The notes under the pieces: model-generated
What the model was told of the DNA's origin: nothing
Seen by the model: only the letters and a program-made list of their open reading frames with translations
The model's database searches: none
Made by a program: the position numbers and the translations under genes
Shown here: positions 1 through 64,000 of the stretch, one piece after another
Layout of the letters: each line of letters starts with the position of its first letter
How positions within the stretch are numbered: position 1 is the first letter of the stretch
DNA from: Gordonia araii NBRC 100433
Lineage (GTDB): Bacteria; Actinomycetota; Actinomycetes; Mycobacteriales; Mycobacteriaceae
DNA: 64,000 nt
Assembly: GCF_000241265.1 (NCBI RefSeq)
Contig: NZ_BAEE01000036.1
Coordinates: forward strand, 62,001 to 126,000
Reading direction: 5' to 3'

Positions 1-3000
1 TAGGGGCTCTGGCTCAGCGCCAGCTTCTGCGCTGCCGACAACCCGCCGGTGATCTTGCGCGACAGCGGGGGGATGGCCGCGTCGAGCAGGACGAGGACGG
101 CGCCGTGGAGCGCATCGTCGCGGGCCGCGGCCGAGGGGTACAGGGCCGTGGATACCTGCGGTCCGCCGCGCGTCGACAATCCGGGATAGCGGGTCACCTG
201 TTGCCCGGCGATCTGTGCGGAGACGTGATCGTCGAGATCGCCGAAGGTTTCCGCCGTCCACTCCGACGCGGTAACGTGCGCCGGCTCATCGGGCCGTGTT
301 GCCGGTTTGTCGTCGCGCTGTAGCCGCTCCAACGATCTGCTGGAGGCCAAGACGCGGCCGCGATCGTCGACGACGGCGAAGTTCATCCGCAAATGCTCGT
401 CGACGCGATCGACGTCGAAGTGGTCGGCGGTGATCGTCGCCCTGGTCATCGCGGACAGTTCACGGGCCAGCCCGTTGACGAGCGGTTCGCTGCGCGGCGT
501 CAGCCTCGCGAGCGCTGCTTGTGCGAACTGTGCAGACGGGGAGGCCAGCTTGCGTATCTGCTTGGGCAAAGTCTTGATGAGGGCGGTCGCGAGGTCCTCG
601 CGCATTCCTGGGACCGACCAGTCGAAGCCGGCCGGCCGAACGTGGTCGAGGAGCTGGCGGGGTATCTCCACGGTGACGCCGTCCTCGGGATCCCCGGGGG
701 CGAATTTGTAGCGCAGGTTCAGACGCAGTTCGCCCTGGGCCCACGTCCCCGGATAGTCGGAGTCGGAGACCTCGGCCGAGACGACGACGTCCTGCGCCTG
801 CAGATCGAGCAGGCCGGGGTCGGTCTTCGACGCTGTACGCCACCACGAGTCGAAATGGCGAGCCGAGACGACCGTCTCCGGTATGCGGGCGTCGTAGAAG
901 GCGTAGAGCTGATCGGCGCTGATGACCAGATCCCGGCGCCGCGCCCGGTGCTCGACCTCGGCCGCGTCGTCGAGGAGGGCGCGGTTGCGGGCGAAGAAGG
1001 CGTGCTTGGTCTGCCAGTCGCCGTCGACCAAGGCGTGCCGCAGGAACATCTCGCGGCAGAGCTGCGGATCGGTCTTCGTATAGGTCACGCGCCGTGAGGC
1101 CACCAGGGTGACGCCGAACAGGGTGACGCGCTCGTAGGCCATGGTGGATCCGCGCCGCGACGACCAGTGCGGCTCGCTGTAGTTGCGCTTGCAGAGATCG
1201 CCGGCGAGCTGCTCGGCCCACGCCGGGTCGATCCGGGCGACCGTACTCGCGAAGGTGCGCGACGTCTCGATCAGTTCTGCTGCCATGAGAAAGGCCGGCG
1301 GCTTCTTCGCCAGCGGCGACGACGGGAAGATCATCAGGCTGGTGTTGCGGGCGCCCTGGTACTCCTTGGAGTCGGATTTGCGGGCGGCGATGTTCGACAG
1401 CAGCCCGGCCAGAATCGCCTGGTGGACGGAATCGGGATTGCGCTCGCCGGATCGCTTCGTCGACCAGCCCAGCGAGGCGACGGTGCGCTGCAGTTGGCGG
1501 TGCAGGTCGCGCCATTCGCGAATGCGGGTCCAGTGCAGGAATTCGCGCTCGCACTGGCGCCGAAACTGGTTCCCCGACAGTTCGTGTCGTTGCTCGGCAA
1601 GGTAGTCCCACAGGTTGAGCAGCGCGACGAAGTCCGAGCCGGGCTCGTCGAATCGGCGATGCATCTCGTCGGCCGCTTCCCGCTTCTCCGCCGGGCGCAG
1701 CCGAACGTCGGGGATCGACAGCGCCGCGGCGACGACGAGAACGTCGGCGACGCAACCGAGTTCGTGCGCCGCGACGAGCATGCGGGCGGGGCGCGGGTCG
1801 ATCGGCAGGCGCGCCAGATCACGGCCGACGGCGGTCAGCTTCGGCGCCCGCCCGGGCGCGACGGTGACGGCCCCGAGTTCGCCGAGTTCGGCCAGGCCGT
1901 CGGCGATCGCGCGCGGGGACGGCGGGGAGACGAAGCCGAAGTCGGCGATGTCGCCCAGCCGCAGCGACACCATGGACAGGATCACGCCCGCCAGGTTCGC
2001 CCGCAGGATCTCCGGATCCGTGTACTGCGGGCGTGCCTCGAAGTCGTCCTCGTCGTAGAGGCGGATGCAGATGCCGGCGGCGACTCGACCGCATCGCCCG
2101 GCGCGCTGGCGCGCACTGGCCTGCGATATCGGCTCGATCGGCAGACGCGTGACTTTCGTGCGGGTCGAGTATCGGGAGATGCGGGCCGTGCCCGTGTCGA
2201 TGACGTAGCGGATCCCGGGCACCGTGAGCGAGGTTTCGGCGACGTTCGTGGCCAGCACGATCCGGCGCCCGTTCGACGGGGTGAAGACGCGACGCTGTTC
2301 GGCGATCGACAACCGCGCGTAGAGAGGGACGATCTCGGCACCGTGGTTGCTCCGGTGGGCGAGCGTCTTCTGCGCGTCGCGAATGTCGCGCTCGGTCGGC
2401 AGAAAGACGAGAATGTCGCCCGTCGCACCGCTCCACAGTTCGGTGATGGCGGCGTCGATCTGCGCACCGGATTCGGTGCCGTGCTCCGGCGGCCGGTAGC
2501 GGATCTCCACCGGGTACGTGCGGCCGGAGACCTCGATGATCGGCACGCTGTCGTCAGCGGTGGCGAAATGCCGCGCGAACTTCTCCGGCTCGATCGTCGC
2601 GGAGGTGATGATCACCTTCAGGTCGGGCCGGCGGGGCAGCAGCCGTTTGAGGAATCCGAGGATGAAATCGATGTTGAGACTGCGTTCATGCGCCTCGTCG
2701 ATGATGAGCGTGTCGTAAGCGCGCAACATCGGGTCGCTCGCGATCTCGCGGAGCAAGATGCCGTCAGTCATCACCTTGACCAGTGTCGTTTCGCTGACTC
2801 GATCGGAGAATCGGACGCAGTACCCGACGGTGTCACCAATCTCGGTCCCGGTTTCGGCGGCGATACGCTCGGCGACCGACGTGGCTGCGATGCGGCGCGG
2901 TTGGGTGTGCCCGATCGTCCCGTTGATCCCGCGACCGGCCGCCAGGCAGATCTTCGGCAGCTGAGTGGTCTTGCCCGAGCCGGTCTCGCCCGCGACAACG

Positions 3001-3155
3001 ATGACCTGGTGGTCGCGCAACGCCTCGGCGATCTCGTCGCGGCAGGCGCTAACAGGAAGTTCCTCGGGAAAAGTGAGTTCGGGCAGACGCGCGCGCCGCG
3101 CCGCGATCAGCTTGTCGTCGGCGTCGCGGGACCGGCGCTTAGGAGACGGCGACAT
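1..3155 (-). CDS. hrpA: ATP-dependent RNA helicase HrpA (C-terminus beyond window)
   Basis: DEAH-box helicase of the HrpA family, expected to unwind RNA using ATP in the cytoplasm. The reading frame is open from an ATG at 3155 to the left edge, about 1051 codons; HrpA proteins are about 1300 residues, so the C-terminal part is missing. The Walker A motif GETGSGKTT is at residues 56-64 and the DEAH box at residues 153-156, in the context LIIDEAHERS. Conserved sequence starts soon after the chosen ATG (SPKRRSRDADDKLIAARRA), which supports it. It is divergent from the aminotransferase with a 71-bp gap. Confidence 0.9.
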   Translation of the reverse strand, partial: MSPSPKRRSRDADDKLIAARRARLPELTFPEELPVSACRDEIAEALRDHQVIVVAGETGSGKTTQLPKICLAAGRGINGTIGHTQPRRIAATSVAERIAAETGTEIGDTVGYCVRFSDRVSETTLVKVMTDGILLREIASDPMLRAYDTLIIDEAHERSLNIDFILGFLKRLLPRRPDLKVIITSATIEPEKFARHFATADDSVPIIEVSGRTYPVEIRYRPPEHGTESGAQIDAAITELWSGATGDILVFLPTERDIRDAQKTLAHRSNHGAEIVPLYARLSIAEQRRVFTPSNGRRIVLATNVAETSLTVPGIRYVIDTGTARISRYSTRTKVTRLPIEPISQASARQRAGRCGRVAAGICIRLYDEDDFEARPQYTDPEILRANLAGVILSMVSLRLGDIADFGFVSPPSPRAIADGLAELGELGAVTVAPGRAPKLTAVGRDLARLPIDPRPARMLVAAHELGCVADVLVVAAALSIPDVRLRPAEKREAADEMHRRFDEPGSDFVALLNLWDYLAEQRHELSGNQFRRQCEREFLHWTRIREWRDLHRQLQRTVASLGWSTKRSGERNPDSVHQAILAGLLSNIAARKSDSKEYQGARNTSLMIFPSSPLAKKPPAFLMAAELIETSRTFASTVARIDPAWAEQLAGDLCKRNYSEPHWSSRRGSTMAYERVTLFGVTLVASRRVTYTKTDPQLCREMFLRHALVDGDWQTKHAFFARNRALLDDAAEVEHRARRRDLVISADQLYAFYDARIPETVVSARHFDSWWRTASKTDPGLLDLQAQDVVVSAEVSDSDYPGTWAQGELRLNLRYKFAPGDPEDGVTVEIPRQLLDHVRPAGFDWSVPGMREDLATALIKTLPKQIRKLASPSAQFAQAALARLTPRSEPLVNGLARELSAMTRATITADHFDVDRVDEHLRMNFAVVDDRGRVLASSRSLERLQRDDKPATRPDEPAHVTASEWTAETFGDLDDHVSAQIAGQQVTRYPGLSTRGGPQVSTALYPSAAARDDALHGAVLVLLDAAIPPLSRKITGGLSAAQKLALSQSP

Positions 3156-3226
3156 GATCAGTCCAGCCTACGTGCGAGAGGTCGGCCGGTTGCGAGCGCC
3201 TGATCAGCGTCCTCCATTATGGAGAC

Positions 3227-4462
3227 ATGACCTATTCGCTTTGGCACGGTTTCGCCGACATGGGCGCAGTCAGCAAGTCCGGCCCGTTCGTCCTGACCCG
3301 CGGCGAGGGCGCCTACGTCTTCGACGCTCAGGACAACCGCTACCTCGATGCGACGGCCGGACTGTGGTTCACCAATATCGGACACGGACGCACCGAGGTC
3401 GCCGATGCCGTGGCGGCCCAGCTCGGCAAGCTCGCCCACTACTCGGGCTTCGGCGACCACGCCGCCGACGTGTCGATCGAGTTGGCTGAGCGACTTTCGG
3501 CGATCGCGCCGGTTCCGGGCAGCAAGATCTTCTTCACCTCCGGAGGCAGCGACGCCGTCGAGACGGCGGCGAAGCTCGCCCGCCGCTACTGGCACGAGGT
3601 CGGACAGCCGGAGAAGACGATCATGGTCGGCCGGTCGAAGGCGTATCACGGCATGCACGTCGCCGGTACGTCGCTGGCCGGCATTCCCGCCAACGGCGAG
3701 GGCTACGGCGAACTGATGGCCGACGTGGAGACCGTCAACTGGGACGACGCCAAGAGTCTGCTGGGGTTGATCGAGCGGATCGGTGCCGAGCGGATCGCCG
3801 CGTTCTTCTGCGAGCCGATCATCGGGGCGGGCGGGGTCTACCTGCCGCCGGAGGGCTACCTGGACGAGGTGCGCGGCATCTGCCGCGACCACGACATCCT
3901 GTTCGTCGCCGACGAGGTGGTGACCGGCTTCGGCCGGATCGGCGGCGGCGCATGGTTCGCCTCGTCGCGCTTCGACCTTGAGCCGGACATGATCACGACC
4001 GCCAAGGGGTTGACCTCCGGATACCTGCCCATGGGCGCGGTGTTCGTCGCTCCGCGCCTGGCGGAGCCGTTCTTCGCCGGCGGAGTGTGGTGGCGCCACG
4101 GGTACACCTACGGCGGTCACGCCGGTGCCGCCGCGGCCGCGTTGGCGAATCTGGACATTCTGGAGCGGGAGAATCTGCTCGACCGGGCGAGTGCGCTGGA
4201 AGGCGAACTCGCCGCAGCCTTCTCGCCGCTGGCCGAGCTCGACGTCGTATCCGAGGTGCGCACCGGCCTCGGCGCCGTGACCGCGGTCCAGCTGGAGGAT
4301 CCGGCCAAGGCGCCGGCCGCGGTGGCCGAATTGCGTCGCGCCGGCGTGGTGACGCGTGCCGCCGGCCAGGGGGCGCTGCAGGTCTCGCCGTCGTTCGTCA
4401 TGACCGCAGACCAGGTCGAGGACATGGCTCGCCGTTTCGGCGGGGCACTGGAACAGCTTTAA
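3227..4462 (+). CDS. Class III pyridoxal-phosphate aminotransferase
   Basis: Fold-type I PLP enzyme of class III (omega-transaminase/GABA aminotransferase type), 411 residues, which is normal for the class. The PLP-binding lysine is predicted at K260 in TTAKGLTSGY. The cofactor aspartate is D229 in FVADEVVTGFGR, and the phosphate-binding region is FFTSGGSDAVE near residue 102. The substrate cannot be told from sequence; such proteins use amines, beta-alanine, 4-aminobutyrate or polyamines as donor. The ATG follows GGAGAC closely. The gene is alone and ends beside a 21-bp tandem repeat and a strong terminator shared with the convergent ahpD. Confidence 0.88.
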   Translation: MTYSLWHGFADMGAVSKSGPFVLTRGEGAYVFDAQDNRYLDATAGLWFTNIGHGRTEVADAVAAQLGKLAHYSGFGDHAADVSIELAERLSAIAPVPGSKIFFTSGGSDAVETAAKLARRYWHEVGQPEKTIMVGRSKAYHGMHVAGTSLAGIPANGEGYGELMADVETVNWDDAKSLLGLIERIGAERIAAFFCEPIIGAGGVYLPPEGYLDEVRGICRDHDILFVADEVVTGFGRIGGGAWFASSRFDLEPDMITTAKGLTSGYLPMGAVFVAPRLAEPFFAGGVWWRHGYTYGGHAGAAAAALANLDILERENLLDRASALEGELAAAFSPLAELDVVSEVRTGLGAVTAVQLEDPAKAPAAVAELRRAGVVTRAAGQGALQVSPSFVMTADQVEDMARRFGGALEQL

Positions 4463-4476
4463 TCGCGCTCGTCCCT

Positions 4477-4560
4477 GGGCACGGTCGACGAGAATCTGGA
4501 CACGGTCGGCGAGAATCTGGGCACGGTCGACGGAAATCTGGGCACAGTCGGCAAAACCCC
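4477..4560. repeat. 21-bp tandem repeat, about 3.5 copies
   Basis: Direct repeats starting at 4477, 4498, 4519 and (partial) 4540. The unit begins GGGCACGGTCGACGAGAAT and carries small substitutions between copies. It begins 14 bp after the aminotransferase stop and runs straight into the terminator stem. It has no coding potential. The last copy diverges after GGGCACAGTCGGC. Confidence 0.8.
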
Positions 4561-4586
4561 GGGTCCGCGGTTGCGGACCCGGGGTT
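4555..4586. terminator. Bidirectional intrinsic terminator between aminotransferase and ahpD
   Basis: Perfect 14-bp GC-rich stem: AACCCCGGGTCCGC at 4555-4568 pairs with 4573-4586 around a GGTT loop. On the plus strand TTCTGTCGTTT follows. The convergent position, between stops at 4462 and 4606, supports termination from both sides. Confidence 0.85.
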
Positions 4587-4605
4587 CTGTCGTTTGGTGG
4601 TGAAC

Positions 4606-5133
4606 CTAGCTCAGCGCACTCTTGGTGGTGAGTGCCTGGGCGACGCCGGCGACGATCGAAGCGACCTTGAGCGCCTCGAGTACCGCCTCGCGGTCCAGTC
4701 CGCCTTCCCGCACGGTCGCCTCGTGGGCGCCCACGCAGTGCTCACAGCCGTTGATCGCCGACACGGCCAGCGACCACAGCTCGAAATCGACCTTGTCGAC
4801 GCCCGGGTTGCCGATGATGTTCATCCGCAGACCGGGACGCAGGTCGTCGTAACGGCCGTCGAGGAACCCGCGGCCGCGGTAGAACACATTGTTCATCCCC
4901 ATGATCGACGCCGCGCCGAGCGCGGCGTTGTACGCCTCGGCCGACAGGATGTCGGCGGCCTCGTCGCCGATCTCGGCGATCACCGTCGTGTTGCGAGTGG
5001 CAGCCGCGGTCGCCAACAGCGTGCCCCACAGCTGCTGCTCGCCCAGCGCGGTGGTCCGGCTGATGGTCCCCAAGTTGAGCTTGAGGTCCTTGGCGTACTC
5101 GGGCAGTGCTTCCTTGAGGTTGTCGATGCTCAT
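4606..5133 (-). CDS. ahpD: Alkyl hydroperoxide reductase subunit AhpD
   Basis: Alkylhydroperoxidase and AhpC-recycling partner, 175 residues as in mycobacteria. The catalytic CxxC-xxx-H motif is at C130, C133 and H137 ([14 protein letters not shown]), the same numbering as M. tuberculosis AhpD. In that family AhpD passes electrons from lipoylated dihydrolipoamide succinyltransferase to AhpC. It starts 4 bp after the ahpC stop, so the two genes almost certainly share a transcript. The 3' end faces the terminator at 4555-4586. Confidence 0.96.
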
Positions 5134-5137
5134 GCGA

Positions 5138-5725
5138 TCAGACGCTCGCGCTCATCAGCTCGCCAGCGGCGATGGTGGGATCGCCCTTGCGCCAGTTGCA
5201 GGCGCACAGCTCGTCGGACTGCAAGGCGTCCAGGACGCGCAGCACCTCGTCGACGTTGCGGCCGACCGACCCGGCGGTCACCGACACGAACTGGATCTCG
5301 TTGTTCGGGTCGACGATGAAGGTCGCGCGGTCGGCGACACCGTCGGCGTTGAGGACGCCGGTGGCCTCGGCCAGTTCGCGCTTGAGGTCCGAGAGCATCG
5401 GGAACGGGAGGGTCTTGAGCTCGTCGTGCTGGGCGCGCCACTGGAAGTGGACGAACTCGTTGTCGACGGAGGCGCCGAGCACCTGGGCGTCGCGGTCGGC
5501 GAACTCGTCGTTGAGCTTGCCGAAGGCGGCGATCTCCGTCGGGCAGACGAAGGTGAAGTCCTTCGGCCAGAAGAAGACGATGCGCCACTTGCCGGGGTGA
5601 TCGTGGCTGGAGACCTGGGTGAAGTAATCGTCGGGCTGCTGGGCGTCGACCTTCGACAGGTCACCGCCGATGACCGCGGTCAGGTTGTAGGCGGGGAACT
5701 GGTCGCCAATCGTCAAGAGAGCCAT
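5138..5725 (-). CDS. ahpC: Alkyl hydroperoxide reductase AhpC (peroxiredoxin)
   Basis: Peroxiredoxin that reduces hydrogen peroxide, organic hydroperoxides and peroxynitrite. The chosen ATG gives 195 residues ([10 protein letters not shown]...), with AGGAGG 7 nt upstream. An upstream in-frame start at 5785 would add 20 non-conserved residues. The peroxidatic cysteine is C61 ([12 protein letters not shown]); C174 and C176 (ELCACNW) match the resolving pair of the M. tuberculosis enzyme. First gene of ahpC-ahpD, divergent from oxyR across 131 bp, the classical arrangement for OxyR control. Confidence 0.97.
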
Positions 5726-5835
5726 CTGGGATTCCTCCTGTGGTCGTGGTGGGGTGGGCGCGTGCGTCTCGCGAGCGCCGTTCAAAGGGGACTGACACCA
5801 TTCTGGCCGAGCCCGGCTAAAAGGTCTACGTGATG

Positions 5836-5858
5836 ATTAGCACTATATTGATAGCTAT
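5836..5858. promoter_or_regulatory. Candidate OxyR operator at the oxyR start
   Basis: AT-rich island in GC-rich DNA in the ahpC-oxyR gap. It holds ATTAG-CA-CTAT, then ATTG, then ATAG-CTAT, resembling the ATAG/CTAT half-sites of OxyR operators and the T-N11-A rule of LysR regulators. It runs into the ATG of oxyR, which fits autorepression. Called by eye, without a matrix score. Confidence 0.5.
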
Positions 5859-6846
5859 GACCGATCAAAGTTATCAGCCGTCGATCGCGGGTCTGCGAGC
5901 CTTCGTCACCATCGCCAGAAAGCTCCATTTCGGCAGTGCGGCAACAGAATTGGGAATCAGTCAGCCGTCGCTGTCGCAGGCGCTCGCCGCGCTCGAGGCG
6001 GGTTTGGGGATGCGTTTGGTCGAGCGGACTACTCGGCGTGTCTTCTTGACATCGCAAGGCGAGCAGTTGCTGCCGCGGGCGGTGGCCGTCGTGCGCACCG
6101 TCGATGAACTGCTGCTGGCCGCGCGCGGTGCCGAAGACCCGCTGCGCGGGGGTCTGCGACTCGGGCTGATCCCCACCCTCGCGCCGTACGTCCTTCCGGC
6201 GATCCTGGCCGGCATTGCCGCGGAGCTGCCGGAGTTGACCCTGCAGGTGGTGGAGGATCAGACGGCGCGATTGCTCGACCAGTTGCGCGAGGGAACACTC
6301 GATTTGGCCCTGCTCGCGCTGCCCGCAGATGCGCCAGGGATCGCCGAGATCCCGATGTACGACGAGGATTTCGTGCTGGCCCTGCCGGCCGGCCATCGCC
6401 TAGCCGGCCGCAAACGGGTCGATCCAGCCGACATGGCCGAGCTGCCCCTGCTGCTGCTCGACGAAGGACATTGTCTGCGCGACCAAGCGCTGGAAGTGTG
6501 CCAGCTCGCCGGCTTCCGTCCGGATCTGGGGCAGACCAGGGCGGCGTCGCTGGCGACGGCGGTGCAGTGCGTCGAGGGGGGCTTGGGAGTCACCTTGATC
6601 CCGGCGACCGCCGTCGATGCTGAGACGGCCGGCGGGCGCCTCGCGACGGCGACTTTCGCGACGCCGCGGCCGGGACGTCGCATCGGCCTCGTCTACCGCG
6701 AATCGGCCGGGCGGGACAGTGCCTACGAGACGTTCGCCGAGATGCTGACCGAGATGATCGTCGCCGCCGCTCCCGGCGCCGGAATTCGGCCGGCGCAGCA
6801 CAAGACCGGCGCGGCGTCGCGCTCCAAGCAGAAGAACGCGCGGTAG
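5857..6846 (+). CDS. oxyR: OxyR, hydrogen peroxide-responsive LysR-type regulator
   Basis: LysR-type regulator, 329 residues from the ATG at 5857 ([17 protein letters not shown]), matching the N-terminus of mycobacterial OxyR. The N-terminal winged HTH spans about residues 9-66 and the LysR substrate-binding fold residues 95-305. The redox cysteines are C206 and C215 in [13 protein letters not shown], the signature of true OxyR. There is no clear Shine-Dalgarno sequence before this ATG or the alternative at 5830, so the mRNA may be leaderless. Divergent from ahpC-ahpD, its likely targets. Confidence 0.94.
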
Positions 6847-6924
6847 TCGGGGGGTTACCGGCCGGGAGCCGGCAGCGGTTGTTTACAGTGGTGCACGACA
6901 CAATCGACTTGTGAAGGACGATAA

Positions 6925-7374
6925 ATGCACCACTTGGGCAAGGCAGCACTGGCCGCTGTGACCGCGGCGGCATCGGCCGCGGCGATTGTTTCCGCCGGCA
7001 CGGGGGAGACTGCCGCGGCACCGCGGTACACCGCCAACTACCCGACGCCCATCAGCGGTACCAGCACGACGGGCGCCTGGTGGCAGGGCTTCCTGCTCAA
7101 TCGTGCCCAGACTCGTCAGTTCCACAACGATGGCACGTGGACCCGTTTCACCTGGTGGGATCCGGCCGCGTACAACACCGAGATGGCCAAGGCGTTCAAC
7201 CCGAAGCGCGGCGGCACCGGGTGCATCGTCGTGATGACCGTCGTCCGCAACAAGGCCGGCGTCGTCAGCCTGGCCACCGGGCCGAACTACATCCGCGAAC
7301 AGGGATACGCGACTCGCCGCCCTGACGCACCGAACGCGCTCTACTGGAGCACGAAGAACTTCCGCTGCGTCTAG
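6925..7374 (+). CDS. Small secreted protein of unknown function
   Basis: 149 residues with a Sec signal peptide: a short basic start, an Ala-rich core at about residues 7-24, and probable cleavage after TAAA near residue 32. The mature part is rich in Trp, Asn and Thr and has just two cysteines, C100 and C148 (the penultimate residue), which could form a disulfide. AAGGA lies 6 nt before the ATG. No family recognised. It follows oxyR by 78 bp and is probably transcribed separately. Downstream lies only repeat DNA. Confidence 0.75.
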   Translation: MHHLGKAALAAVTAAASAAAIVSAGTGETAAAPRYTANYPTPISGTSTTGAWWQGFLLNRAQTRQFHNDGTWTRFTWWDPAAYNTEMAKAFNPKRGGTGCIVVMTVVRNKAGVVSLATGPNYIREQGYATRRPDAPNALYWSTKNFRCV

Positions 7375-7433
7375 CGATCGCTGCGTATTGCGGCGTCAGT
7401 GCCCAGTCGATGACGACGGGTGGGGTCCTGAAC

Positions 7434-7480
7434 GGTGGTCGAGTGCCGAGGAGCGCAGCGACTCGGTGTATCGAGCCCAC
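7434..7480. repeat. Palindromic element, diverged copy 1
   Basis: Same order of bases as the element at 7570-7617, starting GGTGGTCGAGTGCCGAGGAG, but the right end is degenerate (GAGCCCAC instead of GAGACCACC). Both copies are followed by a GTGCCCACTC core, CAAGTCAG and then a GTGCCCAGTC core, so the duplication is longer than the palindrome itself. Confidence 0.75.
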
Positions 7481-7569
7481 TGCCATGGTGCCCACTCGGC
7501 GCAAGTCAGGTGCCCAGTCGGCATGGGGTGGGGTGCCCACTCGGCGATTGCTGGCAGGGGTTCTGAATT

Positions 7570-7617
7570 GGTGGTCGAGTGCCGAGGAGCGGAGCGAGTC
7601 GGTGTATCGAGACCACC
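7570..7617. repeat. 48-bp palindromic element, copy 2
   Basis: Terminal inverted repeat GGTGGTC (7570-7576) and GACCACC (7611-7617), with an inner CCGA...TCGG pairing, giving an imperfect hairpin. It resembles the REP-like palindromes scattered between genes in many actinobacterial genomes. No transposase is nearby. Confidence 0.75.
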
Positions 7618-7725
7618 GCCGGGTGCCCACTCGACGCAAGTCAGGTGCCCAGTCGGCGTGGGTGAGGTGCCCACTCGGCGTGGGTGAGGTGCCCACTCGG
7701 CGTGGGTGAGGTGCCCAGTCGGGAT

Positions 7726-9849
7726 CTAGATCTGTTGGCCGGCCAGCTCGGACCACTCGTCGAGCAGGCTGGAGTCCGTCTCGCGGATCGTCGCGCCGAG
7801 TTGCTCGGTGATGGTGGCCAGCTCCGGGTGGTCCAGCAGGGACTGCGGTAGTCCGCTGCGCAGCACGCGGTAGCAATCCGAGAGGTAGCGCAGCACGACG
7901 CCTTCGCTGCGGGCCAGACCGTGCTTGGCGATCAGCTCGTTGAAGGTCATGTCCGCTTCGAGCATCTCGCGTAGCACCGACTTGGGCGACGGGGGACTGG
8001 CCCCCACCCACGGATGGCTGCGGCGGTAGATCGAGAACGCCTCGTCGATCAGCTCCCGCAGCGGCTGCGGCCAGCTGATCTCCTCCAGCCGCGCGATGCG
8101 CTCCTCGTACTCCACGCCGTCGGCCTTGAACTCGGCCATCGCCGTGTCTCGGGCCGCCTTGCGCTGGGCGAACAGCACCGGACGCGGATCCTCCACGGTC
8201 GCTTCGACGAGTGACACGACATCCAGCGGGAAGTCGGGGCTCTCGGCGTCGAGCAGGTCGAAAGCGGCGAGCGCGAAGGCAGAGAGCGGGTTGGTGAGCG
8301 CGAAGTTGGCCGGCACGTCGACCGACAAGGCGATCGCCTTGCCGTCGGCGTCGGGTGCGGGCAGACGGGTCACGATGCCGGTGTCGAGCAGGTCCCGGTA
8401 CAGCGCGACAGTGTGGCGGATGTGCGCGAGCTGCCGCGAACGGGGTTCGTGGTTCTCCTCGAGGAGGTGGCGCAGCGCGGCGAAACAGTCGCCGGGACGC
8501 GCGATCACCTCCATCAGCATCGCGGTGGTCATGCGGAAGTGGGAGCGCAACGGCTCGTCGTCCGCGGTGGTCAACGACTCGAAGGTCTTCTCGCCCCATG
8601 ACACGAAGCCTTCGGGCGGTCGGCGCCGCACCACTTTGCGCTGCTTCTTCGGATCGTCGCCCGCTTTCGCCAACGCCCGGGCGTTCTCCACGTCGTGCTC
8701 GGGCGCCTGGGCGACGACGTAGCCGACCGAATCGAATCCGGCGCGGCCGGCGCGGCCGGCGATCTGGTGGAACTCCCGTGCCCGCAGGCGCCGGACCCGC
8801 CGGCCGTCGTATTTGCTCAGCGCGGCGAACAGCACGGTCCGAATTGGCACGTTGATCCCCACGCCGAGCGTGTCGGTGCCCGCGACCACCTGCAACAGCC
8901 GCTGCTGGGCCAGGCGTTCGACGAGGCGTCGGTAGCGCGGCAGCATTCCGGCATGGTGCACACCGATGCCGGCGCGCAGAAGTTTGGAGAGCGTCTTGCC
9001 GAAACCGGTGCCGAAGCGGAAGTCGCCGATGGCGTCGGCGATCGCGGCTTTCGTCGCCTTGTCCGCGACCTTCGCGCTCAACAACGCCTGTGCTCGCTCG
9101 ACCGCCGCGGCCTGGGTGAAGTGGACGACGTAGACCGGTGCCCGCCCGGCGTCGACCAGGTTCTCGATCGTCTCGTGAATCGGGGTGAGCGTGTACTCGA
9201 ACTCCAACGGGACCGGCCGGACCGCGTCGGTCACGGCGGCGACGTCGCGGCCCGTCCGGGCGCGCAGGTCGTCGACGAAGAAGCCGACGTCGCCCAGCGT
9301 CGCCGACATGAGCAGGAACTGCGTGTCGGGCAGTTCGACGAGCGGCACCTGCCACGCCCATCCCCGGTCGGGGTCGCCGTAGTAGTGGAATTCGTCGGCG
9401 ACGAGGAGGCCGATGTCGGCCCCCGGCCCGTCGCGGAGGGCGACGTTGGCGACGACCTCGGCGGTCGCGCAGATGATCGGCGCTTCCGGGTTGACCGTCG
9501 CATCGCCGGTCGCGAGGCCGACCTCGTCGGCGCCGAAAGCCTCGCAGAGGGCGAAGAACTTCTCACTGACCAGCGCTTTGATCGGTGCCGTGTAGTAGGC
9601 GCGCTGGCCACGCGCCCGGGCGAAGGCGATCGCGCCGGTCGCGACGAGGGATTTGCCGGAGCCGGTCGGGGTCGCCAGGATGACGTGGCTCCCCGAGGTC
9701 AGCTCCAGCAAAGCCTCGGCCTGGTGCGAATAAAGGTCCAGCCCGCTACTGCGCGCCCACTCCTCGAACTCGTCGTAGGCGAGTGCTTCATCCGCGCTGA
9801 CCCGCAGGACGCTGGTGTCGGTGGATTCGGTGCCGAGCGGATCGCTCAC
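7726..9849 (-). CDS. DEAD/DEAH-box helicase with DUF3516 C-terminal region
   Basis: Ski2-like superfamily 2 helicase, 707 residues from a GTG that overlaps the stop of the upstream PAC2 gene. Walker A is ATPTGSGKS at residues 59-67, the Walker B/DExH box DEFH at 152-155, motif III is SATLG, and motif VI is QIAGRAGRAGF. The region after about residue 420 matches the uncharacterised DUF3516 extension. From memory, family members are longer (about 830-860 residues), so the C-terminus may be short; the stop directly abuts repeat array A. Probably acts on RNA or DNA structures. Co-transcribed with the PAC2 gene. Confidence 0.85.
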   Translation of the reverse strand: MSDPLGTESTDTSVLRVSADEALAYDEFEEWARSSGLDLYSHQAEALLELTSGSHVILATPTGSGKSLVATGAIAFARARGQRAYYTAPIKALVSEKFFALCEAFGADEVGLATGDATVNPEAPIICATAEVVANVALRDGPGADIGLLVADEFHYYGDPDRGWAWQVPLVELPDTQFLLMSATLGDVGFFVDDLRARTGRDVAAVTDAVRPVPLEFEYTLTPIHETIENLVDAGRAPVYVVHFTQAAAVERAQALLSAKVADKATKAAIADAIGDFRFGTGFGKTLSKLLRAGIGVHHAGMLPRYRRLVERLAQQRLLQVVAGTDTLGVGINVPIRTVLFAALSKYDGRRVRRLRAREFHQIAGRAGRAGFDSVGYVVAQAPEHDVENARALAKAGDDPKKQRKVVRRRPPEGFVSWGEKTFESLTTADDEPLRSHFRMTTAMLMEVIARPGDCFAALRHLLEENHEPRSRQLAHIRHTVALYRDLLDTGIVTRLPAPDADGKAIALSVDVPANFALTNPLSAFALAAFDLLDAESPDFPLDVVSLVEATVEDPRPVLFAQRKAARDTAMAEFKADGVEYEERIARLEEISWPQPLRELIDEAFSIYRRSHPWVGASPPSPKSVLREMLEADMTFNELIAKHGLARSEGVVLRYLSDCYRVLRSGLPQSLLDHPELATITEQLGATIRETDSSLLDEWSELAGQQI

Positions 9850-10865
9850 GCGGGAGACGGTCCGTCGGGACCCGTCTCGTCCGCGTCGGGAGCCCCGTCG
9901 TCGCCGACCTCGTCCTCGGTCGCGAGTGCCTGCTCGGCGAGGTAGCGCTGGAACTCGTCGCCGAGTTCGTCAGCGCTGGGCAGCGGCTCGTCGGCGGCCA
10001 GCAGCGAAGCCTGCTGTTCGGCGGCTTCGGTGTAGGAGTCGTACTGCGATTCCAGGGCCGCGACCACCGAGGCGACCTCGCCGTTGTTGGCGAGTTCGTT
10101 GTCGATCTGGACGCGCAGCGCGTCCGCGGCGCTCTCCAGCGCCTTGGTGGGCAGGTCGAGTCCGGTGAGTGTTCCCAGGCTGGTCAGCAGCCGTGCCGAC
10201 GCGGCCGGGTAGGCCGACTGCGACAGGTAGTGGGGAACGTGCACCGAGATTCCCGAGGTGCGGTAGCCGTGCTCGGACATGCGGAGCTCTAGCATCATCG
10301 ACGCGCTGCCCGGCAGCTTCATCGGCGAGCCCCAGCGCGGCATGTCGCCGAGGAATTCGACGTCGCTTCCGTGCGCGGTGATCGTCGACGGCCGGGTGTG
10401 GGGCACCGCCATCGGGATGGCGTTGAGACCGACGACGTCGCTGACGCCGAACCGATCGGACAGCCCACGGACCGCGGCGGTGAACTGTTCCCAGCGAAGA
10501 TCGGGCTCGGAGCCCGACAGCAGCAGGAACGGCTCGCCGGCATTGTCGCGGATCGCGTGGACGGTCAGCGCGGGCATCTCGACGCCGGTGAACGCCTGGC
10601 CGGAGAAATCCATGACCGGCCGGCGCGAGCGGTAGTCGATGAGTTCGTCGGTGTGGAAGGTCGCCACCAACTCGGAGTCGAGGCTGTCGCGCAGGTGACG
10701 CGCGGCGAGTGCGACGGCGTGGCCGGCGTCGGCGAAGCCGTCGAGGGCGTGGACGAGTACAGGACCAGCGCCGGTGCTCTTGGACACCTGGGGCGCCGGG
10801 AACTCCAGCTCGTACAGCGAGCTGTGCTCGGCGGGCTGGCCGTGCTCGTCGGGCTGGAAGGCCAT
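9846..10865 (-). CDS. PAC2 (proteasome assembly chaperone 2) family protein, first copy
   Basis: 339 residues from the ATG at 10865, which has AAGGAGG 6 nt upstream; an in-frame GTG at 10964 would add 33 unconserved residues. It has the PAC2 fold seen in archaeal and eukaryotic proteasome assembly chaperones: LVHALDGFADAGHA near residue 35, LLLSGSEPDLRWEQF in the middle, and an acidic tail from about residue 300. Actinobacterial members have no settled biochemical role; from memory it corresponds to M. tuberculosis Rv2714. Overlaps the next gene by 4 bp. A second PAC2 gene lies at 34024-34902. Confidence 0.85.
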   Translation of the reverse strand: MAFQPDEHGQPAEHSSLYELEFPAPQVSKSTGAGPVLVHALDGFADAGHAVALAARHLRDSLDSELVATFHTDELIDYRSRRPVMDFSGQAFTGVEMPALTVHAIRDNAGEPFLLLSGSEPDLRWEQFTAAVRGLSDRFGVSDVVGLNAIPMAVPHTRPSTITAHGSDVEFLGDMPRWGSPMKLPGSASMMLELRMSEHGYRTSGISVHVPHYLSQSAYPAASARLLTSLGTLTGLDLPTKALESAADALRVQIDNELANNGEVASVVAALESQYDSYTEAAEQQASLLAADEPLPSADELGDEFQRYLAEQALATEDEVGDDGAPDADETGPDGPSPA

Positions 10866-10972
10866 TGATCCTCCTTCAAGGGGTAAGTCAATTGTCCCAG
10901 ACGCGGGACTCGGATCGCTATCGGATATAACCCCGGGCGGCAAGCTGGCATTCCCACCGGTCACCTGGCACA

Positions 10973-11728
10973 GTGAAGGGTGTGATTGGTGTGACTGCAG
11001 TGACTCGACGGCGGTTCCGTGGGCCGTCGGGCGTCACCGCGGCGACATCCGTCTCCCGAACCGGGAAATGGATGTCGTCGCTCGCGGTCATGGCGCTGGC
11101 GGCGATCACCATGAGCGCGTGCGCCATCGACGGTGATCCGCATGATTCGCTCGTTCACCGCAGCGTCGATCCGGCGGCCTTCCCCGTCGAACAGGGCACC
11201 GATGTGACACCGGTTCCGCCCGGGCAGCTAACCGCCATCGTCGGGGACATCACGGGACACCCGGTGGGCGCGCAGATCGTTCCGCCGGACTGCGCGCCCC
11301 AACAGATCTCCCCGGCACCGACGTCGACCGTGGTGCAGACCGGGTTCGGGCGGCCACCGGCGCCGGGGGCGCCGCCACCCGCCTACACGACGGTGATCAC
11401 CCGCACGGGCGACTCGCTCGACGACGTCGCGGCGACCGTCGGGAGATGCGCCGAGTACCGGCGTTCGGCCGGGGTCGAGGTGCTCGTCACCCAGCGCGTC
11501 CTGGCGCAGGTGCCGTCGGTCCGGCGCGCCACCACCGTCGGCTACAGCCGAACCGAAGCCACGCCGGGCGCCGGGCAGCCGGTGACGACGACCCTGCTGG
11601 TGGCCCAGCGCGGGAACGTTCGCGTGTACGCGACGCGACGCGCCGTCGGTGCCGACCAGGTCGGCCGGGAAGCCGACTCCGCGCTGATCAGACTGTTCGA
11701 GGCCGCCACGGCGGCCGGCTTGCGCTGA
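10973..11728 (+). CDS. Putative lipoprotein of unknown function
   Basis: Up to 251 residues. A hydrophobic segment (MSSLAVMALAAITMSAC) ends in a lipobox whose cysteine is C50 with the GTG start used here, so lipidation and anchoring outside the membrane are predicted. The start is uncertain, because several in-frame GTG codons (10973 to 11011) give plausible N-regions. The mature part has a Pro/Ala/Gly-rich stretch near residues 120-135 and two further cysteines, in VPPDCAPQ and VGRCAEY. I do not recognise a family with certainty. It is followed 54 bp later by the DUF4192 gene. Confidence 0.7.
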   Translation: MKGVIGVTAVTRRRFRGPSGVTAATSVSRTGKWMSSLAVMALAAITMSACAIDGDPHDSLVHRSVDPAAFPVEQGTDVTPVPPGQLTAIVGDITGHPVGAQIVPPDCAPQQISPAPTSTVVQTGFGRPPAPGAPPPAYTTVITRTGDSLDDVAATVGRCAEYRRSAGVEVLVTQRVLAQVPSVRRATTVGYSRTEATPGAGQPVTTTLLVAQRGNVRVYATRRAVGADQVGREADSALIRLFEAATAAGLR

Positions 11729-11782
11729 GCTCATCGCGGCGGCGGGCGGAACCGGCTGGGCCTTCGCTGCGTCTCAGTAGGC

Positions 11783-12904
11783 ATGACGAACAGCTTGCCG
11801 ACCTTTTCCCTCGACACCTCCACACTGCTGACCGCGATCCCGGGACTGCTGGGATTCCTTCCGGAGCGCTCCTTGGTGGTGATCGCCTTCGACGCCGACG
11901 CGTCCATCGTCGTCACCGCACGTCACGACCTTCTGATCGGCGATGACGGCGAGCCGACGACGCCGATGCGCGAGACAGTCGCCGACATCGCCGATGTCTG
12001 CGCGCGTGGGGACGCGGTGGTCGCGGCGGTGGCCGTGGTCGACGACCGATTCGCCTTGTCGTCGCCCGTCTACCGGCGGCTGTGCGCGGACGCCGACGAC
12101 GCACTGGTCGCGGCCGGCGTCCCGGGTGGGGTGCGCGCGGGCTTCGTGATCGAGCGGTTCGCGGCCGGACGGCCCTGGTACACGTGCTGGTGGTTGCTCG
12201 AGGGGCGGGGCCCGTCCGGCGCCGATGCGGACGTGCCGGAGATGCTCGGAATCGACGACCCCGGTTTCGGCTGCGGCCTACTCGGGGATCCGCAGGCGTC
12301 GCCGATCGCGCTCGAGCGGTCGCTGCACACCGGGCGGGTGGTGATGGCGAGCCGAAGCGAGCTGGCGGCGTCCCTCGCACCCACCGCGCACTGCACCGAC
12401 GACGCCTGCCGGGGTAAGCCCCGACGCCCCCGGCCGACCACGACGGCCGCCGGCGAAGCGAAGCTCCTGCGCGGGGCGCTGACATTGCTGACCGGTTCTC
12501 GGCCGCCGGAGATGACCTGTGCCAATGTGCGCCTGCTCAGCCGTGCGGTCACCACTCTCGGCGTCCGGGACGCCTTGCTCGCCCTCGGCGCCGGGGAGAA
12601 CCGGTTCGTCGCCGAATCGGCGTGGCGCGAACTGGCGCGGCGCGGTCGCGGGGAGATCAGGGCCAGTGCGGCGACCATGCTCGCGCACCTGTACTACCTG
12701 TGCGGGGAAGGGGCTTATGCGGGTGTCGCCATCGATACCGCGCTTGCGGCGTGCCCGACGTGGCACCTGGCGCGGCTGTTGAACACCGCGTTGGCAGGCG
12801 GGGTCCACCCGGCACTGCTGTGGGATGTCCTCACCGAGTCATACTCGGCGGCACAGGGATTGGGCGTCGTACTGCCGCCGGCCACCATGGTCCGGCCCGG
12901 CTGA
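11783..12904 (+). CDS. DUF4192 domain-containing protein
   Basis: 373 residues. The N-terminus (LLTAIPGLLGFLPERSLVVI) is the hallmark of DUF4192, an actinobacterial family of unknown function often found near ideR/sigB. The C-terminal part (residues about 230-370) contains repeats of Ala-rich helices (REIRASAATMLAHLYYLCG) that resemble TPR-like folds. It has no signal peptide or membrane segment. Convergent with ideR, with only 10 bp between stops. Confidence 0.85.
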   Translation: MTNSLPTFSLDTSTLLTAIPGLLGFLPERSLVVIAFDADASIVVTARHDLLIGDDGEPTTPMRETVADIADVCARGDAVVAAVAVVDDRFALSSPVYRRLCADADDALVAAGVPGGVRAGFVIERFAAGRPWYTCWWLLEGRGPSGADADVPEMLGIDDPGFGCGLLGDPQASPIALERSLHTGRVVMASRSELAASLAPTAHCTDDACRGKPRRPRPTTTAAGEAKLLRGALTLLTGSRPPEMTCANVRLLSRAVTTLGVRDALLALGAGENRFVAESAWRELARRGRGEIRASAATMLAHLYYLCGEGAYAGVAIDTALAACPTWHLARLLNTALAGGVHPALLWDVLTESYSAAQGLGVVLPPATMVRPG

Positions 12905-12914
12905 GCGCCGGCCC

Positions 12915-13613
12915 TCAGACGCGCTCGACGAAGATCGAGTGCGCCATCTCCTCGGAGAGTTCCAGCCCGTCGTGGCCGGGCGTCGTGACGACGAAGGTGC
13001 GCTCTTTGCCCCGACGGTCCTGACCGGTAACAGTGACTCGCGCGTTGGGGACGACGCCGACCTCGCGCAGCGTGACGATCAGCTGCTGGTCGGATTGGGC
13101 GTGTTCGGACACACGGCGCACGACGACGGCCTGCGGCTCGCCGCCGGCCAGCTCCGCCATCCGGATCGCGTTGTCGTCGACCGGCTTGGTCACCGCCCCG
13201 AGAAGATCGAGACCGGGGATCGGGTTGCCGTAGGGCGACGTCGTCGGGTTGTCGAGGACCTCGAGGATCCGGCGCTCGACGTTCTCGCTCATCACGTGTT
13301 CCCAGCGGCACGCCTCGTCATGCACCTCGTCCCACGGGAGTCCGATCACGTCGACGAGGAGCCGTTCGGCGAGCCGGTGCTTGCGCATCACGGCGATCGC
13401 CAGATCACGGCCCTTGCCGGTGAGTTCCAAGTGGCGGTCGCCCGCCACCCGGACCAGACCGTCGCGCTCCATGCGCGCCACGGTCTGGGACACCGTTGGG
13501 CCACTTTGCTCCAGCCGCTCCGCGATCCGAGCCCGCAACGGCACGATCCCCTCTTCTTCGAGGTCGTAGATCGTGCGCAGATACATCTCGGTCGTGTCAA
13601 CAAGATCGTTCAC
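12915..13613 (-). CDS. ideR: Iron-dependent regulator IdeR (DtxR family)
   Basis: 232 residues starting with GTG (VNDLVDTTEMYLRTIYDLEE), which aligns exactly to mycobacterial IdeR; the much longer open frame upstream to 13901 is an artefact. Metal ligands are all kept: site 1 H79, E83, H98; site 2 M10, C102, E105, H106. The N-terminal winged HTH spans about residues 1-73, followed by dimerisation and SH3-like domains. It is expected to repress iron uptake and activate storage genes when loaded with Fe2+. Divergent from acuC. I found no IdeR box in its own upstream region. Confidence 0.96.
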   Translation of the reverse strand: MNDLVDTTEMYLRTIYDLEEEGIVPLRARIAERLEQSGPTVSQTVARMERDGLVRVAGDRHLELTGKGRDLAIAVMRKHRLAERLLVDVIGLPWDEVHDEACRWEHVMSENVERRILEVLDNPTTSPYGNPIPGLDLLGAVTKPVDDNAIRMAELAGGEPQAVVVRRVSEHAQSDQQLIVTLREVGVVPNARVTVTGQDRRGKERTFVVTTPGHDGLELSEEMAHSIFVERV

Positions 13614-13701
13614 GTGAATCCCTGCGCCTTTCGTCACCGCCACATTACCCCGAAACGACATCCTGTCCGGCATGTGACGCGCACGGGCTAGCCTGGTCGA
13701 T

Positions 13702-14958
13702 GTGCCGGAGACGACAGCGGGTGCGGTGATCTGGAGTGAGGGCTTCCAGGCGTATCGGTGGGCGCGCGAGCACCCGATGAATCCGGTACGGCTTGCGCTG
13801 ACGATGAGCCTGGCCGGTTCGCTCGGCGTCCTCGACGGCGTCGACCCGATTCCGCCCCTCGACATCGACGACGACCTGCTCCGCGTCGTGCACACCCGCA
13901 ACTACATCGACGCGGTCCGTGAAGTGGGCGGCCCGGACGGCGGCCCGAACAAGGCGCTGTACGAACAGCTGTACGGCCTCGGCGACATGGACAACCCGGT
14001 GTTTCCCGGGATGCACGAGGCGGCCCGGATGCTGGTCGGCGGATCGGTCGCCGCCGCGAAGGCGATCGCCGACGGAAAGGTGCGGCGAGCGGTCAACATC
14101 GGCGGCGGCATGCACCACGCGATGCCGTCGCGCGCCGCCGGTTTCTGCGTCTACAACGATTGCGCCGTCGCGATCGACTGGCTCCTCGGGCATGGCTTCG
14201 ACCGCATCGCCTACATCGACGTCGACGCCCACCACGGCGACGGGGTCGAGCGGGTCTTCGCCGACGATCCGCGCGTGCTCACCGTCTCGCTGCACCAGCA
14301 CCCGGCGACGCTGTGGCCGGGCACCGGCTGGCCCACCGAGATCGGCGGCGAGGCGGCCACGGGCTCGGCCGCCAACGTCGCGCTGATGCCCGGCATCGTC
14401 GACTCGCTGTGGCTGCGGGCCTTCCACGCGATCGTCCCGTCGCTGATCGGCGAGTTCGCCCCGCAGATCATCGTCAGCCAGTGCGGAGCGGACAGTCATC
14501 GGGCCGATCCGCTGACCGATCTGTCGCTGACCGTCGACGGTCAGCGCGCGGCGATACTGGCCATGCGCGACCTCGCCGACCGCTATTGCGACGGACGCTG
14601 GCTCGCGGTCGGCGGCGGCGGCTACGGAGTCATCAACGTGGTACCACGGATCTGGACGCATCTCATCGCGGCGGCACTCGGACGCGAGGTCGACCCGGCC
14701 ACGCGCATCGGCGACGAGTGGATGCGCAGCGCACACGATCTGGCGTCGACCGTCGATCCGGCGTACACGGCCGAACCGATCGGGACGATGGGCGACGGCG
14801 GCAGCGTCGCCTTCGACCCGTGGGACGGAGACGCCGGGTCCGACCCACCGCCGGGCATCGACGAGCGAACCTTCCGGCAGACCGACCGGACTATTCTGGC
14901 CACCCGCCGCGCGGTGTTCCCGCTGCACGGCCTCGACCCGGAGGACCCGCGTGACTGA
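13702..14958 (+). CDS. acuC: AcuC-type histone deacetylase family protein
   Basis: 418-residue zinc-dependent deacetylase of the arginase/HDAC fold. Active-site HH at 138-139 (GGGMHHAM); zinc ligands D175 and H177 (YIDVDAHHGDGV) and D264 (QCGADSH). AcuC enzymes remove acetyl groups from lysines, notably from acyl-CoA synthetases. The start is GTG at 13702. The last 8 bp overlap the GNAT/ligase fusion gene, so the two are translationally coupled, a setting that suggests reversible protein acylation. Confidence 0.92.
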   Translation: MPETTAGAVIWSEGFQAYRWAREHPMNPVRLALTMSLAGSLGVLDGVDPIPPLDIDDDLLRVVHTRNYIDAVREVGGPDGGPNKALYEQLYGLGDMDNPVFPGMHEAARMLVGGSVAAAKAIADGKVRRAVNIGGGMHHAMPSRAAGFCVYNDCAVAIDWLLGHGFDRIAYIDVDAHHGDGVERVFADDPRVLTVSLHQHPATLWPGTGWPTEIGGEAATGSAANVALMPGIVDSLWLRAFHAIVPSLIGEFAPQIIVSQCGADSHRADPLTDLSLTVDGQRAAILAMRDLADRYCDGRWLAVGGGGYGVINVVPRIWTHLIAAALGREVDPATRIGDEWMRSAHDLASTVDPAYTAEPIGTMGDGGSVAFDPWDGDAGSDPPPGIDERTFRQTDRTILATRRAVFPLHGLDPEDPRD

Positions 14959-17695
14959 AGCGACCGAGCCGTCGACCGAGGGAACTAACTCGGCGGGCAC
15001 GACGGAGGGTCGCGCCCGTTGGGAGTACCCGCGCGAGTGGGCCGCCGATGTTCTGGCTTCCGACGGCGGTGTCGTGCACCTGCGGCCGATCGTGCCAGAC
15101 GACGCCGACGACGTCGTCGCCTTCCATTCGCGGCTTTCCGAGCGCACTCGCTATATGCGCTATTTCGGTCCCACACCGGTGCTGCCGCCGCGCGAGGTGG
15201 CACGGGTGACCACCGTCGACTATCGCGACCGAGTCGCGCTGGTGGCCTTGCTCGGCGGAAAGATCATCGCCATCGGCGTCTACGAGGGCCTCGCTGCCGC
15301 TGGGCGGCCCGAGTCCGCCGAGGTCGCCTTCGTCGTCGACGACGCGCATCAGGGCCGCGGACTCGGGCCGATCCTGCTCGAACACCTCGCGGGCGCCGCC
15401 GCCGAGAACGGGTTCACGAGGTTCGAGGCCGAGGTGCTGGCCGAGAACACCAACATGGTCACCGTGTTCCGCGACGCGGGATATCAGCTGAGCCGCAGTT
15501 TCGACGGGTCCAACGTCCACGTCGAGTTCCTCATCGATCCGACCGAGGCGCTGCTGTCGGTGCGCAACGCCCGGGAACGGGCCTCGGAGGCGCGCAGCGT
15601 CGCCAACCTGCTGCGGCCGGAGTCGGTGGCCGTCATCGGGGCATCGTCGGACCGCCGCAAAGTCGGCAACGTCCTACTCGCCAACATCATTTCGGCCGGG
15701 TTCACCGGGCCGGTCTACCCGGTCAACGGCCCGGGAGCCGGGGGAGAGCGGGCGCCGGCGTCGTCGGCCGACACCGAGGACGGCGTACGGCGCCCCTCGT
15801 CGGTCCTGGGGATCCGCGCCTACCCGACCGTGCGGGACATCCCCGACCCGGTCGACCTCGCGGTGGTGGCCGTTCCGGCTGCGGTGGTCGACGAGGTTCT
15901 CGACGACTGCCTCGCCAAAGGCGTCAAGACGCTGGTGGTCGTGTCGGCCGGTTTCGCCGAGTCCGGCGAGGCGGGCAAGGAGAGCCAACGCCGCCTGGTC
16001 GCCGCCGTCCGTGAGCACGGAATGCGTCTGGTCGGGCCGAACGCCCTCGGCGTTGCCAACAACGACCCGAGCGTCTCGCTCAACGCGACGCTGGCGCCGC
16101 GGATCCCCGAACCGGGCCGGGTGGGGTTCTTCTGCCAGTCGGGCACCCTCGGAATCGCGATTCTCGACACCGCCGCGCGCCGGCAGCTGGGCTTGTCCAC
16201 CTTCGTCTCGGCGGGCAACCGTGCCGACGTCTCCGGCAACGACGTGCTGCAGTACTGGGACACCGACGACGCCACCGACGTCGTGCTGCTGTACCTGGAG
16301 AGTTTCGGCAACCCTCGCAAGTTCTCCCGGATCGCCCGACGGGTATCGCGCGAGAAGCCGATCATCGCGGTCAAAACCCCGGTGGGTCCCGATGACGACC
16401 GGGTCGCGCGCATGGTGCTCGAGCAAGCCGGCGTCATCCAGGTGGAGACGATCTCCGAGCTCTTCGACGCCGCCGCACTCCTGGCGTATCAACCATTGCC
16501 CGCGGGCCCGCGGACCGCGGTCGTCGGGAACTCCTCGGCACTCGGAGCACTCGCCGCCACCGTTGGAGCGGGGCTCGGCCTCGACGTCGTCGACAGTGTC
16601 GACGTCGGTCCGGCGGCTTCGGCATCGGAGTTCGGTGCGGCCGTCGCCGCCGCGGCCGACAACGACGACTGCGATGCGATCATCGCCGTCTTCGTTCCTC
16701 CGGTCGCCGTCAAGGCGGATGAATACGCCGCCGCTTTGCTCGCCGCGACCATCGGATCGGCGAAACCGGTGGTGTCGACCTTCCTCGGTGACGAAGGGCT
16801 CCTGCCCGGGCTGTCGGTCCACGGCGAGGACGGCGCGCCGGTCCGCGGTTCGATCCCGAGCTATCGCAGCCCCGAACGTGCCGCGACCGCGCTGGCGCAC
16901 GCGTGGCGCTATCGGGCCTGGCGGGAGCGCCCCGATTCGGCGACCACCCGGCCCCACGGCACCGACCCGGAGACCGTGCGCCCTCAAATTCGCGAGCTGC
17001 TCGCCGAGAACGACGACGAGGTCGTCACGTTGAGCCCGTCGGTATCGGCCGGCCTGTTGAAGCACTACGGCATCGACGTCGTTCCGTTCGCCGAAGTCCG
17101 CTCGATCCACGAGGCGTCGGCGGCGGCCAGGCATCTCGGCTTCCCGGTGGCGGTGAAAGCCATCTCGCCGCGGTGGCGCGGCCGCGCCGATCGCGAGGGC
17201 GCCCGGTTGGACCTGCCCGACGCGACCTCGGTGATCACCGCCTTCGGCGAACTCTCTGAATTGACCGGCGACGACGTCCTGCACGTCCAGCGGATGGCGC
17301 CCAAGGGCGTCGCGACGATGCTCCGCGCGTTCACCCACCCGCGATTCGGAGCCGTCATCTCCTTCGGGATGGCCGGTCACACCTTCGAACTGCTGGAGGA
17401 TGCCGCCTACCGGGCCTTGCCGCTCACCGATCTCGACGCCCGGGACCTGGTCGCCGCACCGCGCTCGGCCGCACTGCTGACCGGCTACCAGGGGCAGCAA
17501 CCCGCCGACACGGACGCGCTGGCCGACTTGCTGATGCGCGTGTCATTCCTCGTCGAAGACATCCCCGAGGTGCGCGAGGTGCTGTGCGACCAGATTCTCG
17601 CCTCCACCGACCGGGCGTCGGTTCTCAACGCGCAGATAACGATCGGCCCGGTGTCGAAGGGGATGGACACCGGACCGAGACGCCTGGGGGATTAG
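14951..17695 (+). CDS. Fused GNAT acetyltransferase / NDP-forming acyl-CoA ligase-like protein (Pat type)
   Basis: 914 residues with GTG start. An N-terminal GNAT domain (about residues 35-200, with acetyl-CoA loop DDAHQGRGLG) is followed by a CoA-binding Rossmann domain (VAVIGASSDRRKVGN near 225), succinyl-CoA-ligase-like domains (residues 350-650) and a C-terminal ATP-grasp domain (680-900, FPVAVKAISP). Proteins of this layout act as protein lysine acetyltransferases regulated by the ligase-like part. Whether the ligase half is catalytic cannot be decided by eye. Overlaps acuC by 8 bp. Confidence 0.88.
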   Translation: MTEATEPSTEGTNSAGTTEGRARWEYPREWAADVLASDGGVVHLRPIVPDDADDVVAFHSRLSERTRYMRYFGPTPVLPPREVARVTTVDYRDRVALVALLGGKIIAIGVYEGLAAAGRPESAEVAFVVDDAHQGRGLGPILLEHLAGAAAENGFTRFEAEVLAENTNMVTVFRDAGYQLSRSFDGSNVHVEFLIDPTEALLSVRNARERASEARSVANLLRPESVAVIGASSDRRKVGNVLLANIISAGFTGPVYPVNGPGAGGERAPASSADTEDGVRRPSSVLGIRAYPTVRDIPDPVDLAVVAVPAAVVDEVLDDCLAKGVKTLVVVSAGFAESGEAGKESQRRLVAAVREHGMRLVGPNALGVANNDPSVSLNATLAPRIPEPGRVGFFCQSGTLGIAILDTAARRQLGLSTFVSAGNRADVSGNDVLQYWDTDDATDVVLLYLESFGNPRKFSRIARRVSREKPIIAVKTPVGPDDDRVARMVLEQAGVIQVETISELFDAAALLAYQPLPAGPRTAVVGNSSALGALAATVGAGLGLDVVDSVDVGPAASASEFGAAVAAAADNDDCDAIIAVFVPPVAVKADEYAAALLAATIGSAKPVVSTFLGDEGLLPGLSVHGEDGAPVRGSIPSYRSPERAATALAHAWRYRAWRERPDSATTRPHGTDPETVRPQIRELLAENDDEVVTLSPSVSAGLLKHYGIDVVPFAEVRSIHEASAAARHLGFPVAVKAISPRWRGRADREGARLDLPDATSVITAFGELSELTGDDVLHVQRMAPKGVATMLRAFTHPRFGAVISFGMAGHTFELLEDAAYRALPLTDLDARDLVAAPRSAALLTGYQGQQPADTDALADLLMRVSFLVEDIPEVREVLCDQILASTDRASVLNAQITIGPVSKGMDTGPRRLGD

Positions 17696-17707
17696 AGCCG
17701 TTGCCGG

Positions 17708-18673
<966 letters not shown>

Positions 18674-18708
18674 ATGGCCTCCTGAGGTCGAGTGCGTTCA
18701 CCCGGTTC

Positions 18709-18736
18709 AACGCCACCGACCGTCCGATTAGTTCCC
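18709..18736 (-). promoter_or_regulatory. ECF-type (SigE/SigH-like) promoter of sigB
   Basis: On the minus strand GGGAAC (18736-18731) is followed after 18 nt by CGTT (18712-18709). This fits the GGAAC/T-N18-20-GTT consensus of SigE/SigH/SigR-type sigma factors. It ends 35 bp before the sigB ATG. In M. tuberculosis sigB is known to be driven by SigE and SigH from such a promoter. Confidence 0.8.
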
Positions 18737-18786
18737 GCCCTCACACTTTGATGTCTGAGAAGTCGCTGAGGCGGACCGGCGCCGGG

Positions 18787-19185
18787 TCAACCGTCGGTGG
18801 GGCGCTGGTCGGGCAACCCGCGCTGGGGCGCAGGCGGCGGTGGGTCGGCGACCTCGGAGTCGATGACGACACCCGGGGCGGCCAACGACGCCGGCTCGGC
18901 CTCGCGATGCCCGTAGTGGTACTCGGCGACCTCGCCGCGTTTGCGGGCGGGGCGATCGTTGGCGACGAGCACGGCCACCCACGGCAGCGGGATCGACAGG
19001 GCAACGACGGCGAGGGCCAGCAGCCCGTTCTGCGTCGCTCCGTACACGATGCACGCGAGGATCAGCGCGGGGACGCGGAAGGCCATCAGAACCAGGTACC
19101 GGCGTACGCGTGCGCGATGCTGTTCCTCCGGGCTGTTCTGGGCCCGGGTGATCAGAAACGCCTCGTCGGCGGTGTGCGCGCGCAT
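18787..19185 (-). CDS. DUF3099 small membrane protein
   Basis: 132 residues from the ATG at 19185; the open frame continues upstream to 19377 but the conserved family sequence starts at MRAHTADEAFLITRAQ. Two transmembrane helices (about residues 30-48 and 52-72) are followed by a cytoplasmic tail with a basic start and Pro-rich end. DUF3099 is actinobacterial with unknown role. The position between sigB and the DUF3039 gene matches the order recalled for M. tuberculosis Rv2708c-Rv2710. Upstream of sigB on the same strand. Confidence 0.82.
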   Translation of the reverse strand: MRAHTADEAFLITRAQNSPEEQHRARVRRYLVLMAFRVPALILACIVYGATQNGLLALAVVALSIPLPWVAVLVANDRPARKRGEVAEYHYGHREAEPASLAAPGVVIDSEVADPPPPAPQRGLPDQRPTDG

Positions 19186-19315
19186 AGTTCCACTCTGGCA
19201 CTCCTGGGCGTGCGATGCATCCCCCGGGGGCGTCCTATCCGGCAATCGGGCCGGATTCCCGCGCCGCTCGCCCGAGCGGTTGGCGTTGACGGTCCGAAGC
19301 GTCACAATGGACCCC

Positions 19316-19549
19316 ATGGCTACCGAGACGATTGAACGGCCCGACGTCGACGAGCGGACCGACGACGACACCGACATCCCGAAGGTCTTCCACTACGTGA
19401 AGAAGGACAAGATCGCCGAAAGCGCGGTCATGGGCAGCCACGTCGTGGCGCTGTGCGGCGAAGTCTTTCCGGTGACTGCGGCGCCCAAGCCGGGCTCGCC
19501 GGTGTGCGAGAAGTGCAAGAAGATCTACAACAAGCTCCGTAAGGGCTGA
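19316..19549 (+). CDS. DUF3039 domain-containing small protein
   Basis: 77 residues from the ATG at 19316; an in-frame ATG at 19307 would add MDP. A conserved C-terminus carries VALCGEVF and SPVCEKCKKIYN, so three cysteines may bind zinc. The family is small, actinobacterial and uncharacterised. Divergent from the DUF3099 gene and convergent with the YihY gene, whose stop lies 11 bp away. Confidence 0.85.
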   Translation: MATETIERPDVDERTDDDTDIPKVFHYVKKDKIAESAVMGSHVVALCGEVFPVTAAPKPGSPVCEKCKKIYNKLRKG

Positions 19550-19560
19550 TTCGCCCGGCG

Positions 19561-20634
19561 TCATCCCGTGTCGGAGTCGCCGGAGTCTCCGCGTGCTCGG
19601 CGGGAGAGCGGGCCGCTGCCGAGTTTGGCCGGCAGCCCCTTGATGCCGTCGGTGATCCCCTCGGCGAGCTCGGCGCGCTGCTCATCGAGCCAGTAGCGGA
19701 CGCGGACGCTGCGCGTCGGCGACGACGGCCACATCGATTCGATGGTCGCGTTGAGTTCGGCGCCCACCATGATCGCGAATCCGAGGAAGAACGCGAAGAG
19801 CAGGAAGGCGATCGGCGTTGCCAGCGCGCCGTAGGTGTAGCCGCTGCGCGTGATCGAGGCCAGATAGAGGCGTAGGCCGAAGGTCGCGATCCAGAACACC
19901 GTCGCGGCCACGACGGCCCCCGGCAGCAATCGGTGCCACGGCACCGGATGGCGCAGCGCCAGGTGGTACAGCGTCGTCAGCATCATCACGAGGACCAGCC
20001 CGACGAACGGGAAGTAGCCGAGGTTGATCAGGGTCGTCACCGCCGGGCTCCACGACGAGGGCACGAGCTGTCGCAGGTAGTTCGGTCCGATCGCGACGAG
20101 CGGCAGCACGACGACGGAGGCGGCGAGGAACACGATGTAGATGACGAGGGCGAAGATGCGCTGCCACACCGGATTCCGGACATCTTGCTGGTGATGCGCG
20201 GTGGTGATCGCGGCGACGTAGCATGACATGGCCGACGAGCCCGCCCACAGGGAGATGACAAAGCTCACCGAGGTCACCCCGGCGCGCCCCTGACTCAGCA
20301 TGCCGTCGAGCGTCGGGGCGACGAGATCGTTGACGACGTCGGGGGTGAAGGTTCGTTCGGCCAGGCCGAGGATGCGGTCGTGGATGATCGTGGTGATGTC
20401 GGGGCTGACCCATCCGAGGAAGTAGCCGATGCTGCCCAGCACCCCCAGCAGCAGCGGCGCGAACGAGAGCGCCTGCCAGAAGGCGGCCTGCGCCGACCAG
20501 CCGATGATGCCGTGATCCCACGACGCGACGATCGTGCGCCAGATCAGCGTCGGGACGCTGCGGATTCCACCGGGATGCGGTTTCTTCTCGGGGGCGTCGT
20601 CGTCGGTGGCGTGAGCTGCGGCGTCATCGGTCAT
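19561..20634 (-). CDS. YihY/BrkB family inner membrane protein
   Basis: 357 residues from the ATG at 20634; a GTG at 20646 would add four residues. The protein has about six transmembrane helices typical of the YihY/virulence factor BrkB family, with the conserved WVSPDITTIIHDRI region and SQGRAGVTSVSFVISLWAGS motif. Hydrophilic ends: an acidic N-terminus and a C-terminal tail of about 50 residues after GAELNATIE. The function is not established; once annotated as ribonuclease BN by mistake. Divergent from the helicase at 20761. Confidence 0.88.
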   Translation of the reverse strand: MTDDAAAHATDDDAPEKKPHPGGIRSVPTLIWRTIVASWDHGIIGWSAQAAFWQALSFAPLLLGVLGSIGYFLGWVSPDITTIIHDRILGLAERTFTPDVVNDLVAPTLDGMLSQGRAGVTSVSFVISLWAGSSAMSCYVAAITTAHHQQDVRNPVWQRIFALVIYIVFLAASVVVLPLVAIGPNYLRQLVPSSWSPAVTTLINLGYFPFVGLVLVMMLTTLYHLALRHPVPWHRLLPGAVVAATVFWIATFGLRLYLASITRSGYTYGALATPIAFLLFAFFLGFAIMVGAELNATIESMWPSSPTRSVRVRYWLDEQRAELAEGITDGIKGLPAKLGSGPLSRRARGDSGDSDTG

Positions 20635-20760
20635 GGCGAGTTCCACCTTTCCCGATAGGGGCTACACGTCGTGGGCAACGCGCCGGACGATGACACCGCT
20701 AGTAGACTCGGACAGGTTGTCCGGCCGGGGACGGCGAGTCTCAGAGGAGTGTATTCGCGA

Positions 20761-22470
20761 GTGACGACCGATGCTGTCTCGGCTATGCCGTTGCGCGCTT
20801 GGCAGCGCCGCGCGCTGACCAAATACCTCACCGCGAAGCCGCTCGATTTCTTGGCCGTTGCCACCCCGGGAGCGGGAAAAACCACCTTCGGCCTGCGGAT
20901 CGCGGCGGAACTGCTCGCCGACCGGACCGTCGAGGCGGTCACGGTGGTCGCACCCACCGAGCACCTCAAGCACCAGTGGGCCCAGGCGGCGGCGCGGCTC
21001 GGCATCTCGCTGGACTCGAACTTCTCCAACTCGACGGGAGCGACCAGCTCGGATTTCGACGGGGTCGTGCTGACCTATGCCCAGGTGGCTTCGCATCCGT
21101 CGCGGCACCGGGTGCGCACCGAGAACCGCAGGACGCTGGTGATCCTCGACGAGGTCCACCACGCGGGCGACGCGAAGTCGTGGGGCGACGCGATCCGGGA
21201 GGCGTTCTCCGATGCGACGCGCCGCCTGTCGCTCACCGGTACGCCGTTCCGCTCGGACGACTCGCCGATCCCGTTCGTCACCTACGAGCCGGAGCCGGGC
21301 GGCGGTGCTCGGTCGAAAGCCGACCACACCTACGGCTACGCCGACGCTCTCGCCGACGGGGTCGTGCGTCCCGTGGTGTTCCTCGCGTACTCGGGCCAGG
21401 CGAGCTGGCGGACCAGCGCGGGCGAGGAGTACACGGCACGGCTGGGCGAGCCGTTGTCGGCCGAACACACCGCGCGGGCCTGGCGCACGGCGCTCGACCC
21501 CCACGGCGACTGGATCCCCGCCGTTCTGCAGGCGGCGCACACCAGGCTGACGCAGTTGCGTGCTTCCGGCGTGCACGACGCCGGGGGACTGGTGATCGCG
21601 ACCGACCAGACCGTCGCGCGCGACTATGCGGAACTGCTCACCGAGATCTCGGGTGCGAGAGTGACCCTGGTGTTGTCCGACGATCCGGGGTCTTCTGCCC
21701 GCATCGCGGAGTTCGCGGAGTCCGAAGACATGTGGATGGTCGCGGTGCGCATGGTGTCCGAGGGCGTCGACGTGCCACGCCTCGCCGTCGGCGTCTATGC
21801 GACGAGCGCGGCGACGCCGCTGTACTTCGCCCAGGCGATCGGCCGGTTCGTTCGTTCTCGGCGACCGGGCGAGACGGCCAGCGTCTTCCTGCCGTCCGTG
21901 CCGGTGCTGCTGGATCTGGCCAGCCAGTTGGAGGCCGAGCGCGACCACGTCCTCGGCAAACCGCACCGAGCCGACGAGGGGCTCGACGACGCGGCGATCA
22001 TCGAGGCCAACAAGACGGCCGATGAAGAGGGCGAGGAGGAAGCCGCGTTCCACTCGCTGCACGCCGATGCCGAACTGGACCAGGTGATCTTCGACGGATC
22101 GTCGTTCGGCACCGCCACCTACGCCGGTAGCGAAGAGGAATCCGATTATCTGGGGCTGCCCGGGCTGCTCGACGCCGACCAGGTCCGCGAGTTGCTGTCG
22201 CGCCGCCAGGCAGAGCAGCTGACCAAGCGGTCCGTCGCCTCGGGGGGCAACTCCCGCGAGGGAGCGGCAGAAGGCCGGACGGCCGCCGCCGCGCTGCAAT
22301 CGCTGCGCAAAGAACTCAACTCGCTCGTCGCGCTGCACCACCACCGGACCGGCAAGCCGCACGGCGTGGTGCACCGCGAATTGCGCGAGCGACTGGGCGG
22401 GCCGCCCACCGCGATGGCGTCGGCGGAGCAACTCCACGAGCGCATCAAGGCGTTGCGGGAGTGGCGCTGA
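20761..22470 (+). CDS. DEAD/DEAH-box superfamily 2 helicase
   Basis: 569 residues from GTG at 20761 (VTTDAVSAMPLRAWQRRAL), preceded by GAGGAG at 11 nt. Motifs: Q-like LRAWQRRAL, Walker A ATPGAGKTT at residues 34-42, DEVHH (LVILDEVHHAG), TGTPFRSD as motif III, and a C-terminal helicase core ending QAIGRFVRSRR. The C-terminal 150 residues are acidic then helical and not assignable. The layout resembles SSL2/RAD25-like helicases rather than RNA helicases. The substrate is unknown. It ends at a shared terminator facing the small Cys-pair protein gene. Confidence 0.85.
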   Translation: MTTDAVSAMPLRAWQRRALTKYLTAKPLDFLAVATPGAGKTTFGLRIAAELLADRTVEAVTVVAPTEHLKHQWAQAAARLGISLDSNFSNSTGATSSDFDGVVLTYAQVASHPSRHRVRTENRRTLVILDEVHHAGDAKSWGDAIREAFSDATRRLSLTGTPFRSDDSPIPFVTYEPEPGGGARSKADHTYGYADALADGVVRPVVFLAYSGQASWRTSAGEEYTARLGEPLSAEHTARAWRTALDPHGDWIPAVLQAAHTRLTQLRASGVHDAGGLVIATDQTVARDYAELLTEISGARVTLVLSDDPGSSARIAEFAESEDMWMVAVRMVSEGVDVPRLAVGVYATSAATPLYFAQAIGRFVRSRRPGETASVFLPSVPVLLDLASQLEAERDHVLGKPHRADEGLDDAAIIEANKTADEEGEEEAAFHSLHADAELDQVIFDGSSFGTATYAGSEEESDYLGLPGLLDADQVRELLSRRQAEQLTKRSVASGGNSREGAAEGRTAAAALQSLRKELNSLVALHHHRTGKPHGVVHRELRERLGGPPTAMASAEQLHERIKALREWR

Positions 22471-22520
22471 ACCCGTGAGGTCCTAGGGCACCGGGCGCTG
22501 CTGCCTGCCGAAGCTGCCGC

Positions 22521-22552
22521 CTACCCGACAAATCAGCTACCCGACAAACCAG
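22521..22552. repeat. Two tandem copies of a 16-bp sequence
   Basis: CTACCCGACAAATCAG and CTACCCGACAAACCAG stand side by side, 50 bp after the helicase stop and directly before the terminator stem at 22551. They differ at one base. Confidence 0.7.
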
Positions 22553-22587
22553 CGGCGCCGCGAATCTCGATGACTCGCGGCGCCGCT
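22551..22587. terminator. Bidirectional terminator between helicase and DUF7455-like gene
   Basis: Perfect 13-bp stem AGCGGCGCCGCGA (22551-22563) pairing with 22575-22587 around an 11-nt loop, followed by GTT on the plus strand. It lies between the convergent stops at 22470 and 22624. Confidence 0.8.
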
Positions 22588-22623
22588 GTTGCGTGCGTGA
22601 TCTCGCGCTGACGCGAGGACCGA

Positions 22624-22824
22624 TCAGACCAGCTCGGCGGTCGGCTCGGTGATGGACGCGCCGAGCTTGACCAGGCCGGCCTCGTGCTCGGTGAAGTGGT
22701 GGCGGCAGAAGAGCAGCTCACTGCCCGAGGGGAGCGAGACGATCACCTTCGCGGCCGCGCTGCAGCGGTCGCATCGATCCGCGGCGGTCAGCGTCGTGGT
22801 GGCACTCGTAGCGGTGGTGGTCAT
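22624..22824 (-). CDS. Small Cys-pair protein (DUF7455-like)
   Basis: 66 residues from the ATG at 22824, with GGAGGA 3 nt upstream. It contains CDRC (residues 18-21) and then FCRHHFTEH (about residues 39-47). These two cysteine/histidine clusters probably bind zinc. Short proteins of this kind stand next to sigA in many actinobacteria; the function is unknown. The Thr-rich N-terminus looks disordered. It lies downstream of sigA, with repeat array B between. Confidence 0.8.
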   Translation of the reverse strand: MTTTATSATTTLTAADRCDRCSAAAKVIVSLPSGSELLFCRHHFTEHEAGLVKLGASITEPTAELV

Positions 22825-22951
22825 GGTTCCTCCGTCCCGGGCGAACAATCGTCCCTCGTGAGCGTAGGCGAGGAAATCCGCCTCTTCACACTCTGTCAGA
22901 CGTTTGGCGCATCCGGATTGTTCCCAGCCCCGGTGTGTCGCATCCCACTTC

Positions 22952-23031
22952 CGCCGAGTGGGCACCTCAACCACGCCGAGTGGGCACCTCAACCACGCCG
23001 AGTGGGCACCTCAACCACGCCGAGTGGGCAC
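22952..23031. repeat. 22-bp hairpin-unit array B
   Basis: Four copies of CGCCGAGTGGGCAC start at 22952, 22974, 22996 and 23018, a 22-bp period, in the orientation opposite to arrays A and C. The spacer CTCAACCA places CCAC before GCCGA and GTGG after it, so each unit can form a hairpin. The array ends 12 bp before the sigA stop codon. Confidence 0.9.
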
Positions 23032-23043
23032 CCAGGTCATTGC

Positions 23044-24570
23044 CTAGTCGAGGTAGTCGCGAAGTACCTGGGAGCGGGACGGGTGGCGCAGCTTGCTCAT
23101 CGTCTTCGACTCGATCTGGCGGATGCGCTCACGGGTCACGCCGTAGACCTGCCCGATCTCGTCGAGCGTGCGCGGCTGACCGTCGGTGAGGCCGAAGCGG
23201 AGTCGGACGACACCGGCCTCGCGCTCCGACAAGGTCTCCAGTACCGACTGCAGCTGGTCCTGCAGCAACGTGAAGCTGACCGCGTCGACCGCGACGATGG
23301 CTTCGGAGTCTTCGATGAAATCGCCGAGCTGGCTGTCGCCCTCGTCGCCGATTGTCTGGTCCAACGAAATCGGCTCACGCGCGTACTGCTGGATCTCCAG
23401 CACCTTCTCCGGCGTGATATCCATCTCCTTGGCCAACTCCTCCGGCGTCGGCTCGCGGCCGAGGTCCTGCAGGAGTTCGCGCTGGATGCGACCGAGCTTG
23501 TTGATCACCTCGACCATGTGGACCGGGATGCGGATCGTGCGGGCCTGATCGGCCATCGCGCGGGTGATGGCCTGCCGGATCCACCAGGTGGCGTATGTGG
23601 AGAACTTGTAGCCCTTGGTGTAGTCGAATTTCTCGACCGCGCGGATCAGGCCGAGGTTGCCTTCTTGGATCAGGTCGAGGAAGGCCATGCCGCGACCGGT
23701 GTAGCGCTTGGCCAGCGACACCACCAGTCGCAAGTTCGCCTCGAGGAGATGGTTCTTCGCCTTGGTGCCGTCGTAGGCAACCTCGCGCAATGCCCGGCGC
23801 TGGGCCATCGGCACTTTCTCGCCCGAGGCGTGCAGCCGGGTCAGCAGTTCCGCGGCGTAGAGACCGGCTTCGATTCGCTTGGCGAGCGCGACCTCTTCCT
23901 CCGCGTTGAGCAGCGCGACCTTGCCGATCTGCTTGAGGTAGGCGCGGACCGAGTCCGCCGACGCCGTCAGCTCGGCGTCTTTGCGGGCCTGGCGCAGCTG
24001 CTCGGATTCTTCCTCGTCCCATACGAAGTCGCCGGACTCCTTGGCGTCCTTCTCGTCGCTCTTGGCGTCCTTCTTCGCGTCGGCGGGTTCCTCGGCTTCG
24101 TCGGCCTCGGCGAGATCGACCTCGACGTCGTTGAGATCGACCTCGTCGTCGGAGATGTCCTCGATCGAGGTTGGGCCGTCTTCCAGCTCCGTCTCGTCAG
24201 CCGGCGTCTGCGCGTCCTCGGGCTTCGTCGCACCCTTCTTGGCGGGCGCTGCCTTCTTCGCCGCGGCTTTCTTGGCGGGCGCTGCCTTCTTGGCCGGGGC
24301 CGCCTTCTTTGCCGCGGCCTTCTTGGCGGGCGCTGCCTTTTTAGCCGGGGCCGCCTTCTTCGCGGCGGCCTTCTTGGCGGGCGCTGCCTTCTTCGCCGCG
24401 GCAGCCTTCGTGGTCTTGCTCTCGGCGTCGTCGGCGCTCGTCGCCGTGGCTGCCTTCTTCACCGACTTGGTGGCACGTGCGGTCAGTTTCTTGGCCGTGT
24501 CCGCTGCCTTGCTGGCCGCGGTCTTCTTGGCCGGGGCGGAATTGCGCGCGGAGGTTTTAGTGGCAGCCAC
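23044..24570 (-). CDS. sigA: Principal RNA polymerase sigma factor SigA
   Basis: 508 residues from GTG at 24570 ([12 protein letters not shown]), with AAAGG 7 nt upstream, the same start as M. tuberculosis SigA. From [20 protein letters not shown] onward (about residue 185) regions 1.2 to 4.2 are nearly identical to the mycobacterial protein, including [20 protein letters not shown] and [20 protein letters not shown]. The N-terminal extension differs: residues 62-112 are three copies of a 17-residue Ala/Lys/Pro repeat, followed by an acidic stretch. Housekeeping sigma factor for growth-phase transcription. Confidence 0.97.
24235..24387 (-). repeat. Three tandem 51-bp repeats inside sigA
   Basis: They encode [17 protein letters not shown] three times (SigA residues 62-112). 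The DNA copies are very similar (GCCTTCTTGGCGGGCGCTGC recurs), so copy number may vary between strains. The composition is like the tails of actinobacterial histone-like proteins. Confidence 0.85.
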
Positions 24571-24713
24571 GGACAACCTTTCAGAATCTAACGAGGGGCC
24601 GCGTCGCGGTGCCGGGCTGCTGCCCCGTCGGCAGCGCCCTGCGGGCGTGAGCGGCGCGCATGGTGGGTCTGTTGGGTCGCGTCCGGGCTGTCTCGTCCGT
24701 CGCAACGTGTTCC

Positions 24714-24719
24714 ATTGTA
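24714..24719 (-). promoter_or_regulatory. Probable -10 element for sigA
   Basis: TACAAT on the minus strand, about 145 bp before the sigA GTG. No good TTGACA-like -35 is seen at 17 nt; TTACCA lies 20 nt upstream. A 137-nt leader is implied. A weak hairpin just upstream (24726-24741, CACTCA-GGTT-TGAGTG) may end ppgK transcription. Confidence 0.5.
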
Positions 24720-24767
24720 ACGAAACACTCAGGTTTGAGTGGTAACCACCAGGTCAGGGCGTTGTCG

Positions 24768-25604
24768 CTACGGCCGTAAACCGCCCTGAGCGGCCATGGC
24801 CGCTCCGACGATCCCGGCGGTGTTGAGCAAGGTGGCCGGTACCGCGGGCGTTTGGTTGGTGAGCAGCGGGATCCATTTGTGGGATTTCCGGCTGATCCCG
24901 CCACCCAGGATGAACAACGCGGGGGAAAACAGCTTCTCGTATTCGGCGAGGACGCGGGAGAGCTTGGCCGCCCACTTCTCGTAGGACCAATCGTGCTCTT
25001 CCTTGGCCCGTGCGGATGCCTGGTCCTCTGCGATGTCCTTCCCGACCTGCAGATGACCGAGTTCGGTGTTCGGCAGCAACTGCCCCCCGGCGAAGAGGAT
25101 CGCCGACCCTATCCCGGTACCCAGGGTCAACATGATCACCACACCGTCGACCTCGTTGGCGCCCAGACCGTACTTGGATTCGGCCAGACCGGCGGCATCG
25201 GCGTCGTTGAGCACGGTGAGACCGGAGTTCACCAGGTGCCGTTCGAACAGCGCGTACGGGTCGGTGCCGATCCACCCCTTGTCGATGTTGGCCGCGGTGC
25301 GCACGACACCGTTGGAGACGACGGCGGGCAGCGTGATGCCAACGCGCCCAGACCAATTGAAATGGGCGACGACCTCGGCCACGGTGGCCGCGACCGCCTC
25401 GGGAGTCGCCGGTTTGGGGGTTTTGATCTTGAATCGGTCGCCGACGAGTTCGCCGGTCGACAGGTCGACGATGCCGCCTTTGATGCCCGATCCGCCGACA
25501 TCGACGCCGAATCCGTAGCGCGGGTCGGTGGAGTCGATCGCGAGTTGTTCGGCGCTGGCTGCCGATTGCTGGGACGAGACGGGCGCTGCTGGGGTAACGG
25601 ACAT
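24768..25604 (-). CDS. ppgK: Polyphosphate/ATP glucokinase
   Basis: 278 residues from the ATG at 25604. ROK-family kinase phosphorylating glucose to glucose-6-phosphate with polyphosphate or ATP. Phosphate-binding loop FGVDVGGSGIKGGIVDL near residue 33, catalytic aspartate in LNDADAAGLAE, LTLGTGIGSA, and the family C-terminus GGGISRKSHKWIPLL. These match M. tuberculosis PPGK closely. GAGAGG lies upstream of the ATG. It is upstream of sigA on the same strand and divergent from suhB with a 71-bp gap. Confidence 0.95.
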   Translation of the reverse strand: MSVTPAAPVSSQQSAASAEQLAIDSTDPRYGFGVDVGGSGIKGGIVDLSTGELVGDRFKIKTPKPATPEAVAATVAEVVAHFNWSGRVGITLPAVVSNGVVRTAANIDKGWIGTDPYALFERHLVNSGLTVLNDADAAGLAESKYGLGANEVDGVVIMLTLGTGIGSAILFAGGQLLPNTELGHLQVGKDIAEDQASARAKEEHDWSYEKWAAKLSRVLAEYEKLFSPALFILGGGISRKSHKWIPLLTNQTPAVPATLLNTAGIVGAAMAAQGGLRP

Positions 25605-25675
25605 CTGGGCGGCCTCTCGGGAAGGGCGTCGTGGTGCGAGCGGAATGGCCACAGGCTATCGGGGAGAATGGAGCC

Positions 25676-26596
25676 GTGACGACTACTCCTCCAAACCGGC
25701 ATTGGGTGGCGGTCAACGACCTCCCGGCCGAACACGCGTCCCTGCCTGCCGAACTCGTTGAAGTCGCCGTCGCCGTGGCCGAGCGCGCTGCCGCCCACGT
25801 GCGGACCAGGCGGCCCGAGTTGTTCGGCGCCGCCGCGCCGTCGGAGGACGCCGACGTGGTGCGCACCAAGTCGGCGCCCACCGATCCGGTCACGATCGCC
25901 GACACCGAGGCCGAGGCGGTCATCCGTGCCGAACTCGCGCGGCTGCGGCCCGACGATGCCATCCTCGGCGAGGAGGGCGGCGGTGCGCGAGAGGTGCCGA
26001 CCGGCGTCCGCTGGGTCGTGGACCCCATCGACGGGACCGTCAACTTCCTCTACGGCATCCCCGCGTACGCGGTGTCGGTCGCGGCCCAACTCGACGGCAG
26101 GTCCATCGCCGGCGCCGTCGTCGACGTGGCGCGCGGCGCGACCTATCACGCCGCGCTGGGCGGTGGCGCCTTCCGCACCGACGCCTCCGGGGCGGTACGG
26201 CTGAGCGCCAGCGCGGCCCGCGAGCCGGCGTTGGCCCTGGTGGCCACGGGATTCGCCTATGCCGCGGACCGTCGGCGCGAACAGGCCGCGATCCTGTCCG
26301 AACTGCTACCGCGCGTACGCGATATCCGGCGGATCGGCGCGGCCGCGATCGACCTGTGCCTGGTCGCCGAGGGCGCGGTCGACGCACACTACGAGCACGG
26401 GCTCTCGCCCTGGGATTGGGCGGCCGGAGCTCTCATCGCCGCCGAAGCGGGGGCCGTGGTGGCGACGCCGAGCGCCGACTCGCGTGCCGACGCCGGCGAC
26501 GTCACGCTCGCGATCGCGCCGGGGCTCGCCGACGCGTTGACCGCGGTGCTGAGCGACACGGGCGCGCTGGCCGCGTTACCGCTTCCGGGGGAGTAA
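25676..26596 (+). CDS. suhB: Inositol monophosphatase family protein (SuhB type)
   Basis: 306 residues from GTG at 25676, with GGGGAG upstream. The metal-binding motifs are present: GEEGGG (motif with catalytic Glu), WVVDPIDGTVNF and WDWAAGALIAAEAG. It hydrolyses myo-inositol-1-phosphate or related sugar phosphates, feeding inositol into phosphatidylinositol and mycothiol. The neighbourhood (ppgK on one side, cei on the other) matches M. tuberculosis Rv2700-Rv2702. Convergent with cei, 8 bp between stops. Confidence 0.92.
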   Translation: MTTTPPNRHWVAVNDLPAEHASLPAELVEVAVAVAERAAAHVRTRRPELFGAAAPSEDADVVRTKSAPTDPVTIADTEAEAVIRAELARLRPDDAILGEEGGGAREVPTGVRWVVDPIDGTVNFLYGIPAYAVSVAAQLDGRSIAGAVVDVARGATYHAALGGGAFRTDASGAVRLSASAAREPALALVATGFAYAADRRREQAAILSELLPRVRDIRRIGAAAIDLCLVAEGAVDAHYEHGLSPWDWAAGALIAAEAGAVVATPSADSRADAGDVTLAIAPGLADALTAVLSDTGALAALPLPGE

Positions 26597-26604
26597 CGGC
26601 AGGG

Positions 26605-27309
26605 TCAGCAGGTGCCGGCGTGCACCGCGCGGACCAGTTCGGGGTCGACGCCGGTCTTCGCGTTGCGCGGGTCGGCCGACCGCAGCGCCTCCAGCGCGGC
26701 CTGGGCATCGGCCGACTGCTCGGTGCTGGTGTAGTACTGGCCGAGGGCCAGGTCGACGTCGGTGCCCGGCCTTCCGTCCATGACCAGCTGGGCGCACGGC
26801 ACGGCCAGCCACACCGCGGCCGCACTGGCCTTTCCGGCCTCGCCGAATCGGATCTGGCCGACGCAGTTCAGGTCCCGGTTGGGGTAGACGGGGTCGTCGC
26901 CGTAGGCGTTCTCCTGCGTGGGGGAGAATCCCTGCGCGACCAGATCATCGGAGACTGATTGAGCCTTTCCGCGCTGGTTCGAGGCGTTGAGCACTCGGAC
27001 GCCGAAGGTCGCCAGCGCGGCCGGCGCGACGTCGATCATCTCGGTACGGTCCATGGCGCTCAGTTTCGGCGGTGGAGCAGGCGATGCGCCGCCCGGCCCG
27101 GCGGCGGCTGGGCCGGCGGCCGCGGCGGACGGCTGATTGCAGTCGACCGGGACGCGCGACGAGTCGCCCCGGGTGAGAGCGACCGACCAGACGAGAACGC
27201 CGAGGGCCGCGAGAACCGCGGTCGCGACGACGGCAGGTCCGGGAACCCGGCGGCGGAACGCGCGGCCGTTGTGGTCCTTGGAATAGCCGTTGGTGATTGA
27301 GGCGACCAC
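26605..27309 (-). CDS. cei: Cei-like cell envelope integrity protein (LytR_C domain)
   Basis: 234 residues with GTG start. One transmembrane helix (PAVVATAVLAALGVLVWSVAL, about residues 24-44) and an exported part. Pro/Ala/Gly linker at residues 58-82, then a LytR_C domain (FGVRVLNASNQRGKAQSVSDD...). Four cysteines in the exported part can pair. The mycobacterial counterpart (Rv2700) is needed for normal envelope and virulence; the molecular role is open. Divergent from the DUF4193 gene across 343 bp. Confidence 0.88.
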   Translation of the reverse strand: MVASITNGYSKDHNGRAFRRRVPGPAVVATAVLAALGVLVWSVALTRGDSSRVPVDCNQPSAAAAGPAAAGPGGASPAPPPKLSAMDRTEMIDVAPAALATFGVRVLNASNQRGKAQSVSDDLVAQGFSPTQENAYGDDPVYPNRDLNCVGQIRFGEAGKASAAAVWLAVPCAQLVMDGRPGTDVDLALGQYYTSTEQSADAQAALEALRSADPRNAKTGVDPELVRAVHAGTC

Positions 27310-27471
27310 GCTGGTCCACCCTTCCTGCTCATCGTCGGTGCTCCCGGCGCCGTCTCCGGCGCGGTCTGGGCATCACTGTAGCCGGGGTCGCCCGCGGTGC
27401 GGTGGAGGTGACACCCGACTGCGCCCAGATCCGTTCCCGGAGCGCCACGATCGGCCCGCGCCGCGCCACAA

Positions 27472-27500
27472 TTGACTTCCCATCGAGGGCGCGCTACATT
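27472..27500 (+). promoter_or_regulatory. SigA-type promoter upstream of DUF4193 gene
   Basis: TTGACT (27472-27477), 17-nt spacer, TACATT (27495-27500). This is close to the TTGACA-N17-TANAAT consensus and sits in a locally AT-richer stretch. Start of transcription is predicted near 27507. Confidence 0.7.
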
Positions 27501-27545
27501 GCGGCTGCCTCAAACAGCCGCCAGCCGCTTGGAAACAGCCCTGGG

Positions 27546-27561
27546 TGTGACGTAAATCACA
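27546..27561. promoter_or_regulatory. GlxR/CRP-family operator
   Basis: TGTGACGTAAATCACA fits every defined position of TGTGA-NN-TA-NN-TCACA, the GlxR consensus, and the general CRP consensus. Its centre lies about 46 bp downstream of the predicted start of transcription, a repressing position unless another promoter is used. Confidence 0.85.
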
Positions 27562-27652
27562 ACATCGAGCGCTGCATGAGGGCAACAAATTTGGGTGGCG
27601 CGACGTTGGAAGTCCACACCGACGAGCGACACAGGGGAGAAGGACCAGGACA

Positions 27653-27952
27653 ATGGCTACTGATTACGACGCACCGCGCAGGACCGATTCCGACGACCTG
27701 AGTGAGGACTCCCTCGAAGAACTGAAGGCGCGCCGCAGCGAGGCGCAGGCGGCTTCGGTCGACGTGGATGAAACCGAGACGGCCGAGTCTTTCGAGCTTC
27801 CCGGTGCCGACCTGTCCGGCGAAGAACTCTCGGTCCGGGTCGTTCCCAAACAGGCCGACGAGTTCACCTGTACGCGCTGTTTCCTCGTGTACCACCGCAG
27901 CCGCCTCGCCCGCGAAAAGGGCAACGAGCGGATCTGCGTCGACTGCGCCTGA
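27653..27952 (+). CDS. DUF4193 domain-containing protein
   Basis: 99 residues. Acidic, probably flexible N-terminal half with an EDSLEELKARR helix, then a C-terminal zinc-binding unit: CTRCFLVYHRS and ICVDCA, four cysteines in two CxxC pairs (EFTCTRC, ICVDC). Strongly conserved in Actinobacteria, function unknown; from memory equals Rv2699c. GGGGAG and AGGA lie upstream of the ATG. The long leader and GlxR/CRP site suggest cAMP-linked control. Confidence 0.92.
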   Translation: MATDYDAPRRTDSDDLSEDSLEELKARRSEAQAASVDVDETETAESFELPGADLSGEELSVRVVPKQADEFTCTRCFLVYHRSRLAREKGNERICVDCA

Positions 27953-27983
27953 CCTGCCGCTCGCGTTGTCACGCGCAGGTGAA

Positions 27984-28295
27984 TCAGGCCAGCTCGGTGT
28001 GTGGTCCCGCCGTCCGCGGCCTGGTGCGCGTGCGTTTGCGGCGTAGCAGCACTTTGCGCGACCCGTCCGGGTAGAGCCGAGTGCGCTTGAGTTCCCAGCC
28101 TCCGAATTCGGCCTGAATGGCCAGCCGCATCGTGGCGCTGATCCGCGTCACCTCCGGCGGCAACCGCAACAACAGCGCCTCGACGTCGTCGGCGACGGTC
28201 TCGGCCTCCCATCCCGGCGGCAATCGTCGCAGCCGGCTGACGCCGTAACCCTCCAGCCCGCTTCCCGCTGGCTCGCCCAGCTCACCGGTCAACAC
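27984..28295 (-). CDS. DUF5703-type small protein
   Basis: 103 residues, GTG start preceded by GGAGAGGGA inside the end of the lipoprotein gene; the two genes overlap by 14 bp and are probably coupled. The sequence keeps the family pattern LRLPPEVTR...AEFGGWELKRTRLYPDGSRK, then a basic LRRKRTRTRPR stretch. No membrane helix. The function is unknown. Convergent with DUF4193, 31 bp apart. Confidence 0.75.
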   Translation of the reverse strand: MLTGELGEPAGSGLEGYGVSRLRRLPPGWEAETVADDVEALLLRLPPEVTRISATMRLAIQAEFGGWELKRTRLYPDGSRKVLLRRKRTRTRPRTAGPHTELA

Positions 28296-29286
28296 GTTGC
28301 AGTCCCTCTCCGCTGGCCGACAGTGCGTAGACGGCCCCGGATGCCGGGTCGACGACGACCGAATTCGGTTGCCGCACGGCGGCGATGCTGGCCCGCTCGC
28401 GCGGTTCGCCCGACGACAGGTCGTAGGCGACGAGTCGATTCGCCGCCGTCGCCGACACCCACAGCAGGTTGCGCCGGTCGTCGTAGGCCAGGCCGTACGG
28501 CCCGTCGGCGACCGGGAATCGGAATCGGGTCACCAGTGGGTCGCCGTAGAAACCCAGGAGCTGTCCGTCCCGCGGGTTCGCGACGACGATTCGCCCGTAG
28601 TGATCGACGGTCATCGTGGTCGCGCCGTTGCCCGCCCGCAGCGCGGGGCCGCGCTGTCCGGCCCCCGGATCGATCGTGGTGACCAGCGACTGAGCGCGAT
28701 CGAGCACTACGATCTGGCGCTTGTCGCCGTGCCGGGCCACACCGACCGCGTCGATCCGCACCAGCCCGGCGACGTCGTCGGTCTGGCGCAGCCCGGCGTC
28801 GAGAACGAGCAGGCGTCCGTGTTCGGTACCGACGAGGACTTCGCCGCCGTCGACCGCGACGGACAGTCCGGGGCGTGTCAACGGCGCTTCGGTCGTCGTG
28901 CCGTCGGCCGCGATGCGGACCGCCGTCGTCGGGCCGACCGCGACGAACCGGTCCCCGTCGGGGGCGATCGCCCGCACCGGCGGCGTGGGGACTGTCTTGG
29001 GCGGCCGGCTCAGATCGTTCGCGGCGAACAGCGCGACCGACCGGCCGTCGGTGGCGATGGCGGCTAGGGTGCCGCCCGCGATGGCCAGTGCGCCGCCCAG
29101 CCCGGGAGCCGGGACGACCGTCCCCTCGGCGGCGCGACTCACCGGCGGCGCCGGCAACGGCGTCTGCGGTGACACCGTGGGAACATCGGGGCGGCCGTGC
29201 TCGTCCCCGGAGCCGCAACCGGCGATCCCGACGGTGACGAGGACCGCGACGGCGAGGGATGCGAGAGCGTGCGGGCGCGAAGACAT
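28282..29286 (-). CDS. LppL-like lipoprotein with beta-propeller repeats
   Basis: 334 residues from the ATG at 29286; ATG at 29295 is equally possible. Signal peptide ends in a lipobox (VTVGIAGC), so a lipid-anchored exported protein. The mature part is made of repeated blades such as PVRAIAPDGDRFVAVGP and RQPNSVVVDPASGAVYAL, like NHL/YVTN beta-propellers. Resembles M. tuberculosis LppL in position next to uppP. The ligand is unknown. Divergent from uppP with a 44-bp gap and coupled to the DUF5703 gene. Confidence 0.8.
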   Translation of the reverse strand: MSSRPHALASLAVAVLVTVGIAGCGSGDEHGRPDVPTVSPQTPLPAPPVSRAAEGTVVPAPGLGGALAIAGGTLAAIATDGRSVALFAANDLSRPPKTVPTPPVRAIAPDGDRFVAVGPTTAVRIAADGTTTEAPLTRPGLSVAVDGGEVLVGTEHGRLLVLDAGLRQTDDVAGLVRIDAVGVARHGDKRQIVVLDRAQSLVTTIDPGAGQRGPALRAGNGATTMTVDHYGRIVVANPRDGQLLGFYGDPLVTRFRFPVADGPYGLAYDDRRNLLWVSATAANRLVAYDLSSGEPRERASIAAVRQPNSVVVDPASGAVYALSASGEGLQRVDR

Positions 29287-29330
29287 GCTCTCCATCTTGC
29301 CAGTCCGCCCGGTGAGTAGGATGGCCCGTC

Positions 29331-30170
29331 GTGGTGGAGATGACATGGCTGCAGACGATCGTATTGAGCGTGGTGCAGGGGCTGACCGAGTTCCTGCCGA
29401 TCTCCTCCTCGGGCCATCTGCGGATCGTCTCCGAACTCTTCTTCGGCGACGACGCGGGCGCCTCGTTCACCGCCGTCTCCCAGCTCGGCACGGAGGCGGC
29501 CGTGCTGGTGTTCTTCGCCCGTGACATCTGGCGCATCGTTCTCGCCTGGTTCGCCGGCCTGCGGAATCCGGACGCCCGCGGCTCCGACTATCGCATCGGC
29601 TGGGCGGTCATCGTGGCGACCATCCCCATCGGGATCATCGGGTTCTTCTTCGCCGATCAAGTCCGCACCGCGGCCCGCAATCTCTGGATCACCGCGACGG
29701 TGCTAATCCTGTTCTCCGGCGTCTTCTGGCTCGCCGAGCGGTACGGCACCCAGCAGCGGAGTCTGGAGAAAGTGACAATGCGCGATGCGATCGTGATGGG
29801 TCTGGCCCAATGTCTCGCGCTGATCCCGGGCGTGTCGCGTTCGGGCGCTTCGGCCAGCGCCGGGCTCTTCGTCGGCCTCGAGCGCGAAGCCGCCTTCCGG
29901 CTGTCCTTCCTCCTGGCCATTCCGGCGGTGACCGCATCGGGGCTGTTCAGCCTGCCCGACGCGTTCGAGCCGGCCGGCAAAGGGCTCGCGGCCAGTGGGC
30001 CGCAGCTCATCGTCGCGGTAATCATCGCGTTCGTCGTCGGCTATGCCGCCATCGCCTGGCTCCTCAAGTTCGTATCCCAGCACTCGATGAACTGGTTCGG
30101 CGCGTACCGCGTCGCGCTCGGCCTGTTCATCATCGGGCTGCTCGCCAGCGGCACGATCGCGGCCCAATAG
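29331..30170 (+). CDS. uppP: Undecaprenyl-diphosphatase UppP (BacA)
   Basis: 279 residues from GTG at 29331; an ATG at 29340 is also in frame. Integral membrane phosphatase recycling undecaprenyl (in this group decaprenyl) diphosphate to the monophosphate carrier for peptidoglycan and arabinogalactan. Signature motifs: [15 protein letters not shown] near residue 16 and [14 protein letters not shown] near residue 165. About eight transmembrane segments. Followed after 49 bp by the phosphomutase-like gene in the same direction. Confidence 0.95.
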
Positions 30171-30219
30171 GCGCGTCGCCGGTGGGCTGAGAGCTGTCGC
30201 CGCCCGTAAGCTGAGACCC

Positions 30220-30906
30220 ATGGCGGTCATTCTGGTGCGGCACGGGCGCTCGACGGCGAACACGGCGTCGGTCCTCGCCGGACGCAGCCCGGGAATCGGA
30301 CTCGACGACCTCGGCAGGCAACAGGCAGCCGATCTTCCCGCGCGCCTCGGCGAGCGTTGCGCCGACCTGGTCGCCGTCGCCCGGTCGCCGCTCCAGCGCT
30401 GTGCGGAGACCGTGGCACCGCTGGTCGCGGACCTGAGCGGGGTTCCCGAAATCGTCATCGACGACCTGGCCGAGGTGGACTACGGCGAGTGGACCAACCG
30501 CCCACTGGCCGAGCTGGCGCGGGAACCCCTGTGGCGAACCGTGCAGCGCCAGCCTTCTGCCGCGGTCTTCCCGGGCGGCGAGGCGATGTCGGCGATGGCG
30601 AATCGCGCGGTGACCGCCGTGCGAGAACTCGACGCCCGCTACGGCGGGCCGGAAGGCTCCGATCTGTGGGTCGCCTGCACCCATGGCGACATCATCAAAG
30701 CGGTCATCGCCGACGCCATGGGCCTGCACTTGGACGGATTCCAGCGCATCGTCGTCGAGCCGGCGTCGCTTTCCGTCGTTCGGTACCACCCGAGGCAGAC
30801 GGTGGTACACACCGTGAACAACACCTCCCGGCTGTCGCTGCCCGCGCCGAGCGCCGCGCTCGCGCAGACGGCTGTCGGCGGATCCACCGGAACGACGGAG
30901 GGTTAG
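30220..30906 (+). CDS. Histidine phosphatase family protein (MSMEG_4193-type phosphomutase)
   Basis: 228 residues. The catalytic RHG motif is at residues 7-9 (ILVRHGRSTANT); the second histidine is in VACTHGDIIKAVIADAMG. The subfamily is defined by its constant company with the two following genes and mshC. It probably removes or moves phosphate on a small metabolite; the substrate is unknown. It abuts the DUF3090 gene, whose ATG begins at the next base after the stop. Confidence 0.88.
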   Translation: MAVILVRHGRSTANTASVLAGRSPGIGLDDLGRQQAADLPARLGERCADLVAVARSPLQRCAETVAPLVADLSGVPEIVIDDLAEVDYGEWTNRPLAELAREPLWRTVQRQPSAAVFPGGEAMSAMANRAVTAVRELDARYGGPEGSDLWVACTHGDIIKAVIADAMGLHLDGFQRIVVEPASLSVVRYHPRQTVVHTVNNTSRLSLPAPSAALAQTAVGGSTGTTEG

Positions 30907-31533
30907 ATGTCGCGCGCTATTCACGTCTTCCGCAGCCCGGACCGCTTCGTCTCCGGAACCATCGGCGAGCCCGGCGACCGCACGTTCTACGTGCAGGCCG
31001 TGCACGCCAGCCGGGTCGTTTCGGTGCTGGTGGAGAAGCAGCAGGTCGCGATTCTCGCCGACCGAATCGACGCGTTGCTCGACGAGGTCGGCCGTCGTTT
31101 CGGCACCCCCATCCCCCCGGCGACCGGCGAGGTCGAAGACCTGCGCCCCCTGGTCATGCCGGTCGATGCCGAATTCCGCGTCGGCACCATGGGCCTGGGC
31201 TGGGACGCCAACGAGAACTCCGTCGTCGTCGAACTGCTGGCCGCGACCGACGAGGCGCTCGACGAATCCATCGTCCTCGACGACCGCGACGACGGACCGG
31301 ATGCGCTCCGGGTCTTTCTGACCACCGAGGCGGCCCGCAATTTCGCGGCGCGCGCGGAAGCGATCGTCTCCGCCGGCCGGCCGCCCTGCCCACTGTGCTC
31401 GGAACCCCTCGATCCCGACGGGCACCTGTGCGTCCGCACGAACGGCTACAAGCGCGAGCCGGTGGCGTTGGAGCCCTTCGAGTTCGACGAGGGCGATCTC
31501 GGCGGCGACACCCCTGACGACGAGTCGGGGTAG
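30907..31533 (+). CDS. DUF3090 family protein
   Basis: 208 residues. Conserved start RAIHVFRSPDRFVSGTIGEPG and a C-terminal zinc-finger-like unit CPLCSEPLDPDGHLC at about 160-175. No membrane segment. Universally linked in Actinobacteria to the phosphatase before it and the kinase-like protein after it. The function is unknown. Four bases separate it from the next GTG start. Confidence 0.9.
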   Translation: MSRAIHVFRSPDRFVSGTIGEPGDRTFYVQAVHASRVVSVLVEKQQVAILADRIDALLDEVGRRFGTPIPPATGEVEDLRPLVMPVDAEFRVGTMGLGWDANENSVVVELLAATDEALDESIVLDDRDDGPDALRVFLTTEAARNFAARAEAIVSAGRPPCPLCSEPLDPDGHLCVRTNGYKREPVALEPFEFDEGDLGGDTPDDESG

Positions 31534-31537
31534 CGGG

Positions 31538-32368
31538 GTGTCCGGCGAGACAGGCGTTCCCGACGCGTGCGAGGTCCTGGCCAACGGGGATCTGGAGGTC
31601 CTGGGCCGGATCCCGCATGCCAGCAACGTGACGCTGGTGGCCACCGTCACCGCTGCCGACGGGACGGTCACGCGGTGCGTCTACAAGCCCGTCAGCGGTG
31701 AGGCGCCGCTGTGGGATTTCCCTGACGGCACCCTCGCCGGACGGGAAGTCGCCGCCTACGTCGTGTGCGCCGCACTTGGCTGGGATACCGTGCCGCACAC
31801 CGTGTTTCGCGACGACGGTCCGCTCGGTGCCGGGATGGTTCAGCGATGGGTGGACGTCGCCGATACCGCCGAGGCGCCGCCGGCGCCCGAACTGGTCGAC
31901 CTGTGCGCACCGGAAAGCGTGCTGTCCGGATACTTCCCGGTCGTCACCGGATTCGACGGCCGCGGGGACGAGGTGGTGCTCGTCCACGCCGACGATCCGC
32001 GGCTGCAGCGCATGGCCGTCCTGGACATGCTGCTCAACAACGCCGACCGTAAGGGCGGGCATATCCTCACCGGTGCCGACGGGGTGGTCTACGGCATCGA
32101 TCACGGAATCTGCCTGCACGTCGAGGACAAGCTGCGCACCGTGCTGTGGGGTTGGGCGGGCGACCCGATTCCGGGCGGCCTCGTCGTGGACGTCGACTCC
32201 TTCGCGAATCGTCTCGCCGAGCCCGACGGCGAGCTGGCCGCGACCCTGGGCGCGTTGATCACCGACGACGAGCTCGCCTCGCTGCTGCACCGCGCCCGGC
32301 GCCTCGTCGACGACCCGGTCCTGCCGAGCCCGCCGGAGCACCGCCCGATTCCCTGGCCGCCGTTCTGA
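31538..32368 (+). CDS. SCO1664 family protein (PI3/4-kinase-like fold)
   Basis: 276 residues, GTG start. Key motifs look like those of the lipid-kinase/HipA-like fold: [21 protein letters not shown] with a candidate ATP-binding lysine, [16 protein letters not shown] as a catalytic loop, and [11 protein letters not shown] as the metal-binding aspartate region. It is likely a small-molecule or protein kinase, partner of the phosphatase at 30220. The true substrate is unknown. mshC begins 91 bp downstream. Confidence 0.85.
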
Positions 32369-32459
32369 GGCGGCCGGCGGGCGCGGTGACGACCCGGGCG
32401 CGGGAGCCGCGCACGGCCCCGCCGACCGATGCCGGGCCCGGCCACCTAAGCTGACGAGC

Positions 32460-33701
32460 ATGCAGTCGTGGACTTCCCCTGAGCTGCCCGTGCTAGCCGG
32501 GAGCCCGCCCGCCCTTCGCCTCTACGACACGTCCGCCAGGCAGGTGCTGCCGGTCGCGCCGGGACCGACGGCCACCATGTACGTCTGCGGGATCACCCCC
32601 TACGACGCGACCCACCTCGGGCACGCTTCCACCTACGTCACCTTCGACCTGATCAACCGGCTGCTCCGCGACGCGGGGCACGACGTCCGCTACGTGCAGA
32701 ACGTCACCGACGTCGACGACCCGCTGTTCGAGCGGGCCGAGCGCGACGGCATCGACTGGCGCGAGCTGGGCGACCGCGAGATAGACCTGTTCCGCGACGA
32801 CATGACCGGGCTGCGCGTACTGCCGCCCGAGCAGTACGTCGGGGCGATCGAGTCCGTCGACGAGGTCGTCGAGATGGTCGGCAAGCTGTTGGAGTCGGGC
32901 GCGGCCTATGTCGTCGACGACCCGCGGTACCCCGACGTGTACCACCGGATCGGCGCCACCGAACAGTTCGGCTACGAGTCCGGATACGACCGGCCGACGA
33001 TGGAGCGCCTCTTCGCCGAGCGCGGGGGCGACCCCGATCGGCCAGGCAAGCACGACCGGCTCGACGCCCTGTTGTGGCGGGCGCACCGCGACGGAGAACC
33101 CTCCTGGCATGCGCCGTTCGGGCCCGGTCGGCCCGGGTGGCATGTCGAGTGCTCGGCCATCGCGCTGAACCGTCTCGGCGCCGGTTTCGACATCCAGGGC
33201 GGCGGCAACGACCTCATCTTCCCGCACCACGAATTCTCCGCGGCGCACGCCGAGGCGCTGACCGGCGTGCGACGGTTCGCCAGGCATTACGTGCACACCG
33301 GAATGATGGGCCTCGACGGCGAGAAGATGTCCAAGAGTCTGGGCAACCTGGTGTTCGTGCACAAGCTGCGCGAGGCGGGTGTCGACCCCGGCGCCGTACG
33401 TCTAGCGCTCGCCTCGGAGCACTATCGGGCCGACCGGATGTGGACCGACGACGTGCTGGGGCTGGCACAGGCGCGGCTGAACCGGTGGCGGACCGCGGTC
33501 GCGACCGGCGGCGGTCCCGACGCGTCCGCCGTCATCGACCGCGTGCGCGCCCACCTCGCCGACGATCTCGACACGCCGAAGGCGCTCGCCGCGATCGACG
33601 GCTGGGTCTCCGACGTCGAATTGGGTCTCGGACGCGACGCCGGTGGCGCCGACGACATCGCGACGGCCGTCGACGCGCTGCTCGGCGTCGTCCTGCGCTA
33701 A
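32460..33701 (+). CDS. mshC: L-cysteine:1D-myo-inositol 2-amino-2-deoxy-alpha-D-glucopyranoside ligase MshC
   Basis: 413 residues. ATP-dependent ligase joining cysteine to glucosaminyl-inositol in mycothiol synthesis. Class I synthetase motifs: HLGH at 52-55 (the HIGH motif), KMSKS in [12 protein letters not shown] near 288. The zinc-binding cysteine C43 lies in [10 protein letters not shown], and a second in [11 protein letters not shown]. CysS-like architecture but without the CysS C-terminal tail, as expected for MshC. Same direction as the three upstream genes. A small unknown gene follows at 10 bp. Confidence 0.95.
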
Positions 33702-33710
33702 GGTCCGAAC

Positions 33711-34019
33711 GTGGCACAGGCGACGCAGATCCCGGCGGACACCGCCGAGGGAGTATGGACGGTGGTCACCCGCACCTCGACCTATTTGCTCGACTTCGGG
33801 GAGATGACGCTGTTGCGGGCGCCCGGCGTCGGTAGCAGCGGGGACGGGAACTGGGAGGTCAGCGAACTGCGCCGCGACTCCGAAGACATCCCGCTGCTCG
33901 GCGTGAAACTGTGTGAGGTCGGTGTCTCCGCGCAATTCTGGGTCCGGGCGGTCGACGACCCGAATGTCCGCACGTGGCGGATCACGACGCCGGTCGTGTC
34001 CATCGAACGGATCGGCTGA
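33711..34019 (+). CDS. Hypothetical protein downstream of mshC
   Basis: 102 residues with GTG start, AAGG 8 nt upstream. No signal peptide, membrane helix or metal motif; one cysteine. The sequence alternates beta-like segments (GVWTVVTRTSTYLLDFGEMT, RTWRITTPVVSIERI), suggesting a small beta-sheet protein. I do not recognise the family. Ten bases after mshC, so probably on the same transcript, and convergent with the PAC2 gene, 4 bp between ends. Confidence 0.65.
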   Translation: MAQATQIPADTAEGVWTVVTRTSTYLLDFGEMTLLRAPGVGSSGDGNWEVSELRRDSEDIPLLGVKLCEVGVSAQFWVRAVDDPNVRTWRITTPVVSIERIG

Positions 34020-34023
34020 CCGG

Positions 34024-34902
34024 CTACGCCGAACCGGACCCGGGGCCGCGGCGCCGGAGGTAACGCTCGAAATCCGCCGCCAACTGCTCACCGTCGATCT
34101 CCGGTAGCGCGTTCGGGTCGGTCGACGTCGCGTCGTCGTTGGCCTCGAGTGCCCGGATGTACTCCGACATCTCCTCGTCGTCGGAGGTCATCTCGTTGAC
34201 GGTGCGCTCCCACTCGTCGACCCGCACCGGAAGCTGATCCATCGGGATCTCGACGTCGAGGACCTCTTCGAGCCGCCGCAGCAGCGCGAGCGTCGCCTTC
34301 GGGTTGGGCGACGCTGAGATGTAGTGCGGCACGGCCGCCCATAGCGATACCGACGGAATGCCCGCCGCCACGAGCTGGTCCTGCAGGACGCCGGTGATCC
34401 CGGTCGGACCCTGATACTGCGATTCGGCGAGACGGTACCGTTTGGCGGCTTCACTGCTGTAGGCCGAACCGGACACCGGAACCGGACGGGTGTGGGGAGT
34501 GTCGGCCATCATCGATCCGAGCATCACCGCCGACGTGACTCCTGCCACATCGGCCACCTCGGTGATCTCGGCGACGAATGCCCGCCAGCGGAAGTTGGGT
34601 TCGACGCCGCGGACCAGGAGCAGGTCGTGTTCGGCGCCGGGCGGGGTGCACGTCGAGAAAGTCGTCGTCGGCCACTCCAGCCGTCGGCTGACCCCGTCGA
34701 CGAGACGGACCGTAGGGCGGTTGACCTGGAAGTCGTAGTAGTCGTCCGGCGTGATCTCGTAGATCTGCTCGGCATTCCAGAACAGCTCCAGATGCTCGAT
34801 CGAGCTGCTCGCCGCCTCGCCGGCGTCGTTCCAGCCCTCGAACGCGGCCACGAGCACGGGATCGCGCAATTCGGACAGGCGCTGCAGGCGTTCGGCGGTC
34901 AT
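34024..34902 (-). CDS. PAC2 (proteasome assembly chaperone 2) family protein, second copy
   Basis: 292 residues. PAC2 fold with the typical start DPVLVAAFEGWNDAGEAAS, the middle motif LLVRGVEPNFRWRAF, and WAAVPHYISASPNPKATLALL. It ends in an acidic helix-rich tail with DFERYLRRRG. From memory it equals Rv2125 of M. tuberculosis. Paralogue of the protein at 9846-10865; both share the VEPNFRW/SEPDLRW motif. The actinobacterial role is unproven. Divergent from metH with 50 bp between starts. Confidence 0.87.
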   Translation of the reverse strand: MTAERLQRLSELRDPVLVAAFEGWNDAGEAASSSIEHLELFWNAEQIYEITPDDYYDFQVNRPTVRLVDGVSRRLEWPTTTFSTCTPPGAEHDLLLVRGVEPNFRWRAFVAEITEVADVAGVTSAVMLGSMMADTPHTRPVPVSGSAYSSEAAKRYRLAESQYQGPTGITGVLQDQLVAAGIPSVSLWAAVPHYISASPNPKATLALLRRLEEVLDVEIPMDQLPVRVDEWERTVNEMTSDDEEMSEYIRALEANDDATSTDPNALPEIDGEQLAADFERYLRRRGPGSGSA

Positions 34903-34952
34903 GGACCAAGCCTAAGGCTGAACGGCTGCGACGGGCGAATACTCTTAAGGAC

Positions 34953-37900
34953 ATGGACCCCTCGTCGCCAACGGCATCGAACTACGACTCGACGCTGCTT
35001 TCGGCCATGTCGGAGCGGGTGCTGATCGGCGACGGGGCGATGGGCACGATGCTGCAGGCGGCCGACCTGACCCTGGACGACTTCCTGGGTCTGGAGGGGT
35101 GCAACGAGATCCTCAACGAGACCCGTCCGGACGTCCTGGCCCACATCCACCGCGCCTACTTCGAGGCCGGCGCCGATCTGGTCGAGACGAACACCTTCGG
35201 CTGCAACCAGTCGAATCTCGGCGACTACGACATCGCCGACCGGATCACCGACCTCGCCTACCGCGGCACGGCGATTGCGCGGGGCGTCGCCGACGAGATG
35301 GGCAAGACCGCCTACGGCACCGACCGTTTCGTCGTCGGGTCGATCGGGCCGGGCACCAAGCTGCCGAGTTTGGGCCACACGACCTTCGGCGTGCTGCGCG
35401 ACGCCTACCAGCAGTGCGCGGTCGGCATGCTCGACGGCGGCGCCGACGCCATTCTGATCGAGACCGCGCAGGACCTGTTGCAGGTGAAGGCGGCCGTCGT
35501 CGCGTCGCGGCGGGCGATGGAGGCGCGCGGTCGCCACATCCCCATCCTGGTGCACGTCACCGTGGAGACCACCGGAACGATGCTGCTGGGTTCGGAGATC
35601 GGCGCGGCGCTCACCGCACTCGAACCCTTGGGCATCGACGTGATCGGCCTGAACTGCGCCACCGGTCCCGCGGAGATGAGCGAACATCTGCGCTACCTGT
35701 CGCGGCACGCGCGGATCCCGGTGTCGGTGATGCCGAACGCCGGTCTGCCCGTGCTCGGTCCGAACGGCGCCGAATACCCGCTCACCGCGGAAGAACTCGC
35801 GGTCGCCCTCCGTGATTTCGTCACCGACTACGGCCTCTCGATGGTGGGCGGCTGCTGTGGCACGACGCCCGAGCACATCCGCCAGGTCGCCGAGGCGGTG
35901 GCCGCCGTCGAGCGGGCGCCGCGCGAGCAGCAGCACGAGTCGGCAACGTCATCGCTCTACACGTCGGTGCCGTTCGCGCAGGACGCGAGTTTCCTGGTGA
36001 TCGGCGAGCGGACCAATTCCAACGGCTCCAAGGCTTTCCGCGAGGCGATGATCGCGGAGGACTATCAGCACTGCCTCGACGTCGCCAAGGAGCAGACCCG
36101 CGACGGCGCCCACATGCTCGACCTCAACGTCGACTACGTCGGCCGCGACGGCGCGCAGGACATGACCGCGCTGGCCACCCGTTTCGCCACCTCGTCGACG
36201 CTGCCGATCATGATCGACTCGACCGAGCCGGAGGTCATCCGGGCGGGTCTGGAGGCGCTCGGCGGTCGCTGCGCGGTCAACTCGGTGAACTTCGAGGACG
36301 GCGACGGCCCGGGGTCGCGCTACCAGCGGATCATGGAACTCGTCGTCGAGCACGGAGCGGCCGTCGTCGCCCTGACGATCGACGAGGAGGGTCAGGCGCG
36401 CACCGCCGACGACAAGGTGCGGATCGCCGAGCGGCTGATCGCCGATCTCACGTCGACGTGGGGCCTGACCGACGAGGACATCATCGTCGACGCGCTCACC
36501 TTCCCGATCTCCACCGGCCAGGAGGAGGTGCGCCGCGACGGCATCGAGACGATCGAGGCGATCCGGCGGCTGAAAGCGGCCCATCCGAGCCTGCACTTCA
36601 CCCTCGGCATCTCGAACATTTCCTTTGGCCTGAATCCGGCGGCGCGACAGGTGCTCAACTCGGTGTTCCTCCACGAATGCGTGCAGGTCGGGCTGGACAC
36701 GGCGATCGTGCACGCGTCGAAGATCCTCCCGATGGCGCGGATCCCCGAAGAACAGCGGGAGACGGCGCTGGACCTGGTCTACGACCGCCGGCGCGACGGC
36801 TACGACCCGTTGCAGAAGCTCATGGAGCTGTTCGAGGGCGTGTCCGCGGCCTCGGCCCGCGAGAGCCGGGCCGCCGAACTCGCCGCCCTGCCGTTGTTCG
36901 AGCGTCTCGAACGGCGCATCGTCGACGGCGAGCGGGCCGGTTTGGAAGCCGACCTGGACGAGGCGATGACGCAGGTGCCGCCGCTGCAGATCATCAACGA
37001 AACCCTGCTGAGCGGAATGAAGACCGTCGGCGAGCTATTCGGCTCCGGACAGATGCAGTTGCCCTTCGTCTTACAGTCGGCCGAGGTGATGAAATCGGCG
37101 GTCGCCCATCTGGAACCGCATATGGAGGCCACCGGCGACAGCGGCAAGGGCCGGATCGTGCTGGCCACGGTGAAGGGGGACGTCCACGATATCGGCAAGA
37201 ACCTCGTCGACATCATCCTGTCCAACAACGGCTACGAGGTGGTCAACCTCGGCATCAAGCAGCCGATCAACACCATCCTGGAAGCGGCCCGCGACAAGAA
37301 CGCCGACGTGATCGGCATGTCCGGGCTGCTGGTGAAGTCGACGGTGGTGATGAAAGAGAACCTCGAGGAGATGAACTCCCGGGGTGCCGCGCAGTACCCG
37401 GTGCTGCTCGGCGGCGCGGCCCTGACGCGCGCCTACGTCGAGAACGACCTCACCGAAACCTACGAGGGCGAGGTCCACTACGCGCGAGACGCGTTCGAGG
37501 GCCTGCGGCTGATGGACGACATCATGGCGACCAAGCGCGGGGAGGGTCCGGCGCCCGACAGTCCCGAGGCGATCGAGGCGGCGCAGAAGGCCGCTGAGCG
37601 CAAGGCCAGGCATGCCCGGTCGAAGGCGATCGCGGCCAAGCGGAAAGCCGCGGAGGAGCCGGTGGAGGTGCCCGCCCGGTCCGACGTCGCCACCGACAAC
37701 GAGATCCCGGTGCCGCCGTTCTGGGGCAATCGGATCGTCAAGGGAATCCCGGTCGCCGAGTATCGCGAGATGCTCGACGAGCGCGCGCTGTTCCTGGGGC
37801 AGTGGGGGTTGCGCGGCACGCGCGGTGGCGACGGCCCCTCCTACGAGGAGCTTGTCGAGACGGAGGGCCGTCCCCGGCTGCGGTACTGGATCGACCGGCT

Positions 37901-38534
37901 CGCCACCGAGGGCATCCTCGCCCACGCCGCGGTGGTGTACGGCTACTTCCCGGCCGTGAGCGAGGGGAATACCGTGCACGTGCTCACCGAGCCCGATCCG
38001 GCGGCACCGGTGCTGCTCAGCATGGACTTCCCGCGCCAGCAGCGGCCGCGGTTCCTGTGCGTCGCCGACTTCATCGCCTCGCGGGAGGCGGCGATCGAGT
38101 CCGGCCGCCCCGACGTGCTGCCCATGCAGCTGGTGACGATGGGTACGCCGATCGCCGACTTCGCCAACACCCTGTTCGCCGAGAACGCCTACCGCGACTA
38201 CCTGGAGGTGCACGGGATCAGCGTGCAACTCACCGAGGCGCTGGCCGAGTATTGGCACCAGCGCGTGCGGTCGGAGCTGACCTTCGCCGAGGGATCGATG
38301 GCGGAGGAGGATCCCGACGATCCGCAGGGCTTCTTCGACCTCGAGTACCGGGGCGCGCGCTACTCCTTCGGCTACGGCGCCTGCCCGAACTTGGAGGACC
38401 GGGCGCACATCGTCGACCTGCTGGAGTCCGAGCGGATCGGTGTGACGCTGTCCGAGGAGTTGCAGCTGCACCCCGAGCAGTCGACCGACGCCTTCGTCCT
38501 GCACCATCCCGAGGCTAAGTACTTCAACACTTGA
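34953..38534 (+). CDS. metH: Cobalamin-dependent methionine synthase MetH
   Basis: 1193 residues. Domains in order: homocysteine-binding barrel (about 15-320, zinc cysteines in GLNCATG and VGGCCGTTP), methyltetrahydrofolate pterin-binding barrel (about 340-620, VIGERTNSNGSK), cap, B12-binding Rossmann domain (DVHDIGKN with the cobalt-ligating His, near 748), and the C-terminal AdoMet-binding reactivation domain. A Lys/Ala/Arg-rich linker sits before the last domain. Transfers a methyl group from 5-methyl-THF to homocysteine. No cobalamin riboswitch fits in the 50-bp upstream gap. Confidence 0.97.
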   Translation: MDPSSPTASNYDSTLLSAMSERVLIGDGAMGTMLQAADLTLDDFLGLEGCNEILNETRPDVLAHIHRAYFEAGADLVETNTFGCNQSNLGDYDIADRITDLAYRGTAIARGVADEMGKTAYGTDRFVVGSIGPGTKLPSLGHTTFGVLRDAYQQCAVGMLDGGADAILIETAQDLLQVKAAVVASRRAMEARGRHIPILVHVTVETTGTMLLGSEIGAALTALEPLGIDVIGLNCATGPAEMSEHLRYLSRHARIPVSVMPNAGLPVLGPNGAEYPLTAEELAVALRDFVTDYGLSMVGGCCGTTPEHIRQVAEAVAAVERAPREQQHESATSSLYTSVPFAQDASFLVIGERTNSNGSKAFREAMIAEDYQHCLDVAKEQTRDGAHMLDLNVDYVGRDGAQDMTALATRFATSSTLPIMIDSTEPEVIRAGLEALGGRCAVNSVNFEDGDGPGSRYQRIMELVVEHGAAVVALTIDEEGQARTADDKVRIAERLIADLTSTWGLTDEDIIVDALTFPISTGQEEVRRDGIETIEAIRRLKAAHPSLHFTLGISNISFGLNPAARQVLNSVFLHECVQVGLDTAIVHASKILPMARIPEEQRETALDLVYDRRRDGYDPLQKLMELFEGVSAASARESRAAELAALPLFERLERRIVDGERAGLEADLDEAMTQVPPLQIINETLLSGMKTVGELFGSGQMQLPFVLQSAEVMKSAVAHLEPHMEATGDSGKGRIVLATVKGDVHDIGKNLVDIILSNNGYEVVNLGIKQPINTILEAARDKNADVIGMSGLLVKSTVVMKENLEEMNSRGAAQYPVLLGGAALTRAYVENDLTETYEGEVHYARDAFEGLRLMDDIMATKRGEGPAPDSPEAIEAAQKAAERKARHARSKAIAAKRKAAEEPVEVPARSDVATDNEIPVPPFWGNRIVKGIPVAEYREMLDERALFLGQWGLRGTRGGDGPSYEELVETEGRPRLRYWIDRLATEGILAHAAVVYGYFPAVSEGNTVHVLTEPDPAAPVLLSMDFPRQQRPRFLCVADFIASREAAIESGRPDVLPMQLVTMGTPIADFANTLFAENAYRDYLEVHGISVQLTEALAEYWHQRVRSELTFAEGSMAEEDPDDPQGFFDLEYRGARYSFGYGACPNLEDRAHIVDLLESERIGVTLSEELQLHPEQSTDAFVLHHPEAKYFNT

Positions 38535-38620
38535 TCGTCGCGCCGGACAGCCGCCACCCGTCGCGGGTGATGCGCCGGTGGCAAACGGTGACACCGTCGC
38601 GATCGCCTTGGTTAGCTGAC

Positions 38621-39859
38621 GTGGTGAGCAGCGTCGACGACAGTCAGCGATACGTCACCCGCCTCGGCGCCTCGCTGATCGCGACGATCGCGCCGTCTCC
38701 TTCGGTCGACGAAGCACTCTCGGAAGTGAGTGCGCGGTACGGCCTGGACACCGCGAGCGCGGTGCTCCCGCGCGGCGCAATCACCGTGAACCGTGCCGAC
38801 GGCGCGACGATCTTCGAACGCGCCCCGTCGGGGTATCGCCTCGATCAAACCGCTGCCGTCCTCGACCTCGTGGGCGCCAGCAAGGCCGGTGCGGTCACGC
38901 CGGAGGAAGGGATTCGCCGGCTCGACGCGATCGATTCGATGCCACCCGCGGTCGGGCCGGTCGGGCGCTTCGCCGGGATCGTCCTGATCGTCGTCGGGTT
39001 GTGCCTGAATCAGGACCCCGGCCTGCACGAGTTGATCGTCGCGGGAGTGCTGTCGGTGATCACGGCGACCGTCGCCGTATCGCTGTCGCGGTGGGGCGCG
39101 CTCTCGTTGTTCAGCGCGACACTCGTCGCCTTCCTGACCGCGTTGCCGGTCGCCGTATTGTCCGAGATCGGCTTTCTCGACGCACCCGCGCAGGTCATGG
39201 TGCCGCTCATGTCGATGTTCACCCCCGGCGCGGCCCTGACCATCGCGATCCTCGAGATGTCGATGGGGGCGATGCAGACGGGTGTGACCCGGCTGATCAG
39301 CGGCGTCCTCCAACTCTTCCTGCTCGCCTTCGGCATCATCCTGGCCGTGTCGGTCACCCCGGGATTCGACGGCGTCGACGTGGGCGGTACCAACCCCGGG
39401 ATGCCGACGGGCGTCCGCTTCGCCGGCGTGATTCTCTACGTGCTCGGTGCCTGCCTGGCGTTCTCCGCGCCGCGGTCGGCGCTGCGCTGGCTGGCGATCG
39501 TGATCCTGGCGGCGTGGGGGACCCAGGAACTCGTCGGGCTGGCGCTGCACGGCTACGCCTCGTCGTTTATCGGCGCGGTCGTCGGTGTCGTCGTGGCCCA
39601 GCTGGTGCACCGCTACTTCGAGGGGCCGGCCGCGCTCGTCAGCCTCAACCCGATCTTCCGGATCCTCGCGCCCGGAGGTCTGACGCTGATCGGCGTCACC
39701 TCGGCGGCCACCCAGGGGAGTGTCGGCGGCAGTGTTCCCGCCGACATCGGTTCGCTGGTCTTCACGTTCATCGCCGTCGCCTTGGGAATGGGTGCGGGCC
39801 TCGCGCTGACCCACCTGCGCGATGCCAAAGGGGGCATGCGCTGGGGCCTCGGCGACTAG
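38621..39859 (+). CDS. ThrE-like threonine/serine exporter family protein
   Basis: 412 residues from GTG at 38621, which is uncertain: in-frame starts occur at 38531 (TTG), 38570 (ATG) and 38624 (GTG), none with a good Shine-Dalgarno sequence. The N-terminal cytoplasmic ThrE domain (about residues 1-110, VTRLGASLIATIAPSPSVDE) is followed by about ten transmembrane helices with MVPLMSMFTPGAALT. Relatives export threonine and serine. It follows metH directly. Confidence 0.8.
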   Translation: MVSSVDDSQRYVTRLGASLIATIAPSPSVDEALSEVSARYGLDTASAVLPRGAITVNRADGATIFERAPSGYRLDQTAAVLDLVGASKAGAVTPEEGIRRLDAIDSMPPAVGPVGRFAGIVLIVVGLCLNQDPGLHELIVAGVLSVITATVAVSLSRWGALSLFSATLVAFLTALPVAVLSEIGFLDAPAQVMVPLMSMFTPGAALTIAILEMSMGAMQTGVTRLISGVLQLFLLAFGIILAVSVTPGFDGVDVGGTNPGMPTGVRFAGVILYVLGACLAFSAPRSALRWLAIVILAAWGTQELVGLALHGYASSFIGAVVGVVVAQLVHRYFEGPAALVSLNPIFRILAPGGLTLIGVTSAATQGSVGGSVPADIGSLVFTFIAVALGMGAGLALTHLRDAKGGMRWGLGD

Positions 39860-39962
39860 CGGTGACCACATCGGCTCTCCCGTCGGCGATGTGACCCATT
39901 CGCCGCTGTGAGACACGTCCCGGCATTGGGAACTGCCGCGCGGCAGATGCGATGATTCGACG

Positions 39963-40649
39963 GTGAGCACCAAACCGGCACCCGCGGCGATCCTGTGGGA
40001 CATGGACGGCACCCTGATCGACTCCGAGCCGATCTGGGACGTCGCGGTCAGCGATTTCGCGACGCGGCACGGGTTGGCGATGGACGCCGACCTGCGTGAA
40101 TCCACCCTGGGCAACTCGTTGCCCGACGCGATGGGCAAGGTCTACGACGCGGCCGGGATCGGTGACGGCGACCGGGACGCCGCCGCGGACGCGCGGTGGC
40201 TGCTGGATCACGTGACCGACCTGTTCAACGCGGGATTGCCCTGGCGTCCGGGCGCCCAGGAAGCACTCGACGCCGTCGCCGACGCAGGTGTCGCGATGGT
40301 GCTGGTCACCAACACGGTCCGCGAACTCACCGAGGTCGCGCTGGCGACGATCGGGCGGGGCCGTTTCACCGCGACGGTGTGCGGCGACGAGGTGCCCATG
40401 GGCAAGCCCGCGCCGTTCCCGTATCTGCGTGCCGCCGACCTCTTGGGATATGCGCCGCATGCGTGCCTGGTCGTCGAGGATTCGCCGACCGGGGCCGCGT
40501 CGGCGTCGGCGGCCGGATGTCCGGCGCTCATCGTGCCGTCGGCGGTGGCGGTCGACGACGGCCCGGGCCGCGTCTTTCGAGATTCACTCGTCGGGGTCGA
40601 TACCGCGGAGCTGGCCGACGCGTGGCAACGCGCGCTGGCGGTGCGGTGA
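39963..40649 (+). CDS. HAD superfamily phosphatase (beta-phosphoglucomutase-like)
   Basis: 228 residues, GTG start. HAD motif I is [15 protein letters not shown] with the nucleophile Asp near residue 13; motif II is VLVTNTVRE; motifs III/IV are MGKPAPFPY and [18 protein letters not shown]. The helical cap inserted after motif I marks it as class I (phosphoglucomutase/phosphatase type). Substrate not predictable. Its stop lies 11 bp before the perfect inverted repeat at 40661-40733. Confidence 0.87.
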
Positions 40650-40660
40650 TCCCACCCCCA

Positions 40661-40733
40661 CGCAAACCCAGCAGTATGCGACAAACCCAGCACGTGAAAC
40701 GGGTGGGGTTTGTCGCATACTGCTGGGTTTGCG
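40661..40733. repeat. Perfect 28-bp inverted repeat with 17-bp loop
   Basis: Left arm 40661-40688 begins CGCAAACCCAGCAGTATGCG; right arm 40706-40733 is its exact reverse complement. It follows the HAD gene stop and contains the ATG and most of the hydrophobic signal-sequence codons of the next gene. The left arm itself repeats AAACCCAGCA (continuing to 40691). Confidence 0.92.
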
Positions 40734-41770
40734 CACTGTTGCTCGGGGCGGTCGCGCCGGTCGCGCATGCCGCGCCGGTCGCGCATGCCGCGCCGGGCGC
40801 GCATGCCGCGCCGGGCGCGTGCTCGCCGACGGTGACGGCGGTCGGCTATTCCGACGCGCTCGACAAGAAGACGTACGGACCGGATCGCGTCGCCGGTCTT
40901 TCGGGCCTGGCCTACGACGCCGCGTCGGGGCGCTACCTCGCCCTGCCGGATCACATGCCCGAGGGCGCCGTGGTGTGGCAGCTCACTGGGCTCGACGACC
41001 TGCCGCCGCGTCCGCGCATCGCAGGCGCACCCATCCGGTTGCGCGGTGCCGACGGAAGGCAGCTCGCCGGGCGCGCGGACAACGAGGGGATCGCCGCACT
41101 GCGCGACGGGTCCTTCGTCGTCAGCTCGGAACGGGGCCCGCGAATCTCCGTCTTCGCTCGCGACGGGCGCTGGCGCTACGACGTGGAGGTACCACCGCGG
41201 TATCGGATCGCCCCGCTGGGCCGGGCCGCGCCCAACGCGGCGTTCGAAGGTCTGACGGTCACGCCGGACGGGAATCGGCTGATCGCCGCCATGGAACGCG
41301 GTCTCGCCGGCGACGAGCCGCGCACGCGCCGGTTCCTGGACTATCGGCGCGACGCCGGTGGACGGTTTCGGCTGATCCGCGAACTCGTCTACCGAACCGC
41401 ACCGGGGATGCGGATCTCGGAGATCGCGGCCTACGCCCCCGACCGGATCGTCGTGCTGGAAGCCGCCTACTCGCCTCGGCGGGGATCGAGCGCCGTGCTC
41501 GCGACGGCCGTGATCGGGCCGGCTCGCGGACCGGACATCGTGCGCCGGGTGACCAGACGGCCGCTTGCCGACCTAGTGGATTGCCCGGCACTGGGTGCGC
41601 GGAGCCGTCAGTTTCAGCGCAATCCGCTGATGGACAACTACGAAGGCATGACGGTCGCGGCACGCCCGGGCGGGCACATCATCCATCTGCTGTCCGACGA
41701 CAACTATTCGCCGGCGCAGACGACCCGTCTGCTGACGTTGTGGGCTCGCCTGCCCGGGCCACGCGGTTAG
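40676..41770 (+). CDS. Secreted esterase-like/phytase-like protein
   Basis: 364 residues from the ATG at 40676, or 358 from GTG at 40694, which starts [19 protein letters not shown], a normal signal peptide. Cleavage is likely near AHA-AP. Three [12 protein letters not shown] repeats follow. The mature part belongs to the phytase-like esterase family ([51 protein letters not shown]), a six-bladed propeller. The natural substrate is unknown. No Shine-Dalgarno sequence is seen, and the start lies within the 28-bp inverted repeat. Confidence 0.8.
40760..40813 (+). repeat. Three 18-bp tandem repeats in the phytase-like gene
   Basis: Unit GTCGCGCATGCCGCGCCG, the third copy starting GGC. It encodes [18 protein letters not shown] at the signal-peptide cleavage region. 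Confidence 0.85.
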
Positions 41771-41805
41771 CAGGCCGGCACGACGCCGTGGGAGGATGGA
41801 CAACC

Positions 41806-42069
41806 GTGAAAACCTTCGAGGAATTGTTCGCCGAGCTGGGGGATAAGGCACGTACCCGCCCCGCGGGCAGTGGCACCGTCGCCGCACTGGATTCCGGTGT
41901 CCACACGTTGGGGAAGAAGATCATCGAAGAGGCCGGCGAAGTGTGGCTGGCGGCCGAGCACGAGTCCGACGAATCGCTGGGCGAAGAGATATCTCAGTTG
42001 CTCTATTGGCTGCAGGTGATGATGATCAAACGCGGGCTGAGCCTCGACGACGTCTACCGCCATCTGTGA
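41806..42069 (+). CDS. hisE: Phosphoribosyl-ATP pyrophosphatase HisE
   Basis: 87 residues, GTG start with GGGAGGA upstream. Second step of histidine synthesis, hydrolysing phosphoribosyl-ATP to phosphoribosyl-AMP. All-alpha NTP-pyrophosphohydrolase fold with [18 protein letters not shown] and [14 protein letters not shown] carrying the acidic metal ligands. 48 bp upstream of hisG on the same strand, the usual actinobacterial pair. Confidence 0.95.
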
Positions 42070-42117
42070 CGCGAGAACCCGGCACTCCCATAGCGAACCG
42101 ATAGGACCGAGTAACCC

Positions 42118-42963
42118 ATGCTGCGTGTGGCAGTCCCCAACAAAGGCGCGCTCTCCGAGTCCGCCTCCACCGTCCTCGCCGAGGCCGGATACCGGAAGCG
42201 CTCGGATTCGAAAGACCTGACCGTCCTCGACACGGCCAACGACGTCGAGTTCTTCTTCCTGCGTCCCAAGGACATCGCGATCTACGTCGGCCAGGGCACG
42301 CTGGACCTGGGTATCACCGGTCGCGACCTGGCCGCCGACTCCGGGGCGTCGGTCGACGAGCAACTCGCCATGGGGTTCGGCTCGTCGACCTTCCGCTACG
42401 CCGCGCCGGCCGACCAGACCTGGACGGTCGCGGATCTGGCGGGCAAGCGAATCGCCACGTCGTACCCGAACCTGGTGCGGGCCGACCTCGGTGACCGGGG
42501 GATCGAGGCCGAGATCATCCGCCTCGACGGCGCGGTGGAGATCTCGATTCAGCTGGGCGTGGCCGACGCGATCGCCGACGTCGTCGGTTCCGGTCGCACC
42601 CTTCGCCAGCACGGGCTCGCGGCCTTCGGCGAATCGCTCTGCGATTCCGAGGGCGTCCTCGTTTCGCGCGCCGGTTCCGAACTCACGAAGGCGGGCAAGC
42701 AGTTCGTGGCGCGCGTCCAGGGCGTCGTCTTCGGTCAGCAGTACGTGATGATCGACTACGACTGCCCGCGGACGCTGCTGGACGAAGCGTCCAAGCTCAC
42801 CCCCGGACTCGAATCACCCACCGTGGCGCCGATGGCCGATCCGGAGTGGGTCGCGGTGCGCGCGATGGTGCCGCGCAAGGATCACCAGAACCTGATGGAC
42901 GAGCTGGCCGAGCTGGGTGCGAAGGCGATCCTGGCCACCGACATCCGTTCCTGCCGCTTCTGA
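42118..42963 (+). CDS. hisG: ATP phosphoribosyltransferase HisG (long form)
   Basis: 281 residues. First, feedback-controlled step of histidine synthesis. Catalytic domain with [23 protein letters not shown] and the PRPP-binding loop [16 protein letters not shown]. The C-terminal regulatory ACT-like domain (about residues 208-281, [21 protein letters not shown]) marks the long homohexameric form that binds histidine directly. Confidence 0.96.
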
Positions 42964-42970
42964 GAGCGAT

Positions 42971-44838
<1,868 letters not shown>

Positions 44839-44927
44839 CGCGAATCACCCGTTTCCGGGGCCCGGGTGCGCGCATCTCGACCCGATCGCCGGTAGCGTGG
44901 AAAGCGGCGCGGGATAAGGAGCCAACA

Positions 44928-46628
44928 GTGAGTAACGAAGAATCAGGGGCCAACCCGAGCGGCGGCGCAACGCGGCCGACGGGCACAGCCGAGCAGTTGC
45001 AGGAGCGCGTCGACAATCTTTCCGCGCGCAACGCGAAGCTCTTGGAGACCCTGAAAGAGGCTCGCCAGCAACTCGTCGCGCTGCGCGAAGAGGTCGATCG
45101 GCTCGGCCAGCCGCCCAGCGGCTACGGCGTGCTGCAGTCGGTCTATCCCGACGACGCGACCGTCGACGTGTTCACCTCCGGCCGCAAGATGAGGCTGACC
45201 GTGTCGCCCAACCTGGACGTCAGCGAGATGCGGGTGGGGCAGACGTTGCGCCTCAACGAGGCCCTGACCGTCGTCGAAGCGGGTGATTTCGACGTCTCGG
45301 GCGAAATCGCGATGCTGCGCGAAATCCTCTCCGACGGCTCGCGGGCCCTGGTGGTGGGACACGCCGACGAGGAGCGGGTGGTCGTGCTCGCTGAGCCGTT
45401 GCGCGCCTCCGACGACCCCGACGAGCACCGCCGCAAACTGCGCCCGGGCGACTCGTTGCTGATCGACAACAAGGCCGGCGTCGCCTTCGAGCGCATCCCC
45501 AAGGCCGAGGTCGAGGATCTCGTCCTGGAGGAGGTGCCCGACGTCGACTACTCCGATATCGGTGGCCTCGGCCGGCAGATCGAGCAGATCCGCGACGCCG
45601 TCGAGCTGCCCTTCCTGCACAAAGAACTGTTCCGCGAGTACTCGCTGCGCCCGCCCAAGGGCGTCCTGCTCTACGGTCCGCCGGGCTGTGGCAAGACGCT
45701 GATCGCCAAGGCGGTGGCCAATTCGCTGGCCCGAAAGATGGCGGAGGCCCGGGGCGACAACGCGCACGAGGCGAAGTCGTACTTCCTCAACATCAAAGGC
45801 CCCGAGCTGCTCAACAAGTTCGTCGGCGAGACCGAGCGCCACATCCGCCTGATCTTCCAGCGGGCCCGCGAGAAGGCCTCCGACGGCACGCCGGTGATCG
45901 TGTTCTTCGATGAGATGGATTCAATCTTCCGCACCCGTGGGTCGGGCGTGTCCTCCGACGTCGAGACGACCGTCGTTCCGCAGCTTCTCAGCGAGATCGA
46001 CGGCGTCGAGGGCTTGGAGAACGTCATCGTGATCGGTGCCTCCAACCGCGAGGACATGATCGATCCGGCGATCCTGCGTCCCGGCCGGCTCGACGTGAAG
46101 ATCAAGATCGAGCGTCCCGACGCGGAGTCGGCCATCGACATCTTCTCCAAATACCTGACCGAGGAGCTGCCGATCCACCCCGACGACATCGCCGAGTTCA
46201 ACGGCGATCGCACGGCCTGCGTTCGGGCCATGATCGAACGCGTCGTCGACCGCATGTACGCCGAGAGCGAGGACAACCGCTTCCTCGAAGTCACCTACGC
46301 CAACGGTGACAAGGAAGTCATGTACTTCAAGGACTTCAACTCCGGTGCGATGATCCAGAACGTCGTCGACCGAGCCAAGAAGTACGCGATCAAGGCGCAG
46401 CTGGAGACCAGCCAGCCCGGCCTCCGCATCGGTCACCTGCTGGATTCCATCCTCGACGAGTTCGCCGAGAACGAGGATCTGCCCAACACGACCAACCCCG
46501 ACGACTGGGCGCGGATCTCGGGCAAGAAGGGGGAGCGGATCGTCTACATCCGCACCCTGGTGACCGGCAAGAGCACGGGTGCGAGCCGGGCCATCGACAC
46601 CGAGACCTCGACCGGCCAGTACCTCTGA
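44928..46628 (+). CDS. arc: Proteasome-associated AAA ATPase Arc/Mpa
   Basis: 566 residues from GTG with AAGGAG upstream. N-terminal coiled coil (about 18-60), which captures Pup, followed by tandem OB domains (about 65-210), then an AAA module with Walker A GPPGCGKT near 250, Walker [13 protein letters not shown] and the pore-loop region [16 protein letters not shown]. It ends in GQYL, the tail that docks into and opens the 20S gate. Shorter than M. tuberculosis Mpa (609), with the difference in the N-terminal lead. First gene of the proteasome run. Confidence 0.96.
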
Positions 46629-46664
46629 TTCGCGGGCGATTCGCGGGTAACTAGGCTGGAGATC

Positions 46665-48167
46665 ATGCAGCGAATCATCGGGATCGAGGTCGAGTACGGC
46701 ATTTCCGCGCCCGATGATCCGACCGCCAACCCGATCATGACGTCCACCCAGGCGGTGCTCGCGTATGCCGCGGCCGCCGGGGTGCCCCGGGCCAAGCGGA
46801 CCCGGTGGGACTACGAGGTGGAGTCCCCGATGCGCGATGCACGGGGCTTCGACTTGGGTCGCAGCAACGGCCCGGCACCGATCATCGACGCCGACGAGAT
46901 CGGCGCGGCGAACATGATCCTGACCAACGGCGCGCGCCTCTACGTCGACCACGCCCATCCGGAGTACTCCGCGCCGGAGGTCACCGATCCGATGGACGCG
47001 GTGATCTGGGATAAGGCCGGTGAACGGGTGATGGAGGCGGCCGCGCGGTACGTCGCGAGCGTGCCCGGCGCCCCGCGGCTGCAGCTCTACAAGAACAACA
47101 TCGACGGGAAGGGCGCCTCCTACGGCACCCACGAGAACTACCTGATGGATCGCGACACGCCGTTCGCCGACGTCGTCACGGGGCTCACGCCCTTCTTCGC
47201 ATCGCGGCAGGTGATCTGCGGATCCGGGCGCGTCGGCATCGGCCAATCCGGCGACGAGGCGGGGTTTCAGCTGTCCCAGCGCGCCGACTATATCGAGGTC
47301 GAGGTCGGCCTGGAGACGACGCTCAAGCGCGGCATCATCAACACCCGCGACGAACCGCACGCCGACCCGGACCGGTACCGGCGGCTGCACGTGATCATCG
47401 GCGACGCCAACCTCGCCGAGACCGCGACCTATCTCAAGGTGGGGACCACCGCGCTCGTCCTGGACCTCATCGAGGCGGGGGTGGACTTGTCCGATCTGGA
47501 GCTGGCACGGCCGGTGTCGGCCGTGCACGCCATCAGCCACGATCCGACGCTGTCGGAGGTCGTCGCCCTGGCGGACGGCCGCGAACTCACCGGTCTGGCG
47601 ATCCAGCGCGAGTATCTGGCGCGGTGCCAGCAGTTCCACGACCTGCACCACGCCGACGACGCCTCGGCCGCCAATGTGCTGGCGATCTGGGCGGATGTGC
47701 TCGACCGGCTCGAACGCGACCCGATGGAGTGCGCCGACATCCTCGACTGGCCGGCCAAACTGCGGCTGCTGGAGGGCTTCCGGCAGCGCGAGGGCCTCGG
47801 CTGGTCGGCGCCCCGACTGGCGCTGATCGACCTGCAGTACTCCGATGTACGGCTGGACAAGGGGCTGTACAACCGGCTCGTCGCCCGCGGATCGATGAAA
47901 CGGCTGGTCGACGAGGCGCAGGTCGCCGAGGCGGTGACCAGCCCGCCGCCGGATACGCGCGCGTATTTCCGCGGCGAATGCCTGCGCCGGTTCGGCGCCG
48001 ATATCGCCGCGGCCAGCTGGGACTCGGTCATCTTCGACCTGGGCGGGGACTCGTTGATCCGCATCCCGACGCTGGAACCGTTGCGGGGCAGTCGTTCCCA
48101 TGTGGGTGCGCTGCTCGACTCGGTGACGTCGGCGGCAGAACTCGTCGACGAACTCACGGCCAAGTAG
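46665..48167 (+). CDS. dop: Deamidase/depupylase of Pup, Dop
   Basis: 500 residues. Carboxylate-amine ligase-like fold. ATP/metal-binding glutamates near the start (IIGIEVEYG) and the catalytic aspartate D95 in [14 protein letters not shown]. It has the Dop loop ([17 protein letters not shown], residues 23-39) that PafA lacks. It converts the C-terminal Gln of Pup to Glu and also removes Pup from proteins. 36 bp after arc, 62 bp before pup. Confidence 0.96.
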
Positions 48168-48229
48168 CGCAGAGCCGACGGGCAGGTTTCCAGTAGGGTG
48201 GAATCCGAATTCGCGTGAATGGAGGCGGC

Positions 48230-48421
48230 ATGGCGCAGGAACAGAAACGATCCGGTGGTGGCGGCGACGACGGTGACCTCGGTCCCGACGGAGCGGCCGG
48301 TCAGGAGCGCCGCGAGAAGCTCGCCGAGGACACCGACGATCTGCTCGACGAGATCGACGACGTGTTGGAAGAGAACGCGGAGGACTTCGTGCGCGCCTAC
48401 GTGCAGAAGGGCGGCCAGTGA
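48230..48421 (+). CDS. pup: Prokaryotic ubiquitin-like protein Pup
   Basis: 63 residues from the ATG at 48230, with GGAGG 4 nt upstream; a GTG at 48215 is in frame but lacks a site. Gly/Asp-rich disordered N-terminal half, helical region [21 protein letters not shown] that binds the Arc coiled coil, and C-terminus VQKGGQ. The terminal Gln means deamidation by Dop is required before ligation. The prcB GTG overlaps its stop by 4 bp. Confidence 0.97.
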
Positions 48422-49257
48422 ACCGGTCGCCCGGACCCGACATCTCCTCGTTCACCGACTACCTCGGCCAGCACGCACCCGAGCTGTTGCCCGGTCGTCG
48501 CGTGGAACGGCACGGCGTCGCTCCCGGTTCGCCAGCCTCGGTGCCGCACGGCACGACGATCGTGGCCGTCGCCTACCCGGGCGGTGTGGTCATCGCCGGT
48601 GACCGGCGGGCCACCGCGGGCAATCTGATCGCGACGCGCGACATCCAGAAGGTCTTCATCACCGACGACTACTCGGCCGCCGGTATCGCCGGCACCGCGG
48701 GCATCGCCGTGGAGATGGTGCGCCTGTTCGCCGTCGAACTCGAGCACTACGAGAAGATCGAGGGCGTTTCGCTGACCCTGGACGGCAAGGTGTCGCGCAT
48801 GGCGGCGATGGTCCGGGGCAACCTGGGTGCGGCGCTGCAGGGCCTGGCCGCGATCCCGCTGCTCGTCGGCTTCGACGCCGACGCGGCTGATCCGCGCGCC
48901 CGCGGCCGGATCTTCTCCTTCGACGTCGCGGGCGACCGGCACGAGGAGTTCGGCGGCTATCAGGCCATCGGTTCGGGCTCGGTGTTCGCGAAATCCTCGC
49001 TGAAGAAGCGGTACCGCGGAGACCTGACCGCCGAGGAGGCGCTCAAGATCGCCGTCGAAGCGCTGTACGACGCGGCCGACGACGATTCGGCGACCGCCGG
49101 GCCCGACACGGTCCGCAAGATCTACCCGACCGCGGTGACGGTGGACGCCGAGGGTGCGGCCGAGGTGCCGGACCGGCAGATCGCCGAGGCGGCCGGGCAG
49201 ATCATCGAAGAGCGCTCGCGGAGCTATGACGAGCTCCGCGACGAGGCGGGGGAGTAG
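48418..49257 (+). CDS. prcB: Proteasome subunit beta PrcB
   Basis: 279 residues with GTG start inside the pup stop region (GTGA). The propeptide is residues 1-45; autocleavage at [13 protein letters not shown] exposes catalytic T46. The catalytic Lys and Asp of the Ntn-hydrolase fold are in GDRRATAGN and [13 protein letters not shown]. Forms the inner beta rings of the 20S core. Two bases before prcA. Confidence 0.96.
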
Positions 49258-49259
49258 CG

Positions 49260-50039
49260 ATGACCTTCCCGTATTACGCGAGCGCCGAGCAGATCATGCG
49301 CGACCGCTCGGAGCTGGCGCGCAAAGGCATCGCGCGCGGCCGCAGCGTCGTGACGCTCACCTACGCCGACGGTGTCCTGTTCGTCGCGGAGAACCCGTCG
49401 AACACGTTGCGCAAGGTGTCCGAGATCTACGACCGCATCGGCTTCGCAGCGGTCGGCAAGTACAACGAGTTCGAAAGCCTGCGCCGGGCCGGTATCCAGC
49501 TCGCCGACCTGCGCGGCTACAGCTACGACCGCGCCGACGTCAGCGGCTTGTCGCTGGCCAACGCCTACGCCACCACACTGGGCACGGTGTTCACCGAGCA
49601 GCCCAAACCGTACGAGGTCGAACTGTGTGTCGCCGAGGTCGCCAAACCGGGCCGGGACACGCCGTCGCAGCTCTACCGGATCGGCTACGACGGCTCCGTC
49701 GTCGACGAGACCCGATTCCTGGTCATGGGCGGGCACACCGAGGCGATCACGGCGGCGCTCACGGAGTCCTTCGAGCCGGATCTGGCCCTAACCGCCGCCC
49801 TCGGCATCGCGGTGACGGCGCTGGCCAACCCGACGCCGCCCGCCCAGCCCGACGCCGGGCGTGCGACCTCGAACGGAGCCGCGAACGACTCGTCGCCGAC
49901 CACGCCGCGCGAGCTGGCCGCGACCGACCTGGAGGTCGCGGTTCTCGACCGGACGCGCCCGCGCAGGGCATTCCGGCGGCTCGGCCACGACGAGGTCGCC
50001 GCCCTGCTGGCCGACGCCGGCAAATCCAAGAAGGGCTGA
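49260..50039 (+). CDS. prcA: Proteasome subunit alpha PrcA
   Basis: 259 residues. Outer-ring subunit; the N-terminal gate segment ([20 protein letters not shown]) and H0 helix precede the Ntn fold, and no catalytic Thr is present ([19 protein letters not shown]). The C-terminal 60 residues ([17 protein letters not shown]...) are extended and probably disordered. Five bases before pafA. Confidence 0.95.
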
Positions 50040-50044
50040 CCGGC

Positions 50045-51403
50045 ATGCAGCGTCGCATCATGGGGATCGAGACGGAATTCGGTGTCACCTGCACCTTCCG
50101 TGGACACCGCCGGCTCAGCCCCGACGAGGTCGCGCGCTACCTGTTCCGCAGGGTCGTGTCCTGGGGGCGATCGTCGAACGTGTTCCTGGACAACGGTGCG
50201 CGGCTCTACCTCGATGTCGGATCGCACCCGGAGTACGCGACCGCCGAGTGCGACGACCTGCTGACCTTGATCAATCACGACCGGGCAGGGGAGCGCATCC
50301 TGGTCGACCTGCTGCTCGACGCGCAGAACCGGTTGTCCGACGAGGGCATCGGCGGCGACATCTACCTGTTCAAGAACAACACCGACTCCGCGGGCAACTC
50401 CTACGGCTGCCACGAGAACTTCCTGGTGGTGCGCTCCGGCGAGTTCTCCCGGATCTCCGATGTGTTGTTGCCGTTCCTCGTGACCCGCCAGCTGATCTGC
50501 GGTGCGGGAAAGGTACTCGCGACGCCGAGTACAGGGCAGTTCTGCCTCTCCCAGCGCGCCGAGCACATCTGGGAGGGCGTATCGAGCGCGACGACCCGCT
50601 CGCGTCCGATCATCAATACCCGCGACGAGCCGCACGCCGATGCCGAGAAGTACCGCCGCCTGCACGTGATCGTCGGCGACTCCAACATGGCCGAGCCGAC
50701 GACGATGCTCAAGGTCGGTTCGGCGCTGCTGGTGCTGGAGATGATCGAGGCGGGCGTCAGTTTCCGGGATTTCGCGCTCGACAACCCGATCCGGGCGATC
50801 CGCGAGATCAGCCATGACCCCACCGGCCGCCGTGCGGTGCGGCTGGCCGGCGGTCGGGAGGCCAGCGCCCTGGACATCCAGCGCGAGTACTATTCGCGCG
50901 CTGTCGACCACATGGCGAACCGCCAGCCCGACGAGATGCTCAGCAAGGTCGTGGACCTGTGGGGGCGGATCCTGGACGCGGTCGAGTCCGACGACTTCTC
51001 CTCGGTGGACACCGAAATAGACTGGGTGATCAAGCGCAAGCTCTTCCAGCGCTACCTGGACCGCTACGACATCGACCTGGGCGACCCGAAGATCGCCCAG
51101 CTCGACCTGGCCTATCACGACATCCTTCCCGGTCGTGGCGTTGCCGACGTGCTCACCCGCAAGGGACTGATCGCGCGTGTCACCACCGACGACGCCATCG
51201 ACGCCGCCGTGCACACGCCGCCGCAGACCACGCGCGCCAAGCTGCGTGGCGAGTTCATCAGCGCGGCCCAGGCCGCCGGGCGCGACTTCACCGTCGACTG
51301 GGTGCACCTCAAACTGAACGATCAAGCCCAGCGCACCGTCCTGTGCAAGGACCCGTTCCGCTCGGTCGACGAGCGCGTCGATCGCCTCATCGCCTCGATG
51401 TGA
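50045..51403 (+). CDS. pafA: Pup-protein ligase PafA
   Basis: 452 residues, the same length as in M. tuberculosis. Ligates the Pup C-terminal glutamate to substrate lysines with ATP. Metal/ATP site glutamates in MGIETEFG, catalytic D57 in [13 protein letters not shown], and the conserved [20 protein letters not shown] segment shared with Dop. It lacks the Dop loop. Followed at 16 bp by pafB. Confidence 0.96.
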
Positions 51404-51419
51404 CCACTAACCTGTTCGT

Positions 51420-52412
51420 GTGACGAAACGCGCGAAAGTCGAGCGACAGCTCAACCTGGTCATCTGCCTGCTGTCGACGCGTCAGTTCGTCTCCGCCGAG
51501 TACATCCGCCGCAACGTGGGCGGGTACTACGAGAACGACAGCAGCGACGAGGCGTTCTTCCGGATGTTCGAGCGGGACAAGGCCGACCTGCGCGACCTGG
51601 GCATCCCGCTGATCACCGGCCCGACATCGGGATACGGCGAGGCGGACGACGGCTATCGCATCGACCGCGAACGCTACGAGCTGCCCGATATACACCTCGA
51701 CGGCGACGAGGCCGCGGTCGTCGCCCTGGCGACCGCGCTCTGGGACAGTTCCGAGGTCGCCGCGATCGCGCAGAGCGCGGCCCTCAAACTGCGCGCGGCG
51801 GGCATCGACGTCTCCGCCGACGAGGACTGGGTGGTCAGTCCCAAATCCGCCGGCCGGGGCGCCGGCGACGAACGGGTCCTGCGCACCCTCCTGGAGGCGA
51901 GCGAGCAGCGTCGCGCGGTCGAGATGTCCTATCAGCGGCCGGGCGCCCAAGCCTCGGTGCGCCGCCTGGAGCCGTGGGGCGTCGTGACTCACCGCGGGCG
52001 CTGGTACGTCGTGGGGCACGACCTCGATCGGGAGCAACAGCGCACCTTCCGTCTCTCCCGGATCACCGAGGTGACCCCCACCGGCCGTCCGAAGGCGTTC
52101 ACCCCCGGCGTCGAGCCGGGCCGTCTGCGCGAACTGGTTGCCGAATCGGTCTATTCGGCGTTCCGGGAGAAGCGGAGCGAGGCCACGATCTGGGTCGCCG
52201 CCGACCGCGCGGCCTGGCTGCGCCGGCTCGCGTCCTCGTCGAGGCCCTCGGTGCTCGACGGCGAGCCGGGCGATGAGCTGACCGTGACCTACGACTCCAC
52301 GTCGTCGATGGTGCGCACCGTGCTGCGCGCCGGGCCCGACGCCGTGGTACTGGCCCCCGACGGGCTGCGGCACGCGGTGGTCGCGGCCCTCGACGAATTG
52401 GCGGTGCGGTGA
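51420..52412 (+). CDS. pafB: WYL-domain transcriptional regulator PafB
   Basis: 330 residues, GTG start. N-terminal winged HTH (QLNLVICLLSTRQFVSAEYI), WYL domain (VEMSYQRPGAQASVRRLEPW...GRWYVVGHDLDR) and a WCX tail. With PafC it forms the activator of LexA/RecA-independent DNA damage genes in mycobacteria. The stop codon overlaps the start of pafC. Confidence 0.93.
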   Translation: MTKRAKVERQLNLVICLLSTRQFVSAEYIRRNVGGYYENDSSDEAFFRMFERDKADLRDLGIPLITGPTSGYGEADDGYRIDRERYELPDIHLDGDEAAVVALATALWDSSEVAAIAQSAALKLRAAGIDVSADEDWVVSPKSAGRGAGDERVLRTLLEASEQRRAVEMSYQRPGAQASVRRLEPWGVVTHRGRWYVVGHDLDREQQRTFRLSRITEVTPTGRPKAFTPGVEPGRLRELVAESVYSAFREKRSEATIWVAADRAAWLRRLASSSRPSVLDGEPGDELTVTYDSTSSMVRTVLRAGPDAVVLAPDGLRHAVVAALDELAVR

Positions 52413-53449
52413 TGGCGGAAGCATCGGTCTCGCGGTTCTCGCGGCTGCTGGCGATGGTGCCGTACCTGGCGTCCCGGCAGGGGATCGCCGTGTCGGAGGC
52501 CGCCGCCGATCTGGGTATCACCACCGGACAGCTGACGAAGGACATCGAACAGCTCTTTGTCTGCGGGCAGCGGCAGAACGGCTTCGAAGACCTCATCGAC
52601 GTGCAGTACGACTCGGGTCATGTGCGGGTCCAGTTCACGGCGGGCATGGACCGGCCGTTGCGCCTGACGGGTGCCGAGGCCGCCCTGCTACAGACCGCGC
52701 TGGCGACGCTGGCCGACATTCCGGGCGTCGACGCCGACGCGACGCGTAGGGCGATCGCCAAGATCGAGGCCGCGATGGCGGTACCGGTGCGGGCGAAGAA
52801 AAAGGGCCTGCGTGCCCGGGGCGAGGAGTTGGCCGCAGCCGAGTCCGCGGCCCGCGCGCAGCGCAGCGAACCGTCGGCCGACGGGGGAGGCGCGCCGACT
52901 TCCCGTCGCCAGCGTCGCTACGACGAGGTACGGGAAGCCGTGCGTGCGCATCGGGCGCTACGGCTCCGGTACTACACACCGGCCCGCGACGCCGTGAGCG
53001 AACGGATCGTCGATCCGATCACGGTGAAACTCATCGACGGCAACGCGTATCTCCAAGCGTGGTGCCGAAGCGCCGAAGACACCCGGTTGTTCCGGTTCGA
53101 CCGGATCGAGGCGGCCGAGCAACTCGACGAACCGTCGAATCCCCCGCCCGCGGCCGCTGCTTCGGTCGGACCGGCCGGGTGGGAGGAGCAGGACCTTCTG
53201 ACCGCGGAGTTGGAGATCGCCCCGGAGCAGCTGTGGGTGACCGAGAACTACCTCGTCGACATCATCGACGACGGTTCCGGCCCGGCGCCCGACGGCGCGC
53301 CGGTGCGGGCCCGCGTGCACTACGGCTCGCAGGAGTGGCTGGTCCGTTTCGTGTCCGGCTTCGGCGGGACGATCCGGCTCGTCGGCGAACCGGAGATCTC
53401 TGCTCAGGTACACGCACGGGCGGCTGCCGCCCGGGAGCGTTATCGGTAG
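52412..53449 (+). CDS. pafC: WYL-domain transcriptional regulator PafC
   Basis: 345 residues from the ATG at 52412, which overlaps the pafB TGA by one base; GTG at 52409 is the alternative. HTH ([20 protein letters not shown]), an Ala/Arg/Glu-rich linker (about residues 120-170), WYL domain ([19 protein letters not shown]...[19 protein letters not shown]) and WCX tail. Partner of PafB. Confidence 0.93.
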
Positions 53450-53520
53450 CGCGAAGGCGCTACCGGGCCAATCGCGTAGACTTGGCGTCGAGTCAAGCCC
53501 CTTTCGGACAGGAGTTGCCC

Positions 53521-53772
53521 ATGACCGGGTGGATGCAACCGTCGCACCTCATCATCATCGCCATCATCTTCTTGCTCCTGTTCGGCGCGGGGAAGCTGCC
53601 CGCGGCCGCCCGCGGACTGGGCCAGTCGCTGCGCATCTTCAAGAGCGAGATCCGCGAGATGACCAAGGACGACGGCGATAAGGACACCGACGCCGCCGCC
53701 CAGCGCGAGCTGCCGCCGGGCGAGAAGGGCGAGGCCGCCGCGGATCCCGCGTCGGAGAAGAAGTCGGCCTAG
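53521..53772 (+). CDS. tatA: Sec-independent translocase subunit TatA
   Basis: 83 residues. One transmembrane helix ([18 protein letters not shown]), the FG-x-x-LP hinge, an amphipathic helix ([19 protein letters not shown]) and an acidic, Ala-rich tail. AGGAG lies upstream. Forms the pore of the twin-arginine translocase with TatC, encoded 12 bp downstream. Confidence 0.95.
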
Positions 53773-53784
53773 TCCGCCGCCCGC

Positions 53785-54756
53785 GTGCGCATTCCCTTCG
53801 ACCCTCGCCGCCGCCGCAGCAAGGTCAATCCCGACGGCACCATGTCGTTGGTCGACCATCTGCGCGAGCTGCGCACCCGTTTGATCATCGCGCTCATCGC
53901 GATCGCCGCCACCACGATCATCGGCTTCATCTGGTACTCGCACGGCGTCTGGCGACTCGATTCGCTTGGCGAGCTGTTGCGTGGCCCGTACTGCAGCCTC
54001 CCGGCGGACGTCCGCGCCTCGTTCTCACCCGATGGAGAGTGCCGACTACTGGCGACGGGGCCGTTCGACCAGTTCATGCTGCGCCTGCAGGTCGCGCTGA
54101 CCGCCGGCGTCGTGCTCGCCGCGCCGATCTGGTTCTACCAGCTGTGGCGGTTCATCACGCCCGCGCTGCACCGCAATGAACGTCGGTACGCCGTCGGATT
54201 CGTCACCGCGGCCAGCCTCCTCTTCGTCGCCGGCGCGGTCCTGGCCTACCTGGTCGTGTCGAAGGCGTTCGGATTCCTGCTGAGCGTCGGCAGCGACGTC
54301 CAGATCACCGCGCTGGCGGGCGATCAGTACTTCTCGTTCATGCTCAACCTGCTGATCATCTTCGGGATCAGCTTCGAGCTGCCGGTGCTGCTGATCGCGC
54401 TGAACCTCATCGGCGTGCTCAGCTACGAGCGTCTCAAGCACTGGCGTCGCGGGTTGATCTTCGCCATGTTCGTCTTCGCGGGCATCGTGACGCCCGGATC
54501 CGACCCGTTCACCATGTTGGCGCTGGCGTTCGCCCTGACGATCCTGCTGGAAGCCTCGATCCAGTTCGCCCGGTTCAACGATCGCCGCCGAGCGCGCAAG
54601 CGGGCGCGTCTGGAGGACCTCGCCGACGACGAGGCCAGCCCGCTGCCTCCGCCGGGACCGCGGCCGACGGCGGCCCCGATCGGCGCCCCGGCCGGTGTCG
54701 CGTCCGCGGATCGGGAATCGGTTCGCGATCGGGCGAACTTCGATGACATCCTGTAG
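53785..54756 (+). CDS. tatC: Sec-independent translocase subunit TatC
   Basis: 323 residues, GTG start. Six transmembrane helices; the N-terminal signature [14 protein letters not shown] binds the twin-arginine motif. Conserved [21 protein letters not shown] and [18 protein letters not shown] segments. A charged then Pro/Ala-rich tail of about 65 residues follows the last helix. helY begins 3 bp after the stop. Confidence 0.95.
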
Positions 54757-54759
54757 TCG

Positions 54760-57588
54760 ATGACGATTGGATTCACCGCCGAGGGTGCGCTCGCCGACTT
54801 CACCGGACGGCTCGCCTTCCGGCTCGACGACTTTCAGCGGCGCGCCTGCGAGGCGCTGGCCGCCGGGCACGGCGTGCTGGTATGCGCGCCGACCGGCGCG
54901 GGTAAGACCATCGTCGGGGAGTTCGCCGTCCATCTGGCGCTGGCCAGCGGGACGAAGTGCTTCTACACCACGCCCATCAAGGCGTTGAGCAACCAGAAGT
55001 TCCACGACCTCGTCGAGATTCACGGCGCCGCGAACGTCGGCTTGCTCACGGGTGACAACTCGGTCAACCCCGACGCCCCGGTGGTCGTGATGACCACCGA
55101 GGTGGTCCGCAACATGATCTACGCGGACAGCGCGGCGCTGGACGGACTGTCCTTCGTCGTGATGGACGAGGTTCATTTCCTCGCCGACCGCTTCCGGGGG
55201 GCCGTGTGGGAGGAAGTGATCCTGCACCTCGACCCGTCGGTGCGCGTCGTGAGCCTTTCGGCCACGGTGTCGAACTCGGAGGAGTTCGGAGCCTGGATCC
55301 AGACGGTGCGCGGCGACACCACCGTCATCGTCGACGAGATCCGGCCCGTGCCGTTGTGGCAGCACATGCTGGTGGGCAACCGGCTGTTCGACCTGTACGA
55401 CCCGCGGTCACTCGCCGACGGCAATCCGCGGGTGAATCCCGAACTCACCCGCTATATCGCACACCGCGACCTCACCGCCGCGACCGATCGCGGCGATCGG
55501 CGTGAGGACCGCAAGGGCCCGCGCCGAGGCCACCGCGGGCGCGGCCGGCGACCATCGGGGGACCGAGGCGGAACCCGCCCGGTGTCGCGGCCGGAGATGG
55601 TGGTCCGTCTCGATCGCGAGGGACTGCTGCCCGCGATCGATTTCATCTTCTCCCGAGCGGGCTGCGAAGGGGCGCTCGCGCAGTGTGTGCGCTCGGGGAT
55701 CAATCTGCTCGACGACGAGCAGCGGGTGGCGGCGCTGGAGATCGCCGACCGCTATCTCGCCGAGCTGTCCCCGGTCGACGCCGATGTCCTCGGAGCCGAT
55801 CAGTGGCGGCTGGGGATCAGTCGCGGGTTCGCCGCGCATCACGCCGGGCTGCTGCCGACGTTCCGGCACGCTGTCGAGGAGTTGTTCGTCCGCGGCCTCG
55901 TGCGCATGGTCTTCGCGACCGAGACGCTTGCGCTGGGCATCAACATGCCGGCCCGGTCGGTGGTCCTCGAGCGGCTGGTCAAGTACAACGGCGAGGCGCA
56001 CGTCGACCTGACTCCGGGCGAGTTCACCCAGCTGACGGGACGCGCGGGGCGGCGCGGAATCGACACGGAGGGGCACGCCGTCGTCGTGTGGTCGCCTCAG
56101 ATGCAGGTCGCCGAGGTCGCCGGGCTGGCCGGCGCGCGGACCTTCGCGCTGCGCAGTTCGTTCGCACCCGAGTACAACATGGCGGTCAATCTCATCGACC
56201 GACTCGGGCTGACCGGATCCAGCGAACTGTTGCTGCGCTCCTTCGCACAATTCCAAGCGGACCGCTCGGTCGTCGGGCGGGCGCGCAAACTCGACGGGCT
56301 GCGGCACGAACTGCGCAAGGTCGAGGGCGAGCTGTCGCGCGCGGCGGCACAGCGGGGCATCGACGACGGCGCTGACGACGGCGGCACGGGTGACCGTGAT
56401 CCGTACCGCGGATTCGTCGGCTACATGGAACTGCGGGAGGACATCCGGCGGCGCGAGCGCGAGCTGAAGTACGCGCGGCGCCACGACGCCCAGGTGGAGA
56501 TCGCCGACGAACTCGCGGCCTTGAAGCGAGGACAGATCATCGGCCTGTATGGCAATCGCCACCGCGGCGTGGCAGTGGTTGTCGAGACCGCCGAGGACAT
56601 CGTCGATCCGAAACCGATGGTGCTCGCCGAAGACGGGTGGTGCGGCCGTGTCGGCGTGCGCGATTTCCTCAACGGCCCGACCGTGCTCGGGAACATGCGG
56701 CTGGCCCGCCATATCGATCGCCGGACGGGACGGGGGCGGCGCGATCTGGCGTCGGCGCTGCGTTCCACCGGCGTCACGCTGCCCAAGGGCAAGCAGCGCA
56801 AACGCGCCGCCGCGGCCGATGACGCCGAGCTGGCCCGGCTCCGGGAGCTGTTGCGGGCGCATCCGGCGCACACCGCGGCCGACGTCGACGAGCTGACGCG
56901 GATGGCGCAGAAGCGCAACCGCCTGCTGCGCGAGGTGCGGTCGCTCGAGGCGGAGATCGCCGAGCGAACGTCGGCGCTCAGCGCGACGTTCGACAAGGTC
57001 GTGGCGGTGCTCCTCGAGCTCGGCTACCTCGCCGAGGCGAAATCGGGTGGCGGCGAGCTGGTCGTCACCGATGCTGGACTTAGGTTGCGCTCGATCTACA
57101 GCGAGAGCGACCTCTTGGTCAGCGAGTGCTTGAGAGAAGGGGCCTGGATCGGGTTGTCACCCGACGAACTGGCGGCCGTCGTCGCGAGTCTGGTGTACAC
57201 GTCTCGACGCGAATCGGGGGGTGGGACAGATCGAATGCCCGGTTCGGCGGCCCTTCGAGCAGCGCTCTCGGGCACGGCGCGGATCTGGCGCGACGTCGTC
57301 GAGGCGGAGTTGCGGCACGGCGTCACGCCGACTCGCGAGCCGGACACGGGCTTCTCGGTGGCCGCCGCGATGTGGGCGTCGGGCCGGTCGCTGGCCGAAT
57401 CCCTGATGGCGGCCGGTGAGGCCGGACAACTCCTCTCCCCGGGCGATTTCGTTCGGTGGAACCGGCAGGTGATCGACCTGCTGGACCAGATCGCCGGCTG
57501 CGCGGGACGAGACGATCCCGTCGGCCGCACCGCGATCGCGGCCATCGCGGCGATCCGGCGCGGTGTGGTCGCAGTCGAACTCGGTTGA
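54760..57588 (+). CDS. helY: Ski2-like DEVH-box helicase HelY
   Basis: 942 residues. Walker A CAPTGAGKT at 42-50, DEVH box at 136-139 (FVVMDEVHFLADR), SATVSNSEEFG motif III and QLTGRAGRRGIDTEG motif VI. A basic Arg/Gly insert (RKGPRRGHRGRGRRPSGDRG, about 250-270) sits in the linker. The C-terminal half carries the DSHCT-like domain. Probably unwinds structured RNA. Co-directional with tatC, as in mycobacteria. Confidence 0.93.
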   Translation: MTIGFTAEGALADFTGRLAFRLDDFQRRACEALAAGHGVLVCAPTGAGKTIVGEFAVHLALASGTKCFYTTPIKALSNQKFHDLVEIHGAANVGLLTGDNSVNPDAPVVVMTTEVVRNMIYADSAALDGLSFVVMDEVHFLADRFRGAVWEEVILHLDPSVRVVSLSATVSNSEEFGAWIQTVRGDTTVIVDEIRPVPLWQHMLVGNRLFDLYDPRSLADGNPRVNPELTRYIAHRDLTAATDRGDRREDRKGPRRGHRGRGRRPSGDRGGTRPVSRPEMVVRLDREGLLPAIDFIFSRAGCEGALAQCVRSGINLLDDEQRVAALEIADRYLAELSPVDADVLGADQWRLGISRGFAAHHAGLLPTFRHAVEELFVRGLVRMVFATETLALGINMPARSVVLERLVKYNGEAHVDLTPGEFTQLTGRAGRRGIDTEGHAVVVWSPQMQVAEVAGLAGARTFALRSSFAPEYNMAVNLIDRLGLTGSSELLLRSFAQFQADRSVVGRARKLDGLRHELRKVEGELSRAAAQRGIDDGADDGGTGDRDPYRGFVGYMELREDIRRRERELKYARRHDAQVEIADELAALKRGQIIGLYGNRHRGVAVVVETAEDIVDPKPMVLAEDGWCGRVGVRDFLNGPTVLGNMRLARHIDRRTGRGRRDLASALRSTGVTLPKGKQRKRAAAADDAELARLRELLRAHPAHTAADVDELTRMAQKRNRLLREVRSLEAEIAERTSALSATFDKVVAVLLELGYLAEAKSGGGELVVTDAGLRLRSIYSESDLLVSECLREGAWIGLSPDELAAVVASLVYTSRRESGGGTDRMPGSAALRAALSGTARIWRDVVEAELRHGVTPTREPDTGFSVAAAMWASGRSLAESLMAAGEAGQLLSPGDFVRWNRQVIDLLDQIAGCAGRDDPVGRTAIAAIAAIRRGVVAVELG

Positions 57589-57654
57589 CGTGAGGTAGCG
57601 TAGTGCCGTCTGCCACCGACGGTGGTGTGTGTCGTGTTGATGAGGGAGGACGCC

Positions 57655-58503
57655 ATGACCGAGCCGCAGCAGCCGGAGCCGGGTTCTGAGAACAACGAAC
57701 CAAACGAGGACGTGACCCAGTCCGTCGAGCAGCCGTCGTCCGGCACGCCGTCGCAGTCCCCTTCCGGCACCGATTCCGCACCGGCCGATGCGGCACCCGG
57801 TCAACCGTCGTCGCCGCAACAGCCGTCGCCGCAGGTTGGTCAGCCCGGTCAGCCTCAGCAGCCGGGGCCGTCGCCGTTCGCTCAGCCGGGCCAAGCGCAG
57901 CAGCCGGGGCAGCCGCCGTATACCCAGCCACAGTTCGGTCAGCCTCAGCAGCCGGGGCAGCCGCCGCAGCCCGGGCAACCTCAGTTCCCGGGTCAGCCGG
58001 GACCCCAGTTCGCTCAACCCGGTCAGCCGCCGTTCGGCCAGCAGCAACCCCAGTACCCGGTACCCCCGGGGGCTGGCGGGCCTCACACCGGTCAGTTCCA
58101 GCAGCCGGGCCAGTATCCGCAGCCGGGCCAGCCGCAGTTTGGCGGACCGGACTTCGCGGCGATGGGCACCACCGGGGGCAAGTCCAAGTCGCTCAAGCTG
58201 GCATTGATCGGCGCCGGCGGCATTCTGTTTCTCGGGGCGCTGCTCGCCTTCACCGCCTTCGTGGCACCGGGCTGGGCGCCCAAGACGCTGTCCCAGACCG
58301 GCGCTCAAGACGGCGTGAGGCAGATCCTCACCAACAGCTATCAGGTCAAGAACGTCAAGGACGTCAACTGCCCGAGCGGCCAGCGGGTCAAGCAGGGCGA
58401 ATCCTTCGACTGCGACGTGACCGTCGACGGCAGCAAGCAGAAGGTGACGGTCACTTTCGTCGACAAGAAGGGCAAGTTCGAGGTCGGGCCTCCGCGCCAG
58501 TAG
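57655..58503 (+). CDS. DUF4333 membrane protein with Gln/Pro/Gly-rich region
   Basis: 282 residues from the ATG at 57655 with GGGAGG upstream. Residues about 20-175 are low-complexity Pro/Gln/Gly repeats ([10 protein letters not shown]), probably disordered and cytoplasmic. One transmembrane helix ([21 protein letters not shown], about 181-201). The exported DUF4333 domain has two cysteines ([20 protein letters not shown]) likely to form a disulfide. From memory matches Rv2091c next to helY. Function unknown. Confidence 0.88.
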
Positions 58504-58521
58504 CGGCGACGATCGCGCACG

Positions 58522-58601
58522 GTGCCCACTCGGCGTGGGCGAGGTGCCCACTCGGCGTAGGTGAGGTGCCCATTCGGCGTAGGTGAGGTGCCCACTCGGC
58601 G
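58522..58601. repeat. 22-bp hairpin-unit array C
   Basis: Four copies of GTGCCCACTCGGCG (third copy CCATTC) at 58522, 58544, 58566 and 58588, a 22-bp period with the same orientation as array A. It lies between convergent genes; the last unit ends 21 bp before the exonuclease stop codon. Confidence 0.9.
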
Positions 58602-58622
58602 AAAAGTGGGGTCAGCGATCGG

Positions 58623-59567
58623 CTACCACTTGAACGCCGTCGCGAGGCGGCCGACCGCTGACTCGATACCCAGCTCGGCGGCCAACCGCTCCAGGCCCGC
58701 CGGGTCACTCGGCGCCGTCGGCAGTCGGTCGTCCCCTTCTTCGACGAGTTCGGCATCGGTTTTGACGAAGACGACAGTGCGTGCGGCCTGCAGGTAGTCG
58801 GCCGATTCTTGCAGGGCAGTCCGTGCCCGCGGGGTCAGCGCCGATCCCTTCGTCGTCGCGGCCTTCTCGAGCGCGTCGAGGCTGCCGTATTCGACGAGTA
58901 GTTTGGCCGCGGTCTTCTCACCGATGCCGGGCACGCCGGGCAGCCCGTCCGAGGGGTCGCCGCGCAGCATCGACATCTCCGCGTAGTCGGTGCCCGCGCG
59001 ATCGGGTTTGAGACCGTACTTGGCGGCGACTTCGGCAGGACCCATCAGCGCCGCCTTCGCGAGCCCCTGGCCGACGTAGAGCACCCGGACCGGTACCGGG
59101 TCGTCGGCCACGACCTGCAGTAGGTCACGGTCACCGCTCACCACCAGCACCGGGTCGACCGCCTCGGTGAAGGCCAGGGTTCCGATCACGTCGTCCGCTT
59201 CACAGCCGTGCGCGCCCGCGGTGGCGATTCCGGCACGGCGCAGCGCGGCCAGAATCATGTCGACCTGCGGCGTCAGCGTGTCGGGGACTTCTTCGACGTC
59301 GATGTCGGATTCCGACTCGGCCTCGACGGCGACGCGGTGGGCCTTGTACGACGGGATCAGCTCGGTGCGGAAATCGGGGCGCCAGTCGAAATCGAGGCAG
59401 ACGACCAAGCGGCTGGGCTCGTGCTTGGCGACCAGCGCCGCGATGGTGTCGAGGAATCCGCGCACCGCGTTGACCGGCCGCCCGTCGGGGGAGGTGACCT
59501 TCTCCGGGATGGCGTAGAAGGAGCGGAACCACAGGCTTGCGCCGTCGAGCAGCATCAGTGGGGGCAT
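58623..59567 (-). CDS. 5'-3' exonuclease (PolA N-domain-like)
   Basis: 314 residues from the ATG at 59567 ([19 protein letters not shown]). Acidic metal-binding clusters of the FEN/5'-3' exonuclease family: [37 protein letters not shown], and the helix-hairpin-helix [14 protein letters not shown]. Stand-alone homologue of the PolA 5' nuclease domain, which may process RNA primers or flaps. From memory equals Rv2090. Divergent from the MFS gene. Confidence 0.92.
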
Positions 59568-59628
59568 GCGACACAGTGTGGCATGCGGCGACGGCCGGCG
59601 CGGTGAGCACACGGGTAGCGTGAAAAGA

Positions 59629-60954
59629 ATGACGGTGGGCAAGTCGAGGATGTTCGCTTCGCTGTCGCACCGCAACTATCGGGTCTATTTCACCGGTGCT
59701 CTCATCTCCAACATCGGCACGTGGATTCAGCGCGTCGCCCAGGACTGGCTGGTGCTGGAACTGTCGCACGGCTCAGCCGTGGCCGTCGGTATCACGACCG
59801 CCCTGCAGTTCCTCCCGGCGCTGCTGCTGTCGCCGGCCGGCGGACTGCTGGCCGACCGGATGGACAAGCGCGTGCTGCTCGCCGTGACCCAGACCTGGAT
59901 GGCGGTGTCGTCTCTGGTTCTGGGCGTACTGGCGGTCGCCGGGCTCGCGCAGACCTGGCACGTCTATCTCATCGCCCTCGTCTTCGGGATCGGCGCGGCA
60001 ATCGACGTCCCCGCCAGACAGTCCTTCGTGACCGAGGTGGCCGGACGGGACAACCTGACCAACGCGATCGGGCTCAACAGCGCCTCGTTCAACGCCGCGC
60101 GGCTCATCGGTCCCGGTGTCGGTGGCCTGATCATCGCCGCGTTCGGGAGCGGCTGGGCGATCCTGACGAACGCCGTCAGCTACGGCGCCATGCTGGCCGC
60201 GCTGTTGCTGCTGAACTCGGCCGACCTGGAGCGGGCGAACCCGGTGGCCCGGGCCAAAGGTCAAGTCCGCGAGGGATTCCGCTACGTGGCGGCGCGCCCC
60301 GAACTCGTGATCGCCCTGGGCGTCGGGTTCGCCGTCGGCACCTTCGCGCTGAACTTCCAGCTCACCAACGCGGTGATGGTGAGCGCGGAGTTCGGACTCG
60401 GTGCGAAGTCCTACGGGTTCGCCGGGTCGGTAATGGGCATCGGCTCGCTGGCCGGGGCGCTGCTCGCCGCCCGCCGGCTGGCCGCACCCCCGCTGCGGTA
60501 CGTGGTCGGTGCCGCACTCGTCTTCGCGGCACTCCTCGGTGTGCTCGGCCTGATGCCGTCGTATCCTGCCTACCTCGTGTTGCTGCCGGTCGTCGGGCTC
60601 GCCGGACTGCTGACGATGACGGCGACGAACATGTTCGTGCAGACGTGCAGCGCCCCGTCGCTGCGCGGCCGGGTGATGGCGCTCTACGCGATGGTGATGA
60701 TGGGTGGAACCCCGGTGGGCGCACCGCTGATGGGCTGGCTCGCCGAGGTGTTCGGTCCGCGGGCGCCACTGTGGGGAGGCGCCGTGCTGCAGGTCGCGAC
60801 GATCGGGGCGGTCGTCCTCGTCGTCCGCCTGCGTTCCGCGCGCCGCCTACGCGACCAGGTCGCGACCGGATCCGACGAGGTCCCGTCGCAGGTAGCACTC
60901 CCACCCGAGCAGCGAGGTCCTGGTGGTGTCGTCCAGGGCCCGGATCGCGCGTAG
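59629..60954 (+). CDS. MFS transporter (MFS_3/EntS-like)
   Basis: 441 residues from the ATG at 59629; AAAAG is the only upstream purine stretch. About 12 transmembrane helices; signature [19 protein letters not shown] between helices 2 and 3, and [21 protein letters not shown] in the second half. Relatives export siderophores or drugs, but the substrate here is unknown. The hydrophilic C-terminal tail (about 35 residues) is encoded on DNA that also codes on the other strand for the end of the PIG-L protein. Confidence 0.87.
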
Positions 60955-61620
60955 CGTGCGGCTGCGCTCGAACTCGGTGCGGTGCGCTTGCAGCGCCCGC
61001 CATTTCACATCCAGGAACGCGCGGACGTCGACGACTTCGTCGATCCGCTCGTCGGGACATCCGAACGCGAAGGCGGCGTCGCGGGCGCCCGAGTCGCCAC
61101 GAGAAGCCATGACCTGTTCCCATGCGCGTTGAGCGCGCGACACGCTGACCGTGACCAGGTAGAGCGAGGACACCTGCCAGGCGGGACCCGCGCCGGGGTA
61201 CAGGTGGGGTTCGGCCGCGGCTTCGGCGGCGGCCAGCACCATGCGGTGGGTGTGGATGTGGTCGGGGTGCCCGTAGATGCCGAACGCGTCGGTGGTGAGC
61301 ACGATATCCGGCCGCAACGCCCGGATGTGGGCGGTCAGCGCCGCGACGGAGTCGTCGAACGGTACGGCGACCAACGGCGGCTCGGCCGACGAGTCCGCGA
61401 CCCCGCCGTCGGCATAGCCCAGCATGATCGGTTCGCGAGGCAGGCCGAGGAGTCGTAGCGCATCGACGAGTTCGAGGTGCCTGGGTTGCCCCGCGGCCCA
61501 GGTGGTGGTCAGGACGTCGGCCTGCCCGCCCGCGGCGCAGTGCCGGGCGAGCGTGCCGCCGGTCCAGATCGTCTCGTCGTCCGGATGCGCTTGGACGCAC
61601 AGGATGCGCGGCAACGTCAT
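60847..61620 (-). CDS. PIG-L family (GlcNAc-type) deacetylase
   Basis: 257 residues. Zinc-dependent deacetylase: AHPDDE at residues 11-16 gives the His/Asp/Asp ligands, and GHPDHIHTHRM gives the third ligand. The family includes MshB and Mca, but this protein is shorter and lacks enough signature to call either. Its last 36 codons overlap the end of the MFS gene in antisense (108 bp). The stop of the upstream DUF4189 gene lies 4 bp before its ATG. Confidence 0.88.
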   Translation of the reverse strand: MTLPRILCVQAHPDDETIWTGGTLARHCAAGGQADVLTTTWAAGQPRHLELVDALRLLGLPREPIMLGYADGGVADSSAEPPLVAVPFDDSVAALTAHIRALRPDIVLTTDAFGIYGHPDHIHTHRMVLAAAEAAAEPHLYPGAGPAWQVSSLYLVTVSVSRAQRAWEQVMASRGDSGARDAAFAFGCPDERIDEVVDVRAFLDVKWRALQAHRTEFERSRTLRAIRALDDTTRTSLLGWECYLRRDLVGSGRDLVA

Positions 61621-61624
61621 CGCG

Positions 61625-62287
61625 TCAGCCCGCAACGTTGGAGGTGCACTGCGACACGAGGACCTTGGGGCTGCCGCCGGCAAGATTGCCGCTGGCGGTG
61701 TTGATCGCGGTCTGTTTGGTCGCCCCCCAGGCCGACGCCCAGGCCTGGTTCGCCTGCGACTGGACCAGGGCGCCGCAGGCGTTTCGGAACCACAGCACGA
61801 CCTGGCAACCGGATCCGCACTTGGTGCGGGCGAGGCTCTCGGCGGACGATCGGGTGGCACCGTTGATGGCCCAGCCGATCCGGCCGCTCGCCTGCGATAT
61901 CGCGATGGCGCCGTAGAGGTTTCGCGTGCGGGTCGTCGTATACGGGTACCGGTAGGGCGTGGTCGTCGTCGTCCACGGGGTGCGCGTGGTGGTTCGCGTC
62001 TCCCACCGGGTGGTCGTCGCCGACGCGCGAGAGTGGTCGTTGCGGGCGTAGGCGAAGAAACCGACGACCGCGACGCCGAGGACGAGGAGCGCGGCCAGGA
62101 CCACGCCGCCGACGACCAATGCGATCGTCGTGCCGTTGTTCGACGGTTTCGGCGGCCCGGGAGGCGGCGGGTAGCCCGGCCCGGGAGGCGGGTACTGAGG
62201 CGGTGGCGGCTGATAGGAGTAGCCGGGCGGTGGAGGAGGGTAGCCCCGGCCGGCGGGCCCATTCGGGTCATTCGGCGGGTAGGTCAT
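61625..62287 (-). CDS. DUF4189 domain-containing membrane protein
   Basis: 220 residues from the ATG at 62287; an upstream ATG at 62299 adds MLRP. N-terminal Pro/Gly/Tyr-rich stretch (YPPPPPGYSYQPPPPQYPPP), one transmembrane helix (ALVVGGVVLAALLVLGVAVVG, about 56-76), a Thr/Arg-rich linker, and an exported DUF4189 domain (YGAIAISQASGRIGWAIN) with four cysteines. Function unknown. Four bases before the PIG-L gene; divergent from htpG with 122 bp between starts. Confidence 0.85.
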   Translation of the reverse strand: MTYPPNDPNGPAGRGYPPPPPGYSYQPPPPQYPPPGPGYPPPPGPPKPSNNGTTIALVVGGVVLAALLVLGVAVVGFFAYARNDHSRASATTTRWETRTTTRTPWTTTTTPYRYPYTTTRTRNLYGAIAISQASGRIGWAINGATRSSAESLARTKCGSGCQVVLWFRNACGALVQSQANQAWASAWGATKQTAINTASGNLAGGSPKVLVSQCTSNVAG

Positions 62288-62368
62288 GGGTCTCAGCATA
62301 GGCCGAGCGACCTCGCCGAGATCATTCGATGGACGCTAATACACTGTCGTCGTCACACCGTGATTTGT

Positions 62369-62385
62369 CCCGGCCGCCGGCCGGG
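62369..62385 (+). promoter_or_regulatory. GC-rich hairpin in the htpG leader
   Basis: CCCGGCC (62369-62375) pairs perfectly with GGCCGGG (62379-62385) around a GCC loop, directly before GGGAGAAAGGA, the probable ribosome binding region. It does not itself cover the binding site. I see no HspR (HAIR) box in the gap. Confidence 0.4.
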
Positions 62386-62409
62386 CGGGAGAAAGGACGA
62401 CTCGACATC

Positions 62410-64000
62410 ATGGCTCAGGCGGAGACGAGGGAGTTCCAGGCCGAGACGCGCCAGCTGCTCGACCTGATGGTGCACTCGGTCTACTCCAACAAGGACAGCT
62501 TTTTGCGCGAGCTGATCTCGAACAGTTCCGACGCGCTCGACAAGCTGCGGCTGGAGTCGTTGCGCGACAAGGATCTCGACGTTGACACCGACGACTTGCG
62601 CATCGTCTTGGAGCCGCATTCCGACGGCGACGTGCGGAGCCTGGTCGTCGCCGACAACGGCATCGGCATGTCCCGCGACGAGGTCGTCGACCTGATCGGG
62701 ACCCTCGCGCGGTCGGGAACCGGGGAACTGCGCCGGAAGCTGGCCGAGGCGAAGGACGCCGCCGCCTCCGACGCGCTGATCGGGCAGTTCGGCATCGGCT
62801 TCTACTCGACGTTCATGGTGGCCGACAAGGTCACGCTGGTCACTCGCAAGGCGGGGGAGACCACCGGTACGAAGTGGGAGTCCGGCGGCGACGGCACCTA
62901 CACCCTGGAGACGGTCGACGACGCGTCGCAGGGCACGAGCGTGACCCTGGCGCTGAAGCCGGTCGACGCCGAGGACCATCTGCACGACTACGCGGACCCG
63001 GCGGAGCTGCGCGCGCTGGTGAAGCGCTACTCGGACTTCATCAGCTGGCCGATCAAGATGGAGGTCACGGTTCCCGCACCGCCCGCGGAGGAGGGCGGTG
63101 AGCCGGGCGAGTCGACGACGCAGTGGCAGACCCTCAATTCCGGCAAGGCCCTGTGGGCACGTCCCCGCGACGAGGTCTCGGATGAGGAGTACGCGGAGTT
63201 CTACCGCCACGTCAGCCACGCCTGGGACTCTCCGCTGGAGGTCGTTTCGGTGAAGGCCGAGGGCACCTTCGAGTACGAGGCGCTGCTGTTCCTGCCGAGC
63301 CAGGCGCCGTTCGATCTGTTCGCGCCCGTGCGCCACGGCGGCATCCACCTGTACGTCAAGCGCGTATTCATCATGGACGACGCCGACCTGCTGCCCGAGT
63401 ACCTGCGCTTCGTCGCCGGTGTCGTCGACGCGGCCGATCTGTCGCTGAACGTCTCGCGCGAGATCCTGCAACAGGACCGCCAGATTCGCGCCATCCGCCG
63501 CCGGCTCACCAAGAAGGTGATCGCGACCGTGAACGATCTGCGTTCGTCGCGGCCCGACGACTACCGCGCGTTCTGGGGCAACTTCGGCCGCGTCTTCAAG
63601 GAGGGGCTGGTCAACGACCCCGACAACCAGGACGCGATCCTCAAGGCCAGCGTCTTCACCTCGACCGACGCGTCCGCCGACGGGACCGAGGGCCTGACGT
63701 CGCTCGCCGAATACGTGGGGCGGATGAAGGCCGGCCAGGACGCGATCTACTACATGACGGGCGAATCGCAGCAGCAGATCCGCAACTCGCCCCACATGGA
63801 GGCATTCGCGGCCAAGGGGATCGAGGTGCTCACCCTCGACGACCCGGTCGACGAGATGTGGGTGACCACAGTCGCCGAGTTCGACGGCCATCCGTTCGTC
63901 TCGATCGCCAAGGGCAGCGTCGATCTTGACGCCGCCGACGGCGAGGACGAGAAGGATGCGGAGAAGGAGCGCGAGAAGCAGAGCGAGGAGTTCGCCGATT
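62410..64000 (+). CDS. htpG: Molecular chaperone HtpG (Hsp90), C-terminus beyond window
   Basis: 530 codons are present of about 630-650. GHKL ATPase domain: RELISNSSDALDKLR (Mg/ATP glutamate and asparagine), VVADNGIGMSRDE, GTLARSGTGEL and IGQFGIGFYSTFMVAD. The middle domain follows (FDLFAPVRHGGIHLYVKRVF, LNVSREILQQDRQIRAIRRR). ATP-driven chaperone for late folding steps. The window ends within the region after SIAKGSVDLDA, a charged Glu/Lys stretch. Confidence 0.96.
   Translation, partial: MAQAETREFQAETRQLLDLMVHSVYSNKDSFLRELISNSSDALDKLRLESLRDKDLDVDTDDLRIVLEPHSDGDVRSLVVADNGIGMSRDEVVDLIGTLARSGTGELRRKLAEAKDAAASDALIGQFGIGFYSTFMVADKVTLVTRKAGETTGTKWESGGDGTYTLETVDDASQGTSVTLALKPVDAEDHLHDYADPAELRALVKRYSDFISWPIKMEVTVPAPPAEEGGEPGESTTQWQTLNSGKALWARPRDEVSDEEYAEFYRHVSHAWDSPLEVVSVKAEGTFEYEALLFLPSQAPFDLFAPVRHGGIHLYVKRVFIMDDADLLPEYLRFVAGVVDAADLSLNVSREILQQDRQIRAIRRRLTKKVIATVNDLRSSRPDDYRAFWGNFGRVFKEGLVNDPDNQDAILKASVFTSTDASADGTEGLTSLAEYVGRMKAGQDAIYYMTGESQQQIRNSPHMEAFAAKGIEVLTLDDPVDEMWVTTVAEFDGHPFVSIAKGSVDLDAADGEDEKDAEKEREKQSEEFAD

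Follow-up and report, generated by a model that had tools for sequence, protein, structure and literature searches.

The short tandem arrays that adjoin gene 3' ends in Gordonia araii NBRC 100433 are best explained as a REPIN-like population of non-palindromic repeats that is set at gene ends by a putative factor, a reading to which a probability of about 55% is given. The window analysed is a stretch of 64,000 nucleotides from this genome (G000), and related genomes (G008, G009, G039 and G043) were compared with it. The unit, repeated directly, measures 21 or 22 bp and consists of an 11-bp core, GCCCASTCGRC, and a species-variable spacer. The arrays are biased in position, keep one polarity where they are paired, occupy different sites in different species and have a species-specific unit and period, and they carry no consistent hairpin signal.

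Three arrays with an exact 22-bp period had been described in the initial annotation, and all of them were recovered as described, array B being inverted relative to A and C. Each was said to end 1 to 21 bp from a minus-strand TAG, and the distances were found to be 1, 12 and 21 bp for A, B and C, respectively. The identities proposed for the three genes also agreed with the models matched, namely DUF3516/DEAD helicase, sigma-70 regions 1.2 to 4 (sigA) and 5'-3' exonuclease. Genes were called with a custom script, and a Pfam check was made on those of the window. The features are as follows.

4475..4550, plus strand: array of a related 21-bp subfamily with the GGGCACGGTCGRCG core, starting 12 bp past the TAA of an aminotransferase gene
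4555..4586, plus strand: intrinsic-terminator-like hairpin of 14 pairs between the array at 4475-4550 and the convergent gene; context, outside the repeat
7434..7477, no strand: degenerate copy of a palindromic repeat of the GGTGGTCGAGTGCC...GTATCGAGACCACC kind adjoining the arrays, recognised by sequence reading
7488..7546, plus strand: three extra units of the array-A family, at spacings of 22 and 23 bp, in the intergenic region of array A
7570..7617, no strand: second palindromic copy of the same kind, separating both unit groups, recognised by sequence reading
7623..7724, plus strand: array A, four 22-bp units and one degenerate unit
7726..9849, minus strand: DUF3516 helicase gene, its TAG 1 bp from array A
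22952..23031, minus strand: array B, four of four units exact, 12 bp from the sigA TAG and upstream of a DUF7455 gene
23044..24705, minus strand: sigA, with Sigma70 regions 1.2, 2, 3 and 4; stop adjoins array B, start end differs between gene calls
58522..58601, plus strand: array C, four units, three exact and one with one mismatch
58623..59567, minus strand: 5'-3' exonuclease gene; stop adjoins array C, start end differs between gene calls

The units of array A are exact at 7667 and 7689, have one mismatch at 7623 and 7645 and are degenerate at 7711. The units at 7488-7546, separated from array A by the palindromic repeat at 7570-7617, were absent from the initial annotation, and so was the 21-bp array at 4475-4550; in G043, arrays are likewise interrupted by copies that resemble this palindromic repeat. 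Array C lies in a 119-bp convergent gap, 18 bp from the TAG of a plus-strand DUF4333 gene on its left and 21 bp from that of the exonuclease gene. Array B is not in a convergent gap, as sigA stands on one side and the same-strand DUF7455 gene on the other. Altogether, 17 core matches with at most two mismatches were counted in the window, where 2.4 were expected and none of 100 shuffles reached 17, and Rfam models gave no match within the window at gathering thresholds.

The suggestion that the repeat family is dispersed was confirmed at the scale of the genome: the exact 14-bp core occurs 188 times in the 3.9 Mb of G000 and its reversed control not at all, and 158 of the 188 have a location among the matches listed. 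The exact 14-mer is numerous in 3 of 59 Gordonia genomes, and related 21/22-bp forms with the core GCCCASTCGRC show a patchy distribution within Gordonia and a single further genus; in the class-wide search, the reversed control gave one match each in about a dozen genomes. A second subfamily, with the same tendencies as the main one, contributes 175 tandem pairs in G000 against 0-7 in 14 other genomes. Some in-frame arrays lie in NRPS linkers, and the corresponding linker of relatives has another form of array or lacks one. The 8-bp spacers recur within and between arrays, so that the unique spacers of a length similar to the repeat that define a CRISPR array are not present. The 15-bp unit of G009 resembles a re-amplified deletion derivative. 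Viral contigs gave no match for the 22-bp pattern and two for the 21-bp pattern, and the helicase region had no phage or plasmid match. No recognised account of these Gordonia arrays was encountered in the part of the open-access literature that was covered.

Placement relative to genes was analysed for 145 arrays from three genomes, of which 11 within called genes and 3 without a flanking gene were excluded. Convergent gaps hold 67 of the 131 remaining arrays and account for 76 of 589 array-free background gaps, which come from the same stretches, mostly picked for having arrays; divergent gaps hold 11 of the 131. Of 53 arrays in same-direction gaps, 35 begin no more than 15 bp from the stop codon, against about 10 expected, and only 4 lie that close to the start codon. 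The preference for the stop persists where at least 200 bp are spare (7 of 19 arrays, 0.94 expected), where positions in the last 80 bp upstream of the start codon are disallowed (22 of 30, 8.5 expected) and in G008 (11 of 12, 2.1 expected), with distances transcribed by hand and with G008 stretches seeded, in one retrieval, on plus-strand arrays only. An exact 2-bp junction between stop and array is present in 12 of 19 cases in G008, far more clearly than in G000 or G043. Placement near stop codons, which the initial annotation had proposed to compare with shuffled positions, is thus beyond chance in the stretches examined, and random placement was not what was found. Array orientation relative to the nearest stop has no significant bias in same-direction gaps (29 of 46, 11 of them tallied by hand; p = 0.10) or in convergent gaps (29 to 27). 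As for the stop codon itself, array-adjacent stops in G008 are enriched in TAA (11/27 vs 8/111, p = 6e-5), which is unmatched in the other genomes, and the counts for TAG next to arrays are 29/61 vs 80/242 in G000 (p = 0.04), 9/18 vs 29/97 in G009 (p = 0.11) and 9/30 vs 60/203 in G043.

Paired arrays form inverted repeats, and the spacer ends of nearby arrays of opposite orientation point outward. Among opposite pairs within 2.5 kb, 22 are '-+' and none is '+-', beside seven same-orientation neighbours (four '--' and three '++'); one further '++' and two '--' were noted in other sets. Within 350 bp, in an overlapping set, the loci examined give 22 to 1, or 20 to 0 once locus L088 is set aside, whose lone core sits in a palindrome. 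No consistent target-site duplication, of the kind that marks classical insertion sequences and MITEs, was seen by eye at 33 convergent gaps of short length or at 23 closely spaced pairs; at the helicase site, CTAG stands on either side of the arrays.

Both the placement and the polarity bear on the view that the arrays are functional 3'-boundary elements, in which a protein on the tandem cores would stop or insulate transcription between neighbouring, often convergent genes; the outward orientation of pairs would then show the same face to each approaching polymerase. The excess in convergent gaps, the closeness to stops and the outward polarity all fit this view, as does a core that is kept across several species at 21-22 bp, which is about two helical turns. 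The array-free convergent gaps of these stretches are short, with a median of 26 bp (n = 76), and therefore the array is often the sole spacer. Against it, the degenerate core is without a tandem match in 43 of the 58 Gordonia genomes other than G000, a count that could miss other core variants, and arrays also lie within called genes (11/145) and in divergent gaps. Moreover, the array at 4475-4550 is situated between a stop codon and a separate terminator-like hairpin, which argues that it is not itself the terminator at that site. A boundary function is considered doubtful, and protein binding to the array DNA, also raised in the initial annotation, is possible.

The inverted pairs could also be read, with a similarly low likelihood, as a bacterial counterpart of foldback elements. 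The arrays would serve as termini of a non-autonomous mobile element, a putative enzyme would target the bases after the stop codon, and genome-wide homogenisation would give each species its own version and period (21 or 22 bp). Another model, in which paired arrays bracket mobile genes as cargo, was rejected: no transposase or integrase family was present among the 20 bracketed or adjacent genes scanned. These genes are mostly ordinary (FAD enzyme, methyltransferase, glutaredoxin, luciferase-like, TetR, pirin and others); three are without a Pfam match, one carries the toxin-type TNT domain (PF14021) and one is MTES_1575/DUF559 nuclease-like. Arrays flank the glutaredoxin gene and a response-regulator-like/FAD pair on both sides in G000 and likewise in G043.

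Array sites differ between related genomes. The gap at the helicase gene is 351 bp in G000 and 21 bp in G043, and in G008 it is replaced by an overlap of 4 bp (CTAG). In G009 and G039, sigA is not followed by an array, and the exonuclease gap of G043 is array-free. G000 and G008 share seven array-bearing gaps, a kind of count that is biased because most stretches were chosen for carrying arrays. Orientation agrees at six of them, and at six of the seven the G000 array has a period of 22 bp and the G008 array one of 21 bp; at L119, both orientations are present in G000. At the exonuclease site, array orientation is opposite in G000 and G008, and one site shared by G009 and G043 is also listed with opposite orientation. 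At shared sites in general, the unit sequence and often the period are species-specific. Some of the sharing could reflect hot spots into which arrays inserted independently, and the exonuclease site looks like such a case.

Ordinary minisatellites, arising by chance short duplications at unconstrained places and growing by slippage without dispersal, are improbable as an explanation. They would suit the variation in unit number at individual sites (8, 3 and 3; 10 in two arrays vs 9; 7 vs 2) and the 15-bp unit of G009. However, one core is present at scores of unlinked sites in forms specific to each genome, so copying between sites is needed, and slippage alone gives neither the outward pair rule nor the fixed 2-bp junction of G008. 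Unrelated cores at separate sites of one genome were not seen, save the two related subfamilies of G000.

The initial annotation had favoured rows of small stem-loops in the transcript, with a role in termination or in protection of the 3' end, and had stated that full units can fold as CCCAC-TCGGC-GTGGG. In array A two units can do so and in array C one, whereas array B allows CCAC/GTGG only. Among units of the stretches examined, the hairpin can be formed by 23 of 265 in G000, 1 of 151 in G043 and 0 of 59 in G009. The fold z-scores, averaged for each strand, are near shuffled in G000 (-0.23 and -0.65; 58 arrays), G043 (0.52 and -0.60; 26 arrays) and G009 (0.63 and -0.57; 15 arrays) and slightly better than shuffled in G008 (-1.26 and -0.95; 18 arrays), and four folds of window arrays range from -0.99 to +0.91. 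Perfect stems of at least 8 bp occur in 5 of 36 convergent array gaps of G000 with the array masked or unmasked, and in 3 of 16 in G043 and 1 of 10 in G008, where masking the array gave no fewer. A scan of 4300-8000 for intrinsic terminators, which combine a G+C-rich hairpin with a downstream T run, gave no such hit at array A, and the arrays have little or no excess structure. Despite the position at 3' ends and the folding in G008, the unit counts thus largely refute hairpins as a shared feature, and that candidate was rejected; stem-loop protection of RNA 3' ends loses its support with it, and the RNA reading as a whole is very improbable.

The preferred reading, a dispersed population of short repeats, would work as follows. 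The family would consist of mostly non-coding DNA behaving as non-autonomous elements within the genome, and a putative DNA-binding enzyme may recognise the core and carry copies to gene ends. New arrays would arise mainly at gene 3' ends, in the extreme directly against the stop codon, and in either orientation. Tandem duplication would lengthen and shorten them, and gene conversion or repeated re-insertion may homogenise the copies, which would keep those within one genome alike by concerted evolution. The effect on the host is probably near neutral, arrays being tolerated where nothing is disrupted. Neither a mobilising enzyme nor an autonomous copy was found.

The best-known dispersed bacterial repeats are palindromes with a known transposase family. 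Non-palindromic tandem arrays have here reached high copy in genomes in which the REP transposase domain was not found, and they seem to undergo concerted evolution across scattered sites. If so, they would offer a clean natural test system for insertion at gene ends, bacterial concerted evolution and the boundaries of convergent genes. The arrays resemble REP, REPIN and BIME sequences in their many short, mostly extragenic copies, in inverted pairs of one favoured polarity and in species-specific sequence populations; HH dimers of REPs predominate in most families (PMC3733652), and protein binding and termination roles have been reported or suggested (PMC2817692). They differ in that the Gordonia unit is non-palindromic and repeated head-to-tail. 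Mobilisation by RAYT was rejected, as Y1_Tnp (PF01797) was present in 0 of 24 genomes and the control search was positive in 5 of 14 reference genomes. CGTC-tagged REPs are described as without a known dedicated transposase and rarely clustered, with stems of 8-9 bp and loops of 4-5 bp (PMC3733652). The complementary strand of some Gordonia units starts with CGTCGA, but the units have no such stem and occur mostly in arrays of at least two. MIRUs, with a larger unit of about 46-101 bp, are also interspersed repeats of related bacteria with apparent insertion at gene boundaries. Their insertion has been described for start codons, together with a coupled ORF (PMC12548453). The Gordonia arrays, in contrast, favour stops over starts (35 vs 4 of 53). 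The foldback (FB) elements of animals have inverted arms built of short tandem direct repeats in variable number; the Gordonia arrays, in which no consistent target-site duplication was seen, differ from them in being prokaryotic and in many cases single.

The initial annotation described three arrays of 22-bp repeats at the 3' ends of genes in the window, and all three proved to be present as claimed, with an exact 22-bp period and far above chance; their distances to the TAG stop codon were also confirmed. The features of the window considered here are as follows (window positions).

4475-4550, related array of 21-bp period, 12 bp past a TAA stop
7434-7477 and 7570-7617, two copies of a palindromic repeat in the region of array A
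7488-7546, three extra units in the region of array A
7623-7724, array A, 1 bp from the TAG of the DUF3516 helicase gene
22952-23031, array B, 12 bp from the TAG of sigA
24223-24413, long Lys/Ala-rich coding repeat in the N-terminal region of sigA (TRF periods 18, 33 and 51 bp)
58522-58601, array C, 21 bp from the TAG of the 5'-3' exonuclease gene

The palindromic repeat belongs to a family (GGTGGTCGAGTGCC...GTATCGAGACCACC) that adjoins or splits arrays both here and in five stretches of a second genome, G043 (L055, L056, L062, L071 and L078), frequently directly after GTGCCCA.

The window's own genome (G000) holds 188 copies of the exact 14-mer of the arrays and 0 of the reversed control; the 14-mer is abundant in only 3 of 59 genomes of the genus (188, 97 and 78 copies; 0-2 in the other 56). 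In a scan of named genomes, which possibly omits records of the window's own genome, the exact tandem form was found in Gordonia sp. UBA5067 alone (19 stretches). Of 401 family genomes, 9 had the strict 22-bp form; they fall in 3 of 31 genera, of which one gave a single match. The class-wide search returned 2 of 394 genomes: G000, and another that has just one site, of 23-bp period. A search with the degenerate core GCCCASTCGRC at periods of 20-23 bp gave tandem matches in 22 of 66 chosen genomes (15 of 58 Gordonia and 7 of 8 of another genus); the Gordonia matches include G008 with 437 pairs, G043 with 121, G019 with 89, G009 with 58, G053 with 41 and G039 with 36. Reversed controls gave 0 except in G010 (2). 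A second subfamily (GCACGGTCGRC, 21 bp) accounts for 175 pairs in G000 versus 0-7 in 14 other genomes tested.

A sandwiched-unit test, in which the middle unit was not presupposed, covered 48 units of G000 and 21 of G043 and gave a conservation of 0.90-1.00 at the core positions. Two spacer positions were free in G000 (0.38 and 0.54) and the others conserved at 0.81-0.98; spacer conservation in G043 was 0.52-1.00. The hairpin proposed earlier did not hold as a shared feature, being formable in 23 of 265 units in G000, 1 of 151 in G043 and 0 of 59 in G009, and folding of array RNA showed little or no gain over dinucleotide shuffles (best in G008, mean z about -1). Therefore, the shared element is the DNA core rather than an RNA stem-loop. 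The period of 21-22 bp, about two helical turns, would suit protein sites along one face of the helix, but tandem duplication likewise keeps a period.

Placement at gene 3' ends was upheld. Among 145 arrays in stretches of G000, G043 and G009, 67 lie in convergent gaps, 53 in same-direction gaps, 11 in divergent gaps, 11 in called genes and 3 without a flanking gene, versus 76 convergent, 388 same-direction and 125 divergent gaps without arrays in the same stretches (chi-square p = 2e-22). Convergent gaps are short, and an array in them is to some extent bound to lie near a stop; the argument is carried by same-direction gaps, in which the array starts at most 15 bp from the stop in 35 of 53 cases (about 10 expected under uniform placement) and lies as close as that to the following start in only 4 of 53. 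The preference persists where the gap leaves 200 bp or more spare (7 of 19 near the stop versus 0.94 expected) and when the final 80 bp ahead of the start are excluded (22 of 30 versus 8.5). G008 belongs to another species and has a unit of 21 bp; there, 11 of 12 same-direction arrays lie within 15 bp of the stop and the junction is sharp, with exactly 2 bp between the end of the core and the stop codon in 12 of 19 cases; core-to-stop distances in G000 and G043 are scattered over 1-40 bp. Stop nearness is weaker in the second subfamily (8 of 16 versus 2.6 expected) and not significant in its three longest gaps. TAA stops are overrepresented next to arrays in G008 stretches L172-L174 and L216-L234 (11/27 versus 8/111).

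With respect to the nearest stop, both orientations of single arrays are found, in same-direction gaps (29 against 17, p = 0.10) as in convergent gaps (29 against 27). Close neighbours of opposite orientation are nearly always '-' then '+', so that their spacer ends face away from each other. The counts are 22 to 0 at distances up to 2.5 kb and, in an overlapping set from the loci examined, 22 to 1 within 350 bp, where 3 of the 23 pairs, exception included, come from L088 (a lone core inside a palindrome), leaving 20 to 0 without them. The second subfamily gave 4 to 0 and G008 3 to 0, the G008 pairs lying partly within loci of the 350-bp set. Same-orientation neighbours also occur (4 '--' and 3 '++' among the 145 arrays, one '++' in G008, two '--' in the second subfamily), and some are one array split by an insert.

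What the analysis shows is the number of copies, where they lie, the polarity of close pairs, the sites that differ between genomes and the species-specific units at sites in common; the arrays are most likely a population of non-autonomous repeats spread to gene ends and homogenised per genome. A putative DNA-binding enzyme would copy repeats to gene ends, array size may change through slippage or unequal recombination, and copies would be homogenised inside each genome. The strongest rival, that the arrays are functional boundary elements at gene ends, is compatible with selfish spread, as one repeat can spread selfishly yet be used.

At the helicase site, G043 has 21 bp between the flanking genes, and in G008 these genes share a 4-bp overlap (CTAG). 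Downstream of sigA no array was found in G009, G039, G043 or G008, and G043 and G008 have other DNA in its place; by eye, the sigA-DUF7455 gap holds a membrane-protein-like reading frame in G043 (L171) and a differing HNH/DUF222-like remnant in G008 (L174). The exonuclease site has no array in G043 and a 21-bp array of opposite orientation in G008. Arrays occupy 12 gaps in both G000 and G043 (orientation same in 12/12, copy number often unequal), 4 in both G009 and G043 (same in 3 as listed) and 7 in both G000 and G008 (same in 6; L119 has both orientations in G000); at 6 of these 7 the G000 unit has 22 bp and the G008 unit 21 bp; array gaps of G000 are empty in relatives in 4 cases in G043, 2 in G008 and 1 in G009. 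These counts cover gaps with both flanking genes in examined, mostly array-chosen stretches and are not an estimate of the true shared fraction. A species-specific unit at a shared place and orientation is the pattern expected from concerted evolution; shared sites could otherwise reflect hot spots that received insertions repeatedly. In G008, L222 and L232 carry a near-identical 250-bp stretch adjoining arrays, its short end standing alone beside an array in L227; it putatively resembles the beginning of an IS30-like transposase gene.

Non-ribosomal peptide synthetase (NRPS) genes also contain in-frame arrays (one each in L126 and L138, two in L052); in these stretches and L235 they translate as peptide repeats. 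One L052 linker has the 22-bp form in G043, the 21-bp subfamily in G000 and none in G008, G009 or G014; the other has the 22-bp form in G043 and G000, none in G008 and a 15-bp repeat in G009. An NRPS linker of G009 (L237) holds about four copies of a 15-bp unit whose sequence resembles the 22-bp unit with 7 bp deleted.

Among the papers listed by searches of an open-access library, no description of these arrays was found. The arrays differ from CRISPR arrays. Placement at start codons is described for MIRU (PMC12548453), unlike these arrays, and CGTC REPs have stems of 8-9 bp (PMC3733652), differing from the units here. The family is not a member of REPIN/BIME, as its unit is non-palindromic and none of the 24 genomes searched gave a Y1_Tnp match, but it works like such populations.
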